From assembly GCA_020848545.1 (NCBI GenBank), contig JADLHZ010000009.1, positions 62,001-126,000 on the forward strand: a stretch of 64,000 nt of DNA, in the 5' to 3' direction. A program made the position numbers and the translations under genes. The notes beneath the pieces were generated by a model. The model did not search any database. It had not been told where the DNA came from and saw only the letters and a program-made list of their open reading frames with translations. This document shows, one piece after another, positions 1 to 64,000 of the stretch. Origin of the DNA: Deltaproteobacteria bacterium. GTDB taxonomy: Bacteria > Myxococcota > JADLHZ01. How positions within the stretch are numbered: position 1 is the stretch's first letter; each line of letters opens with the position of its first letter.

Positions 1-1966
1 CGCCCGCGGTGAAGACGTTGCCGATCAAGATCGGATCTTCCTCGTTTTTGAGATCGATCACGTCGATGCCGCGTTCGTTGCCGACACCGGCATAAACGTA
101 GCGACCAGAAGTCGTCAGAGCGAAGACGGGACCCTGCATGTCGACCGGCAGATGGCGATCGAGGTTATTGAAGAAGTTGCCGTTGGCGTCTTTCGAGACG
201 ATGAGCCGTCCCTGGGTCGATGCCTGCAACATGATCGGCATTTCGGAATGCAGTCGGCCGACGTCGGTCGTGCTGTTCGCGCCGCTGCCGGAAACCGGCG
301 AACATGCGTTCGCGATTCCGTTGCAGAAGTCGAGCAGGCTCACGTTCGGGCAGCTGCGCGTGCGTCCTTGCACGCCGACAAAGATGTCCCCGAAGGCTTG
401 CCTCGAATTCGTGCCGCCGTCGTTCATCCAAACGATCGTCTGGGCGGTGTCGAGTTGGCCGGCGTCTCCACCCGCAGTGTCCGGACACTCGACCACGATC
501 GCGTGCGCGAGCTTGTCTTGCGCCGCTCGGGTGAGCTTCCACGCCACGATGCCGCCCGGATCGTCGTTGTCGGTCGAATCCGGATCCGTCTGCACACCAT
601 TGGCGACGAGCAAATACGGCCAGTGCAAGTCGATGCCTTGCGCGCACCCGATCCCGGGCGTCGGCGCTTCGGTCGTCGCATCATTCCACGCATTCACGAG
701 GTTGCGCGGGTTGGCAATGTCGACGACGTGTACGTACCCAGTACCGGAAGCGACGAATGCGTAGCGGCCGTACAGCAGGATCTGCTTCGAGGCGTTGGTC
801 AGTGACGGGTTCATCGTCGCAGGCCCGGGTACTTTGCAGCCATTGCGAGGTGTTTCCGAGAGCTCGATGTCATCAAGGCGCGCTGCATTGCCATTGAGGA
901 CTGCCCCGACTGTCGTCAACGCGCGGAGGTCGAAGGTCTCGACATAAGTCTTCGGCGCGGCGTCATTGAGGCCGGTCGACACCAAGACGACGACGTCACC
1001 CTGTACCGCGACTGCCCGCGCCAGACGATCTGCCGGCTGCAGGTACTTGCCGAGATCTCGCATGCTGTATTCGCCTGGCGTCGCCGCAACGACATCCGCG
1101 AGGCTCTTGTCGCTCTCGTTTCCACGATCGTCGCAGCGCGGCTCGCCGAGGGGTGTCGTCTCGGTGAGCGGCTTGCACGCACCGTCTCTTGCGGTGACAC
1201 CGGCGTAGATAGTCGCGCCGTTCGGCAGGTTCGCAAGCGCCAGTGAGCCGACTTGGCGGCCTGAAACAAAAACCGGCGAGGTGCCGTTCGCCGCGAGCCT
1301 ACCGTTCAGATCGGTCCACGCGTCGTCGTCGGCCGGGGATGTCCCATAATAGATGTTGTACCCAGTCACATCGGGCGAGGTTGAGGGAGTCCACGTGATA
1401 ATGACCGTTCCGTTTCCTGCCGTCGCCTCCACGCTCGTCGGTGCCGCCGGTGGGTTGCTGTCGTGCGTGATCGTCAGCGTCGCCTGCTCACTCGTGAACC
1501 CCACTTCATCGCGCGTGCGAATCGCGATCCGCGTCGGCGTCAACCCGGCGCCGGTATCGTTGTCGGTCGTGTGATCCTCGAGCGTCACTTCCAGCGTCAG
1601 ATCATTGCGCCCGGGCGTTCCCGTGAGCACACACGTCGCGTCCTGCGGATCCGACTCCGCCTCACCGTTGCCGCGCGGCGGATACTTCGTGCCGCAATCG
1701 GTCCACGCGCGCCGCGTCGGATCGTCCGCGCGGAACTTGAAGATCTGATACGCGCAGTTTCCCGCCTGGCACACGTCGGCAAAGCGCACCTTCACGGTGT
1801 CCGCCGTCGTCGTGTACTCCGTCGTCAGAAACGTCGGCGTCGGCGGCAGCTTCGGCGGCGCCGGGATCTCGACCGGCGTCGGCGTCGGCTCTTCGAGCGT
1901 GATGTACTTACGCAACGTATTACAGCCGCTGCCGACGACGAGGATGGCGATGATGGTGGCTCGCAT
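1..1966 (-). CDS. Lipoprotein with fibronectin III-like and LVIVD beta-propeller repeats (3' end cut by window)
   Basis: The minus-strand frame from the ATG at 1966 stays open to the window edge, so at least 655 codons are present and the C-terminus is missing. The N-terminus is a short hydrophobic signal ending in GSGC, a loose lipobox, followed by a Pro/Thr-rich linker. A fibronectin type III-like segment (PPAAPTSVEATAGNGTVIIT) lies near residue 165. Further on, stretches such as YVHVVDIANPRNLVNAW and GIDVIDLKNEEDPILIG match LVIVD repeats, which form surface beta-propellers of unknown ligand. Inferred location: outer membrane or cell surface. The gene is divergent from the FlgT-like gene at 2014. 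Function is not known. Confidence 0.75.
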   Translation of the reverse strand, partial: MRATIIAILVVGSGCNTLRKYITLEEPTPTPVEIPAPPKLPPTPTFLTTEYTTTADTVKVRFADVCQAGNCAYQIFKFRADDPTRRAWTDCGTKYPPRGNGEAESDPQDATCVLTGTPGRNDLTLEVTLEDHTTDNDTGAGLTPTRIAIRTRDEVGFTSEQATLTITHDSNPPAAPTSVEATAGNGTVIITWTPSTSPDVTGYNIYYGTSPADDDAWTDLNGRLAANGTSPVFVSGRQVGSLALANLPNGATIYAGVTARDGACKPLTETTPLGEPRCDDRGNESDKSLADVVAATPGEYSMRDLGKYLQPADRLARAVAVQGDVVVLVSTGLNDAAPKTYVETFDLRALTTVGAVLNGNAARLDDIELSETPRNGCKVPGPATMNPSLTNASKQILLYGRYAFVASGTGYVHVVDIANPRNLVNAWNDATTEAPTPGIGCAQGIDLHWPYLLVANGVQTDPDSTDNDDPGGIVAWKLTRAAQDKLAHAIVVECPDTAGGDAGQLDTAQTIVWMNDGGTNSRQAFGDIFVGVQGRTRSCPNVSLLDFCNGIANACSPVSGSGANSTTDVGRLHSEMPIMLQASTQGRLIVSKDANGNFFNNLDRHLPVDMQGPVFALTTSGRYVYAGVGNERGIDVIDLKNEEDPILIGNVFTAG

Positions 1967-2013
1967 GACGAACTCAATAATGACAGCTCACAGGGCGCAC
2001 GGTAGTTTTTAGG

Positions 2014-3237
2014 ATGCGCTTCGTCGGCGTTCTTGCCAGCTCCGCGATCCTGCTCGCCACCACGACCGCCGCCGGCAAAAGCGCCGAGGTCGAAGCGACC
2101 GGCATGGCCGCCATCGAGAAGAGCGACGAGCCGACGGCGCGGCAAAAGGCGATCAACAACGCGCTGACGCAAGCGATCGCGCAAGTCGCCGGCCAGTGGG
2201 TGCAGAGCCGCTTCGAGGCGACGCAGCAAGAGCACACCCGCGATCAGGAAACGGCGTTCGTGTCGCGCGTAGAAGACAGCGTCCGCACCGACGTGCAGGG
2301 CTTCGTCGAGACTTACAAGGTTCTGCGCGAAGAGCGCGCTGGGCCGAATTACCGCGTCACCGTCAGCGCCGTCGTCAATACGCGCAAGCTGAACGATCTC
2401 TTCGGCGCGCTGCAGGAGCTGCTCGAGAAGAAGAAGTGGAAGGCGCTCGTCATCACGCGCGAAGTCGACGCGACGAAGAACGCGCCGGTCAGCGGCCAAG
2501 CCGGCGCCTTCGTCGAGAACGAGTTGACCAAGGTCGGCCTCGAGCTCGTCAGCCACGGCTCACCGAGCGCGAGCGCCGACTTGATGACCCTCGCCGATCA
2601 CGAAGGCCGGCAAAGCGGCGCCGACGTCGTGCTCCTCGTCGAGGCGAAGTACAAGAACCTCGGCGTCATCGGCCCCGGCGCCGAGTTCGAAGCGCTCGTC
2701 GGCCAGACGCGCATCGAGCTCGAGCTCACCTTGCGTTCGGCGCTCGTCGAGCAGCGGCGCATCATGTCGTCGAAGCCAGTGACCATGACCTCGATCGGCA
2801 CGAGCTACGAGCGCGCCCTCGCCCGCGTGCTCGGCGGCAAAGGGCAAAACGCCGTGCGCCAAGCGACCGAGGACTTCTTCCAGGAGCTGTTGAAGGAGCT
2901 GCAAAAACCCGCGAAGACCGCGCCGCCGGCGCCCGCCGTGCAGGTCAGCGCGCAAGTCGCCGTCCCTGCGCCCACGAGCCTGCGCTTGGTCATCGAGCGC
3001 GTGAAGTCGTTCAAGAAGCTCGGCCGCCCGCTCATCGATCTCATCGGGAAGGCGAACGGCGTGAAGGGCGTGGCGCAAACGGCGTTCGCCGGCGACAAGC
3101 TCGAGCTCTCGGTCGACTTCAGCGGCGATCAGAGCGCGCTAGAGAAGTTCATCTTCGACGAGTGTGAGAAGCAGCGCTTCTGCAAGACGATCGATCGCAA
3201 ATCCTCGGCGCCGAACGAGCTCGTTTTACGCCTTTGA
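2014..3237 (+). CDS. FlgT/LPP20-like secreted protein
   Basis: A 407-aa protein with an N-terminal signal peptide (about residues 1-20). It is followed by VEATGMAAIEKSDEPTARQK and AINNALTQAIAQVAGQWV, the pattern of the FlgT N-terminal/LPP20 family (E-A-x-G-x-A, then A-R-x-x-A-I-x-x-A). The middle (residues 130-260) resembles the FlgT-M nucleoside-fold-like part, and the C-terminus (from about 320) looks like a small alpha/beta domain. FlgT proteins work on flagellar basal-body outer rings, but this family also occurs outside flagellar loci and no flagellar gene is nearby. A periplasmic or outer-membrane role is the safest reading. Confidence 0.6.
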   Translation: MRFVGVLASSAILLATTTAAGKSAEVEATGMAAIEKSDEPTARQKAINNALTQAIAQVAGQWVQSRFEATQQEHTRDQETAFVSRVEDSVRTDVQGFVETYKVLREERAGPNYRVTVSAVVNTRKLNDLFGALQELLEKKKWKALVITREVDATKNAPVSGQAGAFVENELTKVGLELVSHGSPSASADLMTLADHEGRQSGADVVLLVEAKYKNLGVIGPGAEFEALVGQTRIELELTLRSALVEQRRIMSSKPVTMTSIGTSYERALARVLGGKGQNAVRQATEDFFQELLKELQKPAKTAPPAPAVQVSAQVAVPAPTSLRLVIERVKSFKKLGRPLIDLIGKANGVKGVAQTAFAGDKLELSVDFSGDQSALEKFIFDECEKQRFCKTIDRKSSAPNELVLRL

Positions 3238-3363
3238 GTTCTTCCTCCGGCCCATCCGTGATGTTGGACGAAGCGCCCCACCATTCTTGATCGGCACCCG
3301 GCTCGACCCTAGGCGTGCGACCGCGCTGGCGCACCGCCGGTCGCACCACCACTGGAGACCTCC

Positions 3364-3939
3364 ATGCGTTTGCTTGCTTTCGTTGCCGCGTTTGCGTTCT
3401 GCGCCGTTGCTCAAGCCGAAGATGTCGCGCCGCCTGCCGGAGCGATGGACATGACCAAGATGGGCCCGATGACCCGCATGCCGAAGGCGATGGACACGAA
3501 GGGCATCGACGCCCTCTACGCCGACTGCAAGACGGCGATGGACAAAGGCGACATCAACGCGATGGCCGACCACAACGACTACCCCGTGTTCATGCAGACC
3601 GATGACGCGGCCGGCATGCACCAAGGCGGCATGTGGACGCGCGAGCAATGGATCAACGAGATGAAGCCGATGTTCGCGGCGCCGATGCCGAAGGACATGA
3701 AGATGGCGATGACGAAGAAGATCATGTGGCACTCGGACACGCTCGCCACGGTGATCGAAGAGCACTCGATGACGATGGGCAAGACGAAGGGCAAGTGGAC
3801 GGCCGCGTCGACCGTCATCAAGAAGGGCGACAAGTGGATGTTCAAGACGATGACCGAAGCCGGCTGGGGCAAGAAGCTGGACTCGATGGAGAAGAACGCC
3901 GCCACGCCGGCGCCGACGAAGTCCGCGACCACGAAGTAG
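3364..3939 (+). CDS. Met-rich secreted protein, NTF2/SnoaL-like
   Basis: A 191-aa protein with a clean signal peptide (MRLLAFVAAFAFCAVAQA, cleavage after AQA). The mature part starts with a Met-rich stretch and continues with DALYADCKTAMDKGDINAM and later KGKWTAASTVIKKGDKWMFK, the layout of small SnoaL/DUF4440-type (NTF2-like) cone folds. A strong purine-rich ribosome site (GGAGACC) precedes the ATG. The unusually high Met content could suit metal binding, but no defined metal motif is visible. The 3' end of the gene lies inside a 39-bp tandem duplication. Confidence 0.55.
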   Translation: MRLLAFVAAFAFCAVAQAEDVAPPAGAMDMTKMGPMTRMPKAMDTKGIDALYADCKTAMDKGDINAMADHNDYPVFMQTDDAAGMHQGGMWTREQWINEMKPMFAAPMPKDMKMAMTKKIMWHSDTLATVIEEHSMTMGKTKGKWTAASTVIKKGDKWMFKTMTEAGWGKKLDSMEKNAATPAPTKSATTK

Positions 3940-4005
3940 TCACTGCCCGGCGCGAAGTCGTCCGCGACCACGAAGTAGTCACTGCCAGGCGCGAAGTCGT
4001 CCGCG
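3921..4005. repeat. 39-bp tandem duplication covering a stop codon
   Basis: Two copies of a 39-bp unit (3921-3959 and 3960-3998, one visible mismatch) plus 7 bases of a third. The unit carries the last codons and the TAG stop of the Met-rich protein, so the coding tail is duplicated downstream as non-coding sequence just before the next gene. Confidence 0.9.
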
Positions 4006-4026
4006 CCTAGACAACCCTCCCCGCCG

Positions 4027-5145
4027 ATGTCAGCCTCGCTTCGCGTGCGCTGGCGCTGGCCCCTCCTCTTCGTCATCCTTTCGATCGCGCTCTTCTTCGT
4101 GCTGCGATCGCCGCCCGTTCCACCGCCGCTCACGACGCCCGCGCCCGCGGTCATCGCGCCGGCGTCGCAGCCCATCGCTGCGAAGCCCATCGACGCTCCC
4201 GCGCCCGAGCCGCCGCCGCTCGCGACGCTGCCGCCGAACCCGCAGCTCAGCGCCGGCTTCTGCGACCCACCTGGCGAAGCGGCGATCGCGCGCACGCTGA
4301 AGGCGAACGAAGCCTCTGATCTTCGGCGAGCGTTCACCGCGCTGCACACGAGCGCGTTCGCGACCGCCGCACCCCTCTTCGACGGCTACCTCGCGGCGCA
4401 CGGCAACGACGCGCAGATCGCCCGCGTGCGTTCACGCTTGCGCGCGCAGATCGACGTGCAAGAAGGTTTCTCGCAGAGCACGCGCGGCACGACCACGCTG
4501 GCGTATCCCGATGACGCGCTGCCGGCGCCGGAAGCGTGGACCCTCGCGGGCAACATCGACGACGCGCTCGACGAAGCCGCGCGGCTCACCGGCACCGAGC
4601 GCCGCCGCCCGCTCTACGCCGTCGCCTATCGCGATCGCTCCGAATTGCTCGCGGTCACCTGCGTGCCGAGCTGGGCCGTTGGCGTTTACGACGGCACGCT
4701 GCGCCTCGCGCTCGACACGATGAAGAGCGAGGCCGAGCGCGATCGTGAGCTGCGCCACGAAGCATTGCACGCGCAGCTCGGTCCCGTCCTCTCTGGCGCG
4801 CCGCGTTGGTGGGATGAAGGCCTCGCGCAGTACTTCGAAGAGCACGGCAAGCTCGGCTGGAACGGCGCCTTCCAAGCGATGCTGCGCAACAAGACGTACA
4901 TCCCGTTCAAGTCGCTCGAAGGATCGTTCTTCGTCTTCGAAGCGAACATGGACGCCGCGCTCGCCTACGAGCAGAGCCACGCGATGGTGCAGCTCCTCGT
5001 CGATCGCAACGGTGAAGCGGTGATCGCGCGGGCCATCGAGCTCTTGCGCGCGGGGACGAAGAAGGAAGCGCTGTTGTCGGCGCTCGATCCTTCGCTCACC
5101 GAGGCCGACCTGCTCGCGCTCCTCGAACGAAAGCGGCCCAAATGA
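4027..5145 (+). CDS. Membrane-anchored peptidase MA-like (gluzincin) protein
   Basis: A 372-aa protein. Residues about 10-27 form a membrane segment (signal anchor) followed by a Pro/Ala-rich linker. A TPR-like helical region follows, then HEALH (residue about 241, an HExxH zinc site) and, about 20 residues later, WWDEGLAQYFEE with the third-ligand glutamate. This is the gluzincin layout of the peptidase MA-like family. Inferred role: periplasmic metallopeptidase or a relative. It overlaps no neighbour and sits 10 bases before the DUF2062 gene. The 585-aa protein at 17167 carries the same type of domain. Confidence 0.7.
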   Translation: MSASLRVRWRWPLLFVILSIALFFVLRSPPVPPPLTTPAPAVIAPASQPIAAKPIDAPAPEPPPLATLPPNPQLSAGFCDPPGEAAIARTLKANEASDLRRAFTALHTSAFATAAPLFDGYLAAHGNDAQIARVRSRLRAQIDVQEGFSQSTRGTTTLAYPDDALPAPEAWTLAGNIDDALDEAARLTGTERRRPLYAVAYRDRSELLAVTCVPSWAVGVYDGTLRLALDTMKSEAERDRELRHEALHAQLGPVLSGAPRWWDEGLAQYFEEHGKLGWNGAFQAMLRNKTYIPFKSLEGSFFVFEANMDAALAYEQSHAMVQLLVDRNGEAVIARAIELLRAGTKKEALLSALDPSLTEADLLALLERKRPK

Positions 5146-5155
5146 AGGCGGACGG

Positions 5156-6247
5156 ATGAAGGCGCGCATCGACAAGCTCTGGCACACGCTCGTCCACGAG
5201 CACGCCGAGCCCGGGCGCCTCGCCGCCGCGGTCTTCGTTGGATGCGTCGTCGGAACCTCGCCTTTCCTCGGGCTGCACTTTCCGATCTGCGTCTTGCTCG
5301 CGTTGGTCTTCGGCTTGAACAAGCTCGTCGTCTACGCCGCTGCCAACATCTCGATCGCCCCCTTGGCGCCGCTGCTCGCGTTCGTGTCAGCGCAGCTCGG
5401 CACGCGCTTACTCTACGGCCGCTGGCTCTCGTTCTCGGTCAGCGAGTTTCGCGCGCGGCCTCTGCGCGCGCTCGCCCACGAGTTCTTCGTCACCTGGCTC
5501 GCCGGCGGCGTGGTGCTCGGCGCCGCGATCGGCCTCGTCGGCGGCACGGTCGTCTACCTGGCGCTCATCCGTCGTCGCAAAGCCGACGCGATCGACGCCG
5601 CGATCGCCCGCGCCACCGAGCGTTACCGCGGCCTGCACCCGCGCCTCTATTGGTACGCGCGCATGAAGTACAAGATGGATCCCGTGTACCGTTCGATCGC
5701 GGCAGAGGTGCCGGCGAACGCGCGCGTGCTCGATCTCGGCGCCGGGCTCGGCATGCTCGCCACCTTGCTCACCGAGCTGTCGCCCGAGCGGCGCGCGACG
5801 AGCGTCGAGTGGGACGAAGAGAAAGTGCGCGCCGCCGAGCACGCGGCAAGAGGCGACGCGCGCCTGAGCGTGCGCCGGGGCGACGTCACCGCGCTCGATC
5901 CGCAAACGTTGCCCGAAGCGGACGTCGTCACCATCGTCGACGTCCTCCACTACTTCGACGACGCAACGATCGCGCGCGTGCTCGATGCTGCGCTCGCACG
6001 CCTCGCGCCGAGCGGCACGCTGCTCATCCGTGAAGGCGATCGCGCCAAGAGCGGCGGCTCGTCATGGACGCGCTTCGTCGAGTGGCTCGCGGTGAAGATC
6101 GGCTGGAACCGCGCGCACGCCGTCGACTTTCGCGATGCCGGCGCGTTGAAGGCGCTGCTCGAAGCGCGCGGCCTCACGGTCAGCGTGCAGGACACCGCCG
6201 GCAAGCTGCACCCGGGCAACGTGCTCTTCGTTTGTCGACGACGCTAA
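5156..6247 (+). CDS. DUF2062 membrane domain fused to a class I SAM methyltransferase
   Basis: A 363-aa fusion. Residues 1-145 are a DUF2062 domain with its typical start (LWHTLVHEHAEPGRLAAAVF, then GTSPFLGLHFPICVLLALVF) and three or four membrane helices. Residues about 175-363 are a Rossmann methyltransferase with motif I VLDLGAGLGMLATLL, an acidic ribose-binding strand end (SVEWDE) and post-I DVVTIVDVLHYFDD. DUF2062 is often found near or fused to glycosyltransferases and methyltransferases that act on lipids or surface sugars, so a membrane-substrate methyltransferase is inferred. It ends convergently with, and overlaps by 4 bases, the gene at 6244. Confidence 0.75.
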   Translation: MKARIDKLWHTLVHEHAEPGRLAAAVFVGCVVGTSPFLGLHFPICVLLALVFGLNKLVVYAAANISIAPLAPLLAFVSAQLGTRLLYGRWLSFSVSEFRARPLRALAHEFFVTWLAGGVVLGAAIGLVGGTVVYLALIRRRKADAIDAAIARATERYRGLHPRLYWYARMKYKMDPVYRSIAAEVPANARVLDLGAGLGMLATLLTELSPERRATSVEWDEEKVRAAEHAARGDARLSVRRGDVTALDPQTLPEADVVTIVDVLHYFDDATIARVLDAALARLAPSGTLLIREGDRAKSGGSSWTRFVEWLAVKIGWNRAHAVDFRDAGALKALLEARGLTVSVQDTAGKLHPGNVLFVCRRR

Positions 6248-6825
6248 AGGTCCCAAGCGACGCCGGCCGTCGCCAAGAACGCAAAGTACGGCGCCGAGAA
6301 CACCTGCGCCGGCATGAAGCCTGGGCCTGCCTTCGCCCGCACGAACACGCGCGCATCGTCGCTCACGCGCCACTGCACGATCGGCCCGAAGAGCACCGGC
6401 ACGGTGAACAGATAGCCCGGGTGCATGACGAGCGCCGTTGGTACCTCGACGCCGCCACCGAGGGTGACGACGCGCGACACCTCAACGCGCACCTCGAGGC
6501 CAAGCAGCAGCGTGATGCCCCAACCGAGCGGCGCCGCGCCGAGAAACGCGCCGGGCTCGATGCGCAAGAGGAGCTGCGTCCTCGCGCCGCGATGCGCCGT
6601 CACGAGCATCGGCATCGCCACGCTGCCCGCGGCGCTGAAGCGAAGGCTCGGCGCATGCGTGAAGCGGCTGTGATCGAAGGACGCCGCGGCGCCGACCTGC
6701 ACCGACGGTGACAAGACGAAGAGCAACGCCGCGCGCGCGACGGTCGGTGAGCCAACTTCGATGACCGAGGTGCGCGTGCTCGGCTCTGGAGCCGCGAGCA
6801 CGAGCGCGAGGACGAGCGCGTTCAT
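6244..6825 (-). CDS. Outer-membrane beta-barrel-like protein
   Basis: A 193-aa protein with a short signal (MNALVLALVLAAPEPS). Alternating hydrophobic strands rich in Gly, Val and aromatics follow (for example QVGAAASFDHSRFTHAPSLRF and GITLLLGLEVRVEVSRVVTL), with a C-terminal aromatic/hydrophobic end (GVAWDL). This is compatible with a small outer-membrane barrel, though no family is recognised. Its ATG overlaps the rimO stop (ATGA at 6822-6825), so the two are translationally coupled. Confidence 0.45.
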   Translation of the reverse strand: MNALVLALVLAAPEPSTRTSVIEVGSPTVARAALLFVLSPSVQVGAAASFDHSRFTHAPSLRFSAAGSVAMPMLVTAHRGARTQLLLRIEPGAFLGAAPLGWGITLLLGLEVRVEVSRVVTLGGGVEVPTALVMHPGYLFTVPVLFGPIVQWRVSDDARVFVRAKAGPGFMPAQVFSAPYFAFLATAGVAWDL

Positions 6826-8255
6826 CCCTCGACGATCGGGAGCGAGCTGCGCAGGCCGCCGACGGTCGGGTTCTTCACCGGCGCGGTCGCGAGCGCCGAG
6901 TGACGCGCCGCCTGCACCACGCCGACGATCTTGCCGACGACGTCGTACTCGCCGGTCTGCGTGATCTTCACCTTCACGTAGTCGCCGGGGTTCGCGGTGC
7001 CGTCGTTGATGAGCACGCAGCCGTCGATCTCGGGCGCTTGGCCGTACGAGCGGCCTTGGAGCAAGAGGTCCGTCTCTTCGCTCGGGCCTTCGACCAAGAC
7101 TTCGATCGTCTTGCCGCGCAGCGCGCGAAGCTTCTTCTTGCTGATCTGCTTTTGCAGCTTCATCAGCCGGCTCTGGCGTTCGAGCGCGACCTCGGCCGGC
7201 ACTTGGTTCGGCAGCGTGGCCGCCGGCGTGCCATCTTCTTGCGAGAACGTGAACACACCGACGCGATCGAACTCGTACTGCTTCACGAACTCGTAGAGCG
7301 TCTCGAAGTGCGCATCGGTCTCGCCGGGATAGCCGACGATGAAGGTCGTTCGAATCACGAGCTCAGGCAAACGCTCCTTCAGCTTGTCGAGGAGCAGCTT
7401 CGTGCCGGCCTCGGCTTTTCCGCGGCGCATCGAGCGCAGCATGTCGTCGGCGATGTGCTGCAGCGGCATGTCGATGTACGGCAGGATCTTCGGCGCCGTC
7501 GCCATGTACGCGATGAGCTCTTGGTTGAAGGTGCGCGGGTAGGCGTAGAGCAAGCGGATCCAGCGCAGGCCGTCGATCGCGCTCAGAGCTTCGAGCAGCG
7601 CCGTCAGCTTCGGCTTGCCCGGCAAGTCGAAGCCGTACGCCGTCAGATCTTGGCCCACGAGGTTCAGCTCGGTGCAGCCTTGGTCCGCGAGCGCCTGGGC
7701 CTCTTTGACGAGATCGTCGATCGGCCGGCTTTTTTGCAGCCCGCGCAGCTTCGGGATGATGCAGAAGGTGCACTTGTTCGAGCAGCCTTCGCTCACCTTG
7801 AGATACTGGCTGAAGATCGGCTGCGTGCGCGCGCGCGGCAGCGTGGACGAGCCGGCGAAGTCCGGCACTCCGACCAAGGTGCGCGGCGCGATGCCCAGGC
7901 CGTCTTCGCGCTTGTGCAAGACGTCGACGATGCGCGGATAGTCGCCGGTGCCCAAGAAGTGATCGACCTCGGGCAGCTCGGCGGCGAGCTCTTCGGGGTA
8001 GCGCTGCGCGAGGCAGCCGGTGACGACGAGCGTGTCGCACTGGCCCTTCTTGTGCTCGGCCATCTCGAGGATCGTATCGACCGACTCTTGCTTCGACTGC
8101 TCGATGAACGCGCAGGTGTTGACGACGATGATGTTGGCGTCGTCGGCCTCGGGCACGATCTCGTAGTGGGCCTTGCCGAGCAGGCCGAGCATGATCTCGC
8201 TGTCGACCTGATTCTTCGGACACCCAAGGGAGACGAAATGCACGCGCCGCGACAT
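6822..8255 (-). CDS. rimO: Ribosomal protein uS12 methylthiotransferase RimO
   Basis: A 477-aa radical-SAM enzyme that adds a methylthio group to an Asp of ribosomal protein S12. The start MSRRVHFVSLGCPKNQVDSE is chosen because it matches the RimO N-terminus and has GAGGAA about 8 bases upstream; the reading frame stays open much further upstream without meaning. Domains: UPF0004 N-terminal domain with Cys cluster ligands (GCPKN, NTCAF, GCLAQRY), radical-SAM CxxxCxxC (SEGCSNKCTFCIIPKLRG), PLQHIADDMLRSMRRG and FIVGYPGETDAHF, and a TRAM domain near the C-terminus. It has a short unusual tail after TRAM. Confidence 0.93.
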   Translation of the reverse strand: MSRRVHFVSLGCPKNQVDSEIMLGLLGKAHYEIVPEADDANIIVVNTCAFIEQSKQESVDTILEMAEHKKGQCDTLVVTGCLAQRYPEELAAELPEVDHFLGTGDYPRIVDVLHKREDGLGIAPRTLVGVPDFAGSSTLPRARTQPIFSQYLKVSEGCSNKCTFCIIPKLRGLQKSRPIDDLVKEAQALADQGCTELNLVGQDLTAYGFDLPGKPKLTALLEALSAIDGLRWIRLLYAYPRTFNQELIAYMATAPKILPYIDMPLQHIADDMLRSMRRGKAEAGTKLLLDKLKERLPELVIRTTFIVGYPGETDAHFETLYEFVKQYEFDRVGVFTFSQEDGTPAATLPNQVPAEVALERQSRLMKLQKQISKKKLRALRGKTIEVLVEGPSEETDLLLQGRSYGQAPEIDGCVLINDGTANPGDYVKVKITQTGEYDVVGKIVGVVQAARHSALATAPVKNPTVGGLRSSLPIVEG

Positions 8256-8372
8256 CGGAAGCTTCCTCTGTTCCTTCTTATCGGTCAAAAGGGCGTGCTC
8301 CATACGCAATTTGACCGAGCCTGAGAAGCAAAATGTTCGACGGCCCGTCAGCCTGCGGTCACAATCCCCGCC

Positions 8373-9005
8373 ATGGCACAACCGCCCGCCAAACCGACCC
8401 AGGGCGCAGCACCTGCGAAGACCGCCGCCCCGCCCGCGAAGCCTGCCGCCGCGCCGGCAAAAGCCGCGAGCCCACCCGCCGCCGCGAAGCCCGCTGCCGC
8501 ACCTGCCTCTGCTGCCAAGCCGGCCGCACCGCCCCCGGCGCCCGCCGCGCCGCCAAAAGCGCCGGTCGTCGCCGCCGACGTCATGCACCCGGACGCGATC
8601 CGCTTGGGCCTCGCGCCGGAGCACGCCGAGAAGCTCGGCAAGCAAGCGGCCGCCTTCTACGCCGAAGGCGACTACGCCGCCGCCGCCGAAGCCGCCAAGC
8701 TGGCCACCTTCTGCAACAAGACCATCGTCTCGAACTGGACGCTGCTCGGCGCCAGCAAAGCGCACCTCGGCCAGACCCAAGACGCCCGCGCCGCCTTCGA
8801 CCAAGCGCTCGTGATCGATCCGAACGACATCCCCGCGTGGGTGAGCCTCGGCGAGCTTTGCATCGGCGAGAAGGACTTTTCGAACGCGGCCAAAGCGCTG
8901 CAAAAAGCCGTCGAGCTCGACAAGAGCGGCACCCACCCCGCCGCCCGCCGCGCGCGCATGCTGCTCGTCTCCCGCAAGCAGTGGCAGCACGGCATCCCGA
9001 AGTAG
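8373..9005 (+). CDS. TPR protein of the secretion-chaperone-like family, with Ala/Pro-rich N-terminus
   Basis: A 210-aa protein. Residues 1-68 are an Ala/Pro/Lys-rich disordered stretch; residues about 75-195 hold three TPR units (AAAFYAEGDYAAAAEAAKLA, WTLLGASKAHLGQTQDARAA, WVSLGELCIGEKDFSNAAKA). The end has the signature D-x5-P-A-A-R-R-A-R, shared in register with TPR proteins at 28403, 43738, 47153 and 49352. Those sit directly after large secreted-type proteins; the corresponding large protein here is probably the 569-aa gene at 10165, two genes away on the other strand. Size and repeat number suit a class-II (SycD/LcrH-like) chaperone. Partner assignment is inference. Confidence 0.65.
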   Translation: MAQPPAKPTQGAAPAKTAAPPAKPAAAPAKAASPPAAAKPAAAPASAAKPAAPPPAPAAPPKAPVVAADVMHPDAIRLGLAPEHAEKLGKQAAAFYAEGDYAAAAEAAKLATFCNKTIVSNWTLLGASKAHLGQTQDARAAFDQALVIDPNDIPAWVSLGELCIGEKDFSNAAKALQKAVELDKSGTHPAARRARMLLVSRKQWQHGIPK

Positions 9006-9020
9006 CGCTCGGTCGCACGC

Positions 9021-10160
9021 ATGCCGCGTCCGACGATGCTCATCAACTGGGGCTACTACTTCGCGGTCGGCCACGTCGTCGAAGCGCTGAAGATCGCGCA
9101 CGGCTACGTAGCGAAGATGCCGGATCTCGAGGTGCACTTGATCTTGCCGCAGCAAGCACCGGCCGATCTCGCCCGCGCGTCGCCAGCGGTGAGCCGCGTC
9201 TACACCGTGAATCCCTACGCGATCGCGCAAGAGGGCGAGAGCTCCATCGCGTTGGCCTGCATCCCGCGCGTCTTCGACTACGTGGTCGAGTACGACTTTC
9301 CCGAAGGTCCGGCGCCGCCGGCGATCGCGCCCTTCGCCGAGCTCTTCGAGCGCCGCTTCCTCGCGCGACGGTGGAAAGGAAGCTCGAACGACCGCTACGT
9401 CCTTCCGGAAGGCGGTCAACCGGAGTACGACTTCAACGCGACCGTCTCGCTCACGCTACCGGACGCCGCACGCTTCGCCTCGCCGATGAACGATCACCGC
9501 GGGCCCAAGATCGCGCTACTGCTGGCGGGCGGCGGCGGTGCCGGCGCGTATCCTTCGCTCGGCTTCTGGCAACGCATGTGCGCGGCAATCCGCCGTGAAT
9601 TTCCCGACGTGCGCTTCGCGCTGACGGGACAATCGGGCGCCGAGCGACGCGGAACGTACACGTCATCGTACCCGCGCGCGGCCGTCAACGCGCTCTTCGA
9701 CGCTGATGCGGAGCTCGTCGACGCGTACGACATCGGCCTCTGGCGCCAACTCGGGCTCATCGCCGAATGCGACATGCTGATCTCGCCGCACACCGGCTTC
9801 TCGTTCCTCGCGCCGTGCGTCGGCACGCCGTGGCTCGCGCTCTCCGGCGGCCATTGGTCCGAGTACCTCATGAACGGCCGGCCGTTCTACTGCGTGCTGC
9901 CGCGCTGCGAGCGCTATCCCTGCCGCGGCTTCATCAAGCCCGAGTGCCGCGTGAAGTACGGCGGCGACGACTACTTCGAGTGCATGAGCGACCGCGCGCT
10001 CGAACCGAAGATCGCCGAGATCGTCGCTGGCGTCCGCAAGCTGAAGGACCCTTCGTTCTCGTACGAGATGGCCGTCGCGGAGCACCTCGAGCGCGTCCAA
10101 AAAGGCACGCTCCGCCACGACGCTTTTCGTTTCTTCGATTGGTGGCAGGCGAAGGACTAG
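9021..10160 (+). CDS. Glycosyltransferase family 9-like protein
   Basis: A 379-aa protein. The C-terminal half has IALLLAGGGGAGAYPSLGFW, a strand/Gly-rich loop as in GT9/ADP-heptose transferase folds. The sugar-nucleotide end follows: ECDMLISPHTGFSFLAPCVG and TPWLALSGGHWSEYLM, close to the heptosyltransferase pattern of a signal strand, then T-G and a GTP-W motif. The N-terminal half is a plain alpha/beta domain. It follows the TPR gene by 15 bases on the same strand and converges with the 569-aa gene (4-base gap). Substrate cannot be told; surface glycan synthesis is likely. Confidence 0.6.
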   Translation: MPRPTMLINWGYYFAVGHVVEALKIAHGYVAKMPDLEVHLILPQQAPADLARASPAVSRVYTVNPYAIAQEGESSIALACIPRVFDYVVEYDFPEGPAPPAIAPFAELFERRFLARRWKGSSNDRYVLPEGGQPEYDFNATVSLTLPDAARFASPMNDHRGPKIALLLAGGGGAGAYPSLGFWQRMCAAIRREFPDVRFALTGQSGAERRGTYTSSYPRAAVNALFDADAELVDAYDIGLWRQLGLIAECDMLISPHTGFSFLAPCVGTPWLALSGGHWSEYLMNGRPFYCVLPRCERYPCRGFIKPECRVKYGGDDYFECMSDRALEPKIAEIVAGVRKLKDPSFSYEMAVAEHLERVQKGTLRHDAFRFFDWWQAKD

Positions 10161-10164
10161 GGGC

Positions 10165-11874
10165 TTATTTCCAGTTACCGATGATCTGGCTCGCGACTTC
10201 GCCGAACTTCTTCAACGCGTTCGACGCGGCGCTGTCGGCCTTCGTCATGCGCTCCATGATCATCTGCATGCGGAGCTGCTGCGCTTCGCCTTGCTCGGAG
10301 AGAGAGTCGCGGGTGTCGCGCATCTTCGAGATGTCATTCTCGGCGCTCTCGAAGTTCGTCTGATAACCGCCGCCGGTCTCGATCTCGTGCTCCTGTTGGC
10401 GCAGCGCCGCGTCGTCGGCCGGCGGAGCGGCTCCGTCCTCGGTCACTTCGCGCGAGCCCTCGGCTTCGAGGAACGACTGCTGCTTGTTCAGGCTCTTATT
10501 GTAATATTCGGGATCGCCGCCGCCGCCCTTCGGAAAGGGGACCCCCTTCTGTGCAATCATCTTCTCGGTCATCCCCTCGAACATGAGCTCTCCCTTGTTC
10601 TTGTGGGGGTTCTTCTTTGTGACGCCACCACCGCCGCCGGTGGGCGAACCGCTACCCGATGGCGAACCGCTACCCGATGGCGAACCGCTACCCGACGGCG
10701 AGCCGCTGCCCGACGGCGAACCGCTGCCCGACGGCGAAGCGCTACTTGACGCCGACGCGCTCGGCGACGGCGGGCCTTCGGGCGGCGGCGGGCCTTCGAG
10801 CATCTCTCCGTGCTGGCGCAGCGTCGCTTCGCCGGTCGTGTAGTCGATGTCGACCTTCGGCATCTGTAGCTGTTGGTATTTCAGGTAGTCGTCGAAGTCC
10901 TTGTATTTGGACTTCGTCGCCGGATCCATCGCGTCGTAGGTCGCGCGCGCCGACTTCTTCATGTCGGCGAGCTCGTCCTTCATGATCTGCTCGGCCTTAC
11001 GCAGCGCAGATCGGCGCAGGCGCGTCGCGTCCATCTCGCCGAGCATCTCGCGCATGTCTTTGCGCGCGTCTTGCGAGATCAGCATGAACATCATCATCAC
11101 GGCGTCTTCGATGCTCATGTTCGAGAAGTTGACGCCCATCTGCTGGCCTTTGCCCTGCAAGATGTTGCCGATGTCGCCGAAGACCTTGCCGCCCTCGCCG
11201 TTCAAGCGCGCGGACAGATCCTGAATGTCTTGGTTGGATGCCGTGGCCTGGGTGTCGAGGTTCGAGGTCGTGCGCATCGACGCGCCGTCGTTGCTGCCGA
11301 CTTCCTTCTTGAGCTCGCCGTTCAGCGCCTTACCCATGCGCACGGCTTCCTTCAACGTCTCTTTGAGCTGCGGATCCGCCTCGATCGCTTTGGCGATGTC
11401 GGCCGCGGTCTGCACCAGATTGCCCGTCTTCTGCAGCACGCCTTGCTGCAGCTTCTCGAACACCGCCGCGTAAGCCTTGCCAACTTCGGTCTCGAGCGCC
11501 TTGCGATCCTTCGGCGACGGAAAGCCGGTGAACGATTGCGTCGCGCCGATCTCTTCGGGGACCACGGCCAAGGCGAGCGAGTCGAGCGAGAACCCGGTCG
11601 GGAACGCGCCGGCGCTGGCGGTGCTCGCTTCTTGCGCGCCGATCAACGAGCCGCCGAGCGCGCTCAAGGTATTTCCACCGGAGATGGTCGCGCGGGCGGT
11701 CGCCACGTTGCCCGACAGCGCCTGCGCTTCGAGCGCGCTCATGGCCAGCGTCGCCGCCGCCTGTGCTGCTGCCGCGTCCGGAGCGCCGGCCTTGTTGCCG
11801 ACCGGCTTGCCGGCCGGGGCAGTCGGCTGCTGAGTGACGACGCGGGGTTGGTTTGTGATTTTGGGATCTGACAT
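10165..11874 (-). CDS. 569-aa secreted-type protein with the shared middle and C-terminal blocks
   Basis: No annotated family is recognised. Residues 1-90 are Ala/Thr/Gln-rich and low in structure. Residues about 253-295 hold the block IEDAVMMMFMLISQDARKDM and what follows, aligned without gaps to the 788-, 907- and 1134-aa proteins. A charged coiled-coil (MREMLGEMDATRLRRSALRK) and FDDYLKYQQLQMPK follow. A linker with six SGSGSP-type repeats precedes a Gly/Lys-rich part. The last 47 residues (DSLSEQGEAQQLRM ... VASQIIGNWK) are the shared C-terminal helix block. No membrane helix is evident. The ATG has GAGGAAG upstream. Inferred role: secreted filament, tip or effector-like protein using the TPR protein at 8373 as chaperone. 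Confidence 0.6.
   Translation of the reverse strand: MSDPKITNQPRVVTQQPTAPAGKPVGNKAGAPDAAAAQAAATLAMSALEAQALSGNVATARATISGGNTLSALGGSLIGAQEASTASAGAFPTGFSLDSLALAVVPEEIGATQSFTGFPSPKDRKALETEVGKAYAAVFEKLQQGVLQKTGNLVQTAADIAKAIEADPQLKETLKEAVRMGKALNGELKKEVGSNDGASMRTTSNLDTQATASNQDIQDLSARLNGEGGKVFGDIGNILQGKGQQMGVNFSNMSIEDAVMMMFMLISQDARKDMREMLGEMDATRLRRSALRKAEQIMKDELADMKKSARATYDAMDPATKSKYKDFDDYLKYQQLQMPKVDIDYTTGEATLRQHGEMLEGPPPPEGPPSPSASASSSASPSGSGSPSGSGSPSGSGSPSGSGSPSGSGSPTGGGGGVTKKNPHKNKGELMFEGMTEKMIAQKGVPFPKGGGGDPEYYNKSLNKQQSFLEAEGSREVTEDGAAPPADDAALRQQEHEIETGGGYQTNFESAENDISKMRDTRDSLSEQGEAQQLRMQMIMERMTKADSAASNALKKFGEVASQIIGNWK
10643..10750. repeat. Six 18-bp tandem repeats encoding a Ser/Gly/Pro linker
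   Basis: Six direct copies of ggcgaaccgctacccgat or close variants at 18-bp spacing, inside the 569-aa gene. Read on the minus strand they encode a flexible SGSGSP linker between the middle block and the C-terminal part. Copy number probably varies between strains (inference). Confidence 0.9.
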
Positions 11875-11967
11875 GACCCTATCTTCCTCGATCGGGGTGT
11901 TTGCGGCTAAGTTTCTTGAGGTATTCCGCCCACATCCGGGACTTCTCAGCGGAAAACAAAAGGGTTT

Positions 11968-12891
11968 TTAGAGCGGCGCGAGCCAGCGTTCGTATTCTGG
12001 CCGCTCACCGCGGACGACCGCCATGTACGTCTCGCGGATTTTTTGGACGACAGGGCCGGGCGCGCCGCTGCCGATCGTGCGGTGGTCGATCTCCCGAACC
12101 GGGGTGATCTCGGCCGCGGTGCCGGTCAGGAACACTTCGTCGGCCGTGTAGAGCTCGTCGCGGGCAAAGCGGGCCTCGGTGACCTTGAGCCCCATGTCTT
12201 CCGCGAGCTTGATCACCGTGTCGCGCGTGAGCCCGCCGAGGATCTGCGCGCCGTACGGGGGCGTGCGCAGCACTCCGTTTTTCACGAGAAAAATGTTCTC
12301 GCCGGTGGCCTCGGCGACGAAGCCGTCGTCGTCGAGCATGATCGCTTCGTTGAAGCCGCCGAGCAGCGCCTCGCGCTTCGCCAAGATCGAGTTGACGTAT
12401 TGGCCGCAGATTTTGCCCTTGGCCAAGAAGCCGTGGTTCGACATGCGGCGAAAGCCCGAGACGCGGCAACGGATGCCTTTCTCGACGCCCTCTTTTCCGA
12501 GGTAGGGGCCCCAATACCAAGTGATGATCGAGATGCGCGTCGGGTTCGACATCGAGCCGACGCCCATCTCGCCGGCGCCCATGAACGCGAGCGGCCGCAC
12601 ATACGCTTCTTGTTGATTGTTCGCGCGCAGCGTCTCAAAGCACCCTTGCATCAGCTGCTCGCGCGTAAACGGCATGTCGAGGAGCACCATCTGCGCCGAC
12701 TGAAAGAGCCGATCGATGTGCTCCTTCAAGCGGAAGACGTACGAGCGATCTTTGCCCTTGTAACAGCGGATGCCTTCGAAGACGCCGAGCCCGTAGTGGA
12801 GCGTGTGCGTCAACACGTGGATCTGCGCGTCGTCCCAAGGACGCAGCGCCCCGTCGAGCCAAATCTTGGATGCTTTTTCGACGATCGCCAT
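11968..12891 (-). CDS. ilvE: Branched-chain amino acid aminotransferase
   Basis: A 307-aa class IV PLP aminotransferase that catalyses the last step of Val, Leu and Ile synthesis. Features: FEGIRCYKG near the N-terminus, the PLP lysine in NSILAKREALLGG, EATGENIF, and LTGTAAEITPVREIDHRTIG. Full length is present and typical for the family. It stands alone between the 569-aa gene and the BatA-like gene, all on the minus strand, with 76 bases before it that could hold its promoter. Confidence 0.95.
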   Translation of the reverse strand: MAIVEKASKIWLDGALRPWDDAQIHVLTHTLHYGLGVFEGIRCYKGKDRSYVFRLKEHIDRLFQSAQMVLLDMPFTREQLMQGCFETLRANNQQEAYVRPLAFMGAGEMGVGSMSNPTRISIITWYWGPYLGKEGVEKGIRCRVSGFRRMSNHGFLAKGKICGQYVNSILAKREALLGGFNEAIMLDDDGFVAEATGENIFLVKNGVLRTPPYGAQILGGLTRDTVIKLAEDMGLKVTEARFARDELYTADEVFLTGTAAEITPVREIDHRTIGSGAPGPVVQKIRETYMAVVRGERPEYERWLAPL

Positions 12892-12967
12892 ACGTTATCG
12901 GTACACCTTTGCGCTGGGCGGGAAAAGGGCCAACGGGGCGAGCGGTGCCGCCCAAGGTCACGTCAGC

Positions 12968-15052
12968 TCAGCCGCGCGAGGCGAGCAGCGACTGCACGCT
13001 GAACACGAGCACCAGCGCGAGCAAGATGAGGTGTGCATAGCCGCGAAAGTCGCTCGGCGCGCCCGGCGTCTTGGCGCTCGCCGCGAGGACGGCCACGTCG
13101 CCGGCGGCCCAGCGCTTGGCGAGCTCTTCGCGCGAGACCGGCTGAAAGCTCGACTCTTCGAGCGACGCGATCGCCGACGTCGCGGTGCCGATGATCGGTG
13201 GACCGCCCTCGCTCGCAGCCAGCGCATAGTGGCCGGGCGCGGGGAGGCTCGCCGTCGGATTGCTCGCATCGACGGCGATCGGCGGCGACGGCTTCTTCGT
13301 CTGCCCGAGCGCGACGACGTGCGCGCGGCTCACGCCCGCCGGCAGGACCAGCTCGCCCGGCACGCCGGCAACGTACGCGCGATCCGGCGCGCTGCGCAGC
13401 GTGCCGCCCACGTAGCGCAGCATCTGGGCGGCGAGCGGCGCGAATACGGGCCGAATCGCGAGATCGCTGAAGTCGCGGTCGATCGTGCTGAGCCACATGA
13501 GCACGCGGCCCTCGTTCGGCGCCGCCGCGCGCTCGAGCAACGCCGGCGCGCCCGAGCTGAAGCGCATCAGCTGCCGCGTCTTGTTCAAGTCCTGCGCCTC
13601 GACGAAGAAGTGGCGGAAGGTGTGGCTCTGCGTGAACGCCGGCTCGCTCACCGGATCGAAGCGGCGAAACACCGGGTGCTGCCACGCGATGTCGGTGAGC
13701 CCGAGCGCGCTCGCGAGCACGTCGTGCGCCTTCGGATCGGCGACCGCCCACTGGTCGCGCAAGCGCGCCGGCAAGATCGCGCCGAAGACCTCGTTGTACG
13801 CTTCGAAGCTCACCCGATCGCCGAGCGTGATGAGCAGGCCGCCGCCCTTCTTCACGAAGTCGGCGATCTCTTGGCCGACGCTCGCCGCCGGCGCCGGAAC
13901 GTTCGCGAGCACGAGCACCTTGTGCGCGTCCAAGCGCTGCGTCGAGAGGTCATCGGCGGCGACGACGTCGAAGGCGACCTCGGGCTTGGCGACTTGCAGC
14001 GCGCGCTCCAGGTAGAAGATCTCGTCGCGAAAGCTCACGCTTTTTGGATCGCCGTTGACGACGAGCACGCGCGGCTCGGCGAAGCGCTCGATCGCCAGCG
14101 GCGCCGTGTCGTCGTCGGCGTAACCGTCTCCCTCCGCCGCGATCGTGACGTCGCCCGGGTGCAGCCCGTCCGCGAGCTCGGTCAGCGTGAACTCACGCTC
14201 GCTGACCGCGCCAGGTGGCAGCTCGATGAAGGCGCGCGCGCGCACTTGGCCGTCGAGGGTCAGGCGCAGCTCGCCGCTCGCGGGCGCCGCGCCGAAATTG
14301 CGCGCGGTGACGATGACCCGCTCGCCGCCGTCGGACAGATGCTCGTGGACGAGCGGCCCGAGGCCCACGTTCGCCAGCGCGCGCGGCGGATCGTCGCGAT
14401 CGGCCGCGTCGACGAGCGTGACAGCGTGCACCTTGGTGCTCGCCAGCGCGTCGCCTGCGCCGAACGCGTTCTCGCTCAAGTCCGAGATGAGAAAGAGGTC
14501 GACGGAGCCTTCTCCAAAGAGCTCGAGGCCGCGCTTCACGGCGCTCGCGAGGTCGCCGCCACGCGGGCCCGGCGTCACGTCTTCGAGCGCGCCGATGAGC
14601 GCGGTGCGATCGGCGTTCGGCTGCGCCGCGAGCGGGCGCGGCTCCGTATCGGCGACGACGACGAGCGCGAGCCCTTGCGAACGATCGCGCAAGATCGCTT
14701 CGGCCTTCTTCTTCGCGCGCGCGAGCAAGGTGCTGCTGCCGAGGCGGTAGCTCATGCTGTGCGACGCATCGAGCACGATCAACGTGTCGGAGACGGCGAC
14801 CGGCGCGACCAAGCTCTTCAGGCCCGGCCCCGCGAGGCCGAACGCGAGCAGCGCAACGATGGCGATGCGCAGGAGGAGCAAGAGCAGCTGCCGCAGTTGC
14901 TCTCTGCGGGCGAGGCGCTGCACCACCTCTTCCAGGAAGTCGTAGGCCGAGAACATCAGGACCGGCGCGCGCTTTCGGCCGATCAAGTGGATCGCGATCG
15001 GCACGCCGATCAACGCGAGGCCGAAGAGCAGCGCGGGCGAGAGGAAGCTCAT
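12968..15052 (-). CDS. BatA-like VWA membrane protein
   Basis: A 694-aa protein beginning MSFLSPALLFGLALIGVPIA, the N-terminal hydrophobic module of BatA-type aerotolerance proteins. LLLLLLRIAIVALLAFGLAG forms a second membrane helix. A von Willebrand factor A domain follows with MIDAS DASHSMSYRLGSSTLLARAK (about residue 93). The rest is a CARDB/GATase-like extracytoplasmic region (VLVVNGDPKSVSFRDEIFYL), and a membrane helix closes the protein (AHLILLALVLVFSVQSLLA). The chosen ATG overlaps the DUF58 stop (ATGA 15049-15052); longer starts read into that gene. Acts with MoxR and DUF58 proteins, probably in envelope protein maturation (known association, unknown mechanism). Confidence 0.8.
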   Translation of the reverse strand: MSFLSPALLFGLALIGVPIAIHLIGRKRAPVLMFSAYDFLEEVVQRLARREQLRQLLLLLLRIAIVALLAFGLAGPGLKSLVAPVAVSDTLIVLDASHSMSYRLGSSTLLARAKKKAEAILRDRSQGLALVVVADTEPRPLAAQPNADRTALIGALEDVTPGPRGGDLASAVKRGLELFGEGSVDLFLISDLSENAFGAGDALASTKVHAVTLVDAADRDDPPRALANVGLGPLVHEHLSDGGERVIVTARNFGAAPASGELRLTLDGQVRARAFIELPPGAVSEREFTLTELADGLHPGDVTIAAEGDGYADDDTAPLAIERFAEPRVLVVNGDPKSVSFRDEIFYLERALQVAKPEVAFDVVAADDLSTQRLDAHKVLVLANVPAPAASVGQEIADFVKKGGGLLITLGDRVSFEAYNEVFGAILPARLRDQWAVADPKAHDVLASALGLTDIAWQHPVFRRFDPVSEPAFTQSHTFRHFFVEAQDLNKTRQLMRFSSGAPALLERAAAPNEGRVLMWLSTIDRDFSDLAIRPVFAPLAAQMLRYVGGTLRSAPDRAYVAGVPGELVLPAGVSRAHVVALGQTKKPSPPIAVDASNPTASLPAPGHYALAASEGGPPIIGTATSAIASLEESSFQPVSREELAKRWAAGDVAVLAASAKTPGAPSDFRGYAHLILLALVLVFSVQSLLASRG

Positions 15053-15960
15053 GCGCGCACTCTCAGAAGGTGCATGCGCCGCGAGAGATACGCGCTCAGA
15101 AGCTCGGCCGGAGGGCCGTCGGTCCACGCGAGCTGGTGATCGATGCGCGCCGCCGACAAGCGCACCGCCACCTCTTGGCGATAGCGCTGCATCTCTTGCA
15201 CGAACATCTTCTGCAGCACGCGCGGCTGCACGAACATGCGCCGGCTGTCTTCCATCGACGAGAAGAACGCCGGCGTCTCGAAGGGAAAGTCGCGCTCGTC
15301 CGGGTGCTGCACGTGTAGCACGCTGACTTCGATGCCACGCGCGGCGATGACCTCGAGCGCGTCGAGCACGCTCTGGTCACCGGGCCGCGCGCGATCGAGC
15401 AAGTCGCTGATGACGATGCACAAGCCGCGGCCGCGCACGAGCTCCGTCAGGCTCGTGACGCCTGCGGCGAGGGCGCCTTTGCCCTTCGGCTGCGCGCGCA
15501 CCAAGCGGTGCACGATCTCTTCGAAGTGCGACGAGCGCGTGCGCGCCGGCAAGAATTCACGGCCGCCATCGGCAAGCGTCATGAGGCCGACAGCGTCGCG
15601 CTGGCTCAACGCCAAGTGACAGAGCCCGGCCGCGAGCGTGCGCGCGTACGCGAGCTTGTTCGTGCCACGCGTGCCGTCGCCGTAGCCCATGGAGCCGCTC
15701 GCGTCGAAGACGACGTAGACCTTCAAGTTCGCTTCGTCTTGGAATTGCTTCAGGTAGTAGCGATCGAAGCGCGCATACGCCCGCCAGTCGATGCGGCGCA
15801 CGTCGTCGCCCGGCGCGTACTCTTTGTGCTCGGCGAACTCGACCGAGGTGCCGCGGCGCTTGGCCGAGTGGATGCCGCTGATCGCGCCGAGCGACGCTTC
15901 TTTGGCGGCGAGCGTCAGCTGCTCGACGCGCGCGATGACGTCCGGGTCGAGCGCTTCCAT
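15049..15960 (-). CDS. DUF58 protein (MoxR-associated)
   Basis: A 303-aa DUF58 protein starting MEALDPDVIARVEQLTLAAK. The family signature GRRGTSVEF-like segment (SAKRRGTSVEFAEHKEYAPG, DDVRRIDWRAYARFDRYYLK) is followed by a VWA-like part with VFDASGSMGYGDG. The ATG sits directly against the inner edge of a 165-bp inverted-repeat element. The only Shine-Dalgarno-like AGGGA lies in that element's terminal repeat, 9 bases upstream. The frame also stays open through the element (53 extra codons), so an extended form cannot be excluded, but those codons do not resemble DUF58 proteins. Confidence 0.85.
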   Translation of the reverse strand: MEALDPDVIARVEQLTLAAKEASLGAISGIHSAKRRGTSVEFAEHKEYAPGDDVRRIDWRAYARFDRYYLKQFQDEANLKVYVVFDASGSMGYGDGTRGTNKLAYARTLAAGLCHLALSQRDAVGLMTLADGGREFLPARTRSSHFEEIVHRLVRAQPKGKGALAAGVTSLTELVRGRGLCIVISDLLDRARPGDQSVLDALEVIAARGIEVSVLHVQHPDERDFPFETPAFFSSMEDSRRMFVQPRVLQKMFVQEMQRYRQEVAVRLSAARIDHQLAWTDGPPAELLSAYLSRRMHLLRVRA

Positions 15961-16125
15961 TAGGGCGTGTCCCTGAATTGGTGTCCAGCCCATTTCGGGC
16001 GCTTTTTGGTCAGCTTCCGACGAAAAATCCTCGGAATGGAACCACCATGACTGCGGTTTTTCATCGAAATCTGCCTCAAAAATCGCCTCGAACTGAGCTG
16101 AACCCCAATCCAGGGACACGCCCTA
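15961..16125. mobile_element. MITE with TA ends inserted between moxR and DUF58
   Basis: Left end TAGGGCGTGTCCCTGAATTG and right end (reverse complement) TAGGGCGTGTCCCTGGATTG match at 19 of 20 positions. The similarity continues inward to roughly 39 bp with scattered mismatches. The core of 161 bp carries no transposase. Flanking TA dinucleotides suggest TA target duplication as in IS630/mariner-type elements. The right-hand TA contributes to the moxR stop codon, and the left end abuts the DUF58 start codon. Family assignment is inferred only from the TA ends. Confidence 0.8.
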
Positions 16126-17157
16126 CGGCTTACTGTGATCGAGCAGCATCGAGATGAGCTTCGTCGGCGACAGGCGCTCGGCCTCGGCGCGAAAGTTCAG
16201 GATCAAACGGTGCTGCAGCACGCTGCGCGCGAGCGAGCGGATGTCGTCGACGTCGACAGCAAAGCGGCCTGAGAGGAGCGCGCGGGCCTTCGCCGCCAAC
16301 ACCAAGTGCTGCGCCGAGCGCGGGCCGGCGCCGAACGAGAGATAGTTCTTCACGAAGTCCGGCGCGGTCTCCTCGGCCGGCCGGCTCGCCCGCACCAGCT
16401 TCACCGCATACGCCAGCACGGCGTCGCCGATCGGCACCTTCGGCACGAGGTTCTGAAACGCTTCGATCTCTTGCGGCGTCAGCACCGGCTTCACTTCGCC
16501 GGTCGTCGTCGAGGTGGTGCTCTCGACGATGTCGAGCTCTTCCTCGAAGCTCGGATAGCCGACGTCGATCATCAGCATGAAGCGATCGAGCTGCGCTTCC
16601 GGCAGCGGATACGTCCCTTCTTGCTCGATCGGGTTCTGCGTCGCGAAGACGTGAAAGGGCCGCGGCAGGTCATAGGTGTTGCCGCCGGCGGTCACGCGCC
16701 GTTCTTGCATCGCCTGCAAGAGCGCCGCCTGCGTCTTCGGCGGCGTGCGGTTGATCTCGTCGGCGAGCAGCAAGTTCGCAAAGAGCGGGCCTTTGATGAA
16801 GCGGAACTGCCGGCGCCCGGTCGTGTGATCTTCTTCGAGCACGTCGGTGCCGGTGACGTCGGACGGCATCAAGTCCGGCGTGAACTGCACGCGATTGAAC
16901 TGCAGGTGCAGCGCTTGCGCCAGCGTGGAGATGAGCAGCGTCTTCGCCAGGCCGGGCACGCCGACGAAGAGGCCGTGGCCGCCGGAGAAGAGCGTCACGA
17001 GCAGCTCGTCGATGACCACCTCTTGGCCGACGATGCGCTTCTTGATCTCGGCGACGAGCAGCTTCTTCTTCTCGGCCATTTGCCGCGCGAGCTCTTTGTC
17101 TTGCGGGTTCTTCGACGAATCCTGATTCTGCGCGAGCTCGACGATGGTTCCGGTCAT
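16123..17157 (-). CDS. MoxR-family AAA+ ATPase
   Basis: A 344-aa MoxR ATPase. Walker A is the variant [10 protein letters not shown], Walker B is [20 protein letters not shown], sensor 1 is [20 protein letters not shown] with the arginine finger in LDRF, and sensor 2 is [17 protein letters not shown]. MoxR ATPases act as chaperones for VWA-domain partners, which fit the DUF58 and BatA-like proteins downstream. Its TAG stop is built from the edge of the MITE at 15961-16125, so the final residues (LLDHSKP) may differ from the ancestral end. Confidence 0.9.
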
Positions 17158-17166
17158 GTGGTGCCC

Positions 17167-18924
17167 TCAAAAACTTCCGACGACTTCGAGCTGATCCCTG
17201 GTGGAGCGCTTCGTGCTTTCGATCTTCGTCTTACCATCGCGCGCGAGCAGCTCCACATCCTTCGTGTCTTTCGGCACCGCGGCGCCGGCGATCGGATAGG
17301 CGATGGTGACGCCGTTCGCGAGCCGCGCGCGGCCAAACGGTGCGTAGAAGATGCTCAGGCGCTCGTCGCCCTTCGGCTGTTCTTTGGGCTTCGGCAGCTC
17401 TTTGCCCGACGCCCACTCGCCGTGGCGCTTGGCGGTGTCGACAGCGGGGCCGATCTCGAGCTTCTGCAGCGCCTGATGGATCTCGGGGTTGAACGGGTTC
17501 TGATAGAGCGCGGCCATGTAGTGCGTCTTGGCGCCGGCGCTGTCGTTGCGCTTCATCGCCAGCCGCCCGAGCGCCAGGTGCGCCGGCGCGAACTGCGGGT
17601 GCGGCACGAGCAGCTCCTTCAAGATCGCTTCGGCGCGCGTGTCGTCGCCGTTTTGGATCAGCGCCATCGCGAGCTTGTTCGACAACGACGGGTAGCGCGG
17701 GCCGGCCACGGTGTACGCCTTCTCGTACTCGACCGCCGCCGCCTTCGTGCGCCCGCGCAGGTGCAGGAGCTCGCCGAGGCGCGCGAAGTCTTGCACTTTC
17801 TTCTCTTGAATCGGCTCGAGCTCGTCGCTGAGATCTTCCTTGCTGCGCCGATCCTTCAGCGCGATCTTCGAGATCTGCGCGCCGGCGAGCGTCTTGCCTT
17901 TGAAGGTCTTCAGCTTCTCGCGCCAGTCGATGAGGAACTGAGCGAAGGTCTTGCCGTACACGCTGGCCACCGCCGTCTCGACCTCGGCGCCTTGGCCGAT
18001 CTTCGCGAGCACGTCCTTCAGCGCCGACATGCCGCGCTTCTCTTGCAGCATCTGGATCGCGACGAAAACCTCGGCAAAAGCGAGGCCGCTGTCTTCTTGC
18101 GACGGCAGCTTCGCCATCGACGGGTGCATCTTCTCGAAGGGGATGAACTTGCCGGTCTTCGCCGCGCTCGCGAGCAGGTTCACCGAGCCCGGCGACAGCG
18201 CGCGCCCGGCCTCGCCGTCCCAGCGCGTCTCGACGAACTTGGCGATGCCCTCGTGCAGCCAGATCGGCACGCGGTTCTTCGACACCAGGTTGATGACGAG
18301 GTGCGTGTACTCGTGCGCGAGCGTGTCGGCCCAATCGTAGCCGTAGTAGGTCGCGAGCGGACTCGTCACCATCAGCCGATTGAACTTGCAGATCGCGATG
18401 GTGCCGGTCTTCTCGATCTCGACCGGGAGCAGCGTCGACACCGTGGCGAGGCCTTCGGCGTCCGGCACCACGAGCACGGCGATCTTGTCCGACGGATCCG
18501 GCACGAGGCCCAGATCCTGCGCGATGCGGATGTACGCGGCCTCGAGCACGGGGAGCGCGTAGTCGGCGAAGATCGCGTCCTTCCCTGCCGGATAGGCGAT
18601 GCGAAAGTGCGGGCTCTCTTTCTCCAAGTAGCCGCGCGTCATCTGCTCGGTGCGCGTCACGATGTTCGCATAGTAGGGATCGGGCTCGTCGCCCTGCTCG
18701 ATCGCGAGCGCGTAGAGGCTGGCGGCGCTCTGATATTCGCCGCGGTGAAACTGCACGCGCGACGCGAGCTCCAAGACGTCGGGATCCTTCGGCGCCTTCT
18801 GCACCAGCTCTTCGGCGATGGCGCGCGCTTGCGGGAGCTGCCACTCGCTGAGCGCCTTGTGCCCGGCGATCGTTTCGAGGTCGAACTGTCCGGCGAGCAC
18901 CAGCGTCGCGAGGAGCGCGCTCAT
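17167..18924 (-). CDS. Peptidase MA-like gluzincin with TPR regions
   Basis: A 585-aa protein with a short hydrophobic N-terminus (MSALLATLVLAGQ), probably a signal. TPR-like helices occupy residues 25-95. A metallopeptidase domain follows with DTLAHEYTHLVINLVSKN (HExxH, about residue 204) and WLHEGIAKFVETRW. More TPR units come after (AAVEYEKAYTVAGPRYPSLS; FAPAHLALGRLAMKRNDSAG), then a basic C-terminal tail. The ATG overlaps the DUF4175 stop (ATGA 18921-18924) and moxR follows after 9 bases, so all are in one operon. Inferred periplasmic envelope protein. Confidence 0.7.
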   Translation of the reverse strand: MSALLATLVLAGQFDLETIAGHKALSEWQLPQARAIAEELVQKAPKDPDVLELASRVQFHRGEYQSAASLYALAIEQGDEPDPYYANIVTRTEQMTRGYLEKESPHFRIAYPAGKDAIFADYALPVLEAAYIRIAQDLGLVPDPSDKIAVLVVPDAEGLATVSTLLPVEIEKTGTIAICKFNRLMVTSPLATYYGYDWADTLAHEYTHLVINLVSKNRVPIWLHEGIAKFVETRWDGEAGRALSPGSVNLLASAAKTGKFIPFEKMHPSMAKLPSQEDSGLAFAEVFVAIQMLQEKRGMSALKDVLAKIGQGAEVETAVASVYGKTFAQFLIDWREKLKTFKGKTLAGAQISKIALKDRRSKEDLSDELEPIQEKKVQDFARLGELLHLRGRTKAAAVEYEKAYTVAGPRYPSLSNKLAMALIQNGDDTRAEAILKELLVPHPQFAPAHLALGRLAMKRNDSAGAKTHYMAALYQNPFNPEIHQALQKLEIGPAVDTAKRHGEWASGKELPKPKEQPKGDERLSIFYAPFGRARLANGVTIAYPIAGAAVPKDTKDVELLARDGKTKIESTKRSTRDQLEVVGSF

Positions 18925-21900
18925 TTGATCAGTTCCTTGTAGAACTCGTCGACTTGCTGCTTGAACTTCTGCGGCGTGCCTTGCTTCATCGCGTCCAAGA
19001 TGTCCCGGCGAAACTCCGGCGGCACCTTGAACTGCTCGCCGCTCGGGATCTCCACCTTCTCTTGGTTGCGCGCGTCGTTGCCGTCGCCGAACGGGTTCGG
19101 CATGCCGCCGATCGGCATGGGCATCGCGCCGCCCTGACCTTGGCCTTGGCGCTTCATCGCGTCCTTCATCTTCTGCAGCTGGCCGAGCGCCGCCGCTTGG
19201 CTCGACACCGCGCGGCCGGCTTGCTTCTGCCCGAGCTCCTGGCCGGCGCGCTCCATCGATCCCTTGGCGCCCTCCATGTCGGACTGCGCGTTCTGGTCGA
19301 ACATCGGCGCTTGCTTGTTGATGTCTTTCATCTGCTGGCTGATCTTGCCGGTGCGCTGCGCGATCTCTTGTTGCCGTTTTCGGAGCTCGTCGAGCGCTTG
19401 CATCTGCTTCGGCGAGAGCACGTCCTTCGGATCCGGAAACAGCTTCTCCAGGCGCTTCGCGACCTCCGCGATCTTGCCGTACGCTTCTTGCGCGGCCTTG
19501 TGCGCATCGTCGGCGCGCTTCCCTGAGCTGTTCGACGTGAGCTGATCGATCCGCGCCAGGCTCTTCAACGACTCGGTGACGTCGCGCGCTTCCGCCTGCG
19601 CGTTCCTCGCCATCTCGCGCGCTTCCAAGAAGTCACGCTGCTCCAACGCGTTCCTCGTGTCGCCGACCCGGCTCTGCGCTTTGTCGAGCCCGCCCGAGAC
19701 GCGCGGCTCTTTTTCGTTGGCCTTCTGCAACGCGCGCTCGGCGTCTTCGAGGTCCTTCAGCGACTGCTTCACCATCTGATCGAGGTTCTGTCCGAGCTGC
19801 TTCTGCGCCGCTTCCCGGTAGGCCTGCTCGGCGTCGCGCGTCTTCTCCATCACGTCTTTTTGCGCCGCCTCGACCGCTTCTAGGTTCTGCGCCATCTCCT
19901 GCAGCTCGCGCTTGAGCTCGCTGTAGCGTTCGCCGCCGTACTCCTGCTCGGCGTCGTTCATGGCGTTTTCCATGTTCTTGATCTGGTTATCCAAGCGATC
20001 GAGCTCGCCAGCCAATTCGTCCAAGCGGTTCTCCGCGAGGAGCTGATCCACCTTGTCGAAGATGTTCTCCATCGCGCGCCGCTCGACGGCCTCGCGGTTG
20101 ACGAACTCTTGCGGCAGGCCTTTTCGCAGCTCGGCCATCTTCTGCATGATCTCGCCGATGCGCCGCTTGAGCTCGTTGATCTCGGCTTCGAGCGCCGTCT
20201 TCAGCGCTTCGTCCCCGGTCTCTTTGTACTTTTGCAGGAGCTCCTTCAGCTGCTGACTCGTCGCCTGCAGCTCTTTGGCCTGCGCCTTCATCTCTTCGAT
20301 GGCCGCGAGCGCGCGGAGGTCCTCGAAGTAGATCACCGTCTTTTCGAGCAGCAGCACGGTCTCGTTCTGGCGCTGCGCGGTGGTCGCCAGGTTCTGCGGC
20401 GTGCGCGACTTCGACAGCGCCGTGTCGAGCAGCTTCTTTGCCGAGTACGCCTGGCGCATCTCGATGGCGCTACGCTCGGCCGCGAGCGCGAACTTCGACT
20501 GACCGCCCTCGGCGTCCTTCAAGCCCTTGGCGATGTCCGACAGCTCCATCGCCACGCTGAGGCCGCGCTCGTCGACCGGCAGCGCCTTTTGCGTGTACGC
20601 GGTGGAGTCGGCGCTCTCGCTCAAAGGATTCTCGAGCTCATCGCCCAGCTGATCGACCAGCTTGTCGACGACCGCCCGAAAGCGCGCGAGCAGCTGGCGG
20701 CGGTGCTGGTCGGACGAGAAGGCCGTGATCTTGCGCTGGCGCGACGTCGTCTTCTTCGGGCCGCTCACCGTGTCGTTGTCTTTGGCTTCGAGCTCGATGG
20801 TGACGATGTCGCCCGGCTTCAACTGCAACGTCGACAGATCGAAGGCGTAGTCGCTGCGAATCCGCTGCTTCTGCTCCGGCGCCGGCAGCACCACGCGCTG
20901 CACGTTGCCCGAGTTCACGCGGTAGTTGAGCGCGATCTCCGAGATGGCGAAGTCGTCGTCCGACGCGTACGCGATGCTCAGCCGCCCGGTGTCCTTCAGC
21001 TCGAGATCTTGCGCCGGCTCTCTGATCTCGATCGTCGGATACTTGTCCTCGTCGACGACGATCGCGTGGCCCTTGCGCTCCTTCAGCTCGCTGCCGAAGA
21101 GCGGCTTCACGCTGAAGCGGTAGCGATCGTTCTTGTCGATCATGAATTCGCCAATGAGATCGCGCCCGTCGACCGCGAGCGGCACCACGCGGGCAGCGTT
21201 GCCCTCGCCGATGGTCAGCGACGCCGAGCGCGGCGGCTTTTCGGCGGTGGCGCGTAGCTGCACGGTCGTGCCCTTCAGCCCGCGGATCGTCCCGTCGCCA
21301 CCCTTCACTTCGCGCGCGTGCAGGCCGGTGTACGCCGGATAGCGGAGCGTGAGCTGCAGATCGCCGACGAGCGGCAAGTCCGAGATCTCGGCTTCGCTCG
21401 TGCTGGCGAACGCGCGGACGAGCGCGCGGTGCTGCGCCGGAAAGATCGCCGCGCTGACGATGAGCAACAGGCCGGCGATCGCGAAGGTGTAGTTGGCGCG
21501 GCGTTCGAGATCTTTGAACGCTCGATCGACGCGCTCGTTCGCCTTGCTCGCGTCGAGCGCCGCTTCGGTCTCTTCCAAGTGCGCTTCGACGAGCGACAGG
21601 CTCGGCGGCGGCCGTCTTTGTGCGCGCATGCCGCCGGCGTTCTTCCAGGCGATGAGCTCGGACGCCGTCTGCACTGCCGAGCGGCGGCCTTCGCTCTGAA
21701 GCGCCACGACCTCGGCGATGCGCGTCGAGGCGAAGATGCGACGCGGCCACTTGTACTTCAGGAGGACGACGGCGCCGGCGAGCGCGACGAGCAGGCCCGT
21801 GCGCAAGATCCACGCGGCGAGGCCGACCGAGATCGCGAGCGAGAGCGGCGCCAAGATCGCCCACAAGGCGAGGACGATCGCGCCGGCGCCGAGCGCGAGG

Positions 21901-21986
21901 AGGATTCGTTCTTTCCTTTGCGCCCGGTGATGCGCTGCGTCTAAGTGCGTCTGGAGACGCTGCGCCACGGGCTTCGGCGAAGACAT
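18921..21986 (-). CDS. DUF4175-like membrane protein with long coiled-coil
   Basis: A 1021-aa protein starting MSSPKPVAQRLQTHLDAAHH. Membrane helices lie at about residues 30-85 (LALGAGAIVLALWAILAPLS and following) and 165-185. An extracytoplasmic beta-rich part follows (YPTIEIREPAQDLELKDTGR), then some 450 residues of highly charged heptad-like helices (about 560-900) and a Met/Gly/Gln-rich tail (GQGQGGAMPMPIGGMPNPFG). This is the DUF4175 organisation, which commonly accompanies MoxR/DUF58/VWA genes. First gene of the minus-strand operon 21986 to 12968. An upstream in-frame start at 22004 is possible but less likely. Confidence 0.7.
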   Translation of the reverse strand: MSSPKPVAQRLQTHLDAAHHRAQRKERILLALGAGAIVLALWAILAPLSLAISVGLAAWILRTGLLVALAGAVVLLKYKWPRRIFASTRIAEVVALQSEGRRSAVQTASELIAWKNAGGMRAQRRPPPSLSLVEAHLEETEAALDASKANERVDRAFKDLERRANYTFAIAGLLLIVSAAIFPAQHRALVRAFASTSEAEISDLPLVGDLQLTLRYPAYTGLHAREVKGGDGTIRGLKGTTVQLRATAEKPPRSASLTIGEGNAARVVPLAVDGRDLIGEFMIDKNDRYRFSVKPLFGSELKERKGHAIVVDEDKYPTIEIREPAQDLELKDTGRLSIAYASDDDFAISEIALNYRVNSGNVQRVVLPAPEQKQRIRSDYAFDLSTLQLKPGDIVTIELEAKDNDTVSGPKKTTSRQRKITAFSSDQHRRQLLARFRAVVDKLVDQLGDELENPLSESADSTAYTQKALPVDERGLSVAMELSDIAKGLKDAEGGQSKFALAAERSAIEMRQAYSAKKLLDTALSKSRTPQNLATTAQRQNETVLLLEKTVIYFEDLRALAAIEEMKAQAKELQATSQQLKELLQKYKETGDEALKTALEAEINELKRRIGEIMQKMAELRKGLPQEFVNREAVERRAMENIFDKVDQLLAENRLDELAGELDRLDNQIKNMENAMNDAEQEYGGERYSELKRELQEMAQNLEAVEAAQKDVMEKTRDAEQAYREAAQKQLGQNLDQMVKQSLKDLEDAERALQKANEKEPRVSGGLDKAQSRVGDTRNALEQRDFLEAREMARNAQAEARDVTESLKSLARIDQLTSNSSGKRADDAHKAAQEAYGKIAEVAKRLEKLFPDPKDVLSPKQMQALDELRKRQQEIAQRTGKISQQMKDINKQAPMFDQNAQSDMEGAKGSMERAGQELGQKQAGRAVSSQAAALGQLQKMKDAMKRQGQGQGGAMPMPIGGMPNPFGDGNDARNQEKVEIPSGEQFKVPPEFRRDILDAMKQGTPQKFKQQVDEFYKELIK

Positions 21987-22046
21987 CGGTCTATCGTAAC
22001 ACACGACCGCGCCGAAGCCATCCCGCCCGGGCGCACTATATATATG

Positions 22047-22544
22047 TCAGTTTTTCTTTCGCGGCTTCTTCGGCCCGCGCTTCTTGAACGCCGCGAATTG
22101 GCGTTCGAGCTTGGTGACGCGGCGGTCGAGGGCGGTGTCTCGCGAGGCGCTGCCGGTGAAGCCGCGGACGACCTGCGTGCCGAACCAGTCGAGGCGGGTG
22201 CCGAAGCGGTCGAGACGGGTGCCCATGGACTCGATGTTAGCGCCCATGGACTCGATGTTCGTGCCCATGGACTCGATGTTCGTGCCCATGGACTCGATGT
22301 TCGTGCCCATGGACTCGATGTTCGCGCCCATGGACTCGATGTTCGCGTTCATCCCTGCGATGGCCTCAGCCATCCGGTTGGTCACGGTGGTAAGCGCGCG
22401 AATATCCGTCCTCATCTCTCTCGTCTCTGCCCTCATCTCTTTCCGCAGCCCGATCATTTCGTGACGAAACTCCGTCTGCCCCTCCGCAAGCTTGATCTGC
22501 CCCTCCGCCAGCGCGCTCAACAACGTCTTCAACTCAGGATCCAT
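22047..22544 (-). CDS. Heptad-repeat coiled-coil protein
   Basis: A 165-aa protein of no assigned function. The ATG at 22544 is preferred over that at 22550 because AGGAGG lies 8 bases before it but only 2 before the other. Residues 15-70 are a charged coiled-coil (EGQIKLAEGQTEFRHEMIGL). Six or seven NIESMG[TA] heptads follow, each encoded by a 21-bp repeat, then TRLDRFGTRLDWFGTQ and a Lys/Arg-rich tail ending KKRGPKKPRKKN. The pattern resembles short phage- or plasmid-type coiled-coils (DUF1640-like). The basic tail could bind nucleic acid (inference). Confidence 0.6.
   Translation of the reverse strand: MDPELKTLLSALAEGQIKLAEGQTEFRHEMIGLRKEMRAETREMRTDIRALTTVTNRMAEAIAGMNANIESMGANIESMGTNIESMGTNIESMGTNIESMGANIESMGTRLDRFGTRLDWFGTQVVRGFTGSASRDTALDRRVTKLERQFAAFKKRGPKKPRKKN
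22222..22347. repeat. Six 21-bp tandem repeats encoding heptads
   Basis: Direct copies of cccatggactcgatgttcgtg (variants end in gcg or agcg) start at 22222, 22243, 22264, 22285, 22306 and 22327. Period 21 equals exactly seven codons, so copy-number change would lengthen or shorten the coiled-coil without breaking the frame. Confidence 0.95.
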
Positions 22545-22720
22545 GCGCATACCCTCCTATATTATAGGGTGGCGTCGCGGATGACGACCGAAACCGTCAA
22601 ATCCGCCAGATCGCGAACGCGCTGAAGGCTTGTCGTTCCTACACAATCGACCACGTCCAAACTCGTGGACGGCGTTGTCAACGCCCGCTGACGGCCCCTG
22701 CGCAAACGCTGACGAATTCC

Positions 22721-23950
22721 GTGGCCTGCCCGTTGCACTCACGATCCCCCGTGTCGATCGAAGAAGCCGCGCGCCTCGGCGTGCTGACCCCGCAGACGTC
22801 CGTGCGCATCGAGACGGAGGAACCGGTCACGCCGCTGCCGCTGGATCCGCCGCCTGTCGACTGCGTCGCAGACGAACGCGCGATCACCGTCGACATCGTG
22901 GGCGGCGCCTCCGTCGTCGCGTCACTGACCCCACCGCTCGCCCGCGGCATGCATGTGCCGGCGCGCTTCCTCGACGCCGCTTTCTTCGCGCTCGATTCCT
23001 TGACGTACTTCTCGTCCCTGAACACCGAACGCTCCGACCTCGCGCCGACCGCCGCGGTCGACTTCGAGGCGGAGCTCTTCGATCGCGCGGACGAAGCCAT
23101 CGACGTGCTCGAAGACGACTCGGTGCCGGCTGACGTCCGCACCGCCGCGGCGAACTACCTCTTGTACACGGCGATGTTCATCAAGCTCGGCAACGACGAG
23201 GCGCACGCCGGCCGCTTGTCGCTCACGACGCTGCGCTCGCGCTTGCACTTCGACACCGATCCGCCGACAGGCCTCAGCGCAGGCCGTGCGCTGCGCCGCG
23301 AGATCGTCGCCCGCGAGCGCTTTGCGTTGGCGGCGTTGCAGCTCGTCGCCAGCGTCGACGGTCGTCCCCTGATCCACGGCTTCGTCGAGACGACGCGCGC
23401 GCGGATGGAGATCGAAGGCACGTTCATGCTGAGCGACACGACGCTCGACGGCATGCTCGCGACGATGGGTGACCGCGGCATCTTCAACCTCGTCTCCACT
23501 TTGGCCGGCGTCGAGGCGCGGCATTTGTCGGAAGCGCAGCGTGCGGAGGTGTTCGAGCGCCTGCGCGTCATCATCGCCAACGCCAACAAGGACGACGCCC
23601 CGAGCCGCGACTCCCACGCGCCGTGGGGCGCCGAAGTCGCGCAGGTGCTCATCGCCGACGCGTGCATGCGTTACACGCTGGACGAGGCCGGCGAGCGCTA
23701 TCCCTTGGCGCTGATGTTCGTCTCGCTCGGGCCGGCGATCGCGATGTACGAGCGCGTGCTCGCAAGCACCGAAGGCGAAGACTGGCCGCTGCGCGCCGCC
23801 GTCCTGGAGCGCCTGCGGATCGCGCGCGAGCTACAGCGACGCATCTTCGGCGACACAGACGCGATGTCGCTGCCAGACATGCGCACGCGCTTCGACAGCC
23901 GCGAGGTCATCGACATGGCGCGCTGCTCGCACTGCCACGACCCGCGTTGA
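22721..23950 (+). CDS. Hypothetical 400-aa helical protein
   Basis: A 409-aa frame of typical codon usage; no family recognised. The start is uncertain: GTG at 22721, or GTG at 22751 (MSIEEAARLGVLTPQT), neither with a good ribosome site. No signal peptide or membrane helix. The body is mostly alpha-helical with acidic and Ala-rich stretches (AAVDFEAELFDRADEAIDVL, VRTAAANYLLYTAMFIKLGN), and the end is ARCSHCHDPR, a CxxCH-like motif too short to call a haem site. Upstream 170 bases hold nothing recognisable. Confidence 0.55.
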   Translation: MACPLHSRSPVSIEEAARLGVLTPQTSVRIETEEPVTPLPLDPPPVDCVADERAITVDIVGGASVVASLTPPLARGMHVPARFLDAAFFALDSLTYFSSLNTERSDLAPTAAVDFEAELFDRADEAIDVLEDDSVPADVRTAAANYLLYTAMFIKLGNDEAHAGRLSLTTLRSRLHFDTDPPTGLSAGRALRREIVARERFALAALQLVASVDGRPLIHGFVETTRARMEIEGTFMLSDTTLDGMLATMGDRGIFNLVSTLAGVEARHLSEAQRAEVFERLRVIIANANKDDAPSRDSHAPWGAEVAQVLIADACMRYTLDEAGERYPLALMFVSLGPAIAMYERVLASTEGEDWPLRAAVLERLRIARELQRRIFGDTDAMSLPDMRTRFDSREVIDMARCSHCHDPR

Positions 23951-24112
23951 TGTGACGTTTTCCACGCTTTCTTTCGTTGGCGCGAATCGACGGTCGTCGG
24001 CTAAGATCGTCGGAGGGGAAGCAACGACCACTCGAAACGGCAAACTGTGCGTGGACTACTTGCCGATCCTCGAAGCGATCGACCTCTCGCGCGGACGCGC
24101 GTGCGCAGGCAT

Positions 24113-24523
24113 TCAGTCCGGGACCACGCCGAATCGCGCCTGCCGAAAATGCCGATCGCTCGTGAAGGCAACCTTCACCCCATGTTTCTTCATCAACGCG
24201 AAGCTCGTACAATCGGTGAACGACAAGCGTCGATCCTCGAGCTTGAAGAACCACTTGAGGGCGTCCTTGCGGCAGTCGGCGTCGACGTCGAACCACACGA
24301 GCCGCTGACTGGCGGAGACGATTGACCACCAGTTTCTCGCGCTCTCCCTGCCGAGCCGAACCCGCATCAGCGTGAGCGTCTCGTCGAGCACGAAGGTCGA
24401 GCTCACGAGCCGGCCGCCCCTCGCGAGCCATCGATCCCTCGTCTCGCGAGCGGCATCGTGTTGCGGATCGGCAGCGTCGAACATCATCATCCAGCCGGCC
24501 GTGTCGACGAAGATGGGCTTCAT
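24113..24523 (-). CDS. PIN-domain toxin (VapC-like)
   Basis: A 136-aa PIN domain nuclease. Acidic residues of the fold are in place: first Asp in PIFVDTAGWM, Glu in STFVLDETLTLM, and the C-terminal acidic residues in LSFTDCTSFALM and FTSDRHF. It likely cleaves RNA when not bound by its partner. It follows the antitoxin gene at 24520 with a 4-base ATGA overlap, the usual antitoxin-toxin order. Confidence 0.8.
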   Translation of the reverse strand: MKPIFVDTAGWMMMFDAADPQHDAARETRDRWLARGGRLVSSTFVLDETLTLMRVRLGRESARNWWSIVSASQRLVWFDVDADCRKDALKWFFKLEDRRLSFTDCTSFALMKKHGVKVAFTSDRHFRQARFGVVPD

Positions 24524-24771
24524 CGGAGGCTGCCGTACAGGTCCTCGTCGTGGTCTCGCGAGCTGCGACCGTCGCGAGAGCGCCCCACCGCCCTTGCTCC
24601 CAGCAGTGAATCACCCGCTGAGGCCGGTGAAGCTTCGTCGTCTGAGACCGCCACGATACGAAACGCCGGTCGATTGCGGTACATCACGGTAATCCGTTCA
24701 CCGCTGCGCGCCCGCTGGACGATAGTGCCCAACTTGAGGCGAAGCTCTTTCGCGCCGATGAGAGTGTCCAT
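24520..24771 (-). CDS. Phd/YefM-type antitoxin (VapB-like)
   Basis: An 83-aa protein whose first 45 residues are a Phd/YefM DNA-binding fold: MDTLIGAKELRLKLGTIVQR, then SGERITVMYRNRPAFRIVAV. The C-terminal tail (ending DEDLYGSLR) would bind and block the PIN toxin encoded next. Presumed autorepressor of the pair. Confidence 0.75.
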   Translation of the reverse strand: MDTLIGAKELRLKLGTIVQRARSGERITVMYRNRPAFRIVAVSDDEASPASAGDSLLGARAVGRSRDGRSSRDHDEDLYGSLR

Positions 24772-25670
24772 TCAACGAAGTTTACCTGAAGGTTAACTTA
24801 GCCGCAATCGCGCGCCGAGGCATCAGCCGCCAAAGATCGTTCTTAGACCCGCACGTCGTCCAGCCGACCCAGCAGCAAGACGAGCATCGTGGTGACCGGC
24901 AAAGCGAACCCTGCGAATCGATGACGACCAGATCTGTCGCCACCTGGGCGCACACTTCCGGACATGGCGTGGCTCATTTTCGCGGCGAACCTCTTTGTGC
25001 TCTACCTGTTCTACGTCTCCATCCGCTCGCAACGTGACGATCGGCGCCGCACGGTCGAGCTCGGCCTGGCGCGTTCGTGGCAGCGCCACACCGGCGGATC
25101 GGAAGTTCGGTGATCGCCGCGACGACCTTTGCGCGGCCGCCGCGACGCTCGCAGTGAAGGACGTCGAAGGCGATGGTGCGTTTGAGGAGCTCGGCCCAGG
25201 GCATGGTGGCAGAAGGGCGCGCGGAGCTTCTTCGTGGTGCGTGGTGGATGCTCGTGAGGTGGAGCCAGCGGGCGCGCTGCCATCGACGCGGGAGACACGG
25301 CGATGGGTGGGCACACGCACGATGTCGCGCCGGTGTTTGGCGTTGGCGGCGAGCAGGCCCGCAGCCGTCGTTGCTCGGCCCGGAGCCGCCGGTCGCGCTC
25401 GTTGAACCGGTCGCGCTGCTCGATCCTGTCCTGTCGCTCGCCAGCTCCGCCTATCTTTGCATCGCTTCGCTCGCGAGCTTCCGTCGGCCCCGCCCCGTCG
25501 CTGCGCTCCTGCCCCTGCCGGAGGCGCTGCCGCGACCGGATCTCCGTTTGTGTTGCAGCCTCCTGGACCCGTTGTCACAGCCCCTCTGTCACACCTGATT
25601 CCTCAACCGATCCGGAGACTTGGCCCTGGCACGAGAGGTGCTTTTCGTTCGCCTCGAGAGGGAGTGACCC
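24772..25670. other. 899-base stretch without a solid gene
   Basis: This gap between the toxin-antitoxin pair and the 907-aa gene holds a transposase relic on the minus strand (about 25085-25320) and a doubtful 49-codon plus-strand frame at 24964-25113 (MAWLIFAANLFVLYLFYVSI, one membrane helix). The remaining frames lack consistent codon usage. It looks like decayed mobile DNA. Confidence 0.5.
25085..25320 (-). pseudogene. Relic of a transposase C-terminus (IS91-like)
   Basis: The minus-strand reading MPWAELLKRTIAFDVLHCER followed by RGGRAKVVAAITELP closely recalls the conserved end of IS91/IS801-type transposases (W-A-E-L-L-x-R-x-F-x-x-D-V-L-x-C-x-x-C-G-G-R). A Cys of the zinc ribbon has become Arg. 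Just upstream, LHLTSIHHAP recalls the L-x-x-Y-H-G-V-x-A-P segment. No intact frame, stop codons and frame shifts on both sides. The family call is from memory of the motif. Confidence 0.5.
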
Positions 25671-28394
25671 ATGCGTATTGATGCCTCGACCTTCCGCCCG
25701 CTCGTCACCGTCGCCGAAGGCGCCGTCTCGCCGGATCTCGCGGTCGCCACCGCCGGGGGAGCGGTCGACGCGGTCGCGCCGCCGCGTCCGGCCGCGGTGG
25801 CGATCGACGCGCGCATGCCGCCGGCCAGCGCCGATCCTGCCGGCGAGGCGCTCGTCGCCTTCGCCGAGCTCGTGAACGCGCTCCCGGCCGCGCTGCCGCC
25901 GCTCGTCGGCAGCGCCTTCGCGCCGGACGTAGAGGGCGCGCCGTTGCCCGACGGGATGTTCGATCGTCAAACGATCGCCGTGGCGCTGTGCTGCGATCAT
26001 CTGATCGCAGACGCGGTGTTGCCGGAAGATGCGCAGCAACGGCTCGAGCCGATCACGGCCTATGTGACCGCGGTGCTCGCGTTCTACGAGAGTCGCGATG
26101 AGCAGCGGGACGTTGCCGCGGCGACGAACGCTTCGGCGCTCCCCCAGGCGACGCAGCTCGCGCTTGCCGAGCTCACGCCGCGCCTCGCCGAGATCTTGCG
26201 CGGTTACACAGTGGCGGCCGCCGGCGCCGCCGTGGCGTCGACAGGTCTGCGACTGGACGGCCGGCCGCGCGAGCGGGCGCCGAATCAACCGCCGCCCCCG
26301 GCGCGTGCGGCGACTCCCGCTGACGGCCGGCCGCGCGAGCGGGCGCCGAATCAACCGCCGCCCCCGGCGCGTGCGGCGACTCCCGCTGACGGCCAGCCGC
26401 GCGAGCGGGCGCCGAATCAACCGCCGCCGCCGGCGCGTGCGGCGACTCCCGCTGACGGCCAGCCGCGCGAGCGGGCGCCGAACCAACCGCCGCCGCCGGC
26501 GCGTGCGGCGACTCCCGCTGACGCGCAACTAGCGGTCGAGCAAGAAGCGCCGGCATCAGGCGACGTCGTCGTGCCTTCGCCAAGCGTTGTCGAAGAAGAG
26601 CGTGCGCTCACGCGCGCGGTCGAGCGGGCCGCTGCACCGCTGCTCGCGACCTTCGACGTCTGGCCCGCTGGCGCGGACATCGACGCGCTCGTGTCGTTGG
26701 TCATGATGCAAGCGACGCGGCTCGAGGAGGCGATCACGCGAGATCAGCTCCGCGACATGGCGGCGACGACGGCGCGAAAGAAGGCGCTGCGCAGCGAGCA
26801 AACGCGGATGAAGGAAGCGCGCGCGCGGCTCGACTCGCAGATGCAGGCGGAGTTCGACGTCCTGCGCGAGAGCGGCGCGATCGCCGCCGGTTGGACGCTG
26901 GACGATTACAAGCGATGGCGCGAGTGCCAGTGGGCGGACCCGGATCCCGCGAACGCCGGCACCGTCGCCGAGCTGACGCAGCCGTCTCCGCCCCAGGCGA
27001 TCCCTTTGTGGTTGCAGCAGGGCCCAGAGAGCGCGCCGGCGGAAGCGGCAGCGGTCGGCGCGAGCGACAACGTCGATGGCGGCAGCGACCCCGGCGCCGC
27101 GAGCGCGTGCGAGCGCTACGGCTTGTCGGCCGACGTCGAGCGCGTGCTTCGCCGCATCTACGACGGCTTGCCGGCCGACGAGCGTGCTCTCTACACTTCC
27201 TTCGACGATTTCCTCGCCGGGCAGGGCTTTCTCGCTGCCGACGGCATCGGCGACGTCCGCGAGAACCTCCTGCGCGTGCAAGAGCTGATCGTCGCGGCGA
27301 CAGACCAGGCGCGGAGCGCTGCGACCACTGGCGCCGTCGACTCGGTCGCGCTCACCGAGGTGACGGGCGAGAACGGTCGCGTCCGACAGGCGATGCGCGA
27401 GCTCGTGCAGTGGCAGCTCCTCGCCGCCGCCGGCGTCGACGTCGGCTCGAACGTGACGCGGTGTCAGGACACGCTCGCTGAGCTCTGCGCGAACGCGCCT
27501 GCGACCGCGGCGTTCGCCGATGCCTATGCGGCCATGGTCGACGAGGTCGTCGCCGAAGCGCGCGCCGGCGTCGCGTACATGTTCGACCAGATGAACGGCT
27601 GGCAAGACGAAGGTCCGGGCGCGGTCGGCGTGAACATCGAAGACGACTTCACCGACGCCGAGGACGTCGTTCGCGGCGAGGACGAAAACCACGAGCGCTG
27701 GGTCGCGCACGAATCCGACGCCAACGAAGGAACCTCGCACGCTACGGGCGCGTGGTGGGACGGACGCGGCGGGCACGGCACCTTCCACTATCGCGAGACC
27801 GACGATGCCAATAGCAGCGGTGACCGCGAGTACGGGTTCCTCGGCGACCCGAAGCCCGGCTGGGTGAGCGCGCTCGAAGATCGACTGGGCTCGCGTCGTC
27901 AGCAGATCGACGTCTCCTCTTTTACCGCCGTGCTCGACTTTCTCGACGGCGCTGCGGCGGCGAACGCGTTCCAGCCGGCCGACATCCCCGCGGAAGATGC
28001 GATCGCAACGGGGCTCACGGCAGATGCATGCCATGAGCTGAAGCGTGTCATCGACAGTGCGCTCTCTGACCTGCGAAACCCGGCGAGTCGATACCGCTCC
28101 TGGCTCGAGGAGCGTTGCTTTGCCCAGGCAGAACCCGCTGAGCATGCGGCTGGTACGCGCATGCGTGGCGACACGGTCGACGCGCCGCTCGCGCATCGCG
28201 GCACGCTGGCGTCGTTCGACGCGGCGATCTCCGCGGTCAGCGACGAGCTCGATTCGCTGAGCGAGGCCGGTGAGATCGAGATGATCCGGCTCCAGAGCGC
28301 GCTCGATCGACGGCAGAAGATGATCGACGCGCTCTCGAACGTGCTGAAGAAGAACAGCCAGACACAAGAGAACATCGTCAGCAACCTGAAGTGA
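25671..28394 (+). CDS. 907-aa secreted-type protein with the shared middle and C-terminal blocks
   Basis: No annotated family recognised. Residues 1-195 are Ala-rich; 196-283 are four 22-residue repeats (DGRPRERAPNQPPPPARA ...). The shared middle block DIDALVSLVMMQATRLEEAI ... TTARKKALRS lies at about 335-376 and is followed by LDDYKRW. Then YGLSADVERVLRRIYDGLPA (about 481), a segment also seen in the 788-aa protein. Residues about 640-740 are acidic and His-rich. The last 47 residues (DSLSEAGEIEMIRL ... QENIVSNLK) are the shared C-terminal helix block. No membrane helix. A TPR gene starts 8 bases downstream. Inferred secreted structural or effector protein of a chaperone-dependent secretion route. 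Confidence 0.65.
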   Translation: MRIDASTFRPLVTVAEGAVSPDLAVATAGGAVDAVAPPRPAAVAIDARMPPASADPAGEALVAFAELVNALPAALPPLVGSAFAPDVEGAPLPDGMFDRQTIAVALCCDHLIADAVLPEDAQQRLEPITAYVTAVLAFYESRDEQRDVAAATNASALPQATQLALAELTPRLAEILRGYTVAAAGAAVASTGLRLDGRPRERAPNQPPPPARAATPADGRPRERAPNQPPPPARAATPADGQPRERAPNQPPPPARAATPADGQPRERAPNQPPPPARAATPADAQLAVEQEAPASGDVVVPSPSVVEEERALTRAVERAAAPLLATFDVWPAGADIDALVSLVMMQATRLEEAITRDQLRDMAATTARKKALRSEQTRMKEARARLDSQMQAEFDVLRESGAIAAGWTLDDYKRWRECQWADPDPANAGTVAELTQPSPPQAIPLWLQQGPESAPAEAAAVGASDNVDGGSDPGAASACERYGLSADVERVLRRIYDGLPADERALYTSFDDFLAGQGFLAADGIGDVRENLLRVQELIVAATDQARSAATTGAVDSVALTEVTGENGRVRQAMRELVQWQLLAAAGVDVGSNVTRCQDTLAELCANAPATAAFADAYAAMVDEVVAEARAGVAYMFDQMNGWQDEGPGAVGVNIEDDFTDAEDVVRGEDENHERWVAHESDANEGTSHATGAWWDGRGGHGTFHYRETDDANSSGDREYGFLGDPKPGWVSALEDRLGSRRQQIDVSSFTAVLDFLDGAAAANAFQPADIPAEDAIATGLTADACHELKRVIDSALSDLRNPASRYRSWLEERCFAQAEPAEHAAGTRMRGDTVDAPLAHRGTLASFDAAISAVSDELDSLSEAGEIEMIRLQSALDRRQKMIDALSNVLKKNSQTQENIVSNLK
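26256..26519. repeat. Four 66-bp tandem repeats encoding Pro/Arg-rich 22-mers
   Basis: Four near-identical 66-bp units start at 26256, 26322, 26388 and 26454. They encode a Pro/Arg/Ala repeat with the core RERAPNQPPPPARAATPADG, an extended linker between the N-terminal region and the middle block of the 907-aa protein. Near identity points to recent amplification. Confidence 0.95.
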
Positions 28395-28402
28395 GGGACG
28401 TA

Positions 28403-28915
28403 ATGGAGACGGCGACGGATCTGCGAGCGACAGCGGCGGCGGTGGCGCGAGGCGAGCTGAGCGCGCTCTCCTTCCTCGGCTTGACGGCGAAGGACGGCGA
28501 AGTGTTTGCAGGCTTCGCGGCGGCGTTGCTCAATCGAGGCAAGACCTCCAAGGCGGCGGCGTGCGCGCAACTCGCGGTGGCGCTCGCGCCGGGCGACGGG
28601 CTCGCGTGGCTCGTCCTCGGCTGCGCCCGAGCGCGGCTCGGACAGGACGCTGCAGCGCTGGCCGCGTACGAAACCGCGGCACGACTCAAGCCGGAGAGCG
28701 CGCGCGTTTGGGTCGATCTCGCGGAGCTCGCGCTCGCGCGCCTCGACCACACAACCGCTTGCGCCGCGCTCCGCTGCGCGCTCGCCGTGGACCCCGCCGG
28801 CAGGACGCCGGCCGGCGCGCGCGCGCAGTGGATCATCGCCCGCACGGTTCGCGAGCTCGGGGGCGGTTCGGCGACGGAGCGGCGCGCGTCGTCTCAGCGC
28901 GGGACGCCTCTATGA
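28403..28915 (+). CDS. TPR chaperone-like protein of the 907-aa cassette
   Basis: A 170-aa all-helical protein with three TPR units (FAGFAAALLNRGKTSKAAAC, WLVLGCARARLGQDAAALAA, WVDLAELALARLDHTTACAA). The C-terminal signature is D-x5-P-A-G-A-R-A, followed by WIIARTVREL. The ATG at 28403 follows the 907-aa stop by 8 bases, with GAGGGA overlapping that stop. A GTG at 28391 is also in frame. Layout matches SycD/LcrH-like chaperones that sit beside their secreted substrates. Confidence 0.65.
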   Translation: METATDLRATAAAVARGELSALSFLGLTAKDGEVFAGFAAALLNRGKTSKAAACAQLAVALAPGDGLAWLVLGCARARLGQDAAALAAYETAARLKPESARVWVDLAELALARLDHTTACAALRCALAVDPAGRTPAGARAQWIIARTVRELGGGSATERRASSQRGTPL

Positions 28916-29466
28916 GCGCACCTATCGACAAGCAACGCTCCGCCGGGTGGACGGAGCCACGAGATGCTTCCGTCGCGCGCGCCGGCGCGTCGGCTGACAT
29001 CGTGACACGAGCCCTCGCGCTCAACCCGGAGCTCGCCAAGACGACGTCAACCGAGGCCGCCCTCGCCGCCCTGTCGCAGCAGCGCGCGCTCCCGGCGCAG
29101 GCGAAGGCTCCGGCGCGTCCGCGGCTCCTCGACGCGCGTCCACCGGCCACGCCTGAGACGCGCGACTTCGTCGCACGCGTCGGCGCAAGCAAGCGTGACC
29201 ACGCCGCCGCGAAGCTCGGCTTCGCAAAGGCCGCCGCCGCGCTCGACGCCGAGGCACGTGCGCTGGCGATCGAGCGACAGGCGCAGGCGGACGCGGCGCT
29301 TGCGGCGGTGGTCGATCTGCTTCGCCGCGTCGATCCGACGCTCGCCTCGCCGAAGACGAAGGTGGTGCTCGAGGCCGACGCGCGCTTTCTCGCGAGCATC
29401 GGCTTTCGACCGGAGCTCGCCGGACGGAAGAAGGAGAGGGATGACCATGGCGAACGTCATCAGTGA
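28912..29466 (+). CDS. Coiled-coil protein A of the cassette
   Basis: A 184-aa protein whose ATG overlaps the TPR stop (ATGA). The N-terminus has VTRALALNPELAK; the middle has an Ala-rich coiled-coil (AKLGFAKAAAALDAEARALA), and the end reads FLASIGFRPEL then basic residues. The NP-L motif, central coil and FLAxIGF end are shared with the proteins at 29441 and, more weakly, 46645. No known family. Coiled-coil size would suit a small cytosolic export accessory, but this is inference. Confidence 0.5.
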   Translation: MSAPIDKQRSAGWTEPRDASVARAGASADIVTRALALNPELAKTTSTEAALAALSQQRALPAQAKAPARPRLLDARPPATPETRDFVARVGASKRDHAAAKLGFAKAAAALDAEARALAIERQAQADAALAAVVDLLRRVDPTLASPKTKVVLEADARFLASIGFRPELAGRKKERDDHGERHQ

Positions 29467-29905
29467 AGAAGCGGTGCGCACCTTGCTCAAGCTCAACCCA
29501 GGGCTTCGTGAGAGCCTGGCGAAGGGCGGCGCCACGACGATCGAGGTCAAAGATGCGGCCGCCCGCACCGTCGAGGGGCAGGGACCACCGCCGGCGAGCA
29601 CGCCGCCGCGCACCGCGCTCAGCCTGGCTGAGGAGCTCGCGCGGATCGCGAAGACGTTCGCTGCCGCTCGCGCCGAGACCACGTTGCGCGAGAAGGCGCT
29701 GGCGGCACGGCGCGAAGCGCTGGCCAGGGAGGCACGCACTGAGGCCGCCGTGTGCTGTGAGGAGCTGGTTCGAGCGCTCATCGCCGTCGACCGAAACGTC
29801 GCCCAGCGTAGAAACCAGGCGATCCTCGAGCAGGAGAAGGCGTTCCTCGCCGAGATCGGCTTTTCGCTCGAGCGCGTGCTCGCTGCCGAACGCCGCGGTT
29901 TCTAG
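29441..29905 (+). CDS. Coiled-coil protein B of the cassette
   Basis: A 154-aa paralogue of protein A. The N-terminus is VISEEAVRTLLKLNPGLRES, the middle is a coil (LREKALAARREALAREARTE) and the end is EQEKAFLAEIGFSLERVLAA. AAGGAGAGGG lies just before the ATG at 29441; ATG at 29447 is an alternative. It overlaps the end of protein A by 26 bases. Last gene of the four-gene cassette 25671-29905. Confidence 0.5.
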   Translation: MTMANVISEEAVRTLLKLNPGLRESLAKGGATTIEVKDAAARTVEGQGPPPASTPPRTALSLAEELARIAKTFAAARAETTLREKALAARREALAREARTEAAVCCEELVRALIAVDRNVAQRRNQAILEQEKAFLAEIGFSLERVLAAERRGF

Positions 29906-29921
29906 CGCTTCGCCTTCATCG

Positions 29922-30783
29922 TCAGTATGCCGCGCATCGTGCCGCCGCCCCGGCAGCTCGAGATCGTAGCGCGCGGAACTCGGACGGCTCGTCCTCGGGC
30001 CACGGCGTGATGACGATGAGGAACACCGGCCCGTTGTGGTCGATTTGCACGCCCGTGGCGCCGGCCGCGATCAACGTGCGCAGCTGATCGACCTTCACGC
30101 CCGGATCGTCGCTGCTCTTCGTGACCTCGAGCTTCACCTTCTTCGTCTTCTTCGCCACGTCGCTCAACGCCTCGAGCGCCCACTTCACGAGCTGCTCGGC
30201 CTGCGTGCTGGTGAAGTTGCTCCGCGCGATCGGATCGCCGAACGCCGCGTGCATCTGGCGCAGCGTCGAGTCCCAGTAGAGCTCGGGCTTGCGGGCGTCG
30301 GGCTGCTTGTCGTCCTTCGCGACGCACGGCGCTTTGGCGGCCTTCAACAGCGTGCGCAGGCGGTTGAGCGCGTCGTTCGTGATCGCGGTCGCGGCCTGCG
30401 GCGTCGTCTTCTCGGCCGAAACGATGTGCACGGAGACGTCGCTGTCGTCGCGGACGAGCGCATCGACCGGATCCTTCGTCCACCTCGGCGCGCGCTTCGT
30501 CTCCGAACCGTTCGGCGCGAGGTCGAGCCACGCCCAATAGCGCACGGTGATCGGATCGAAGAAAGAAGCGATCGGGTTCTTCGGGCTCCGAGATGATGGC
30601 AGCAGCCAGGGTGCCGACGACAACGACTACGACGGCGAGCCGTACGAGCTCGAGCTGCCCCCGGCGTCGGACAAGGCGAGGCGACGCAAGCGGCGTGAGT
30701 ACGGGTGACGCGCGCCGCTTCACCTGTGACACGGTGATTGGCACCGCGGCAGCCGTTGTCTCAATCGCTGTCTCAGTCTGCAA
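29922..30783 (-). pseudogene. Probable frameshifted membrane-anchored protein
   Basis: Two overlapping minus-strand frames together give a plausible protein. The frame starting near 30783 encodes a basic N-terminus and a membrane helix (LELVRLAVVVVVVGTLAAAI). The frame ending at 29922 encodes a globular domain (NPIASFFDPITVRYWAWLDL ... KVDQLRTLIAAGATGVQIDH, FLIVITPWPEDEP). The switch would lie near 30560-30620. A single indel, real or a sequencing error, would join them; otherwise a 233-aa protein from 30623 stands alone without its anchor. No family recognised. Confidence 0.4.
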
Positions 30784-30861
30784 TGACGCAGAATCGTAGG
30801 TGTCTTTCCCTCCGAAGACCGTGGCCCACGGCTTGCTCTTCTGCCGCGGCGGAGGTCATTC

Positions 30862-31419
30862 ATGCGCACCGTCTCATTCTCTGTCGTCCTCGTTTCCTTC
30901 CTCGCTTGCGGCCAAGCGCCGGACATCTCCGACACGACGAGCGAGCAGGGCTTGACCACCGCGACGTCGGACATCCGCACGTTCACGGTGAACGGCCGTC
31001 GCTACACCGTCGATGCCTTCGCAACAGCGGGCTCGATCGGAACGCGCATCACCGTACAGGCGCTCACCGGCAGCAAAGCGGACGATGGAACCGCGCTCCT
31101 CGCCTTCGGAAAGGGCGTCCGCTCGACGTGGAGCTCAGCGGTGCCCGGCCGCCCGCCGATCACGCTCACGCCGACGCTGCCCGCTCTCGCCGATCCGCTG
31201 GCGCAGCCGCCGCTCGAGAAGTCGGTTGGCGAAGTCATCGCGCAGGCGAAGAGCCGCAGCTCGGACGCCGACATCTTCATCGCGCAGATGGAGGAGTACT
31301 GCCGCGAAAACCCGGGCGCGATGGGTTGCCCCCAATACGTCACCTGCGACACGCTCAAAGCCGCTGCCGAGCTGACCGACTCGTGGTTCCACGGCGCCGT
31401 CTATCGGGTGTTCTGCTGA
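30862..31419 (+). CDS. Small lipoprotein with C-terminal cysteines
   Basis: A 185-aa protein with a lipoprotein signal (SVVLVSFLACG; Cys about 17). The mature part begins with a polar linker, then DIRTFTVNGRRYTVDAFATA, probably beta-rich. It ends in a cysteine-containing segment (QMEEYCRENPGAMGCPQYVT, CDTLKAAAELTD, YRVFC) with four Cys that could form two disulfides. GGAGGTC precedes the ATG. Function unknown. Confidence 0.6.
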   Translation: MRTVSFSVVLVSFLACGQAPDISDTTSEQGLTTATSDIRTFTVNGRRYTVDAFATAGSIGTRITVQALTGSKADDGTALLAFGKGVRSTWSSAVPGRPPITLTPTLPALADPLAQPPLEKSVGEVIAQAKSRSSDADIFIAQMEEYCRENPGAMGCPQYVTCDTLKAAAELTDSWFHGAVYRVFC

Positions 31420-31831
31420 TTGTCTGGTGAAGGCGACAGTCGGGAAGCGACCCGTCAATTTCAGTACCCGCGCTCGCGAACGCACGTTGATTTCCGCACG
31501 ACCTTTCGAACTCAGACACGTTTGACGCGCAGCAACGCCGCAGTAGCAACCCGCGGCGCACCTAGCCTGCATTATTCACGACGTTCCGTTGCGAGAGCGG
31601 TGAGTGCCCGCGAGGTCGGGCCGCACGGAGGGTTTGGGACCGAAGGCATCCTGAACAGGCTGTTGAGGTCACAAACCCGAGTACGGTCCCGAGATCGCGG
31701 AGCAATCGCCGCTCGCAGTAGGAAGGTCGTGAATAAGGCAGGCTAGCGACGTTTGAGCTTCTCGTAACCGTCACCCTTCTAAAACTTGAACTCACCGACC
31801 CCCACGAGGATCCTCCGCCGCGAGGGGCTCC
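31420..31831. other. 412-base intergenic stretch holding a MITE
   Basis: Between the lipoprotein and the sigma-factor gene. The middle (31562-31746) is an inverted-repeat element described separately. The remaining bases on each side show no gene; those before 31832 presumably hold the sigma-factor promoter. Confidence 0.6.
31562..31746. mobile_element. 177-bp MITE with CTAG target duplication (IS1380-like ends)
   Basis: Left end CCTGCATTATTCACGAC (31566-31582) and right end, reverse-complemented, CCTGCCTTATTCACGAC (31726-31742) differ at one position. Similarity extends inward to about 40 bp (TTCC, then TGCGAG). Direct CTAG copies flank the element (31562-31565 and 31743-31746). CCTG-starting ends and a 4-bp duplication fit the IS1380 family. 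No transposase inside, so it would move only in trans. Confidence 0.8.
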
Positions 31832-32401
31832 GTGTTCGACGTCAAAGATCCCGCCTGGCTCGCGCGTGAGAGGCCGCTTTGCGAACGGGCGAAGCGAGGC
31901 GAGCAGGGCGCGTTCGCTGAGCTGTACACGACCTTCGCCTTCCCCCTCTACGAATCGCTCGCCCGCTCGCTTCGCACCCGCGCCGAGGCGGAAGACGCCG
32001 TCGCCGAATCGTTTCGCAAAGCGTTCGAGAAGATCGCGGACTTCTCCGGCGACGGCAGCATCTGGTTTTGGATCCACGAGATCGGCGTCAACGAAGCGAG
32101 GATGATCAATCGAAAGAAGGTGCGAAGCGGCCGCGCGTTCAACGGCTGGGGACATCTCGTCGGCCAAAGCCACACGCCGGACCTCGATCGCGAGCTCGAC
32201 CGGCCGAAAGAGCTACAGCGGCTGAACACCACGATGGCGATGATGCCCGACGATTATCAACGCGCGCTGAAGCTGCGGAAGCTCGAAGAGCGCTCGCGCG
32301 AAGAGTGCGCCGCGGCGTTCGGATCGAGTGTCCCGGCGTTCGACATGTTGATCAGCCGTGCGCTAAAGCTGCTGCGGACGAAGTGGGAGGAGAAACCATG
32401 A
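31832..32401 (+). CDS. ECF-type RNA polymerase sigma factor
   Basis: A 189-aa sigma-70 family protein. Region 2 is FAELYTTFAFPLYESLARSL and AEAEDAVAESFRKAFEKIAD; region 4 is MMPDDYQRALKLRKLEERSR then EECAAAFGSSVPAFDMLISR. The GTG start follows GAGGGG. The next gene overlaps it by ATGA and encodes a membrane protein that probably acts as its anti-sigma partner. Confidence 0.85.
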   Translation: MFDVKDPAWLARERPLCERAKRGEQGAFAELYTTFAFPLYESLARSLRTRAEAEDAVAESFRKAFEKIADFSGDGSIWFWIHEIGVNEARMINRKKVRSGRAFNGWGHLVGQSHTPDLDRELDRPKELQRLNTTMAMMPDDYQRALKLRKLEERSREECAAAFGSSVPAFDMLISRALKLLRTKWEEKP

Positions 32402-33183
32402 GCGCGCCGACGCCCGAGGAAGAAGCGCAAGCGCTCGCCGATTGGAGCGAGGGCAAGCCGGTCGACGCTCTGCCGCACGACGTCGCCGAGATGGACGCGC
32501 TCGTGCATCACCTGATGCATCCGTCGTCCCCGGAACGGCTCGCCTTGCTCATGCACCGGGCGCTGCCGCGGCCAAAAGCCTCGGTGCGCAAGCTTTGGGT
32601 CGTGCGCGGCGGTGCGATCGCCGCCGCCATCGCGGCCATGGTGACCATCGTTTGGTTCGCGCAACAGAAGGAGCCACCCCTCACCGCGCCCGACACGAAG
32701 CTCATGGCGCTGCAGACGGAAGCGGCAAAGAGCGGTCCGTCGCCGGCGCTCGACCAAGCGATGAGCGACTATCGCCAGAAGCTGATGCGCACGACGGCGC
32801 TCGTCGCCGCAAAAGACGACTACGCTCGCGTCGACGCGGCGCTCGCACGCAATGACTACGCAGAAGCGAGAGCCACGCTGACGGCGCTCGCGGAACAACC
32901 GCCAAGAGCGCTGACGAAGAATGAAGCGGCGCTGGTGACGCGCGACGCGCTTGGGCAGCTCGCGGCCATGGAGCTTCGCGCCGGCGACGCCGCCAAGGCG
33001 ATCGCGGCAGCGAGTAAGGGCCTCGCGTTCGGACAAAGCGCGGACGCATTCACGGTGAATCTCTTGATCGCGCGAGCGAACGCGCATCGGCAGCTCGGCA
33101 ACGTGAAGGAAGAAGTCGCGGATCTCGATGCCGCGATGGACATCTTGGAAGCGATGCTCGACGCGGTGCTCGACGGGAAGTGA
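32398..33183 (+). CDS. Single-pass membrane protein, likely anti-sigma partner
   Basis: A 261-aa protein. The cytoplasmic N-terminus (residues 1-62) is acidic (EEEAQALADWSEGKPVDALP), a membrane helix follows (WVVRGGAIAAAIAAMVTIVW), and the outside part is helical and TPR-like (RVDAALARNDYAEARATLTA; KAIAAASKGLAFGQSADAFT). No zinc-binding anti-sigma motif (HxxxCxxC) is visible. The role is inferred from coupling with the sigma factor and topology. Confidence 0.55.
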   Translation: MSAPTPEEEAQALADWSEGKPVDALPHDVAEMDALVHHLMHPSSPERLALLMHRALPRPKASVRKLWVVRGGAIAAAIAAMVTIVWFAQQKEPPLTAPDTKLMALQTEAAKSGPSPALDQAMSDYRQKLMRTTALVAAKDDYARVDAALARNDYAEARATLTALAEQPPRALTKNEAALVTRDALGQLAAMELRAGDAAKAIAAASKGLAFGQSADAFTVNLLIARANAHRQLGNVKEEVADLDAAMDILEAMLDAVLDGK

Positions 33184-33250
33184 TACTGCCGCCAGGACGC
33201 CGGGGAAAGGAAGAAAACCCGGCGTCCTGGCGAACAGCGTCCGCTGCCAG

Positions 33251-33787
33251 TTACGCAGGGACTTTCACGGGCGCAGGAACAGGCGCGGGAGTCACGGACT
33301 CCTCATCCTCGTCATTGGCGACCGTCTTCTTCTCGTTCGTGACGGTCTTCTTCGCCTTCACGGTGACGGCGAATAGCTCGTTGACCGGCTCGAGCGCTTT
33401 GGCGACCTCCGGCACCGACGCGCCGATCCCGCCGAGCACTTTGTAGTACGCGCAGAACGTCTTGTACGCGGCCGCGCGCTTGCGCGTGAGCGTGTCGCGG
33501 ATGCGCTCGCTCATGATCGCGACGGCTTCGTCGAGCTCGGCGAGCGCCGCCACGTCTTCGAGCTCGCCCTCCATCGCTGCGAGGTCGTAGCGGGGGATCT
33601 TGATCCGCTGCTCCTCTGCGAGCTCGACGATGCGGGATGCGAATTGCTCGAATCCCGGCCGCGGCGTGGCGAGATGCTTCTTCTCGTCCTCCGCGGCGAG
33701 CGCGACAGCAGACGGCATCTGCCCTTCGAGCTCCTTCAAGTTGTGAAAAAACGACTGGAAATTCAACTGACGCTTCTCTGACTTCAT
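33251..33787 (-). CDS. Hypothetical helical protein
   Basis: A 178-aa mainly helical protein (FFHNLKELEGQMPSAVALAA; MSERIRDTLTRKRAAAYKTF) with a Lys-rich, then acidic, then Pro/Val-rich tail (VTPAPVPAPVKVPA). GAGGT sits just before the ATG. No signal peptide and no recognised family. It converges with the sigma-factor operon. Confidence 0.5.
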   Translation of the reverse strand: MKSEKRQLNFQSFFHNLKELEGQMPSAVALAAEDEKKHLATPRPGFEQFASRIVELAEEQRIKIPRYDLAAMEGELEDVAALAELDEAVAIMSERIRDTLTRKRAAAYKTFCAYYKVLGGIGASVPEVAKALEPVNELFAVTVKAKKTVTNEKKTVANDEDEESVTPAPVPAPVKVPA

Positions 33788-34043
33788 ACCTCACCTCTCG
33801 GTTGTTTTTGACCCGAACCATTCGAGTCACCTGCTAGATGCCGATGGCGGGAGGAACTAACGCGGGGATGTCGTTTTTGTTCGCGTGAGCGCGCTCGGAG
33901 CCCGGGCCGGCGCGTGGCGACAGCGGAAAATCTCGTGGTGTCTCTGCGATGGCGCGCGCCAGCGGCAGGAAATTCTGCGGCTCGAGCGCGACAGCTCGTT
34001 GCCGAAACGAAGAATCCCGCGTGCCAAAGAAGCTCGCGCGCTC

Positions 34044-34460
34044 CTACACCCCGATGACCTGCAGGCCCACTGCACGCGCGCCGGCACCCTGTTGATGATC
34101 GTGCGTCGCGAAGACGAGCGTCGGCTCACGCCACTGCTTCCACAAGAGCGCCGTGCTGACGTGCAGAGCATCGAGGGTGGCGAGCTGGGTCGGAAACGGC
34201 TGCTTGGCACGCTCGAGCACCGCCGCCCCGAGCTCGACGACTTCGGCGCGATCGATCAAGGCGCGGATGTTCTCGCTGATCGCCGCGATTTTCCCATCGC
34301 TGAGGCCGTGTCGCAGACGCTCTTGATCGAGCACCCGAAAGCACTCGACCTCGACGAGCGCACTCACGACGATCCGCTTCACCTTGCGCCACTCGCGCAG
34401 GCGGTCCGCGACACCGAACGCGAGGCGCACGGCAACGGAGCTATCGAGACAAGCGATCAC
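34044..34460 (-). CDS. PIN-domain toxin (VapC-like)
   Basis: A 138-aa PIN domain: first acidic residue in MIACLDSSVAVRLAFG, Glu in VSALVEVECFRVL, and the C-terminal acidic pair in ATLDALHVSTALLW and VFATHDHQQGAGARAVGLQV. It overlaps the antitoxin gene at 34441 by 20 bases. Probable RNase toxin. Confidence 0.8.
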   Translation of the reverse strand: MIACLDSSVAVRLAFGVADRLREWRKVKRIVVSALVEVECFRVLDQERLRHGLSDGKIAAISENIRALIDRAEVVELGAAVLERAKQPFPTQLATLDALHVSTALLWKQWREPTLVFATHDHQQGAGARAVGLQVIGV

Positions 34461-34701
34461 GGCGTCGATCCTGCACGAGTGTGTCGACGGGGTCGAACGC
34501 GTAGCCGCCGGGCACCGACAAGTTCAGTTGGCCCGGCGGACGTTTGTCGATCGGCGGTCGCGAGCTGAGCGGCGACGTCTTGATGCCGACGATCCGCGCC
34601 ACCGGTACTTCGCGATCGAAGACCGTGATCTCTTCGCCGGCCTTGACGCGACGGAGGTACGCGCTGAGCTTGGCTTTCACCTCGGCGATGCGTGCCTTCA
34701 T
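34441..34701 (-). CDS. Phd/YefM-type antitoxin (VapB-like)
   Basis: An 86-aa antitoxin: MKARIAEVKAKLSAYLRRVK, GEEITVFDREVPVARIVGIK. A flexible Pro/Arg-rich tail follows. ATG at 34701 is preferred to an in-frame TTG at 34707. Its end overlaps the toxin gene. Confidence 0.75.
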   Translation of the reverse strand: MKARIAEVKAKLSAYLRRVKAGEEITVFDREVPVARIVGIKTSPLSSRPPIDKRPPGQLNLSVPGGYAFDPVDTLVQDRRRDRLSR

Positions 34702-34779
34702 GGACAAGAGATGACCACGTCATGACCATTTCGGCAAGCTCCCCTACCGCCGCACTGCCGATCCAGATACAGCACCCCC

Positions 34780-35787
34780 ATGTGGCCACTGCTCCGCGCG
34801 CTGCTCTTTTTGCTCCCGGCGGAGACTGCACACGGTCTCGGCATGTGGTGGCTCGAGATCATCAGCGCCTGGCGCCGTCGCTTCGCGCAAGCGCCGCGCA
34901 GGCCCACCTGGAGCCGCATGCCCGATTCGATCGAGGCGTTCGGCCTGCGCTTTCAGAACCGCATCGGCCTCGCCGCCGGCTTCGACAAAGGCGACGTCGT
35001 GCCGGAAGCGCTCTTCGGCCTCGGCTTCGGCTTCGTCGAGATCGGCACGGTGACGCCGCGGCCGCAGGCAGGCAATCCGCGGCCGCGCTTGTTCCGCATC
35101 AGCGAGCACCACGCCCTCATCAATCGAATGGGCTTCAATAATCCCGGCGCCGACGCCGTCGCCAAGAAGCTCGCGCGCGTGCGGCACCGGGCCGGTCCCA
35201 TTTGGCTGAACATCGGCAAGAACAAGGACACACCGAACGACGACGCTGCGAGCGACTACGTGGCGACGCTGCAAACGCTCTACGCGTACGCCGACGCCTT
35301 CGTCGTGAACATCAGCTCGCCGAACACGCCGGGCCTGCGCGACTTGCAGAGCGAAGACAAGCTCGGGCCGCTGCTGCAAGCGACGATCGCCGAAGGGAAG
35401 ACGTGCGCCGCGCGGCTCGGCATCGCGCCGCGGCCGGTGCTCTTGAAGCTGTCGCCGGACCTTGCGGACGACGCGCTGCCCGGCGTGGCGAAGATCGCCG
35501 AGCAGGTAGGGCTCAGCGGCCTCATCGCCACGAACACGACGCTCGCGCGACCGGTCGAGCACCCGGTGTGCAAGGAGCAAGGCGGCTTCTCGGGCGCGCC
35601 GCTGCGCACGCGGGCCACCGACGTGTTGCAGCGGCTGCACGCGGCGACGAAGCTGCCGTTGGTCGGCGTTGGCGGCATCGAAACGCGCGTCGATGTGGCG
35701 GAAAAGCTCGCCGCGGGCGCGTCGCTCGTCGAGGTCTATACCGGCTTCATTTACGGCGGCCCGGGCACCGTGAAGCGCCTGATCTGA
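34780..35787 (+). CDS. pyrD: Dihydroorotate dehydrogenase (quinone), class 2
   Basis: A 335-aa FMN enzyme of pyrimidine synthesis that oxidises dihydroorotate with quinone as acceptor. The N-terminal helices (MWPLLRALLFLLPAETAHGL) are the membrane-associated part of class 2 enzymes. Core motifs: NRIGLAAGFDKGDVVPEALF, FGFVEIGTVTPRPQAGNPRP, RLFRISEHHALINRMGFNNP, VNISSPNTPGLRDL, LIATNTT, and GVGGIETRVDVAEKLAAGAS. It stands upstream of the fused carboxylase on the same strand. Confidence 0.95.
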   Translation: MWPLLRALLFLLPAETAHGLGMWWLEIISAWRRRFAQAPRRPTWSRMPDSIEAFGLRFQNRIGLAAGFDKGDVVPEALFGLGFGFVEIGTVTPRPQAGNPRPRLFRISEHHALINRMGFNNPGADAVAKKLARVRHRAGPIWLNIGKNKDTPNDDAASDYVATLQTLYAYADAFVVNISSPNTPGLRDLQSEDKLGPLLQATIAEGKTCAARLGIAPRPVLLKLSPDLADDALPGVAKIAEQVGLSGLIATNTTLARPVEHPVCKEQGGFSGAPLRTRATDVLQRLHAATKLPLVGVGGIETRVDVAEKLAAGASLVEVYTGFIYGGPGTVKRLI

Positions 35788-35827
35788 CCAACCCTCGGGT
35801 CGGTTGATTCGGCCACGCGCCTGGGGC

Positions 35828-38800
35828 ATGAGCGCGCGCTTGGAAACGAAGCGCCCCTTCGAACGCATCTGCATCGTCAACCGCGGCGAGCCGGCCCTGC
35901 GCCTGATCCACGCGGTGCGCGAGCGCGTGAGCGAAGGGGCGAAGTACAAGACGATCGCGCTGTTCACGGCGGCCGATCGCAGCTCGAGCTGGGTGCGCGA
36001 GGCCGACGAACGCTACGAGCTGCCGTTGTCCGGCGCGCGCGCGTACTTGGACTATCCGTCGTTGATGGCGGCGCTGCGCGAGACCCGCGCCGAGGCCGTG
36101 TGGGTCGGCTGGGGCTTCGTCTCCGAGCACAGCGCGTTTGCCGAAGCGTGCGAGCAGGCCGGCATCGTCTTCATCGGGCCAAAAGCGAGCGCGATGCGGG
36201 CGCTCGGCGACAAGATCGCCTCGAAGCTGCTCGCCGAGAAAGCCTGCGTGCCGGTGGCGGCGTGGAGCGGCGGCCCCTGCGCGACCATAGAAGAAGCGAC
36301 GAAGCACGCCGAGCGCGTGGGCTACCCGCTCGTCGTCAAAGCGACCGCGGGCGGCGGCGGCCGTGGCATTCGCCGCGTGGCTGACGCGAGCGCCTTGGCC
36401 GAAGCGTACGCCTCCGCGAAGAGCGAAGCGAAGAAGGCGTTCGGCGACGACACCGTCTACTTGGAGAAACAGATCAGCGCCGCGCGGCACATCGAGATCC
36501 AAATGCTCGCCGACCGCCACGGCACGCACTGGGCCGCCGGCTTGCGCGATTGCACACTGCAACGCCGCGCCCAGAAAGTGATCGAAGAAGGGCCGGCCGC
36601 CAGCTTGCCGAAGAAGATCGGCGACGAGATGCGCGCCGCCGCCGTGCGCCTGAGCCAAGCCGCCGGCTACGAGAACGCCGGCACCGTCGAGTTCCTCTAC
36701 GAGCCGAAGGACGACAGCTTCTACTTCATGGAGATGAACACGCGCCTGCAAGTCGAGCATCCGGTGACGGAAGCGACGACCGGGCTCGATCTCGTGAAGT
36801 GGCAGCTCAGGATCGCGCACGGCGAGGCGCTGCCGAAAGAGCCGCCGGTCACGCACGGCCACGCGATCGAAGCGCGGCTCTGCGCCGAAGATCCCGACGC
36901 CGACTTCGCGCCTGCGCCCGGCAAGATCGCGCACCTCGTGTGGCCGAGCGGGCCCGGCATCCGCGTCGACAGTGGCTTCTCGGTAGGCGACGCCGTGTCG
37001 GACGCCTTCGACTCGATGATCGCGAAGATCATCGCCGTCGGCTCGACGCGAGAAGAAGCGCTCGCCCGCCTCGTGCGCGCGTTGGAGCAAACGGCGATCA
37101 CCATCGACGGCGGATCGAGCAACCGCGCGTTCCTCTTGGCGCTCTTGGGCCACGACGACGTCCGGCGCGACAAGACGCACGTCCGTTGGATCGACGAGCA
37201 CCAAGCGGTGATCCAAGAGCGCCCGCACGCGGCGTTGGCCTTGGCGGTCGCCGCGATCACCGCGCACGAACGGGCGATGCGTGAGCGGGCGCAAGCATTC
37301 GTCGCAAGCGCGGCGCGCGGCCGGCTCGCAGCGGCGACGTCGACCAGCACCAAGGTGACCCTCGGCTATGAAGGCACGAGCTACACGCTGAAGGTGGAAG
37401 AGCGCGCGCCGGGCGAGCTCGCCATCGACGCGGGCAACGGCGCGTTCGTCGTCGAGTACACGCGGCGCGACGCTTACACCGCCACGCTCACGAGCGAAGG
37501 CGCGGATTACAAGACGCTCGTCTCGGAGCGCGGCGGCGCGCTGCTCGTCGACGTCGGCAGCGGCCGCTACAAGATCGAGCTGAGCGGCGCCGGCACCGTG
37601 CGCGCGCCGATGCCCGCCGTGCTCGTCGCGCTGCGCGTGCGCGTCGGCGACATCGTGAACGTGGGCGATCAAGTCGCCACGCTCGAAGCGATGAAGACGG
37701 AGCTGCCGCTGCGTGCGTCGGCGGCCGGCAAGGTGAAGGCGATCTTCGCTGCCGCCGGATCGCAGCTCGCCCAAGGCGCGCCGCTCATCGAGCTCGAAGC
37801 CGTCGGCAGCGCTGAAGCGAAGGCCGGCCCGCGCGTAGAATTCCCGAAGGAAAAGAGCGCCGCGATGGGCGGCACCCCGCAGCAGATCGCGGCCCTGATG
37901 CACGCCGTCCTCGGCTACGACAGCAGCGCGAAGAGCGACGCGGCCCTGCCGGCCGACGAGAACGACACGGCGGCCCTGCGCGCGCGCGAGCAGCTGATGC
38001 AGGCGCTCACCGACGTGCTCTCGCTCTTCTCGGAGCCGCGCGAAGCCGGCACCGGCAACGATCACTCGCATCCGCAGGCGTTCGGCGACTACTTGCTCGC
38101 GTATTTGCGCGCTGTCGACGCCCGCGCGCTGCCCGAGCCCTTCGTCAAGGCGCTCGAAGCCGCGCTCTCGCACTACGGCCTGCGCTTGGATGCAGCGCGC
38201 CCGGAGATCGAAGCGGCGCTCGTGCGCATGCACCGCGGTGTTTCGCGCCTCGCCGACCACACCGACGCCATTCTGTCTCTGCTCGGCGACGACTGGCCGA
38301 CCTTGCCGCGGGCGTTGTCGCAGCGTCTCGTCGACGTCACCCACGACGCCCACCGCGCGATCAACGACGCCGCCCGGCGCGGGCACTTCGTCGCCTTCGA
38401 CGAGCCGTTGTTCCAAGCGACGCAGGCCGAGCAACGCGCCGCGCTCGTCGCCGAAGTTGGAAAAGCCAACGCGCTGCCGCCGGGCCAAGCGCGCGCGGCG
38501 ATCGTCGAGCAGCTCACGCACAGCGCGCATCCGATCCTGAGCGTGCTCGGCGATTGGTTCTACGGCAAAGACGCGGCGTTCGCGTGCGAGCTGTATTTGC
38601 GCCGCTTCTACACGCGCTGGGATCTGAAGGACGTGACGAGCGCGCAGGCGAGCGGCGTGCATGTGGCCCGCGGCGTCATCGGCTCGAAGCGCGGGCCGTC
38701 GCGGGCGATCGTCGCGTGGATCGGCGCCAGCCCGCTCGACAAAGCCATCCAAGCGCTGCAGCCGCTGCTCGCCGAGCGGGCGGACCGCACCGTCCTCGAC

Positions 38801-41224
38801 GTCGTCGTCGACGGATCGAAGTCGCTGCTCGGCGCCGAGGAGTGGCGCGCGGCGTTCGATGCGCTGCTGGCCAAAATGACGTTGCCACCGCAGGTCGTGC
38901 GCGTGTGCTTCACGACGATCGGCGAGCACACGCGCTACGACACCTACGCGCGCGACGAGCAGGGTCGCTTCGCCGAGCAGATCGTGCACCGCAGCTTGCA
39001 CCCGATGATGAGCGGCCGCTTGGAGACCTGGCGCCTGCGCGACTTTCACATCGAGCGCCTCGACGCGCCGAGCGAAGTGTTCCTCTATCGCATCCGCGCC
39101 AAGGACAACCCTAAGGACGAGCGCCTCTCCGCGTTCGCGAGCGTGCGCGATCTGACGGCGGGCGAAGGGCCGGACGGGCTCTCGCTGCCCTACCTAGAGC
39201 ACACCGTCTTGAACGCGCTGACGGCGATGCGCGATCGCTTGGCCGACGATCCGGCGCGGGCGCCGCGCTGGAACCGCTTGATCGTCTTCTGCTGGGAGCC
39301 GGTCACCTTGTCGAACGACGCGCTGCAAAAGGTCTTCGCGCGCTTGGGTCGCGGCACGCGCGATCTCGACCTCGAGAAGATCGTGCTGCGCGCGGATCGC
39401 TTGGACGCCTCCGGCCGCCGGGTGCCCTTCGCGCTGCACTTGGCGCTCGACGGCGGCATCTTGGTGCGCGCGCGCGAGTCGGCGGTGAGCGACGAGCCCA
39501 TTCGGACGTTGACGCCGTACAAGCAGAAGGTCGCGCGCCTGCGTAAGCGCGGCCTCTCGTATCCTTATGACATCGTGCGGCTGTTGACGCCGGCACAAGC
39601 GAGCGGCGGCATCAGCCCCGGTCGCTTCAAAGAGCTCGACCTCGACGCCACCGGCAAGCTCGCGTTCGTCGATCGCCCGTACGGCGAGAACACGGCGAAC
39701 CTCGTCGTCGGCGAGATCACGAACACGACCGCCGATCATCCGAACGGCATCCGCCGCGTCATCATCCTCTCGGATCCGTCCAAAGACATGGGCGCGCTCG
39801 CCGAGCCCGAGTGCCGGCGCGTCATCGCGGCGATCGATCGCGCCGAGCAGGAGCGCGTGTCCCTCGAGTGGTTCCCGGTCTCGTCAGGCGCCGCGATCTC
39901 GATGAACAGCGGCACCGAGAACCTCGACTGGACCGCGCGCGCGCTCCGCCGCATCATCGAGTTCACCGAGCGCGGCGGCGAGATCAACGTCGTCGTCAAC
40001 GGCGTGAGCGTCGGCGCGCAGTCGTACTGGAACGCCGAAGCGACCATGCTGATGCACACGAAGGGCGTGCTCATCATGACCGACGAGGGCGCGATGGTGC
40101 TGACGGGCAAGCGCGCGCTCGACTACTCGGGCAGCGTCTCGGCCGAGGATCACCAAGGCATCGGCGGCGCGCGGCGCATCATGGGCCCGAACGGCGAGGC
40201 GCAGTTCATCGTGCGCGACATCTCGGAGGCGTGCGCCACCTTGCTCGCGTACTACGACATCACGCACGTTCCGCCGACCGCGAAGCGCGCCGCGAAGAAG
40301 AAGACGAGCGATCCGAAGGACCGCGATCCGATGCTGATGCCGTACGAGGGCGAAGGCTTTCAGACGGTCGGCGACGTCTTCGACAACAAGGCGAACCCGA
40401 GCCGGAAGAAGCCGTTTGCGATCCGGCGCGTGCTGCGCGCCGTCATCGATCAGGATCGCGCGCCGCTCGAACGCTTCCGCCCCATGCGCGAAGCCGAGAC
40501 CGCGGTCGTGTGGGAAGCGCACATCGGCGGGTATCCGGTGACCTTGCTCGGCATCGAGTCGCAGCCGGTGCCGCGCGTCGACTTCGTGCCGGCAGACGGA
40601 CCGGATCAATTCAGCGGCGGCACCTTGTTCCCGCTGTCGTCGAAGAAGGTGGCGCGCGCGCTGAACGCGGCGAGCGGGCGGCGGCCGGTCGTCGTCTTGG
40701 CGAACTTGAGCGGCTTCGACGGCTCGCCCGAGTCGATGCGCAAGCTGCAGTTGGAGTACGGCGCCGAGATCGGTCGCGCGGTCGTGAAGTTCGACGGCCC
40801 GATCGTGTTCTGCGTGATCTCGCGCTACCACGGCGGCGCCTACGTCGTGTTCTCGCAGGCGCTGAACGATCGCTTGGAGGCGAGCGCGCTCGAAGGCTCG
40901 CACGCGTCGGTCATCGGCGGCGCGCCGGCGGCGGCGGTCGTGTTCTCGGCCGAAGTGAAGACTCGCACGTTGAACGACGCCCGCGTCAAGCGCCTGCAGC
41001 AAGCGCTCGACAGCAAGAAGGGCAGCGAGCGCGCCGCGGTGCAGAGCCGGCTCTCGGAAGTGTCGAAGCGCGTCCACGCCGAGAAGACGACCGAGCTCGC
41101 CGGCGAGTTCGATCGCATTCATAGCGTGGAGCGCGCGAAGCAAGTCGGCTCGATCTCGCACATCGTCGCGGCGAAGACCCTGCGCGCGCACGTCATCGAC
41201 GCCCTCGAGCGTGGCCTCCGATAA
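35828..41224 (+). CDS. Single-chain biotin-dependent acyl-CoA carboxylase (BC-BCCP-CT fusion)
   Basis: About 1798 aa. Residues 8-470 are a biotin carboxylase (FERICIVNRGEPALRLIHAV; ATAGGGGRGIRR ATP-grasp loop; EMNTRLQVEHPVTEATTGLD). Near residue 620 is the biotin site (ATLEAMKTELPL). A helical linker follows (about 680-1000). The C-terminal 500-600 residues carry the carboxyltransferase halves: MSNSG-like AAISMNSGTENLD, GGEINVVVNGVSVGAQSYWN, MTDEGAMVLTGKRALDYSGS, and LANLSGFDGSPESMRKLQLE. This resembles eukaryotic-style acetyl-CoA carboxylase and the long fused carboxylases of some Myxococcota. Acetyl- or propionyl-CoA as substrate cannot be told by eye. ATG at 35828 is preferred. Its stop lies inside a palindrome. 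Confidence 0.85.
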   Translation: MSARLETKRPFERICIVNRGEPALRLIHAVRERVSEGAKYKTIALFTAADRSSSWVREADERYELPLSGARAYLDYPSLMAALRETRAEAVWVGWGFVSEHSAFAEACEQAGIVFIGPKASAMRALGDKIASKLLAEKACVPVAAWSGGPCATIEEATKHAERVGYPLVVKATAGGGGRGIRRVADASALAEAYASAKSEAKKAFGDDTVYLEKQISAARHIEIQMLADRHGTHWAAGLRDCTLQRRAQKVIEEGPAASLPKKIGDEMRAAAVRLSQAAGYENAGTVEFLYEPKDDSFYFMEMNTRLQVEHPVTEATTGLDLVKWQLRIAHGEALPKEPPVTHGHAIEARLCAEDPDADFAPAPGKIAHLVWPSGPGIRVDSGFSVGDAVSDAFDSMIAKIIAVGSTREEALARLVRALEQTAITIDGGSSNRAFLLALLGHDDVRRDKTHVRWIDEHQAVIQERPHAALALAVAAITAHERAMRERAQAFVASAARGRLAAATSTSTKVTLGYEGTSYTLKVEERAPGELAIDAGNGAFVVEYTRRDAYTATLTSEGADYKTLVSERGGALLVDVGSGRYKIELSGAGTVRAPMPAVLVALRVRVGDIVNVGDQVATLEAMKTELPLRASAAGKVKAIFAAAGSQLAQGAPLIELEAVGSAEAKAGPRVEFPKEKSAAMGGTPQQIAALMHAVLGYDSSAKSDAALPADENDTAALRAREQLMQALTDVLSLFSEPREAGTGNDHSHPQAFGDYLLAYLRAVDARALPEPFVKALEAALSHYGLRLDAARPEIEAALVRMHRGVSRLADHTDAILSLLGDDWPTLPRALSQRLVDVTHDAHRAINDAARRGHFVAFDEPLFQATQAEQRAALVAEVGKANALPPGQARAAIVEQLTHSAHPILSVLGDWFYGKDAAFACELYLRRFYTRWDLKDVTSAQASGVHVARGVIGSKRGPSRAIVAWIGASPLDKAIQALQPLLAERADRTVLDVVVDGSKSLLGAEEWRAAFDALLAKMTLPPQVVRVCFTTIGEHTRYDTYARDEQGRFAEQIVHRSLHPMMSGRLETWRLRDFHIERLDAPSEVFLYRIRAKDNPKDERLSAFASVRDLTAGEGPDGLSLPYLEHTVLNALTAMRDRLADDPARAPRWNRLIVFCWEPVTLSNDALQKVFARLGRGTRDLDLEKIVLRADRLDASGRRVPFALHLALDGGILVRARESAVSDEPIRTLTPYKQKVARLRKRGLSYPYDIVRLLTPAQASGGISPGRFKELDLDATGKLAFVDRPYGENTANLVVGEITNTTADHPNGIRRVIILSDPSKDMGALAEPECRRVIAAIDRAEQERVSLEWFPVSSGAAISMNSGTENLDWTARALRRIIEFTERGGEINVVVNGVSVGAQSYWNAEATMLMHTKGVLIMTDEGAMVLTGKRALDYSGSVSAEDHQGIGGARRIMGPNGEAQFIVRDISEACATLLAYYDITHVPPTAKRAAKKKTSDPKDRDPMLMPYEGEGFQTVGDVFDNKANPSRKKPFAIRRVLRAVIDQDRAPLERFRPMREAETAVVWEAHIGGYPVTLLGIESQPVPRVDFVPADGPDQFSGGTLFPLSSKKVARALNAASGRRPVVVLANLSGFDGSPESMRKLQLEYGAEIGRAVVKFDGPIVFCVISRYHGGAYVVFSQALNDRLEASALEGSHASVIGGAPAAAVVFSAEVKTRTLNDARVKRLQQALDSKKGSERAAVQSRLSEVSKRVHAEKTTELAGEFDRIHSVERAKQVGSISHIVAAKTLRAHVIDALERGLR

Positions 41225-41243
41225 AAGGTCCCTGGGACCTTTT
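41223..41243. terminator. Hairpin at the end of the carboxylase gene
   Basis: A 21-bp near-perfect palindrome (aaaaggtccctgggaccttt plus t), overlapping the carboxylase stop codon. It can form an 8-bp stem with a CCTGG loop followed by a T-run, so it can act as an intrinsic terminator. An identical core recurs at 41270-41288, hence it may instead be a dispersed palindromic repeat. Confidence 0.55.
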
Positions 41244-41269
41244 TCTCGACGCATCGTTGTACCCATGAA

Positions 41270-41288
41270 AAAGGTCCCTGGGACCTTT
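41270..41288. repeat. Second copy of the same palindrome abutting a start codon
   Basis: The 19-bp palindrome aaaggtccctgggaccttt ends directly before the ATG at 41289. Folding would place the start codon at the base of a hairpin. An alternative in-frame ATG at 41265 reads through the palindrome (MKKVPGTF). Confidence 0.85.
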
Positions 41289-43646
41289 ATGCCCTTCCGC
41301 TACGACATCGCGTGGGTGCTCCTCGTCGCCAGCGTCGGCGCGGTGCCGGTGTTGCGCGGCGGCGTCGACGAGCAGACGGCGGTCCTGCTGGCGATCACGG
41401 CGGCGCTCGCGTTCTTCGCCGAGCACGCATGGCTGACGGGCGGCGGCGAGCCGGGCTCCGCGCACGTGCGCATGCCGAGCAGTCTCTTGCCGCTGCTCGG
41501 CGCGTGCGTGTGGCAGACGCTCCTGCTCGTGCCGACGTCGGTGCACGAGAGCGAGCTGCGCGCGTTCGTGTGGCAAGCGCTCGCAGACCCGCCACGCTAT
41601 GCGCCGATCGCGGTGAACCCTGGCGCGCTCGCGATCGACGTCGTGCGCCTGTGGTCGATCTTCTTGCTCGCCCTCGTCGTCGTGCACCGCACGAGCCGCG
41701 GCAGGACGAACCTCGGGCTCTTTTGGATGATCGCGGGCTCGGGCGCGTTTCAGATCGTGCTCGGCCTCTATCGCTACGCGAGCGAGGGCGAAGGCATCCT
41801 GCGCGCGAGCTTCGTCAACCCAAACCACCAAGCGGCGTCGTTCAACCTCACGTGGCTCGCGGCGCTCGCCGTCGCGTTGATGAGCCGAAAGTCTTCGTCA
41901 CGCGCGCTCGCGATGACGATCGCCAGCGCCGGCATGGGCGCCACGATCCTCACCTTGTCGCGCGCAGGGATCGCGTCGGGCGTGGCTGGCGCCGCGATCT
42001 TCATCGCGCTGATGCGGCCGCGCTCAGGCCGGCGATCGCGCGTGACCTTGGCGCTATCGATCGCGATCTTCGGCGCCGCGCTCGCGAGCTACGTGATGCT
42101 CGGCTCGCTCGGCGCGCGCTTCTCGGGCCGCGCCGAGGAGAAGACGCGCATCTGGCGTGACGCTGCGACGCTCGCGCTAGATTATCCTTTGGGCACCGGC
42201 CGCACGGGCTTCGGCCTCGCCTTCGAACGAGTGCGCCCACCGGATCTCGAAGGCGGGCGCTTCGACTACGTCGAGAACGAGTATCTGCAGACGCTCACGG
42301 ACTACGGGCCTTACCTCGGCGCGATCGGGCTCGCCGCGTGGGCGTGGCTCGTCTTTCGCATCGTGCACTACGCGCGCAAGGCAACGCCGGGCGGTTTGCG
42401 ATCGCCACGCCGCGCCACCGTCGCTGCGTCGGTCGTCACGCTCTCGCTGCACGCGATCTTCGACTTCAACTGGGAGATCTTGGGCGTGGCGCTGCCCGTG
42501 TGGCTGATGATCGCGTCGCTCGGCCGGCCCGGCGAGCCGCCGTTTGCGCCGAGCGCGTTCTCGTCGCGGGCTGCGTCTGCACGCGTTGTGGCGCTCGTCG
42601 CCGGCGTGATCATCGTCTGTACGTCGCTCTACGGGCTCGAGCATTCGCCGCGCCGGCTCGATCATCTGGCGACGAACGGCGCCGCCGACACGCGACGGGC
42701 GGCGCTCAGTGATCTCGTCCGAACGCGACCACTCGACGCGTGGGCGATCGTGGGGCTCGGAGAAGATGCCATCGCTCGCAAAGACGCGGCGGCGGCGTTG
42801 AGGTGGCTGAACCGCGCCGTGCAAGTGACGCCGGGTTGGGCCGAGCCGCACATCTCGCTCGCGCGCTTGTTCTGCGCCGCGAAGCAGCCCGTGCAAGCGC
42901 ACCTGGAAGCGCGCATGGCCTTCGAGCGCTTGCGCACGGGCGAAGCGCGCGTGCTCTCGTTGCTCTCGCGGTGCGCACCGGCGCCGATGGCCGACGCTTT
43001 TCCGAACGAGGCCGCATGGACGCAAGCGATCGTGTGGGCCTTGGATTCACACGAGGACGCCTTCGCCGCGCTGCTCGCCACGGACTACACGGGACGCGCG
43101 CCGGAAGCGCTGGCGAAGCTTGCGGCGTTCTCCCGCCGGCGCGGCGACGCAAGCCAGCGCGAGAAGTGGCTCGCTGCCTTCGCCGATCCCGAGCACCCGC
43201 TGCGCCTCGCCGAGATCGCCGAGGAAGCGCTCGCGGCCGGACGCACGGACGAAGCGATCGCGGCGCTCGAGAAAGCCGCGACGACGCCGGCCCTGCGCCT
43301 GCGCCTCGTCCACGCGTTGATAGCCGGCAACGCGCTCGATCGCGCCGAGCAGGCGCTCGCGCCCCTCGCCGATCAATGCGCCGGCGATCGCAAGGCCGCC
43401 GGTTGCCGTTCGTACCGCCTCGCCCGCGCCGCAGTGGCAATGAAGCGCGCGCGGCACCTGGACGCGCTCGAGCAATACAAGACGGTGCTGCTGAGCGCGC
43501 CCGACGACGTCGAGGCCGCGCTGCTCGCCGCGCGCGCGCTCGAAGCGATGGATCAGAAGGACGAAGCCATCGCCATCCTTCGGCGCAGCGAGCGGCTCAG
43601 TGGAAGCGCCGCCGTCCGTGCCGAGCGCGAGCGGCTCGAACGTTGA
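41289..43646 (+). CDS. O-antigen ligase/polymerase-like membrane protein with TPR C-terminus
   Basis: A 785-aa protein. Residues 1-460 hold about ten membrane helices. The Wzy_C-type signature FVNPNHQAASFNLTWLAALA, TILTLSRAGIASGVAGAA, YPLGTGRTGFGLAF and YVENEYLQTLTDYGPYLGAI places it in the O-antigen ligase/polymerase superfamily. The remaining 320 residues are periplasmic TPR-like helices (ALRWLNRAVQVTPGWAEPHI; RAEQALAPLADQCAGDRKAA). Probable role: joining or polymerising surface glycan. Start chosen after the palindrome; MKKVPGTF-M (41265) is possible. Confidence 0.8.
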   Translation: MPFRYDIAWVLLVASVGAVPVLRGGVDEQTAVLLAITAALAFFAEHAWLTGGGEPGSAHVRMPSSLLPLLGACVWQTLLLVPTSVHESELRAFVWQALADPPRYAPIAVNPGALAIDVVRLWSIFLLALVVVHRTSRGRTNLGLFWMIAGSGAFQIVLGLYRYASEGEGILRASFVNPNHQAASFNLTWLAALAVALMSRKSSSRALAMTIASAGMGATILTLSRAGIASGVAGAAIFIALMRPRSGRRSRVTLALSIAIFGAALASYVMLGSLGARFSGRAEEKTRIWRDAATLALDYPLGTGRTGFGLAFERVRPPDLEGGRFDYVENEYLQTLTDYGPYLGAIGLAAWAWLVFRIVHYARKATPGGLRSPRRATVAASVVTLSLHAIFDFNWEILGVALPVWLMIASLGRPGEPPFAPSAFSSRAASARVVALVAGVIIVCTSLYGLEHSPRRLDHLATNGAADTRRAALSDLVRTRPLDAWAIVGLGEDAIARKDAAAALRWLNRAVQVTPGWAEPHISLARLFCAAKQPVQAHLEARMAFERLRTGEARVLSLLSRCAPAPMADAFPNEAAWTQAIVWALDSHEDAFAALLATDYTGRAPEALAKLAAFSRRRGDASQREKWLAAFADPEHPLRLAEIAEEALAAGRTDEAIAALEKAATTPALRLRLVHALIAGNALDRAEQALAPLADQCAGDRKAAGCRSYRLARAAVAMKRARHLDALEQYKTVLLSAPDDVEAALLAARALEAMDQKDEAIAILRRSERLSGSAAVRAERERLER

Positions 43647-43737
43647 GACGGAGGCGGCGCCGCTCCTCTCAATCCGCCAGCGTGCAGCCTTCCGCGCTGA
43701 TCCATCACTGCACGCCTTCGAACAACCCGCCGGCACC

Positions 43738-44139
43738 TCAGGTGACGCTGGCCAGCTGCTTGCGTGTCTTCGCGATGAGCAAGCGTGCGCGCTTGCCGGC
43801 GGGATCTTCGGCCTCGGGATCGAGGGCGCAGGCCCGCTGCAGCGACAAAGCCGCCGCCTCGTAATCGCAGGCGTCGATCTGCGCATCGGCGAGATGCGTG
43901 TGCACGGCGGGCGCGGTGCCATCGCGGCGGCACGCTTCCGAGAACGCGAGGACGGCGCGCGCGGTGAGGCCACGGCGCGCACACGCAATACCGAGCGCCA
44001 CGAACCACCTGGATTCGTCTGAGACGCCCGCGCACTGCTCGGCGAGCGCGATCGCCGCTTCGTGCTCGTCGGCGTCGACGAGCGCGCGCCAGGTGGCGAG
44101 GAGCGGCGACAGATCGACCTTCGAATGGGTAGTGTTCAC
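43738..44139 (-). CDS. TPR chaperone-like protein following the 788-aa gene
   Basis: A 133-aa helical protein with two to three TPR units (WFVALGIACARRGLTARAVL; VHTHLADAQIDACDYEAAAL) and the end signature D-x5-P-A-G-K-R-A-R, then LLIAKTRKQL. Starts 7 bases after the 788-aa stop. Last gene of the minus-strand operon and convergent with the ligase-like gene. Inferred dedicated chaperone of the 788-aa protein. Confidence 0.65.
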   Translation of the reverse strand: MNTTHSKVDLSPLLATWRALVDADEHEAAIALAEQCAGVSDESRWFVALGIACARRGLTARAVLAFSEACRRDGTAPAVHTHLADAQIDACDYEAAALSLQRACALDPEAEDPAGKRARLLIAKTRKQLASVT

Positions 44140-44146
44140 GGGCGCC

Positions 44147-46513
44147 TCACTTCAGGTTGCCGATGATCGTGTCTTTGACCTTGGCGAACGACGCCATCAG
44201 ATTCGACAGCGTGGTCTGCGCCTTCTGCATCCGGTCCATCATCATCTGCATACGCAGCTGCGTTTCGGAGCTGATGTCGCCGAGCGTGTCCATCTCGGAT
44301 TGCAGCTTTTCGATCTGCGGCTTCTGGTCGTCGGCGCGCTGGCGCGCGGCGGCGGCCTCGGCCTTGGCCTTGATCACCTCTGCCGCGGCGGCCTCCACCG
44401 CTTGCTTCGCCGTGGCGAGGCTGGTGTCGGTCGATGGCAGCGCGGCGAGCGCATTCTTGGCGTCAGCAAGCGCGGACTCGGCGCTTTGCACTCCCGCTTG
44501 TTTTGCGGCGGCGGCGGCACCCGCGGTGCTCGCGGCGCTCGTCTGCGCCGTGGTCGGCGTCACCCGCGGGGCGATCTGCGCCAAGAACGTGGCCATAGCC
44601 TGGCGATTGGCGTTGACGGTCGCAAAGTCGCTGTCGTTGTTCGGCCACACGAGGCCGGGGCACGAGCGTGCCCACTCCATCATCGTCTTGCCCTGCTTCT
44701 CCGAGTCCGGCAGGGCATCGTAGATCTGCTGCAGTGCATTCATCTGCGTCTCGCTGAAGCCGTACGCGGTCCGGAACTCGTTGCGATCACCCGACTCCAT
44801 CTCGAACGACGTCGCCTTGGCGACGCACTGGCTGGCCCTGCCGCACTCGACGGCGAGCGCGTCGAACTTGGCCTGCTCCTCAGTCGATCCCGCGGCCTGG
44901 CGTTCGTTGCGAATGAGCTGGCCGATCTGGCCCAGGCACGTCGCATACTTGCTCGCCGAGAGCGGTGCGGCCGTCGCCGTGTTGAACCAGCCTTGCACCT
45001 CGCTAGCCTTCGCCGGGTCCTTGGCGATCACCGACGCCACCAGGTGGCACAGCTCGGGCGGCGCGCCGGTCGCCTTCGTCATCTCTCGCGTGCGCTTTTG
45101 GATCTCGGCTTCTTCTATGTAGCGCGTCAGTTGCCGAATCTTGCTGGCGTTTGGCGACGGCTTCGTCAGCTCGATCGCGAGGCACTCGTTGGCGAATTGC
45201 TTCAGCTTGGCCAGATTGTCGATCACCTTGTCGTAGTTCGGCGACAAATCGGAGTTGAGCGGCGGGATGGCGCCGCCGAGCTTCATCAACAGATCAGCAA
45301 TGTCGCTCGCGCGCTCGGCCGGCGGTTTTCCGACGTTGTAGGACGCCACGAGCCCGCCGAACTGCTCACCGCCGAGCTCGGTGCCGGCCATGCTGACGTT
45401 GCTCGACCAGCTGCAGGGTTGCGTCATCGGATCGTTCATCGCACCTGGGAAATTGCCCTTGACGGCGTCGATCGTCGTCTTGGCTCTGCTTGCCGCGGCG
45501 AGCGCCGCATCGGCGGCTTCCTTGGCGGTCTTGGCCGCTTCGAGCGCCGTTTTCGCTCGATCCAGGTCGCCTTGCGCGTCGCCCACCTTGGCCGTCCGTT
45601 GCTGAACCAGCGCATCGTAGGCCGCCTTGGCCTTGGCGAGCGCCTCCGACGCCGCGCCGACGTTCTTCTCGGCCGCGGCGACATAGTCCTCGCGAAACTT
45701 CGCCTCTTGCTGCAGCGCGGCTTGCTGGTCTTTTGCCCCCTGAATCTGCTCGCGCTTCTTCTTCTTCTGCGCGTTGTTCGCCGTGATCTCATCGAGCACA
45801 CTCTTGACGTCTTGGCGCGCGTCTTTGGCGCACAGCATCATCACGATGCTGACGAGCTCCTCGATGTTCGCTTCACCGGCGCGATCAGCCAGCGCCGCCA
45901 GCGCGCCCCCGACCTCTTTCTCTTGCACCACCGTGAGCGACGTCTTCCCGCTCGCCTGCCGCAGCGCCGCGATCGCGGTCGCGACCTTCTGTAGATCGGG
46001 CTTCGCTTTGGCGTCCGCCACGAGCCGTTGCGCGGCGCCGCTCGTCTCGGCGCTCTCTGAGATCTTGAGCCACACGCGGGCCCCCGCGGCGAGCACTTCG
46101 TGCTTGGTCTCCTTCAACGCCGTCTTGGTATCGACGCTCGCGTGCGTCATCGCGACGTCGAGGACTGCGAGCGTCTTTTCGTCTGCGACGAAGCCGGCGC
46201 CGAACATCGCCGGCGGCGTCTCGAGCGTGAACCGCCCAGCGGGGGTTCCCGTCAGGTCCACGCCGAGGTGCGCATCGGCCAGCTGATCGAAGAGCGCGCG
46301 GGCCTTGGGCGACGCGCCAGCGGCGGCAGGCTGCTCTCCCGCTTCGGTACGAACGGCGGCGGCCGCGCGATCGGCGGGGCCGGCCCCCACCGTGTCGAAG
46401 GCGGCGATCTGCACCGTGGGCTTCTTGACGGCGTTCGTCGGAACTGCGCCGGTCGTTTGCTTCGTGACGCGCGGCTCCACCTGGCGCGGGCCGTCTCCTC
46501 GGATCGTCGTCAT
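44147..46513 (-). CDS. 788-aa secreted-type protein with the shared middle and C-terminal blocks
   Basis: A strong ribosome site (AAGGAGG) lies 4 bases before the ATG. Residues 1-90 are Ala/Thr/Pro-rich. The shared block NIEELVSIVMMLCAKDARQD ... ANNAQKKKKRE lies at about 213-255. A long coiled-coil follows (about 255-360, LQQEAKFREDYVAAAEKNVG; ALEAAKTAKEAADAALAAAS). YGFSETQMNALQQIYDALPD at about 586 matches the 907-aa protein. A second coil (about 690-740) leads to the 47-residue C-terminal block (DTLGDISSETQLRM ... KDTIIGNLK). Several Cys are present. No membrane helix. Function inferred only from family and neighbours. Confidence 0.65.
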   Translation of the reverse strand: MTTIRGDGPRQVEPRVTKQTTGAVPTNAVKKPTVQIAAFDTVGAGPADRAAAAVRTEAGEQPAAAGASPKARALFDQLADAHLGVDLTGTPAGRFTLETPPAMFGAGFVADEKTLAVLDVAMTHASVDTKTALKETKHEVLAAGARVWLKISESAETSGAAQRLVADAKAKPDLQKVATAIAALRQASGKTSLTVVQEKEVGGALAALADRAGEANIEELVSIVMMLCAKDARQDVKSVLDEITANNAQKKKKREQIQGAKDQQAALQQEAKFREDYVAAAEKNVGAASEALAKAKAAYDALVQQRTAKVGDAQGDLDRAKTALEAAKTAKEAADAALAAASRAKTTIDAVKGNFPGAMNDPMTQPCSWSSNVSMAGTELGGEQFGGLVASYNVGKPPAERASDIADLLMKLGGAIPPLNSDLSPNYDKVIDNLAKLKQFANECLAIELTKPSPNASKIRQLTRYIEEAEIQKRTREMTKATGAPPELCHLVASVIAKDPAKASEVQGWFNTATAAPLSASKYATCLGQIGQLIRNERQAAGSTEEQAKFDALAVECGRASQCVAKATSFEMESGDRNEFRTAYGFSETQMNALQQIYDALPDSEKQGKTMMEWARSCPGLVWPNNDSDFATVNANRQAMATFLAQIAPRVTPTTAQTSAASTAGAAAAAKQAGVQSAESALADAKNALAALPSTDTSLATAKQAVEAAAAEVIKAKAEAAAARQRADDQKPQIEKLQSEMDTLGDISSETQLRMQMMMDRMQKAQTTLSNLMASFAKVKDTIIGNLK

Positions 46514-46644
46514 ACGCCCTCCTTGTTGAACCTACCCTGTACGGACGACCTCGGCCAACCGGGAGCGCGCGCTGGCGCGTCTGCGCGGGCGCTTGGCGCG
46601 CGTCCTCGTCTCTTCACTTTGCGGACATACTACTCAGCCAGACT

Positions 46645-47148
46645 CTAGGTCTTCTTCTTGCGGTAGGTCGCGATATAGTCGGCCGTCTTGAATCCGAACG
46701 CGGCGATGACGGGCGCATGATCTTTGAGCGCGCCTTGGCTCACCGGCGACAAGATGTCGGGGTCGTTCTTGATCAGCCATTGCGTCAAGCGATCGCGGGC
46801 GTCGTTGGCGTTCTTCTTGCGCTCGACCTCGATCAACGCGAGCTGGCTCTGGAGCTCGTGCTCCTTGCGTTTGAACTCGGCTTCGAGCTGCGCCAGGACC
46901 GCGTAGATTCCGGCCGAGGGATCGACCTTCGCCGCCGACTTGGCGTCCGCCGTGCCCTTGCCCGCCGCCAGATCCTGCGACTGGCGCACCACCTTCTTCG
47001 TATCGAGGCCCTGCGCGCGCAGCGCCGGATTCATCGCCAGCAACGCTTTGGCGACCGCCGGGCTGACGCCGGCTTCCTTGGCGTCCTCCTCTGCCGCGTC
47101 GTCCCAGGCCTGCCGCGTGCTCTTCGGCTTGTCGCCCTCTTTGCTCAT
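46645..47148 (-). CDS. Coiled-coil protein C of the operon
   Basis: A 167-aa protein with an acidic N-terminus, then VSPAVAKALLAMNPALRAQG, a coiled-coil (EFKRKEHELQSQLALIEVER) and an end reading APVIAAFGFKTADYIATYRK. It shares the NP-L N-terminal motif, central coil and FGF-type end with proteins A and B at 28912 and 29441. It starts 4 bases after the upstream TPR stop. A 131-base spacer, possibly with its own promoter, separates it from the 788-aa gene. Confidence 0.5.
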   Translation of the reverse strand: MSKEGDKPKSTRQAWDDAAEEDAKEAGVSPAVAKALLAMNPALRAQGLDTKKVVRQSQDLAAGKGTADAKSAAKVDPSAGIYAVLAQLEAEFKRKEHELQSQLALIEVERKKNANDARDRLTQWLIKNDPDILSPVSQGALKDHAPVIAAFGFKTADYIATYRKKKT

Positions 47149-47152
47149 CGCT

Positions 47153-47542
47153 TCATCTTTCCCCGAGCTGCTTTTCGAGCTTGAACGCGAGCACGCGCGC
47201 GCGCCGGCCGGCCGGCGTCGCGGCGGCCTTGTCGATCGCGAACGCGCGCTCGAGCGCGGTCACCGCCATCGCCGGATCGGCGGCTTCCATCGCCGCCTCG
47301 GCCAAGCACACGCAGACCTCTACGTCCTCCGGCATCAGCTCGAATAAACGCAAAAACCACCGCGCGGCTTCCGGCGCACGCTCCAGCCGGGCGAGCGCGA
47401 GCCCGACGGCGGCGACGAGCTCGGTGTCGCGGCTGCCGTCCGGCACCATCGGCAAGATGAGCTGCACGACGAGATCGGGAGAGACGCGTAACAGATTCAA
47501 CGCCGCGGTGCCCATCGCGCTCGGCTTGCGCTGGCTGCTCAT
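47153..47542 (-). CDS. TPR chaperone-like protein
   Basis: A 129-aa protein starting MSSQRKPSAMGTAALNLLRV; ATG overlaps the stop of the 210-aa gene (ATGA 47539-47542). TPR-like helices (LVAAVGLALARLERAPEAAR; VCLAEAAMEAADPAMAVTAL) end in D-x5-P-A-G-R-R-A-R then VLAFKLEKQL. Unlike the other TPR genes it does not directly follow one of the giant proteins, so its partner may be the 391-aa or the 210-aa protein (inference). Confidence 0.6.
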   Translation of the reverse strand: MSSQRKPSAMGTAALNLLRVSPDLVVQLILPMVPDGSRDTELVAAVGLALARLERAPEAARWFLRLFELMPEDVEVCVCLAEAAMEAADPAMAVTALERAFAIDKAAATPAGRRARVLAFKLEKQLGER

Positions 47543-48171
47543 GACACGACCCCGGTAGTCGTTGCCGCGACAATCGGCCGCGCCGCAAACGCTGCCGCAA
47601 GCAACGCCAACATATCTGCGCGCTGCTGCAACGTCTCTTTCAGCTCTGCCGCGGGCGGCTCGCGCTTGGCGAGAAGCGCCGCGAGCGGCTTCTCCAGCAG
47701 ATCCGCGCAACGCGCGAGGACGAGCAGAGCCCACGTGTCCGGAGGGAACACATCGCTAAACCGGCCCGCGGCGATCGCCAACGCGATGGCCGCGCGTCCT
47801 TGCGAATCGGGCGCACCGCCCCGGCAGGCTCGTCGCGTGGCGCCGGCCACCGCGTCGATCGCCGCCGCATCTTCTTTTGCGTGGCGCGCCAAGAACGCCT
47901 CGGCCGCCTTGCGCTCGCCACCAAGCAGGAGCGCGCGAACGGCGTCCTTGCGACGCATCATGCGCTCGCGCTCCGCCGGATCGCTGGGAAAGGGACCGAG
48001 GAGCGCGCGCACGACGAGCTCGGGCGGCAAGAGCGAGGTGAGCGCGACGAACTGGTCGGCGTCGGCGAGCTGTAGCGCGTAGGCGGCGGCCATCTCGCCG
48101 GCAGGCGGTTCGGTGACCGAGTCGGTGAGCTTGCGCAGGCGCTTTTTGAGCTCGTCGTTCTTCTTCTTCAT
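47539..48171 (-). CDS. 210-aa helical protein related to the 391-aa neighbour
   Basis: Mostly Ala/Leu-rich helices, basic at the start (MKKKNDELKKRLRKLTDSVT). Residues about 20-55 (PPAGEMAAAYALQLADADQF, VALTSLLPPELVVRALLG) align with SPTGDIGKRHALGLAEPKGF, AALSLLLPPDRL of the 391-aa protein. No known family. Both ends overlap neighbours by ATGA, showing tight coupling. Confidence 0.5.
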   Translation of the reverse strand: MKKKNDELKKRLRKLTDSVTEPPAGEMAAAYALQLADADQFVALTSLLPPELVVRALLGPFPSDPAERERMMRRKDAVRALLLGGERKAAEAFLARHAKEDAAAIDAVAGATRRACRGGAPDSQGRAAIALAIAAGRFSDVFPPDTWALLVLARCADLLEKPLAALLAKREPPAAELKETLQQRADMLALLAAAFAARPIVAATTTGVVS

Positions 48172-49343
48172 GCGCTATCGCCCGCGCGGACGTGGCTGGC
48201 GACGATCTTCGACACTTGCTCGTGCCAGCCGGCACGCCGCTCGAAGAAGGATTGTAGACGTTGCTTCGTCGCTTCGTTCTTGGCGTCGAGCGCCGCCGCT
48301 TCGCGCTGACCGTCGTCCGTGCGCGCCGCGATGCGTTCGCGCGCGCCGCTGACGTCTTTCCAGGCGACGTCGCCCTCCGCGGCGGGTGCGCGCTGGGATC
48401 CGGCGCTGCCATACAGCGTCTCCTCCGCGCTCACGCGCAAAACCGGCGGCTCGCCGGCGCCGTCGAGCGTGCCGCGCACGACACGCACGGGTTGCTCTGA
48501 CGCAAAACGTGCGAAGTCGACAACTTTGGCGTCGATGCGCCGCGGATCTTTCGGATCTTTGATCGCGACACGCTCGTCGTAGCGCGCGTGCAGCTCTTTT
48601 TCGAGCCGCGCGCTCTCGCCGTCGAGGGCACCGGCGAACGCGGTCAACGCTTGGCGCGCCGGCGCCGCGGCGCTACGGAGCTCGGCCTGCCCGCGAGCCT
48701 CGTCGAGCAGCGCTGGCAGCTCACCGTCGCCGCCGGCTTTGATGAGCACCGTCGCCGCAATGCTGTCGGCGCCGACGTTCGCATTGGCAAGCACCGCCGC
48801 ATGACCGCTGAGCGCTTGCCGAAGCTGCTCGGGCGACGCACGCGTGGCGAGTAATTGCCCAAGCGCACCCGCCATCGCGCTCAGCGCGTCCGCCACGGCC
48901 GGCGGGAGTTGATTCAGAAACAACTCGGCGCTCGCGCGCTCTTCACGCAAGAGCTTGCCGCCCGCATCACCGCGCGTCGCCAGTTCGGCGAGCCGGTCCG
49001 GCGGAAGCAGCAAGCTCAAGGCGGCAAAGCCCTTCGGCTCGGCGAGCCCGAGGGCGTGCCTCTTGCCGATGTCTCCGGTCGGAGACGTCGTCACGCTGGC
49101 GGCGAGCGCACCGACGTGCTCTTTCAGCGTCTCGAGCTGCGCCTGCGTGAGCGGCGGCGCGTCGAGCGCGCCGGCGGCGGCGCCAGCAGTTCGCGCCGAG
49201 ACGGCCGGACCCTGGGCCGTCGCCCGATCGAGACCTCGTGGCTGGACGTCGGCGACGGTCTCAGTGGCCTTCGTCTCCGTTGCCGGCGCCGTTTCTTCGG
49301 TCGGCGTCGTCGGGATTGTTCCTGGCGGTTCTCGAACTCGCAT
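48168..49343 (-). CDS. 391-aa operon protein
   Basis: The start MRVREPPGTIPTTPTEETAP is chosen because it lies just after the upstream TPR stop (8-base gap). Residues 1-75 are Thr/Ala/Pro-rich, like the giant proteins' N-termini. The centre is helical, with the segment shared with the 210-aa protein (KEHVGALAASVTTSPTGDIG). From about 240 a charged region (LEKELHARYDERVAIKDPKD) leads to a helical end (QRLQSFFERRAGWHEQVSKI). No family recognised. Possibly another exported substrate given its N-terminus (inference). Confidence 0.5.
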   Translation of the reverse strand: MRVREPPGTIPTTPTEETAPATETKATETVADVQPRGLDRATAQGPAVSARTAGAAAGALDAPPLTQAQLETLKEHVGALAASVTTSPTGDIGKRHALGLAEPKGFAALSLLLPPDRLAELATRGDAGGKLLREERASAELFLNQLPPAVADALSAMAGALGQLLATRASPEQLRQALSGHAAVLANANVGADSIAATVLIKAGGDGELPALLDEARGQAELRSAAAPARQALTAFAGALDGESARLEKELHARYDERVAIKDPKDPRRIDAKVVDFARFASEQPVRVVRGTLDGAGEPPVLRVSAEETLYGSAGSQRAPAAEGDVAWKDVSGARERIAARTDDGQREAAALDAKNEATKQRLQSFFERRAGWHEQVSKIVASHVRAGDSA

Positions 49344-49351
49344 GGGCGTCC

Positions 49352-49756
49352 TCAGCTCTGCAGCCGGCGTTTGATCTCTTTTTGCATCCGCACGATCACG
49401 ACCCGCGCGCGCACCCCGCTCGGATGTCGCATTTGCGGATCGCGTTGGCAACAAAGCTTCAGCTCGGCGAGCGCGCCTTTGTAGTCGAGCAGGTCAATGA
49501 GCAGCTCGGCGTAAGCGACGCGAATGTCGAGGTTGTCGGGCTCGAGCGCCAAAGCCTGACGCAGCGCAAACACCGCGTACTTGTGCTCGTTCTCGGCGAG
49601 ATCGAGGAGCGCGAGCGCGTGCCAGGCATCCGCTCGCCGGGGTTCTGTCGAGACCACGCGCGCGACCATTTCGCGAGCGCCGCGCGGAGAGCGTTCGCGG
49701 CTCTGCCATGCGAGGCGCAGCACGCGATCGTTTTGGGCTTTCTGTGCCGTGCTCAT
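49352..49756 (-). CDS. TPR chaperone-like protein following the 1134-aa gene
   Basis: A 134-aa protein with TPR units (WHALALLDLAENEHKYAVFA; RVAYAELLIDLLDYKGALAE) and the end signature D-x5-P-S-G-V-R-A-R, then VVIVRMQKEIKRRLQS. ATG at 49756 lies 4 bases after the giant gene's stop; a GTG at 49759 is an alternative. Likely dedicated partner of the 1134-aa protein. Confidence 0.65.
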   Translation of the reverse strand: MSTAQKAQNDRVLRLAWQSRERSPRGAREMVARVVSTEPRRADAWHALALLDLAENEHKYAVFALRQALALEPDNLDIRVAYAELLIDLLDYKGALAELKLCCQRDPQMRHPSGVRARVVIVRMQKEIKRRLQS

Positions 49757-49760
49757 CACT

Positions 49761-52700
49761 CTATCCCTTCAGATTGGCGACGATGTTGCCGCGCGTCTCG
49801 CTCGCCTTCTTCATCATGTTCGAGAGCATGTCGAAGATCTTCGCGCGGCGATCTTGGTAGAGCTGTAGCTTCATCGCCAGCTCGTTCGTGATGTCGCCGA
49901 GCGTGTCCTTCTTGCCTTCCCACTCGTCGATCACCGCCTTCAGCTCGCCCATCGAGATCTGGCGCAGATCACTGTAGACGGGCGGCTTGTCGCGCTCCTC
50001 CGCCGCCACCAGCTGCGCGATCGCCGCGCTGACCGCTGGGGACGGGGGTGTCCCGGTGCCCTGCCGACCGCCGTTGTTGTTGCCGCCATTGTTGTTTGTG
50101 TTGTTGTTCGTACTGCCGCCGGCCGGCGTTTTCTTCTTCTCCGCGTCGATGAGCGCCTTCACTTGCGCGCCTGTTTTCTCATCGGGTTGACGCGCCGTGT
50201 TCACGTGCAGATCGTTCGTCAGGAATCCCGTGAGCCCGTCGCGCCACTTGTTCTGATCTTCCGTGCTCCACTGCGGCGCGGTCTGGTGGTGGCCCCACGG
50301 CGAGATGTGGTTGGTATGGGTGTACGGCTGCGTCGGGCTCGGGTGCGTATTGAGAAAGGCCTCGCCGGTGCGAAAGATCCCGTTCGGTTGGCTCGGGTTG
50401 AGGCCGGCGGCACCGAGATCGCGCGCGATCTCGGCGAGCTGCAGCTGCACGTAGGCCTCGGCTTTGGCGCGCGCCGCGGGTCCCTGCGTCTGCTCGATCA
50501 CCCGTAGCTTGGCGGCGAGCTGGCTCTTGGCGTCGGTCTTCGTGTGATTGAAGCTTTTCGTGTTGTGGACCGTGTCCTCGGCGATCTGCGTGTTGACGTC
50601 GAGGATCAAGTCGTCGAGCCGCGAGGCGTCCTCGGGGTTCAGGCGGCCGCGCGCCTCGACGATCGCCTTATGTAGAGTCTTTTCCGTCTCGCTGTAGGCG
50701 GCCGTACCGGACGGCGGACTGGTCATCAACTCGCGCAGGATCTCGGTCTGGGTCTTTCCGACGGAAGGGTAGTAGCTCGCCTCGAGCGCTTCGAGCTCGT
50801 CGGCCGAGAGGGAGCTGGTGATGCGCCCATCGTTGTTCGTGCCCGCGCCCGCCGGCGGCCCAGGGGGCGGTGAGTCTGCATATTGCTTCGCCTTGGCCGC
50901 GGCGGCGTTCTTGGCCTTGTTGGCGGCGTACTTGGCCTCGCAGTCGACCTTGGAAAAAAAGGTGGTCGTGTCGGCAAGGAGCAAGGGATCGTAGACGTTC
51001 GCCTCGCTCGGGCCCCAGATCCAATGCGTCTTGCCCTTGCAGTCGACGCAGCAGTCGTTGTTGCTGCCGCAGAGCCCCTTGCAGATCACACTCGACGAGC
51101 GGAACGGATTGCCGATCCCCGCGTCCGTCTTCGAACGCTCGAGCATCTTGTGGCCGTTCACGAGCAACGCATTGACGTAGTTCTTGGCGAAGTCTTTGTC
51201 GTCGCCAAAAGCGTTGATCGCGGTCGTGAGCGCGTCCCTCGAGGCCTTCATCTGCGTTTCTTGCTCGCCGACCCAATCGTTTGCCCAGGCCTTGGCGGCG
51301 CCGAGCGCCATCATGTCGTTGACGTACTTGGCGAGCGCGTCGTTGAGCTTCGCGGTCAAGACGGGATCTTTGAGCAGCGACAGCCCGATCCTCACGATGT
51401 CGGCTTCGACGTTCGGCCCGGTCGAGAGCGTGAGCCCCGCGAACGGATCCTTGTCGACGTTGCCGCCGTCCTTGGCCGCATTGAAGAAGGCGTTCACGGC
51501 CGCCGTCGCGTTGCTCATCCCCGGCGACAAACCCGGCCCTGCCGGCGCCGAGGTCGTCAGCCACGATTCGAACGCTTCGTTACCCGCGCCCGGGTTCGCG
51601 GCGTTGAAGTACTCGCGCAGCGCCGCCCGCTGCTGCTCGGAGATGTTGATGACGGCGTTGCCACCGCTGTCGCCGCTCACGTTGCTCAGATCGACGTCGG
51701 AGTTCTTGGTCTTCCAATCCGTGATGAACGCGTTGACGATCCCGTCTTGGCTCGCCGTCGCCGGCAAGGTCAGCCCGAGCCCGCCGGAAGCCTTCGGCGA
51801 CAGCAGAAACGCCTCGAACGAGACGTGCTTGCGCAGCGACGCGTCCTTGCTCCACATCGCCTTCAGGTCGGCGAGCGCCTCGGGCGCGACCTTGAGGCGC
51901 CTCGCTTCGAGCACGAGCTGCGCTGGAATCTTGTTGCCGTTGCCGTCGAAGATCTCCGGGCCCTTCTGAGGGTAGTAGACGACGTTCGCGCTGACATCGA
52001 GCGCGAGGCCGCCGACCGGCAAGCCGTTCTCGTCGACGGCGTTTGGATCGCCGCGTTTTACCGCCAGTTGCTGCGACGCGCAGTAATCCTCGAACGACGT
52101 GATGCTCGGTTCGATGTGCAGGTTCTTGTCGTCGCTCGCGCAGCGCACGTCATACTCGTGACGCAGGCGCTTTTGCATCTCGGCCTGCTGCTTCTTCAGC
52201 GCCACGACGTGCTCGCGCACGGCTTTCTTCTGCGCGTTGTTCGCCTTCACCTCGTTGATCATGCTGCGCAGATCGTCGGTGGCGTCGCGCCCGCACTCCA
52301 TCATGACGATCTGCACGAGCGAATCGATGTCGCCGTCGCCGACCGGCAGGCTGCCAAAGGTGCTGCCGAGGCTCTTTTCGAAGGCGAGCACATCTGGTCC
52401 TGGCAATGAGACAGGCCCAAGGCCGAAGCGAACGCCTTCGTCGACCTCGTCGGTCATGCGCTTGGACGCGTCTTTGCCGGCGGTCCTTGCGGCCCCAGGC
52501 TCCGCCTTCGCTTCGGTCCCCGTGAGCTTGGCGTGGCGCAGCGCCTTGGCGACGCTCGCCGGCAAGAACTCGGCGAAGCGCGTCTGCACCTGCTCCGTGA
52601 GCTTGGCGACCGCCGCCTGCGTCGGCGGCGGCAGCGTCGAGATCAGGCGATCGATCGTCGCCTGCTCGACCTTCGCCGTGAGCGCGTCGGCGACGGCGTC

Positions 52701-53165
52701 GTCGACGATCAAGCCGCGATCACCCAGGCGGTTCGCCGTCTCGAACATCCACTCGGCGGGCAACGCGCTGGTGTCGACCGGTTTCTCGATCTCCGGACGA
52801 TTGAGCTCGAACTTCCCCGCCACGCGCACGTCGCTCGGCTTCTCGCCCATCTGCTCGATCAGCTGGGCGACCTCGGCCGAAACCGCCTCGAGGTCGGCGT
52901 CCGACGTCGGCTCGGACGCCTTCTGCGCCATCGTGGCAGCGAGGGGACCGCCGCTCTTGAAATCGTCGTTCGAGGCAAAGGCAAGGCGTGTCGCTTCGAC
53001 GCCCGCTTGCCCGGCCACGTTCGCCGCCCCGGGATCGAGCCCGGCCGCCGCCTCGTTCGTCCCTGCCTCACCGATTTTTCCCGCGTTCGCGGGGGTTTCC
53101 GCCGGTGACGCTGGGCGTTCAAGCGCGGCCGGGACGGGTCGGTCGACTTTGTCGGGGATTCGCAT
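49761..53165 (-). CDS. 1134-aa secreted-type protein with the shared blocks and a Cys cluster
   Basis: The largest family member; start MRIPDKVDRPVPAALERPAS at 53165 (a TTG at 53180 is also in frame). The first 100 residues are low complexity. The shared block DIDSLVQIVMMECGRDATDD ... ANNAQKKAVRE is at about 280-322, followed by FEDYCASQQL. Segments near 427 (LKAMWSKDASLRKHVSFEAF) and 505 recall the IYD-LP segment of the 788- and 907-aa proteins. At about 690 lies a Cys cluster (CKGLCGSNNDCCVDCKGKTH). An Asn-rich linker (NNNTNNNGGNNNGG) precedes the end block (DTLGDITNELAMKL ... GNIVANLKG). No membrane helix. Confidence 0.65.
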   Translation of the reverse strand: MRIPDKVDRPVPAALERPASPAETPANAGKIGEAGTNEAAAGLDPGAANVAGQAGVEATRLAFASNDDFKSGGPLAATMAQKASEPTSDADLEAVSAEVAQLIEQMGEKPSDVRVAGKFELNRPEIEKPVDTSALPAEWMFETANRLGDRGLIVDDAVADALTAKVEQATIDRLISTLPPPTQAAVAKLTEQVQTRFAEFLPASVAKALRHAKLTGTEAKAEPGAARTAGKDASKRMTDEVDEGVRFGLGPVSLPGPDVLAFEKSLGSTFGSLPVGDGDIDSLVQIVMMECGRDATDDLRSMINEVKANNAQKKAVREHVVALKKQQAEMQKRLRHEYDVRCASDDKNLHIEPSITSFEDYCASQQLAVKRGDPNAVDENGLPVGGLALDVSANVVYYPQKGPEIFDGNGNKIPAQLVLEARRLKVAPEALADLKAMWSKDASLRKHVSFEAFLLSPKASGGLGLTLPATASQDGIVNAFITDWKTKNSDVDLSNVSGDSGGNAVINISEQQRAALREYFNAANPGAGNEAFESWLTTSAPAGPGLSPGMSNATAAVNAFFNAAKDGGNVDKDPFAGLTLSTGPNVEADIVRIGLSLLKDPVLTAKLNDALAKYVNDMMALGAAKAWANDWVGEQETQMKASRDALTTAINAFGDDKDFAKNYVNALLVNGHKMLERSKTDAGIGNPFRSSSVICKGLCGSNNDCCVDCKGKTHWIWGPSEANVYDPLLLADTTTFFSKVDCEAKYAANKAKNAAAAKAKQYADSPPPGPPAGAGTNNDGRITSSLSADELEALEASYYPSVGKTQTEILRELMTSPPSGTAAYSETEKTLHKAIVEARGRLNPEDASRLDDLILDVNTQIAEDTVHNTKSFNHTKTDAKSQLAAKLRVIEQTQGPAARAKAEAYVQLQLAEIARDLGAAGLNPSQPNGIFRTGEAFLNTHPSPTQPYTHTNHISPWGHHQTAPQWSTEDQNKWRDGLTGFLTNDLHVNTARQPDEKTGAQVKALIDAEKKKTPAGGSTNNNTNNNGGNNNGGRQGTGTPPSPAVSAAIAQLVAAEERDKPPVYSDLRQISMGELKAVIDEWEGKKDTLGDITNELAMKLQLYQDRRAKIFDMLSNMMKKASETRGNIVANLKG

Positions 53166-53258
53166 ACCGGGAGCATACAAGCGACCCCCCGCAGAAGCAC
53201 GCCAACCACCACCGCCTCTACGCCACGACTGAGCGTCTTTGTGACTGGCCCCGCTTCG

Positions 53259-54365
53259 TCAGCGCGCGAAGAACGTGGCGATGCCTTCCGCGACGTAAGC
53301 GATCTCATCGTCCGAAAGCTCGGGGAAGATCGGCAGCGCGAGCGAGGTCTTCGCGAGCTTCTCGGCGTTCGGCAAATCGCCGGGCTTGCCGCCGAGCGGG
53401 GCGAAGCACGCCTGCAGGTGCAGCGGCACCGGGTAGTACACCTTCGTCGCGATCTGCCGCTCTTTGAGGAACGCCTGCAGCGCGTCGCGCCGATCGTCTT
53501 TCAACACGATGACGTACTGATTGAAGATGTGCCGGTTCTTGCCCGCTTGCGGCAGCTCGAGGTCGAGGCCACCGAGCAACTTCGTGTAGAGCGCGGCGTT
53601 CTGCTGGCGCTTCTTCGTCGATGCGTCGAGGTGCGGCAGCTTCACGGCGATCAGCGCCGCCTGCAGCGCGTCGATGCGGAAGTTCCCGCCGACGACGGCG
53701 TGGTGATACTCGCTTTTCCCGCCATGCACGCGCAGGATCCGCAGTTGCTCGTGCAGCGCGGCATCGTTCGTCGTCACGAAGCCGGCGTCGCCGAGCGCGC
53801 CCAAGTTCTTCGACGGGAAGAACGAGAAGCAGCCGATCGCGCCCATCGAGCCCGCGCGCTTGCCGTCATACTCGGCGCCGATCGCTTGCGCCGCGTCTTC
53901 GATGATCGGCAGCGAAAGCTTCGCCAGCGCGTTCATGTCGGCGCACTGGCCGAAGAGGTGCACCGGCATCAGCGCCTTCGTCTTCTTTGTGATCGCTCGT
54001 TCCGCGGCCTTCACGTCGATGTTGAAGGTGTGCGGATCGACGTCGACGAACACCGGCTTCGCGCCGATGCGCCAGATCGCGCCGGCCGTCGCGAAGAAGG
54101 AATACGTGGGGCAGATGACTTCGTCGCCCGGGCCGACGTTCAACGCGAGCAGCGCCATGATCAGCGCGTCGCTGCCGGACGACACGCCGAGCGCGTGCTT
54201 CGTGCCGCAGTACTCCGCACACGCTTTTTCGAGCGCTTCGACCTCGGGCCCCAAGATGTAGTGGCCGCTCGTGAGGACGCGATCGAACGCGCGCCGCATC
54301 TCGTCGTCGATGTCTTTTGGCTGCCGCCGCAGGTCGAGCAGCGGGACCTTCGTCACGGTGTTCAC
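53259..54365 (-). CDS. DegT/DnrJ/EryC1 sugar aminotransferase
   Basis: A 368-aa PLP enzyme that typically aminates keto-sugar nucleotides. GTG start at 54365 (VNTVTKVPLLDLRRQPKDID) is chosen as the first start after the upstream stop. Motifs: GVSSGSDALIMALLALNVGP, VICPTYSFFATAGAIWRIGA, IIEDAAQAIGAEYDGKRAGS, and the PLP lysine in CFSFFPSKNLGALGDAGFVT. Probable role in making an amino sugar for a surface glycan. It lies between the flavoprotein gene (10 bases upstream) and the secretion-like operon (93 bases downstream), all on one strand. Confidence 0.9.
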   Translation of the reverse strand: MNTVTKVPLLDLRRQPKDIDDEMRRAFDRVLTSGHYILGPEVEALEKACAEYCGTKHALGVSSGSDALIMALLALNVGPGDEVICPTYSFFATAGAIWRIGAKPVFVDVDPHTFNIDVKAAERAITKKTKALMPVHLFGQCADMNALAKLSLPIIEDAAQAIGAEYDGKRAGSMGAIGCFSFFPSKNLGALGDAGFVTTNDAALHEQLRILRVHGGKSEYHHAVVGGNFRIDALQAALIAVKLPHLDASTKKRQQNAALYTKLLGGLDLELPQAGKNRHIFNQYVIVLKDDRRDALQAFLKERQIATKVYYPVPLHLQACFAPLGGKPGDLPNAEKLAKTSLALPIFPELSDDEIAYVAEGIATFFAR

Positions 54366-54375
54366 GTCACGCTGC

Positions 54376-55824
54376 TCATGCCACGCGCAGCTGGCTCTTG
54401 ATGTAGCGGCGCGCGTCTTCCGGGCTCTTCGGAATGTAGATGCCGTCGAACAAGCCGCGGAACGCTTCGCCGACGTACTTGACGGTCGCGCCGGAGAGGC
54501 CGACGAGCGCATCACGCTTGGATCCGAGCTCGCTCTCCTTCGACAGCTTCACGAGCTCGATGAGCCCATAGCCGACGACGCGCGCGTACTGCCGCGCCAT
54601 GACGCTCATGCGCCCTTCGTAGGTCGAGAGCAGCGCCATCGACGCCGCGCGCCCGGACTTGCTGCGATGCCAGTACGACAGGATACCCATGCGCAGCAGC
54701 TCCATCGCCGGTGTGCGCTCGCTGAAGCAGCGGTACAACGCCTCGGCGAGGGCCATGCGCGTGCGCGTCGGACCTTCGCGCAGGAAGGTGTAGCGGCGAA
54801 GCGCGATCTTGAGGTTGCCCTGCGCGTCGCTGATCGCCTGGCGCAGGCGCATCGCATCGCGCGTCGACACGCTGATGCCGGTGGCCGTCAACGGATGGCA
54901 GCAACCGCCTGCGTCGCCGACGCACACGAGGCGGCCCTTGGTCAGCGCGCGCGGCGAGATCGTGTAGTTGGCGGAGACGAGCGCTTGCTGCGTCTGCATG
55001 GCTTGCTTGATGTCGCTGCGCAGCGGCTCCGGGATGGGCTCGAGGTACGCCGGATCGCGCTCCAACGCCTTCACGCCATCCGGGTTGTCTTGGATATCGA
55101 ACATCACGCGGACTTCGTTCGGCGCGATCTGATATGCGAGCGCCGGCGACGGACCGCCGACGAACACGTGACCGAAGCCCGGATGCGGCAGGCGGCCGTT
55201 CTTCAAGTGGTAACCGACCATCGTCGAGAGGCGCGTGCGATCGTCTTCGATGCCGGCCATCTTGCGAATGTTCGAGGTGCGACCGTCGGCGGCGACCAGC
55301 AATTGCGCCTTCAGCTGCAGCTCGCGCTTGCCCTTGATGATCGTGACCAGAGCGTATTCATCGCTGGAGACGTCGACGGCGGTGACCCGCGCGCCTTTCC
55401 ACACCGTGACGTGCGGGAGCTTTTCGACGTGCGCCAACATCGCCTTCGTCATCTGCGCGTGCTCGATGGCGTGGCCTTGAATGCGCATGCCGTCGACCGA
55501 GGTGTACGGCAACACGAACGCGCCGCTGTCGGTGAGGACGCTGCCTGTTTCGGCGCTGATCCGCTCGCGTTGCTGATGCGCAAAGACGGCGAAGCCATAG
55601 ACCGGCGTGCCACCGGCGTTTTCGAGCGCCGGGAGCAATCCGAGCTCGGCGAGATCGCTCGTTCCCGGCGGGTGGATCAATTCGCCGGCGAGGCGCTTCG
55701 TGTTGTCGAGGCCCGGCTCCACGATGAGGATGCGGTAGCCAAACTCACCGAGCGCTGCCGCCACCGATGCTCCGGCGAGGCCGCCCCCTGCGATGATCAC
55801 GTCAAACTCATGCGTTCCGAACAT
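54376..55824 (-). CDS. Squalene-epoxidase-like FAD monooxygenase
   Basis: A 482-aa flavoprotein. FAD-binding DVIIAGGGLAGASVAAALGE at the N-terminus, the middle VAADGRTSNIRKMAGI (DG motif), and GRLVCVGDAGGCCHPLTATG, whose H-P-L-T-x-x-G pattern is typical of squalene monooxygenases and UbiH-like enzymes. The end has helices and a basic tail that could contact membrane lipid. Likely substrate: an isoprenoid or other lipid. Squalene itself is not proven and no sterol or hopanoid gene is nearby. Confidence 0.7.
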   Translation of the reverse strand: MFGTHEFDVIIAGGGLAGASVAAALGEFGYRILIVEPGLDNTKRLAGELIHPPGTSDLAELGLLPALENAGGTPVYGFAVFAHQQRERISAETGSVLTDSGAFVLPYTSVDGMRIQGHAIEHAQMTKAMLAHVEKLPHVTVWKGARVTAVDVSSDEYALVTIIKGKRELQLKAQLLVAADGRTSNIRKMAGIEDDRTRLSTMVGYHLKNGRLPHPGFGHVFVGGPSPALAYQIAPNEVRVMFDIQDNPDGVKALERDPAYLEPIPEPLRSDIKQAMQTQQALVSANYTISPRALTKGRLVCVGDAGGCCHPLTATGISVSTRDAMRLRQAISDAQGNLKIALRRYTFLREGPTRTRMALAEALYRCFSERTPAMELLRMGILSYWHRSKSGRAASMALLSTYEGRMSVMARQYARVVGYGLIELVKLSKESELGSKRDALVGLSGATVKYVGEAFRGLFDGIYIPKSPEDARRYIKSQLRVA

Positions 55825-56203
55825 GCGCCCTCCTCAAGCTCTGGGACCGGGGTATCTGGCCGAGACCGACGGATTTATCAAGGAAAACGCTCGCCGCCCG
55901 CGAAAAGGAACCCGGTCCCTTTTCGCGAAAAGGGACCGGGGAGCGGGACCGGGGAGGAATTCGGAGGAATTCGGGGCGGGACATTGGTGGCGCGGTTTTC
56001 GTGGCGGGGGCTGGCGGCAAATGGCTGTCGCTACGATCGGGTCGGGGTTTCGGGCCGCAAATCGTCGAACGCCGCCGATCCGTACGAGGGTCGCGCACAT
56101 TGGCACACGCGTTGCTCATGCAGGCGACGTCAGCAGCACCGATGAATGCGGCGAACCCTGAGCGAACGCCACCGATAACGTCGAACGCGGAGAGTCCGGC
56201 ACC
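55825..56203. other. 379-base divergent intergenic region with palindromes
   Basis: Promoter region for two divergent genes (flavoprotein on minus, VWA lipoprotein on plus). It holds REP-like hairpins at 55900-55950 and small direct repeats, and otherwise nothing recognisable. Confidence 0.5.
55900..55950. repeat. REP-like palindromes and direct repeats
   Basis: A hairpin with stem gcgaaaagg / ccttttcgc (55900-55908 with 55918-55926) overlaps gcgaaaagggaccggg at 55925-55940. Then gggaccgggg repeats directly, followed by aggaattcgg twice. The theme (A4 plus G3ACC) resembles the palindromes near 41230. Confidence 0.7.
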
Positions 56204-57550
56204 ATGAGATACCTTAGCCTCGTCCCAGCCCTGTTCCTCGTTGCTTGCGCCATGGCCGCGCCGGAACGCACGCAATCGAAGTCGCTCCCGGCCTCGACCG
56301 ACGCGGAAGACTCCACTGGCGCGCCAGGTAGCGCCGGATCCGCCGCCCCGGTCGAAGGCGCGCCCCCGGTCGGCCTCAAAGACGCCGCCACCTCCGCCGA
56401 TCCCGCCGCGCCCGGCGAAGGCCCCGCGCCGAGCACGAGCGCGCCGCAGTCCGGCCTGCTCACCGCCGGCACCTGGGACGACAACCTGAACTTCATGTTC
56501 TTCCGCGATTACCTCGCGCTCCGCACGACCACCGGCATCCTGCCGATCGATCGCAACGACGCGATCCTCGTCGAGGTGAAAGACGCCGCCGGAAAAGCGC
56601 TCCCAGGCGCCACGGTGAAGCTCCTCGCCGGCCAAGACCTGAAGCTCGAAACGCAGACCGGCGGCGAAGGTCGCACGCTCTTGTTCCCGACGTGGGACGG
56701 CGCCACGAGCAACGTCAGCGTCGAAGCCAGCTTCAACGGCAAGACCGCGACGAAGACGATCGCCAGCATCGACTATCTGAAGGCAGACAAGAAGGTGACG
56801 CTCACGCTGCAAGACACGACCGCGGCCGCCGTCACCACGCTCGACCTCGCATTCCTCATCGACACGACGGGCAGCATGGGCGACGAGCTCACCTATCTGA
56901 AGGCCGAAGTCGACGACATCGCCGCGCGCGTCGCCGCTGCTTACCCGAACGTCAGCATCCGCTACGCGCTCGTCCTCTACAAAGACACAGGGGACTCGTA
57001 CACGAAGCGCGTCTTCGACTTCTCGCCGAGCCTCGACGAATTGAAGTCGCGGATCGCCGCGCAGTCGGCCGGGGGCGGCGGCGATTGGCCGGAAGCGGTG
57101 GATCAAGGCCTCGATGCGCTGACCAGCCTCACCTGGCAATCGACTGCGCGCGTCGCTTTTTGGACCGCAGACGCGCCGTACCACTTCGGCGTGCAACCCG
57201 AGATCGTCGCGACACTACAAAAGGCGCGCAAGCAGGCGGTCCACATCTATCCCATCGCGGCGAGCGGCGTGGATGATCTCGCCGAAGCGATGCTGCGCGA
57301 CGCGGCGCAAGTCACCGGCGGCCGCTACCTCTTTCTCACCGACGATTCGGGCGTCGGCAACGCACACCAAGAGCCGCACATCCCCTGCTACTACGTGACC
57401 CGCTTGGACCAAGCGATGGAGCGCATGATCCGCATCGAGCTGAGCGGCACCTACGAGGAGCCGGCCGCCGCGCAGATCCTCCGCACCGGCGGCAACATGG
57501 CCGCGGGGCAGTGCACGCTGCAGAGCGGCACCGTCGTCGCCGCCTATTGA
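56204..57550 (+). CDS. Lipoprotein with a von Willebrand factor A domain
   Basis: A 448-aa protein. Lipoprotein signal YLSLVPALFLVACAMAA with lipobox VAC, a Pro/Ala-rich linker to residue 85, and an Ig-like or carboxypeptidase-regulatory-like beta region (VEVKDAAGKALPGATVKLLA). A VWA domain follows from about residue 205 with MIDAS DLAFLIDTTGSMGDELTYLK and later GGGGDWPEAVDQGLDALTSL. Two Cys (PHIPCYYV, GQCTLQSG) lie near the end. Probable outer-membrane adhesive or metal-binding protein. Confidence 0.85.
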   Translation: MRYLSLVPALFLVACAMAAPERTQSKSLPASTDAEDSTGAPGSAGSAAPVEGAPPVGLKDAATSADPAAPGEGPAPSTSAPQSGLLTAGTWDDNLNFMFFRDYLALRTTTGILPIDRNDAILVEVKDAAGKALPGATVKLLAGQDLKLETQTGGEGRTLLFPTWDGATSNVSVEASFNGKTATKTIASIDYLKADKKVTLTLQDTTAAAVTTLDLAFLIDTTGSMGDELTYLKAEVDDIAARVAAAYPNVSIRYALVLYKDTGDSYTKRVFDFSPSLDELKSRIAAQSAGGGGDWPEAVDQGLDALTSLTWQSTARVAFWTADAPYHFGVQPEIVATLQKARKQAVHIYPIAASGVDDLAEAMLRDAAQVTGGRYLFLTDDSGVGNAHQEPHIPCYYVTRLDQAMERMIRIELSGTYEEPAAAQILRTGGNMAAGQCTLQSGTVVAAY

Positions 57551-57623
57551 CCGCGTCGCCGCCGACCGATTGAGCGACCACCGCTTCCGATGACCGACGC
57601 GGCGTGTTAGCGTCGCCCTCCCT

Positions 57624-60500
57624 ATGAGCAGCGAAAAAGGCCCGGAGAAGGGCCCCCAAACCAACGCAGACTACAAGGCGACCATCCGGCTGCCGCAGAC
57701 CGACTTTCCGTTCAAGGCCGACTTGCACGTGCGCGAGCCGCAACAGCTCGAGCGTTGGAAAGAGAAGCAGATCTACGCGGCGATTCAGAAGAAGAACGAG
57801 AAGCGCCCGGAGTTTCGTTTCCACGACGGCCCACCCTACGCGAACGGCGCCATTCACCACGGGCATATGCTCAACAAGACGCTGAAGGACATCACGGTGA
57901 AGTACCGCTCGATGTCCGGCTGGCGCTGCGACTACATCCCCGGCTGGGACACGCACGGCCTGCCGATCGAGCACCAAGTCGACAAAGAGCTCGGCGAGAA
58001 GAAGCACACGCTGACCGCGGTGCAAAAACGCCAAGCGTGCGAAGCCTATGCGAAGAAGTGGATCGCGATTCAGAAGGACGGCTTCATTCGCCTCGGCGTC
58101 TTCGGCGACTGGGAGCACCCGTACCTCACGCTGAACAAAGACTACGAAGCGGCGATCATCCGCACGCTCGCGAAGTTCGTCGACAAGGGCCAGGTCGTGC
58201 GCGGGCTGAAGCCGGTGCACTGGAGCTGGGCCGCCGAGACGGCGCTCGCCGAAGCCGAGGTCGAGTACGAGAACGTCACGTCGCCGTCGATCTTCGTGAA
58301 GTATCCGGTCCGCGACGGACTCCCAAAAGCGCTCGCCGATTTCCGCGGCAGCGACGACGCCTTCACCGTCATCTGGACGACGACGCCCTGGACGCTTCCG
58401 GCCTCGCTCGCGGTCAGCGTGCTGCCCGAGGCCGACTACGTGCTCGCGCGTGTGAAGAATCGCCAAGGCAAGCAAGAGTGCGTGCTGCTCGCCAAAGCCC
58501 TCGCCGACGGCGTGGTGAAAACCGCGGGCGTCGAGCTGTTGGCGACCTCGCCGAGCGTGAAGGGCAGCGCGCTCGACAAGCTCGTCAGCGAGCACCCGTG
58601 GATCGCGTTCAATGAGCGCAAGATCCCGACGCTGCTCGGCGCGCACGTGACGCTCGAGACTGGCTCGGGGCTCGTCCATACGGCGCCAGGCCATGGTCCC
58701 GACGACTTCGTCATCGGCAGCAAGCATGGCCTGCCGCCGTATGCGCCGGTCGACAGCAAGGGCTTTCTGACGCCGGACACCGGCAAGTACGCGGGCGTGC
58801 ACATCTTGAAGTCGTCGCCGGGAAAGCCCTCGGCGAACGAAGTCATCGTGCAGGATCTCGAGGCCGCCGGCCGCTTGTTGAACGGCGGCGCCGACAAGCT
58901 CACGCACAGCTATCCGCACTGCTGGCGCACGCACACGCCGGCGATCTTCCGGGCGACGCCGCAATGGTTCATCAGCATGGACCACGGCGACTTGCGCAAG
59001 CGCGCGCTTGCCGAGATCGATCGCGTGAAGTGGATCCCCGCGTGGGGCCGCGACCGCATCTATAATATGATCGCCGGTCGCCCCGACTGGTGCATCAGCC
59101 GCCAGCGCGTGTGGGGCGTGCCGATCCCGGTGCTCTACTGCACGAAGTGCCACGAGCCTCTGTTGAGCGGCGACTTCATGCGCCACGTCTCGCAGATCTT
59201 CGACAAAGAGGGCGCCGACGCGTGGTGGGCCCGCGAGGTGAAAGACCTGGCGCCCGCCGGCAGCAAGTGCGCAAAGTGCGGCGGCACCGAGCTACGCAAA
59301 GAGACCGACATTCTCGACGTGTGGTTCGAGTCCGGCGTGTCGTTCGCGGGCGTCTACGAGAAGGCTCCTCCTCGCCCGAACGGCCTGCGCACGACCGATC
59401 TCTACCTCGAAGGATCAGATCAACACCGCGGCTGGTTCCACTCGTCGCTGCTCTGCTCGGTTGGCACCGAAGGCCGCGCGCCGTACGAGACCGTGTTGAC
59501 CCACGGCTTCGTCGTCGACGGACAAGGCAAGAAGATCTCGAAGTCGAAGGGCAACTACGTCGACGCGCAGAAGGTGATCGATCAAAGCGGCGCCGAAATC
59601 ATCCGCCTGTGGGTGGCCGCCGAGGATTATCGCGACGACATCCGCCTCTCCGACGTCATCTTGCAGCAGCTGACGGAAGCGCACCGCAAGTTCAGAAACA
59701 CCCTGCGCTACATCGCCGGCAACCTCGGCGACTTCGATCCGAATACGCACGCGTCACGCACGGGCGACGCGGCAAAGAGCGAAGACTTCGATCCTTTGGA
59801 TCGCTACGCGCTGCACGAGTCGGAGCAACTGTCGCGGCGCGTGCGCAAGGCCTACGAAGGCTACGAGTATCATCAGGTCGTGCACGCGCTGAACGAGCTG
59901 TGCAGCGAGATGAGCACGTTCTACCTCGACGTCTTGAAGGACCGCCTCTACATCGACAAGGCCGACGCGCCGCAAAGACGCAGCGCGCAGGCGGCGCTGT
60001 GGAACATCGCGATCGATCTCGTGCGCCTCGCCGCGCCGATCTACGTCTTCACCGCAGAAGAGGCGTACCACTTCCTGCCGAAGAAGAACGGCATGCCGAG
60101 CTCGGTGCACCTCTTCGACATGCCGGGCGATCGGCCGGGCTACGTCGCCGAGACGCTCGCCGCTGAGTACGAGACCCTCGGCGCCGTGCGCGACGTGGCG
60201 TTGAAGGCGCTCGAAGAAGAGCGGCAAAAGAAGCTCATCGGCAAAGGCGCCGAGGCGTGGGTGACGGTGAAGGCCGACCAAAAGTCGCTCCCGGCGCTCG
60301 AGAAGTACGAAGCCGAGCTCGCCGCGTACTTCCTGGTCAGCGAAGTCACGCTCGACGCCGCGGCGCACCCGAACGTCGAAGTGAAGGTACAAAAGGCGCG
60401 CGGCCAACGCTGCGCGCGGTGCTGGTTGTATCGCCAAGAAGTGGGCTCGAGCGTCGCGCACCCGGCGCTTTGTGCACGTTGCGAAAGTGTCGTGAAATGA
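57624..60500 (+). CDS. ileS: Isoleucyl-tRNA synthetase
   Basis: A 958-aa class I synthetase. HIGH box PPYANGAIHHGHMLNKTLKD, editing domain (TTTPWTLPASLAVSVL), WCISRQRVWGVPIPVL, KMSKS box GKKISKSKGNYVD, anticodon-binding region, and a C-terminal zinc knuckle (QRCARCWLYRQEVGSSV ... CARCESVVK). Another Cys pair sits before the KMSKS part (LYCTKCHEP, SKCAKCGG). The gene overlaps lspA by ATGA. Confidence 0.97.
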   Translation: MSSEKGPEKGPQTNADYKATIRLPQTDFPFKADLHVREPQQLERWKEKQIYAAIQKKNEKRPEFRFHDGPPYANGAIHHGHMLNKTLKDITVKYRSMSGWRCDYIPGWDTHGLPIEHQVDKELGEKKHTLTAVQKRQACEAYAKKWIAIQKDGFIRLGVFGDWEHPYLTLNKDYEAAIIRTLAKFVDKGQVVRGLKPVHWSWAAETALAEAEVEYENVTSPSIFVKYPVRDGLPKALADFRGSDDAFTVIWTTTPWTLPASLAVSVLPEADYVLARVKNRQGKQECVLLAKALADGVVKTAGVELLATSPSVKGSALDKLVSEHPWIAFNERKIPTLLGAHVTLETGSGLVHTAPGHGPDDFVIGSKHGLPPYAPVDSKGFLTPDTGKYAGVHILKSSPGKPSANEVIVQDLEAAGRLLNGGADKLTHSYPHCWRTHTPAIFRATPQWFISMDHGDLRKRALAEIDRVKWIPAWGRDRIYNMIAGRPDWCISRQRVWGVPIPVLYCTKCHEPLLSGDFMRHVSQIFDKEGADAWWAREVKDLAPAGSKCAKCGGTELRKETDILDVWFESGVSFAGVYEKAPPRPNGLRTTDLYLEGSDQHRGWFHSSLLCSVGTEGRAPYETVLTHGFVVDGQGKKISKSKGNYVDAQKVIDQSGAEIIRLWVAAEDYRDDIRLSDVILQQLTEAHRKFRNTLRYIAGNLGDFDPNTHASRTGDAAKSEDFDPLDRYALHESEQLSRRVRKAYEGYEYHQVVHALNELCSEMSTFYLDVLKDRLYIDKADAPQRRSAQAALWNIAIDLVRLAAPIYVFTAEEAYHFLPKKNGMPSSVHLFDMPGDRPGYVAETLAAEYETLGAVRDVALKALEEERQKKLIGKGAEAWVTVKADQKSLPALEKYEAELAAYFLVSEVTLDAAAHPNVEVKVQKARGQRCARCWLYRQEVGSSVAHPALCARCESVVK

Positions 60501-61108
60501 TGCAAGCCGCCACCATGACCCCCGAGACCTCGACCTTCAAAGATCTCCTCGTGAAGCGCGCGCCCTTCTTGGTGTCGATCGCGCTCGCGATCGTCATCGC
60601 CGACCAGTGGACGAAGTACCTGGCGGTGAAGCACCTGACGCACAGCTTCGCCGAGCAAACGGACTGGCAACGCTTCGTGTCCGGCAACCATCCGGTGCCG
60701 CGCAACGGCGTCGTCGTCGTCGACGGCATGTGGGACTTCACCTACGTCGAGAATCCGGGCGCCGCGTGGGGCCTGCTCTCGCGTGCGAACGAGAAGTTCC
60801 GGGCGCCGTTCTTCATCGTGGTCAGCATCGTCGCGTCGTTTCTGATCCTCAATTACTACGTGCGCTCGCCCGAGGCGTTGAAGATGCGGCGATGGGCGCT
60901 TGCGCTCGTCTTCGGCGGCGCCATCGGCAACTTCATCGATCGCATCCGCCTGGGTTACGTCATCGACTTCATCGATTGGCACATGAAGGACAGCTACCAC
61001 TGGCCCACCTTCAACGTGGCCGACGCCGCGATCAGCATCGGCGTCGTGCTGCTGCTCATCGAGTCCTTCGTCTACAAAGAGAAAAAAGAGGACACCAAGA
61101 AGGCTTAG
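60497..61108 (+). CDS. lspA: Lipoprotein signal peptidase II
   Basis: A 203-aa inner-membrane aspartic peptidase that cuts lipoprotein signals at the lipid-modified Cys. Four membrane helices. Catalytic-region motifs FTYVENPGAAWGLLSRAN, GGAIGNFIDRIRLGYVIDFI and FNVADAAISIGVVLLLI include the two catalytic Asp. Longer N-terminus than usual, by about 20 residues. ATG overlaps the ileS stop. The ileS-lspA order is widely conserved. Confidence 0.95.
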   Translation: MMQAATMTPETSTFKDLLVKRAPFLVSIALAIVIADQWTKYLAVKHLTHSFAEQTDWQRFVSGNHPVPRNGVVVVDGMWDFTYVENPGAAWGLLSRANEKFRAPFFIVVSIVASFLILNYYVRSPEALKMRRWALALVFGGAIGNFIDRIRLGYVIDFIDWHMKDSYHWPTFNVADAAISIGVVLLLIESFVYKEKKEDTKKA

Positions 61109-61161
61109 TCCCAGGCGCGGGCGCTGGACAGACCTGGTGGTCTAGTCCTACACTCGCTCGG

Positions 61162-61725
61162 ATGATCGCTCTCGTCCTCGCGCTCGTAGCGGGCCCGGCG
61201 TTCAGCCAAGCCAAAGTGGGCAGCGTTGGCGAGTCGTGCGTGACGAACGCCGACTGTGACGCGAGCCTCTTTTGCGATCGCTCCGCTTGCGCCGCGCCGC
61301 CCTCCGGGAGGCCGTCGATCTCGACGCCGAGCGGCAAGCCCGTGCCGCCGATGAAGGGCGCGCAAACGCAGATCGTGCCGTACGAAGAGGGCATGGAGAT
61401 CCCGCCCGGCGCCTACGTGCGAACGAGGAACAAGGCCGGGCTGTGGGGCGGCGGCATCGCCTTGCTCGTCGCCAGCTGGGGATCGACGTGGGCGACGACG
61501 GCGGTCTTGTGCCAAGCCGGCTGCACTTCGTGGGCCGTGCCAGTCTCGTTCATTCCGGTCGTCGGTCCGTTCGCCGACGCCTTCATCTCGGTGCCGCCGG
61601 TCGCGGTGTTCATGATCACGATGGCGCTCATCCAAGCGGCGGGTGTCGGCATGATCATGGGCGGCGCCCTGTCGGTGACGAAGCACCTGGTGCTCACCGG
61701 CAACGGCGTGCAGGGGTCGTTCTGA
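61162..61725 (+). CDS. Small Cys-rich membrane protein
   Basis: A 187-aa protein with a signal peptide (MIALVLALVAGPAFSQA) and a Cys-rich EB-type module (GESCVTNADCDASLFCDRSA). A Pro-rich linker leads to two or three membrane helices (GGGIALLVASWGSTWATTAV; FMITMALIQAAGVGMIMGGA). The next gene starts inside its stop (TGATG). Function unknown. Confidence 0.55.
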   Translation: MIALVLALVAGPAFSQAKVGSVGESCVTNADCDASLFCDRSACAAPPSGRPSISTPSGKPVPPMKGAQTQIVPYEEGMEIPPGAYVRTRNKAGLWGGGIALLVASWGSTWATTAVLCQAGCTSWAVPVSFIPVVGPFADAFISVPPVAVFMITMALIQAAGVGMIMGGALSVTKHLVLTGNGVQGSF

Positions 61726-62894
61726 TGCGCCGGCTCGTGCTTGCTGCGATCCTCCTCGCTGCGTGCGGCAAGGAGCGCGAGCCGTATGCGGCGCTGCCGT
61801 TGCGCGAGACGTTGCTCGCCGATCCGCGCGACGTCGCGGCGCTGCCGGTGAACGAGCGGACGCTGCTGCGCGCGCGCTTCGTCACGGCACTCGCGGACAG
61901 CGCCGCAGCGAGCGACAGGCACGAAGAAGGCGCGATCGACGCCGTGTTCGCGCACGACGAAGAACGCCGCGATCGTGACAGTGCGCTCGGCGTGGTCGCG
62001 TTGGCGCCGTCGTTCGCAGAGGACGCCGTGCGCTTCGATCCCGCGGGGTCGGGATCCGTAGCGCTCGCAGAAGATCCGTTGGCGACGCCGGAAGTCGCTG
62101 CGCTCGAAGCCCGCGCGTTGTCTGGAGCCGCAGGCGCGCTGATCGCCGACGTCGCCGCGCGCGCGGGCGTGACGACGATCGAACGCATGCGCCAAGTGCC
62201 GGCCGCGTACGTCGTGAGCGGCGACCGCGTGCGCGTCAACGTGGCGTGGCTCGTGGCGATGGCTGGCAACGACGCGCCGGCGGTCAGCGCACCGGTCGTG
62301 CAAAGCGGGCTGTCCGCCTCGGCGCTGACGAGCCTCTCCGAGTGCACGAGCGAGATCGTCGGCACCTGCGGCGCCTGCATGAACGACGGCTCCTGCAGCG
62401 ATCCGCCGGTGCTCAGCGATTTTCCGAGCGGCCTCGCCGAGTGTGACTCCGTCCTCTCGAACAACGCCACCGCGGAGAACGTGTGCGTCACGCTCATGGT
62501 CTCGCGCAACTCTGTGGCCACGTGCATCCGCAGGAACGACGCGACGTGCATCCAGGGCGGCATCGGCACCGCGGCGCTCGGGCGTGAGATCCTGGGCCGC
62601 TCCGTCTGCCGCCGCATCTTCGACGGTTGCGCGCGCGATCCAAACTACGTGCTCCAGATCTCGTGCGACACCTGCACGAACATGTGCGCGAACCTCTGCC
62701 GCGTGAACCTGACCGCCGGATCCTGCAGCGGCGGCCGCTGCTCTGGCCCGAGCGCGAGCTGCACGAGCTGCGGCACGCGCATCTGCAGCGCCACGCCGGT
62801 GCGCGACGACACCATGCCGTGGTGGAGCTTCGCGTGGGGCACGGCGCCGCTCGCGTATCTCCTCGTGATCGCGCGAAGGAAGCGACCGAAGTGA
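61725..62894 (+). CDS. Cys-rich lipoprotein with C-terminal membrane helix
   Basis: A 389-aa protein with lipoprotein signal RLVLAAILLAACGKE (lipobox LAAC). Residues 20-200 are helical, then a region with some 20 Cys follows (EIVGTCGACMNDGSCSDPPV; CDTCTNMCANLCRVN; GSCSGGRCSGPSASC). A hydrophobic segment (WSFAWGTAPLAYLLVIARRK) and positive tail close it. The tail is like surface-sorting signals of Myxococcota-type Cys-rich proteins (MYXO-CTERM style), although the Cys-to-helix spacing here is not exactly theirs. Placed between lspA and lgt, the enzymes that process it. Confidence 0.65.
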   Translation: MRRLVLAAILLAACGKEREPYAALPLRETLLADPRDVAALPVNERTLLRARFVTALADSAAASDRHEEGAIDAVFAHDEERRDRDSALGVVALAPSFAEDAVRFDPAGSGSVALAEDPLATPEVAALEARALSGAAGALIADVAARAGVTTIERMRQVPAAYVVSGDRVRVNVAWLVAMAGNDAPAVSAPVVQSGLSASALTSLSECTSEIVGTCGACMNDGSCSDPPVLSDFPSGLAECDSVLSNNATAENVCVTLMVSRNSVATCIRRNDATCIQGGIGTAALGREILGRSVCRRIFDGCARDPNYVLQISCDTCTNMCANLCRVNLTAGSCSGGRCSGPSASCTSCGTRICSATPVRDDTMPWWSFAWGTAPLAYLLVIARRKRPK

Positions 62895-63691
62895 GGCCGC
62901 TCGTCGTCGACTGGCTCATCGCGCGCGGGCTCCCGGGCTGGCTCGCGCCGGACTACGTGGTGATGGGCGGCATCGCTGGCCTCGTCGCGGGCTTCGTGAT
63001 CTTGCGCTACGCGAAGGAAGAAGAGCGGCCGGCGTACGCCTTGGCGCTCGCGCTCGCGTACATCGGCGCATACGCGTTCGGTACTTTGTTCGAGCTCGTG
63101 CGATCGTTACCGGCGTTCTTCGCGGGCAGCGGCGAAGTGGCGCTCGGTCGCGCGGCGTGGGGCGGCCTGCTCGGCGCCGTCTTGACCGCATGGATCGTGA
63201 TCCGCGCGCAGCGCCGCGACGCGCTCGTATTCTTCGATCGCGTGAGCGTGGGCATCGGCCTCATCTTCGGCTTCGTGCGCATCGGGTGCTTTCTCGGCGG
63301 CTGCGACTTCGGGCGGCCGTCGGCGTTGCCGTGGGCGGTCGCGTTTCCGCCGGCGAGCCTCGCAGCAGAGACGCACGTGCAGCTCGGCTGGGTGAGCTCA
63401 GGCGCCGCGAGCCTCAACGTGCATCCAACGCAGCTCTATGAAGCCGGCTTCGGATTTCTGAGCGCGGCGGTGATGGCGTTCTTGCTCGCGAACGGCGTTT
63501 GGCGCGGCCGCCTCGCCGGCGTGTGGATCGCGCTGTACGCGGTGTTTCGCTTCGGCAACGAGCTCCTGCGCGGCGACACCGATCGCGGCGTGTACGGCGG
63601 CCTGAGCACCGCGCAGATCGTTTCGCTCATCGTCTTTTGCGTGCTCAGCGCGCTCGCGTGGCGCCCGCGGGCCAAAGAGGCGCTCGCCTGA
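62891..63691 (+). CDS. lgt: Prolipoprotein diacylglyceryl transferase-family protein
   Basis: A 266-aa protein with about seven membrane helices. GTG start overlaps the previous stop. Family motifs: VRIGCFLGGCDFGRPSALPW (in place of the usual GRIGNF-NGE-G) and NVHPTQLYEAGFGFLSAAVM. Known Lgt transfers diacylglycerol to the lipobox Cys. The altered Cys-containing signature suggests the GCF-type subgroup, whose activity is not certain. Context beside lspA and two secreted proteins supports a lipoprotein role. Confidence 0.7.
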   Translation: MRPLVVDWLIARGLPGWLAPDYVVMGGIAGLVAGFVILRYAKEEERPAYALALALAYIGAYAFGTLFELVRSLPAFFAGSGEVALGRAAWGGLLGAVLTAWIVIRAQRRDALVFFDRVSVGIGLIFGFVRIGCFLGGCDFGRPSALPWAVAFPPASLAAETHVQLGWVSSGAASLNVHPTQLYEAGFGFLSAAVMAFLLANGVWRGRLAGVWIALYAVFRFGNELLRGDTDRGVYGGLSTAQIVSLIVFCVLSALAWRPRAKEALA

Positions 63692-64000
63692 TGCACGTCT
63701 TGCTCACGGGTGTGGCGGGCTTCATCGCGTCCGGCGTGGCCAAGCGCCTGGTCGCCGAAGGCCACACCGTCACCGGCGTCGACAACATGAACGACGCGTA
63801 CGACGTGCGCCTCAAAGAGTTTCGCCTGCGGGAGGTGCGGCCGCTCATCGAGTTCATCGAAGCCGACATCTGCGATCGCGACGCGATGGCGCGCTTGTTC
63901 TCCTCGCACCGCTTCGACGCCGTCATCAACTTGGCGGCGCGCGCGGGCGTGCGGCAGTCGGTCGAGAACCCGTGGGTCTACTTCGACACGAACGCGACGG
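63691..64000 (+). CDS. NAD-dependent epimerase/dehydratase (5' part only)
   Basis: The window ends after about 103 codons. MHVLLTGVAGFIASGVAKRL is the glycine-rich NAD-binding turn (GxxGxxA), then VTGVDNMNDAYDVRLKEFRL, EADICDRDAMARLF and AARAGVRQSVENPWVYFDTN. The DNMND/VRQS pattern is that of UDP-glucuronate 4-epimerase-like short-chain reductases. Starts inside the lgt stop (TGATG). Likely nucleotide-sugar synthesis. Confidence 0.85.
   Translation, partial: MHVLLTGVAGFIASGVAKRLVAEGHTVTGVDNMNDAYDVRLKEFRLREVRPLIEFIEADICDRDAMARLFSSHRFDAVINLAARAGVRQSVENPWVYFDTNAT

Follow-up and report, generated by a model that had tools for sequence, protein, structure and literature searches.

Four giant proteins encoded in the 64,000-nucleotide stretch of deltaproteobacterial DNA analysed here (the window) share two sequence blocks, a C-block at the extreme C-terminus and an M-block upstream of it. 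They belong to a family of 34 members, 292-1412 aa long, in a single 8-Mb genome. The shared end is confirmed, and the M-block, a second helical stretch, comes in addition. We consider it slightly better than an even bet that these giants are filament or tip subunits of a type III secretion system (T3SS), with variable heads and TPR chaperones. Their earlier reading as a secreted or polymerising family is partly supported.

The four open reading frames (569, 788, 907 and 1134 aa) and their ends agree with an earlier note on this DNA, which described an ungapped 47-residue block closing each protein. Our analysis bears this out, with pairwise identities of 13-22 residues out of 47 and z-scores of 6.7-9.9 against shuffled sequences. 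The C-terminal placement was the top ungapped placement for all six pairs, and in each pair none of 20,000 shuffles reached the observed score. The invariant residues listed in the note (D1-x-L3, Q15, R20, K23, S29-N30, I42, N45 and K47) were recovered, as was the one extra C-terminal Gly, seen in the 1134-aa protein (1139 aa if counted from the first TTG). In a 56-column alignment of the four ends the invariant positions are D10, L12, Q24, R29, K32, S38, N39, I51, N54 and K56, together with I2, which falls outside the 47-residue block. The note also held that the giants differ over most of their length; this stands for their dissimilar bodies but not for the M-block, which alignment and profile found in all four, and a family confined to the C-terminus was rejected. 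A fifth, divergent relative lies in the same window (Table 1). Against Pfam (E<=0.1), the bodies of the four window giants showed no credible domain.

Table 1 Family members and neighbouring genes, in positions of the window
Feature	Position	Strand	Remarks
Family member 1, 569 aa	10165..11874	-	M-block 10930-11121, C-block 10168-10335
Family member 2, 907 aa	25671..28394	+	M-block 26670-26861, C-block 28224-28391
TPR protein, 174 aa from first start, putative chaperone	28391..28915	+	TPR families; adjoins member 2 stop
c1-type coil protein frame, 236 aa from first start, probably shorter	29195..29905	+	Neighbour cluster c1
TPR protein, 133 aa, putative chaperone	43738..44139	-	Immediately downstream of member 3
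Family member 3, 788 aa	44147..46513	-	M-block 45683-45874, C-block 44150-44317
c1-type coil protein, 167 aa	46645..47148	-	Upstream of member 3
210-aa protein	47539..48171	-	Neighbour cluster c9; clusters with 428-aa divergent relative
428-aa divergent relative	48168..49454	-	blastp E 9e-5 to member 4; C-terminal end only partly alignable
TPR frame, 135 aa, GTG start, putative chaperone	49352..49759	-	Downstream of member 4 (TPR match at 14 bp)
Family member 4, 1134-1139 aa	49761..53180	-	M-block 52146-52337, C-block 49767-49934, extra Gly

Across the genome, the profile search found the C-block in 33 of the 34 members, with 32 places at E<=1e-12 and the 33rd at 1.1e-8. Members are dispersed, often in tandem, and sit among unrelated genes. 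An additional 608-aa divergent protein was found solely by a larger profile (E 2e-5 with the C-block profile). The earlier expectation that profile matches end the protein was upheld: the C-block lies 0-2 residues from the stop in 33/33 cases in this genome and 0-3 residues from it in 42/42 distinct relatives elsewhere, these being top-ranked matches and not a random sample. Gene calls were based on GC3, with the longest start chosen, and the set compared contains no second genome from the family or order of this organism. Chance similarity of amphipathic helices might draw on the helical composition of the block, and the top PDB match of its profile is a designed helical protein. The shuffle z-scores and the genome-wide matches at the same terminal position leave this explanation a negligible probability, and it was rejected.

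Outside the blocks the family is heterogeneous. Middle regions match each other at E<=1e-5 in just 31 of 496 pairs, and searches of all 34 members against Pfam (E<=0.01) and NCBIfam gave no credible domain in the bodies. The M-block profile found nothing relevant in the PDB, and the neighbouring c1 proteins matched unrelated coils there. The N-termini, taken from longest-ORF starts, are polar and none is Sec-like, with a maximum 12-residue hydropathy of <=1.38 in the first 45 aa.

The earlier note had linked the C-terminal end to T3SS needles and EspA-type filaments. The needle part of this link is matched by sequence, at scores that are all below curated cut-offs, and the EspA filament figures in the fold comparison, within the noise of helical models. 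Over the whole genome, the T3SS needle model PF09392 gave five hits at E<=1, namely four members and the 608-aa divergent protein, with a best score of 27.1 bits against a cut-off of 29.4; hits at this threshold also occur in 4/14 control genomes. TIGR02105 (cut-off 41.7) reached E 0.0013 (19 bits) and E 0.0044 (17.4 bits), the latter aligning residues 328-388 of a 389-aa protein with positions 11-72 of the 72-position model. III_needle matched only 2/34 members at E<=5. Eight PDB sequences were matched by the C-block profile (E 0.26-2.3), five of them PrgI or MxiH needles aligned through their last residue; here profile positions 47/48-68 fall on the final residues of these needles, at E values (0.68-1.1) that are not significant alone. 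Among nine relatives scanned against Pfam, PF09392 was the top match in four and absent in five.

Needle subunits (SctF; MxiH, PrgI, YscF) are about 70-90 aa long, and their models span 71-72 positions. Because the members are far larger, with big bodies, and every one scores under the curated cut-offs, we rejected the view that they are needle subunits in the strict sense. What they have in common with SctF is a C-terminal helix that matches its last residue or ends within two residues of it. SctF polymerises into a hollow needle, and the members may polymerise as well. A further difference is that the C-block profile misses a true needle, that of a gammaproteobacterial T3SS cluster in which it matches another protein.

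The expectation of TPR genes nearby was borne out. Within 1.5 kb, 25/34 members have a TPR gene, compared with 3/99 control genes, and 19/34 have one directly downstream on the same strand, compared with 0/99 controls; the profile used to count TPR genes derives from the members' own neighbours and SycD-like genes, and controls were counted with the same profile. One member adjoins four SycD-like genes and possible SctE- and SctB-like genes. Like SycD/LcrH and YscG, the adjacent proteins are small TPR proteins encoded beside a presumed substrate. They differ in that the two partners of giants that were scanned fit generic TPR models better, with LcrH_SycD either outscored or unmatched. A TPR search of the PDB was uninformative because TPR is generic. 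PMC3084799 describes a precedent for a TPR chaperone of a T3SS needle subunit, a further likeness to SctF.

The same neighbourhood would suit T3SS effectors or translocators that are injected or released and whose needle-like C-terminus is a chaperone-binding, export or targeting tail that does not polymerise. The large, mutually dissimilar bodies speak for such proteins, and the member that adjoins SycD-like genes and candidate SctE- and SctB-like genes fits them too. Effector signals are, however, usually N-terminal. The tail coincides with known needle ends to the last residue, and stand-alone proteins of 72-74 aa, with little beyond the C-block, occur in T3SS clusters; these two observations point to a structural module, and we judge the effector or translocator explanation unlikely, at roughly half the weight we give to filament or tip subunits.

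For the filament part of that preferred reading, no EspA family appeared when the whole set of members was compared with Pfam (E<=0.01), and NCBIfam gave no significant match to SseB (1/34, E 0.29) or SipD (1/34, E 0.064); HrpE matched one of 34 at E 0.013. AF2 predicted long M and C helices, at residues 119-172 and 240-300 of a small relative and at 217-307 and 695-787 of member 3, in models with pTM values of 0.40 and 0.33; the needle-like terminal stretch of ~20-30 residues drops to a mean pLDDT of 54-79. In VIA the EspA filament ranked 23rd (Z 8.5, rmsd 4.1, 146 aligned), below unrelated helical proteins and within the noise of helical models. The model of the 788-aa member, compared in VIA, matched SMC arms first (Z 12.5), which we read as a generic antiparallel coiled coil, and the model of the small relative, given to Foldseek, matched nothing at E<=0.001. 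EspA and tip proteins have long helices around a variable insert. The predicted arrangement in the members, a long-helix pair around a variable insert with one helix at the extreme C-terminus, would resemble that of EspA/SseB and of IpaD/SipD/LcrV (SctA), and relatives of ~200 aa lie within T3SS clusters. The members differ from these families in the lack of significant EspA, SseB or SipD model matches, in their far larger size and in their 34 paralogues.

A location near T3SS clusters, also expected earlier, holds for some relatives in other genomes but not for the giants of this one, which in this respect differ from SctF. This genome has an sctV scoring 826 bits (cut-off 692) and sctQRST, all scattered. 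T3SS core genes were present in 7/26 fetched loci of relatives, from six genomes; the 26 loci were drawn from the top of match lists, and two pairs of them share a genome. Among the matches listed (119 for the profile, 93 usable, with the SctV matches a selection that includes some below cut-off), 28/93 lie within 25 kb of sctV, in 18/45 genomes. Also among the matches listed, frames 1-4.4 kb from sctV occur in five genomes (13 matches) and were read as 72-74 aa in three, with one to four copies per genome; in two genomes, presumed to be Myxococcus-like, the four copies stand in tandem; frames of 195-462 aa lie 16-23 kb from sctV in 12 genomes. Two of the 72-74-aa proteins were scanned, giving PF09392 matches at E 0.018 and 0.0061, under the cut-off, and no match to NCBIfam III_needle.

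On the gammaproteobacterial T3SS contig, a 184-aa profile match sits beside sctD, sctJ and sctF, all above cut-offs, and a CesT gene. The SctD, SctJ and SctF queries of the 26-locus comparison came from this locus, so its hits there are circular and its identity rests on the cut-off scores. In 369 genomes of the gammaproteobacterial class the profile hit 17 at E<=0.01 and four at E<=1e-5; among the frames listed, one was needle-sized (82 aa, E 0.009).

A third explanation, which we hold to be improbable and less likely than effectors or translocators, is a T3SS-independent family of secreted or periplasmic coiled-coil proteins whose needle likeness is general helix similarity and which some lineages recruited to the vicinity of T3SS genes. 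Three relatives of 204-301 aa, from Syntrophaceae, Aminicenantes and gammaproteobacterial MAGs, have Sec-like N-termini (maximum 12-residue hydropathy 2.29-2.62 in the first 60 aa). Their fetched loci contain no T3SS core genes, and a FHIPEP search found none in two of the three genomes, which may be incomplete. The earlier note had counted occurrence of the motif in unrelated contexts against its own reading, and these relatives are a partial instance of it; they argue against an exclusively T3SS role. The sub-threshold needle scores and the true needle missed by the profile also speak for T3SS independence. Against it, no Sec-like signal was found in any of the 34 members, and relatives are repeatedly located in T3SS clusters. 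Within the phylum, moreover, FHIPEP is present in 125/132 profile-positive compared with 36/63 profile-negative genomes (Fisher p 5e-10, uncorrected for phylogeny and counting flagellar proteins too), and SctV exceeds its cut-off in 89/132 compared with 24/63 (p 1.7e-4, likewise uncorrected). Exceptions run both ways: FHIPEP is absent from seven and over-cut-off SctV from 43 of the 132 profile-positive genomes, and 24 genomes have such an SctV without a C-block profile match.

If the giants are indeed filament or tip subunits, a needle- or EspA-like hairpin would arise from the M-block helix and the terminal C-block helix, with the large variable domain as an insert between the two. In the cytoplasm the adjacent small TPR protein would cover the C-block, much as YscG does with the needle protein YscF, and the apparatus, known here from the scattered sctV and sctQRST, would export the giant through its polar N-terminus. 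Outside the cell, the C-block helix would join a needle-like core or tip and leave the variable body on display, and with 34 paralogues a single bacterium would have a whole set of exchangeable heads. We infer the steps of export, chaperone binding and polymerisation, as well as what the heads do.

PMC12075869 and PMC10849154 describe the myxobacterial T3SS, including the T3SS* of Myxococcus xanthus, as lacking secretin, needle and translocon. PMC3459982 infers that myxobacteria lost an ancestral SctF and holds that a surviving copy would not have escaped detection; according to the same study, secretion to the exterior may not take place at all. Small proteins matching the C-block profile occur in the T3SS clusters of presumed myxobacterial genomes. 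We tentatively propose, at somewhat less than even probability, that the myxobacterial T3SS is not needleless and has a divergent needle of 72-74 aa and EspA-like filaments, and that in the lineage of the window the filament gene has multiplied to 34 giant, interchangeable subunits placing different heads on T3SS filaments, for instance for recognising or attacking different prey. Among the open-access papers listed, titles and abstract openings named no needle-like or giant needle-tailed Myxococcota protein. Should the proteins of 72-74 aa and ~200 aa turn out to be needle and filament subunits, the needleless view would change, in a way testable by single-gene deletion. The 34 giant variants in one genome, if the proposal is true, would be an unusual modular arrangement in which the heads of a T3SS filament can be swapped. 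Such a repertoire would be comparable in logic to the Kil pilus, for which adaptable tips are a known theme (PMC12075869) and whose tips, as a difference, are pilins.

The earlier note described four giant open reading frames in the window (569-, 907-, 788- and 1134-aa proteins) that end in a common stretch of 47 ungapped residues. All four are present as described, and their ends align with 13-22 identities per pair (z 6.7-9.9), none of 20,000 shuffles reaching the observed pairwise scores; the columns named as invariant are those found in the alignment. The common C-terminal segment (C-block) is thus confirmed, but it is not the only one, since a second segment upstream (M-block) is also conserved in all four giants. 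Sequence comparison identified a 428-aa neighbour in the window as a divergent relative. Ser-Gly-Pro repeats are visible by eye in the 569-aa protein.

Across the 7.99-Mb genome holding the window (G000), the C-block profile matched 33 places, 32 of them with E<=1e-12 and the last with 1.1e-8, and the M-block profile found the family likewise. By our own gene calls, the family comprises 34 proteins (members) of 292-1412 aa, with the C-block in 33, the M-block in 33 and both in 32. The block is invariably terminal, the stop following it after 0-2 residues in 33/33 members, and the bodies are variable: the region between the blocks spans 29-865 aa in the 32 two-block members, with similarity at E<=1e-5 in only 31 of 496 pairs. 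Family-model scans matched no credible family in the bodies, and hydropathy revealed a Sec-like N-terminus in 0/34 members. A 33-row C-block profile recovered the same 33 members together with a 608-aa protein on contig 125 (E 2e-5).

Proximity to TPR genes, which the earlier note had suggested checking, holds for most members. Within 1.5 kb, 25/34 members have a TPR match, versus 3/99 control genes (genes of at least 290 aa in 12 other G000 loci); in 19/34 members versus 0/99 controls, the match follows immediately downstream in the same orientation (at most 30 bp away, overlaps counted). Of the nine members without a nearby TPR gene, seven are the upstream partner in a tandem pair, and in these pairs the downstream partner has one; the remaining two are at loci L028 and L043. 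Other recurrent neighbours are a coil protein (cluster c1), within 1.5 kb of 18/34 members, and a cluster of 12 proteins (c2) resembling Ser/Thr kinases by eye. On contig 102, a 389-aa member adjoins four SycD-like genes (LcrH_SycD, E 3e-20, 1.1e-11, 2.4e-27 and 6e-17, all under cut-off). Beside it are also possible SctE- and SctB-like genes; a family match, a weak one, was obtained for the SctE-like gene alone (T3SSipB, E 0.012).

The resemblance of the C-block to T3SS needle proteins emerges from several comparisons. All but the final one of the last 62 residues of the 389-aa member match the needle model TIGR02105 (E 0.0044); the C-terminal end of the 608-aa protein matches it too (E 0.0013), both under cut-off. 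The needle model PF09392 gives five matches at E<=1 over the whole of G000, namely four members and the 608-aa protein, the latter being the best (27.1 bits, cut-off 29.4); at this threshold it also matches in 4/14 control genomes, none above cut-off. Against the PDB, the C-block profile matched eight sequences at E<=10; the top one is a designed protein, and five are PrgI or MxiH, aligned through their final residue (E 0.68-1.1). Singly weak, these results point the same way, to a putatively needle-like C-block.

The AF2 models, built on alignments of seven rows, are of low confidence as a whole (pTM 0.40 and 0.33). Long helices are predicted for residues 119-172 and 240-300 of a small relative and for residues 217-307 and 695-787 of the 788-aa protein in the window, mostly at pLDDT 70-92, falling to 54-79 over the final 20-30 residues. 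For either model, the VIA matches extend over the two helices and are chiefly coiled coils. Those of the small model include the EspA filament (Z 8.5, 146 residues, rank 23), flagellar filament-assembly chains, PrgI-SipD and SipD. For the proposed needle/EspA link, the needle models match, all under cut-off; among the fold matches, unrelated helical proteins rank above EspA, so that these speak neither for nor against it.

G000 encodes secretion apparatus genes apart from its flagellar cluster, which lies on contig 153 (FHIPEP and FliP matches, other genes by eye). SctV is found on contig 123 (826 bits, cut-off 692). SctR is on contig 84, with SctQ-, SctS- and SctT-like genes on its flanks that were assigned by position and by resemblance to clusters elsewhere.

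Within the phylum, taken to be Myxococcota, the C-block occurs at E<=1e-4 in 132/195 genomes, G000 having by far the most (runner-up 13). FHIPEP, flagellar or T3SS, is present in 125/132 profile-positive versus 36/63 profile-negative genomes, and SctV above cut-off in 89/132 versus 24/63; five of the seven positive genomes without FHIPEP are less than 90% complete. Proximity to T3SS clusters, likewise suggested for checking, holds for a part: of the 93 usable matches listed, 28 have a listed SctV match no more than 25 kb away (18/45 genomes), and the others do not. Of the 28, 13 are at 1.1-4.4 kb (5 genomes), 12 have 195-462-aa frames at 16-23 kb (12 genomes), two are 672- and 955-aa frames in one genome, and one is a 183-aa frame at 6.5 kb. 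In T3SS clusters at L105 and L117, profile-matched proteins of ~200 aa stand directly beside a TPR gene. The profile also matched proteins of 72-74 aa inside the T3SS clusters of three Myxococcus-like-looking genomes (see table). Within a genome the tandem copies differ little or not at all, all eight are preceded by CGGAG, and between L103 and L104 synonymous codon changes (8-12) exceed nonsynonymous ones (5-7). As candidate needles in a type of cluster called needleless (PMC12075869, PMC10849154), these proteins are the most consequential part of our results.

Among the 369 genomes in the class of the L125 genome, 17 have a profile match at E<=0.01, and in four it reaches E<=1e-5. A 184-aa protein is among these four; no filament model matched it in model scans, and its contig also carries SctD, SctJ and a needle, all above cut-offs, together with a CesT chaperone and, under cut-off, a YscE-like gene. 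Since the profile matched this protein and missed the true needle beside it, it tracks the filament-like branch, not classical needles. Three relatives of 204-301 aa with Sec-like N-termini (L123, L124 and L125) come from Syntrophaceae, Aminicenantes and Gammaproteobacteria MAGs; the fetched loci hold no T3SS core genes near them, and FHIPEP was detected in one of the three genomes and not in the other two, which may be incomplete. A fourth small relative, at L129, likewise starts with a hydrophobic stretch (by eye) and has no T3SS core genes close to it. By profile, the Syntrophaceae relative (L123) carries only the C-block and the others both. Given such relatives and the seven profile-positive genomes without FHIPEP, the hairpin module is not bound to T3SS everywhere.

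YscG, a TPR protein, is reported to bind YscF, the needle protein, in its C-terminal half, and chaperones of this type to block premature assembly (PMC3084799); in the needle, the C-terminal helix reportedly forms the core, with the N-terminal region outward (PMC6455054). On these grounds, we infer that the TPR partner could hold a member by its putatively needle-like last helix, which follows the body, and that the member could then be exported and assembled with its body facing outward. Its sequence is compatible with a filament, a tip or an export tail alone. Families of needles, tips, filaments and chaperones have been described before; the literature listings searched showed no giant, highly multiplied proteins that share a single constant module at the C-terminus.

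Positions of needle-like proteins and of other features in the window and in loci fetched from G000 or other genomes (L-numbers)
Position	Feature	Detail
L103:8675-10190	72-74-aa proteins, needle-like C-terminus	four tandem copies
L104:9818-11359	72-74-aa proteins, needle-like C-terminus	four tandem copies
L106:8812-9030	72-74-aa protein, needle-like C-terminus	one copy
L106:12472-13704	DUF1521 protein (E 9e-18)	T3SS cluster, sctV on one side and TPR gene on the other
L036:11047-12159	370-aa protein	M-block present, C-block absent
L046:6061-7887	608-aa protein	glycine-rich hydrophobic stretches, needle-like C-terminal end
window:12968-22004	gene cluster	BatA/VWA, DUF58, MoxR-type ATPase, TPR-peptidase, DUF4175
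window:22047-22550	167-aa coiled-coil protein	short tandem repeat (by eye)
window:24113-24771	PIN-domain and Phd/YefM-like genes (latter under cut-off)	likely toxin-antitoxin pair
window:25671-28394	907-aa protein	four near-identical proline-rich repeats, residues about 198-285 (by eye)
window:34044-34460	second PIN gene

What the first reader, a model, noticed from the sequence alone, without database searches (positions are those of the whole stretch)
43738..53165. Compact eight-gene operon of a possible chaperone-dependent secretion system
From 53165 to 43738 eight genes run with overlaps or gaps of at most 8 bases, except one 131-base spacer: 1134-aa protein, TPR, 391 aa, 210 aa, TPR, coiled-coil, 788-aa protein, TPR. 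Two giant/TPR pairs bracket accessory genes, like translocator or tip operons, yet no ring, ATPase or export-gate gene is present. The apparatus may be elsewhere, for example the needleless T3SS known in myxobacteria, whose exported extracellular parts are poorly known (inference).
Basis: partly seen in the sequence, partly recalled or inferred. Interest (0 to 1): 0.8.

Follow-up and report, generated by a model that had tools for sequence, protein, structure and literature searches.

The report
Needle-tailed giant type III secretion substrates
The operon encodes two members of a family of about 34 large, variable proteins in this myxobacterium-like genome that share a tail resembling the needle subunit of type III secretion systems and travel with chaperone-like genes; the same tail occurs on small needle-like genes inside the myxobacterial secretion cluster that has been described as "needleless", so the family names testable candidates for what that predation machine secretes.

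Summary
The eight-gene operon is real. Its two giant proteins (1134 and 788 aa) belong to a family of about 34 proteins spread over about 20 contigs of this 8-Mb genome. They share an N-terminal helical block and a ~60-residue C-terminal helix (alignment A1) but have unrelated middles: 36 of 496 pairs of middles are similar, against 462 of 496 for the C-termini. 30 of 34 lie next to a TPR gene, and none has a Sec-like N-terminus.

A profile of that C-terminus, built only from these paralogs, hits 71-74-aa proteins inside the type III cluster of Myxococcaceae, beside SctV. Those proteins resemble SctF needles: PF09392 matches 10 of 11, below its cut-off, and a solved needle-chaperone complex (7y6c) matches at E = 2.4e-6. 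Published work says this "needleless" T3SS* has no needle homologue and no known effector. Other members carry a NolX/HrpF-like translocon domain or a calpain protease. The genome itself has a scattered, Myxo-type export gate, SctRSTUV.

Best reading: polymorphic, TPR-chaperoned substrates of a non-flagellar T3SS. Export, chaperone binding and function are inferred; a second SctN ATPase was not found.

The parts
49761..53165 (-). Giant protein 1 (1134 aa, P0001): unstructured S/T/P/Q-rich N-terminus, helical N-block about 260-345, shared domain about 355-570, variable middle, C-terminal needle-like helix about 1072-1133
49352..49759 (-). TPR protein (135 aa from GTG, 134 aa from ATG 49756), LcrH/SycD-like but below the family cut-off; inferred chaperone of giant 1
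48168..49343 (-). 391-aa protein related to the N-terminal part of the giants, without the C-terminal needle-like domain
47539..48171 (-). 210-aa protein, partial relative of the 391-aa protein
47153..47542 (-). TPR protein (129 aa), weak matches to SctY and LcrH chaperones, below cut-off
46645..47148 (-). 167-aa helical protein of the 'g6' family (24 copies in the genome, near 26 of 34 giants); possible co-chaperone, function unknown
44147..46513 (-). Giant protein 2 (788 aa, P0007): predicted 91-residue helix 217-307, helical head about 398-650, 91-residue C-terminal helix 697-787 ending in the needle-like motif
43738..44139 (-). TPR protein (133 aa), inferred chaperone of giant 2
25671..28394 (+). 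Further giant paralog (907 aa), followed by a TPR gene (28403-28915) and two g6-like genes (29002-29466, 29441-29905)
10165..11874 (-). Further paralog (569 aa) with N-block and C-terminal domain; a TPR gene lies at 8583-9005 (+)

Best explanation
The operon encodes two polymorphic substrates of a non-flagellar type III secretion system of the myxobacterial T3SS* type, with their TPR chaperones and helper proteins. Each giant has an unstructured N-terminal export signal, a helical N-block, a variable passenger and a C-terminal amphipathic helix homologous to the C-terminus of needle (SctF)-like subunits. In the cytosol the neighbouring TPR protein holds the C-terminal helix in its groove, as YscG/PscG hold SctF, keeps it from self-assembling and presents it to the export gate SctV. 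After export the needle-like helix, probably paired with the N-block as a coiled-coil stalk, docks on or joins the needle-like filament, so that the passenger sits at or is delivered by the tip to another cell. Shown by sequence: the homologies, the C-terminal position, linkage to TPR genes, co-occurrence with the export gate, effector- or translocon-type passengers in relatives. Inferred: secretion, chaperone binding, coiled-coil pairing, filament docking, and a role in predation or contact killing.
For: (1) The C-terminal profile built only from this genome finds 71-74-aa proteins between the TPR and SctV genes of Myxococcaceae T3SS* clusters, one to four copies, and 181-190-aa ones with a TPR near SctI/SctJ at the other end. 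The reciprocal profile from those clusters finds the giants' C-termini, best E = 1e-9; profile-profile probability 97.6%, E = 3.9e-12. (2) Over 1887 proteins, 79 and 86 hits at E < 1e-3 against none in reversed or shuffled decoys; 78 of 79 and 86 of 86 end within 10 aa of the C-terminus (training members included). (3) The cluster proteins resemble SctF: PF09392 in 10 of 11, best 2.8e-4; the needle-chaperone entry 7y6c_F 2.4e-6, MxiH 0.015, PrgI 0.04; TIGR02105 in 3 members, best 0.0052. (4) TPR gene within two genes of 30 of 34 own members against 88 of 521 other genes, and 35 of 56 against 146 of 1276 elsewhere. (5) Passengers: NolX in 6 of 7 Myxococcaceae ~500-aa members, best 4.2e-7, and the HrpF/HrpK translocator model once, 2.1e-5; Peptidase_C2 in three giants of two other families, 1e-12 to 1e-14, with Cys-His-Asn motifs checked in two. 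(6) 0 of 34 have a Sec-like N-terminus. (7) Own non-flagellar gate SctRSTUV and SctQ; SctV 79-84% identical in giant-bearing genomes of five other families. (8) C-domain and SctV/FlhA co-occur: 135 both, 6 C-domain only, 27 FHIPEP only, 27 neither.
Against: No dedicated SctN or SctJ (fetched contigs only) was found for the second system in this genome, and no stand-alone 70-aa needle gene. All SctF-type model matches are below curated cut-offs, and the TPR proteins match generic TPR families as well as LcrH. AlphaFold models are low-confidence (mean pLDDT 56 and 61) and fold search found no T3SS protein. The giants' own middles match no enzyme family. Co-occurrence with SctV/FlhA is confounded by phylogeny and by flagellar copies. 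No secretion data.
Confidence: 0.66

Rival explanations
1. Structural reading: the giants are variable filament or tip/translocon proteins of the T3SS*, N- and C-terminal helices forming the filament core and the middles acting as adhesins or prey-recognition heads, not toxins.
For: N-block plus C-terminal helix around a variable middle, the arrangement known for flagellin and tip proteins (established knowledge); two ~91-residue helices predicted in P0007; NolX/HrpF-like middle in Myxococcaceae relatives; short+long giant pairs with one TPR at several loci recall translocator pairs.
Against: Calpain protease passengers in relatives; ~32 paralogs with mostly unrelated middles fit effectors at least as well; few giants have even a weak hydrophobic segment (8 of 32).
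Confidence: 0.3
2. The giants are exported through the flagellar type III apparatus.
For: The genome has a complete-looking flagellar cluster with the only FliI/SctN-type ATPase.
Against: The C-terminal domain sits in non-flagellar T3SS clusters; G010 has giant-type proteins and a single SctV, which is of the non-flagellar type; no member lies in the part of the flagellar cluster fetched here.
Confidence: 0.08
3. A cytosolic or envelope coiled-coil scaffold family with TPR partners, unrelated to secretion; the C-terminal similarity to needles is convergence of short amphipathic helices.
For: Helical, low-complexity proteins; fold search gives generic coiled coils; SctF matches below cut-offs; P0007 weakly matches SMC/MukB-like models.
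Against: No decoy hits, near-universal C-terminal position, location of small members inside T3SS clusters, reciprocal profile hits, translocon-type domain in relatives.
Confidence: 0.1
4. Contact-dependent antibacterial toxins exported by another route (Tad/Kil, T6SS or similar), the 167-aa g6 proteins being immunity proteins.
For: Polymorphic middles and linked small genes; own SctV lies about 6 kb from Tad pilus genes.
Against: g6 proteins are homologous across loci although the middles differ, unlike polymorphic immunity genes; Tad adjacency was not seen in the SctV regions of the two relatives with full gene calls, G017 and G037; no T6SS marker domain in the members scanned.
Confidence: 0.07

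Closest known systems
SctF needle subunits (PF09392, TIGR02105: MxiH, PrgI, YscF, EsaG) with TPR chaperone YscG/PscG and co-chaperone YscE
   Same: C-terminal helix pattern (SN..K......I..N.[RK]) at the extreme C-terminus; TPR gene next door, as in YscE-YscG-YscF (PMC9163089, PMC9426511)
   Different: In the operon it is a tail on 788-1134-aa proteins rather than an ~80-aa protein; matches are below curated cut-offs; no YscE homologue identified
Myxobacterial non-flagellar T3SS / 'needleless' T3SS* (PMC3459982, PMC12075869, PMC10433427)
   Same: Own SctV, SctR, SctS, SctT, SctU, SctQ and one TPR are closest to this type; small C-domain proteins with TPRs lie inside its cluster
   Different: Published descriptions report no needle, translocon or known effectors; here the gate genes are scattered on three contigs and the second SctN was not found
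NolX/HrpF/HrpK T3SS translocon proteins (PF05819, PF16937)
   Same: The ~500-aa Myxococcaceae C-domain protein matches NolX in 6 of 7 genomes
   Different: The window's giants show no such match; the needle-like tail and TPR partner are not features I know for NolX/HrpF (not tested)
LcrH/SycD class II chaperones with translocator pairs
   Same: TPR chaperone-like gene beside one or two large putative substrates
   Different: Large substrates mostly lack clear hydrophobic segments; TPR scores below the TIGR02552 cut-off
Polymorphic toxin/effector families with a conserved trafficking domain
   Same: Conserved N- and C-terminal modules, variable middle, many paralogs
   Different: The conserved trafficking-type module is a needle-like C-terminus; no polymorphic immunity gene recognised

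Membership tests
SctF needle family (PF09392) | Significant match to the family model above its curated cut-off | tested here: not met
   Giants' C-termini: 6 of 31, best 9.6e-4; cluster proteins 10 of 11, best 2.8e-4; 17.2 and 20.8 bits where printed, cut-off 29.4
SctF needle family (PF09392) | Small (~80 aa) protein in a T3SS cluster with TPR chaperone | tested here: met
   Met for the 71-74-aa Myxococcaceae proteins; not for the window's 788- and 1134-aa proteins
SctF needle family (PF09392) | Polymerises into a needle | not testable with these tools
   needs an experiment
LcrH/SycD class II chaperones (TIGR02552) | Score above the curated cut-off (104.8 bits) | tested here: not met
   26 of 29 TPRs match, best 1.3e-13; the scores printed for the operon's TPRs (16.7-22.1 bits) are far below the cut-off; generic TPR models match too
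LcrH/SycD class II chaperones (TIGR02552) | Encoded beside its T3SS substrate | tested here: met
   30 of 34 C-domain genes have a TPR within two genes; that these are substrates is inferred
Myxo-type non-flagellar T3SS (T3SS*) | Export gate SctRSTUV distinct from the flagellar set | tested here: met
Myxo-type non-flagellar T3SS (T3SS*) | Dedicated SctN ATPase and SctJ ring | tested here: inconclusive
   Only one SctN/FliI in the draft genome; SctJ query matched only flagellar FliF among fetched contigs
T3SS translocators (SseC/SipB, NolX/HrpF) | Match to translocator models | tested here: not met
   None for the window's proteins; NolX found only in Myxococcaceae relatives
Anti-phage defence systems (PADLOC) | Match to defence protein models | tested here: not met
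   Only a weak coiled-coil match of P0007 to JetC, 4.5e-4
Any T3SS substrate | T3SS-dependent secretion | not testable with these tools
   needs a secretome comparison of wild type and sctV mutant

The most novel reading that the evidence does not exclude
Myxobacterial 'needleless' T3SS* machines do have a needle-like subunit and a translocon-like protein, and in some Myxococcota lineages the needle-tail module was fused to a large arsenal of variable passengers that ride on or through the needle: needle-tailed effectors, a delivery principle not known for type III systems as far as the papers searched show.
Probability: 0.45. Interest if true: 0.92.

Novelty: new variant of a known kind. Interest (0 to 1): 0.8.

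Why it matters
The T3SS* of Myxococcus is required to lyse prey, but reviews state that it lacks needle and translocon homologues and that its effectors are unknown (PMC10433427, PMC12075869, PMC3459982). This analysis names three kinds of candidate in Myxococcaceae (a 71-74-aa needle-like protein beside SctV, a 181-190-aa one near SctI/SctJ, an unlinked ~500-aa NolX-like protein with a TPR partner) and about 34 candidate substrates in the present genome, all recognised by one C-terminal module. That turns 'what does the needleless T3SS secrete?' into direct deletion and secretome tests in a laboratory strain, and gives a search profile for the substrates.

Tried and rejected
Pfam, NCBIfam and PADLOC on the operon proteins gave TPRs and weak coiled-coil matches only. 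phmmer of P0001 against the PDB: none; of P0007: three weak unrelated chains. AlphaFold of P0001 and P0007 gave low-confidence models; fold search gave only generic coiled coils, so no structural claim beyond long helices is made. The search for related loci with P0007 found nothing in the genome collection, and A1 was too diverse to scan with. The idea that SctV-Tad adjacency is a conserved link was dropped: not seen in the SctV regions of G017 and G037. g6 as a YscE homologue: no relative in the PDB profile search. g6 as immunity protein judged unlikely because it is conserved across loci with unrelated middles. A stand-alone needle gene in this genome was sought and not found. The Thiery 2022 paper on T3SS* (cited from memory) was not held.
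Full report
The observation. The eight genes exist as described; the junctions are 1, 8, -4, -4, 4, 131 and 7 nt. A codon-usage gene finder run on the window recovers the same eight genes. The 1134-aa and 788-aa proteins are paralogs: they share a block at 263-349 / 198-285 (E = 3e-16) and their last 55 residues (E = 2e-5). The 391-aa protein is related to the N-terminal part of that architecture, and the 210-aa protein is a partial relative of it.

One of about 20 loci. Searching the window's own genome (8.0 Mb, 163 contigs) with P0001 gave 64 matches on about 20 contigs. Fetching these loci and predicting genes gave giants of 389 to 1412 aa, nearly all with both the N-block and the C-terminal domain, plus small TPR proteins and a third family, g6, of 145-190 aa with invariant NP, DP and GF positions. 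A count over the fetched loci, including members found later, gives 34 C-domain proteins. C-termini are alike in 462 of 496 pairs and middles in 36 of 496. A TPR gene lies within two genes of 30 of 34 C-domain genes against 88 of 521 other genes in the same loci (Fisher p = 6e-18; these loci were chosen for the giants, so the background is conservative but not independent); none of the 34 has a Sec-like hydrophobic N-terminus against 128 of 430 others. The N-termini are rich in T, Q, P and N and poor in L and aromatic residues, as expected of type III signals (the expectation is general knowledge).

Link to type III secretion. A1, an alignment of 31 C-termini, was used as a profile on 195 Myxococcota genomes: 141 match at E <= 1e-3. 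In family f8 the matches include short ORFs, sometimes four in tandem. Fetching them showed 71-74-aa genes inside a cluster SctI-SctJ-...-SctN-SctO-SctL-SctQ-FliO-SctR-SctS-SctT-SctU-...-TPR-needle-like-TPR-SctV, and a second C-domain protein of 181-190 aa with its own TPR upstream of SctI and SctJ. The gene labels rest on my reading of one reference cluster and BLAST to it. Four 9.0-9.5-Mb genomes of the same genus carry two copies each of a 74-aa gene in this cluster; whether one of them is M. xanthus was not established.

Is the small protein a needle? Of the 11 cluster proteins aligned as A4, ten match PF09392 (T3SS needle), best E = 2.8e-4, below the curated cut-off. A profile of A4 against the PDB hits 7y6c_F, a chain of the Edwardsiella needle-chaperone structure, at 2.4e-6, then MxiH and PrgI at 0.015-0.06, aligned to their exact C-termini (the entry is described in PMC9426511). 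TIGR02105 (SctF) matches three members weakly. A4 against A1 by hhalign: probability 97.6%, E = 3.9e-12. A4 searched back in the window's genome finds the giants' C-termini as best hits (1e-9) plus a 594-aa, a 274-aa and a 267-aa protein. Across 1887 predicted proteins the two profiles give 79 and 86 hits at E < 1e-3 and none in reversed or shuffled copies; all but one end within 10 residues of the C-terminus. I therefore call the proteins needle-like, not proven SctF.

Other passengers. The ~500-aa C-domain protein beside a 173-aa TPR, conserved across Myxococcaceae away from the T3SS cluster, matches NolX in 6 of 7 genomes (best 4.2e-7) and once the HrpF/HrpK translocator model (2.1e-5). Giants of families f15 and f17 carry a calpain protease domain (1e-12 to 1e-14), with the Cys, His and Asn motifs in place in the two f15 proteins. 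One conserved tail thus occurs on a needle-like subunit, a translocon-like protein and proteases, which is what a shared export or docking module predicts.

The apparatus in this genome. FHIPEP, FliP and FlhB models each hit twice: once in a flagellar cluster (C153), once elsewhere: SctV on C123, SctQ-R-S-T on C84, SctU with a TPR on C140. The second set is clearly closer to the Myxococcaceae T3SS* genes (SctV 61% against 35%, SctR 57-59% against 36%, SctU 43-44% against 34%). A second SctN was not found; relatives with two SctV/FlhA genes generally have two ATPases, and G010, with a single non-flagellar SctV, has one, so a gap in this draft, a loss, or sharing of the flagellar ATPase are all possible. 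Other giant-bearing genomes in five further families have an SctV 79-84% identical to this one.

Co-occurrence. C-domain and FHIPEP across 195 genomes: 135 both, 6 C-domain only, 27 FHIPEP only, 27 neither (Fisher p = 8e-13). Five of the six C-domain-only genomes have SctR/FliP, leaving G085 (81% complete); G009 has only a marginal FHIPEP match.

Mechanism. In known systems a TPR protein (YscG/PscG, EsaH) holds the needle's C-terminal helix, a small co-chaperone completes the complex, and a TPR chaperone-substrate pair docks on SctV (PMC9163089, PMC9426511). The giants' arrangement fits: needle-like C-terminal helix, TPR neighbour, a second small helical neighbour (g6). AlphaFold predicts long helices at the N-block and C-terminus (280-343 and 1072-1133 in P0001; 217-307 and 697-787 in P0007), with low overall confidence; that they pair is my inference. 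Whether passengers are effectors, adhesive heads or both is open.

Relation to the literature. Abby and Rocha (PMC3459982) state that Myxo systems lack SctF, secretin and translocon and that SctF should have been found if present; PMC10433427 states that the cluster has several LcrH homologues but no needle or translocon homologue and that effectors are unknown; PMC12075869 uses 'needleless'. None of the papers I read or saw listed in six searches reports a needle-like gene in this cluster; most subscription papers are not held.

Noticed in passing
L098:9811-10029, L099:9686-9901, L095:8624-10169, L096, L097, L176-L178, L179-L184: 71-74-aa needle-like genes inside the 'needleless' T3SS* cluster of Myxococcaceae, up to four near-identical tandem copies; in the 9.0-9.5-Mb Myxococcus genomes two identical copies on the strand opposite to the cluster.
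   Followed up: yes
L120:7879-8442, L121:12301-12867, L132:10253-10798, L129:9687-10079: Second C-domain protein (130-190 aa, Gly-rich, moderately hydrophobic middle) in T3SS clusters near SctJ or the export gate, in most cases with a TPR gene next door.
   Followed up: partly
L100:8788-10848, L101, L102, L114, L128, L130, L135: Conserved unlinked pair in Myxococcaceae: ~500-aa NolX-like protein with needle-like C-terminus and a ~173-aa TPR, next to a RuvX-like gene.
   Followed up: partly
G000:C123:61846-75916: Own non-flagellar SctV stands alone, about 6 kb from Tad pilus genes (Flp pilin, TadV, secretin, FHA-TadA); adjacency not seen in G017 or G037.
   Followed up: partly
G000 whole genome: Only one FliI/SctN-type ATPase for two type III export gates.
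   Followed up: partly
L040-L058 and window (24 genes): g6 family: ~150-190-aa helical proteins with invariant NP, DP and GF positions, no relative found; accompany most giants, often on the opposite strand.
   Followed up: partly
L052:9276-15653: 389-aa C-domain protein followed by several small genes that match the TPR profile, a different layout from the other loci.
   Followed up: no
L104:2005-9711 (G017), L124:4381-6549 (G024): C-domain giants with calpain (Peptidase_C2) domains in two other Myxococcota families.
   Followed up: partly
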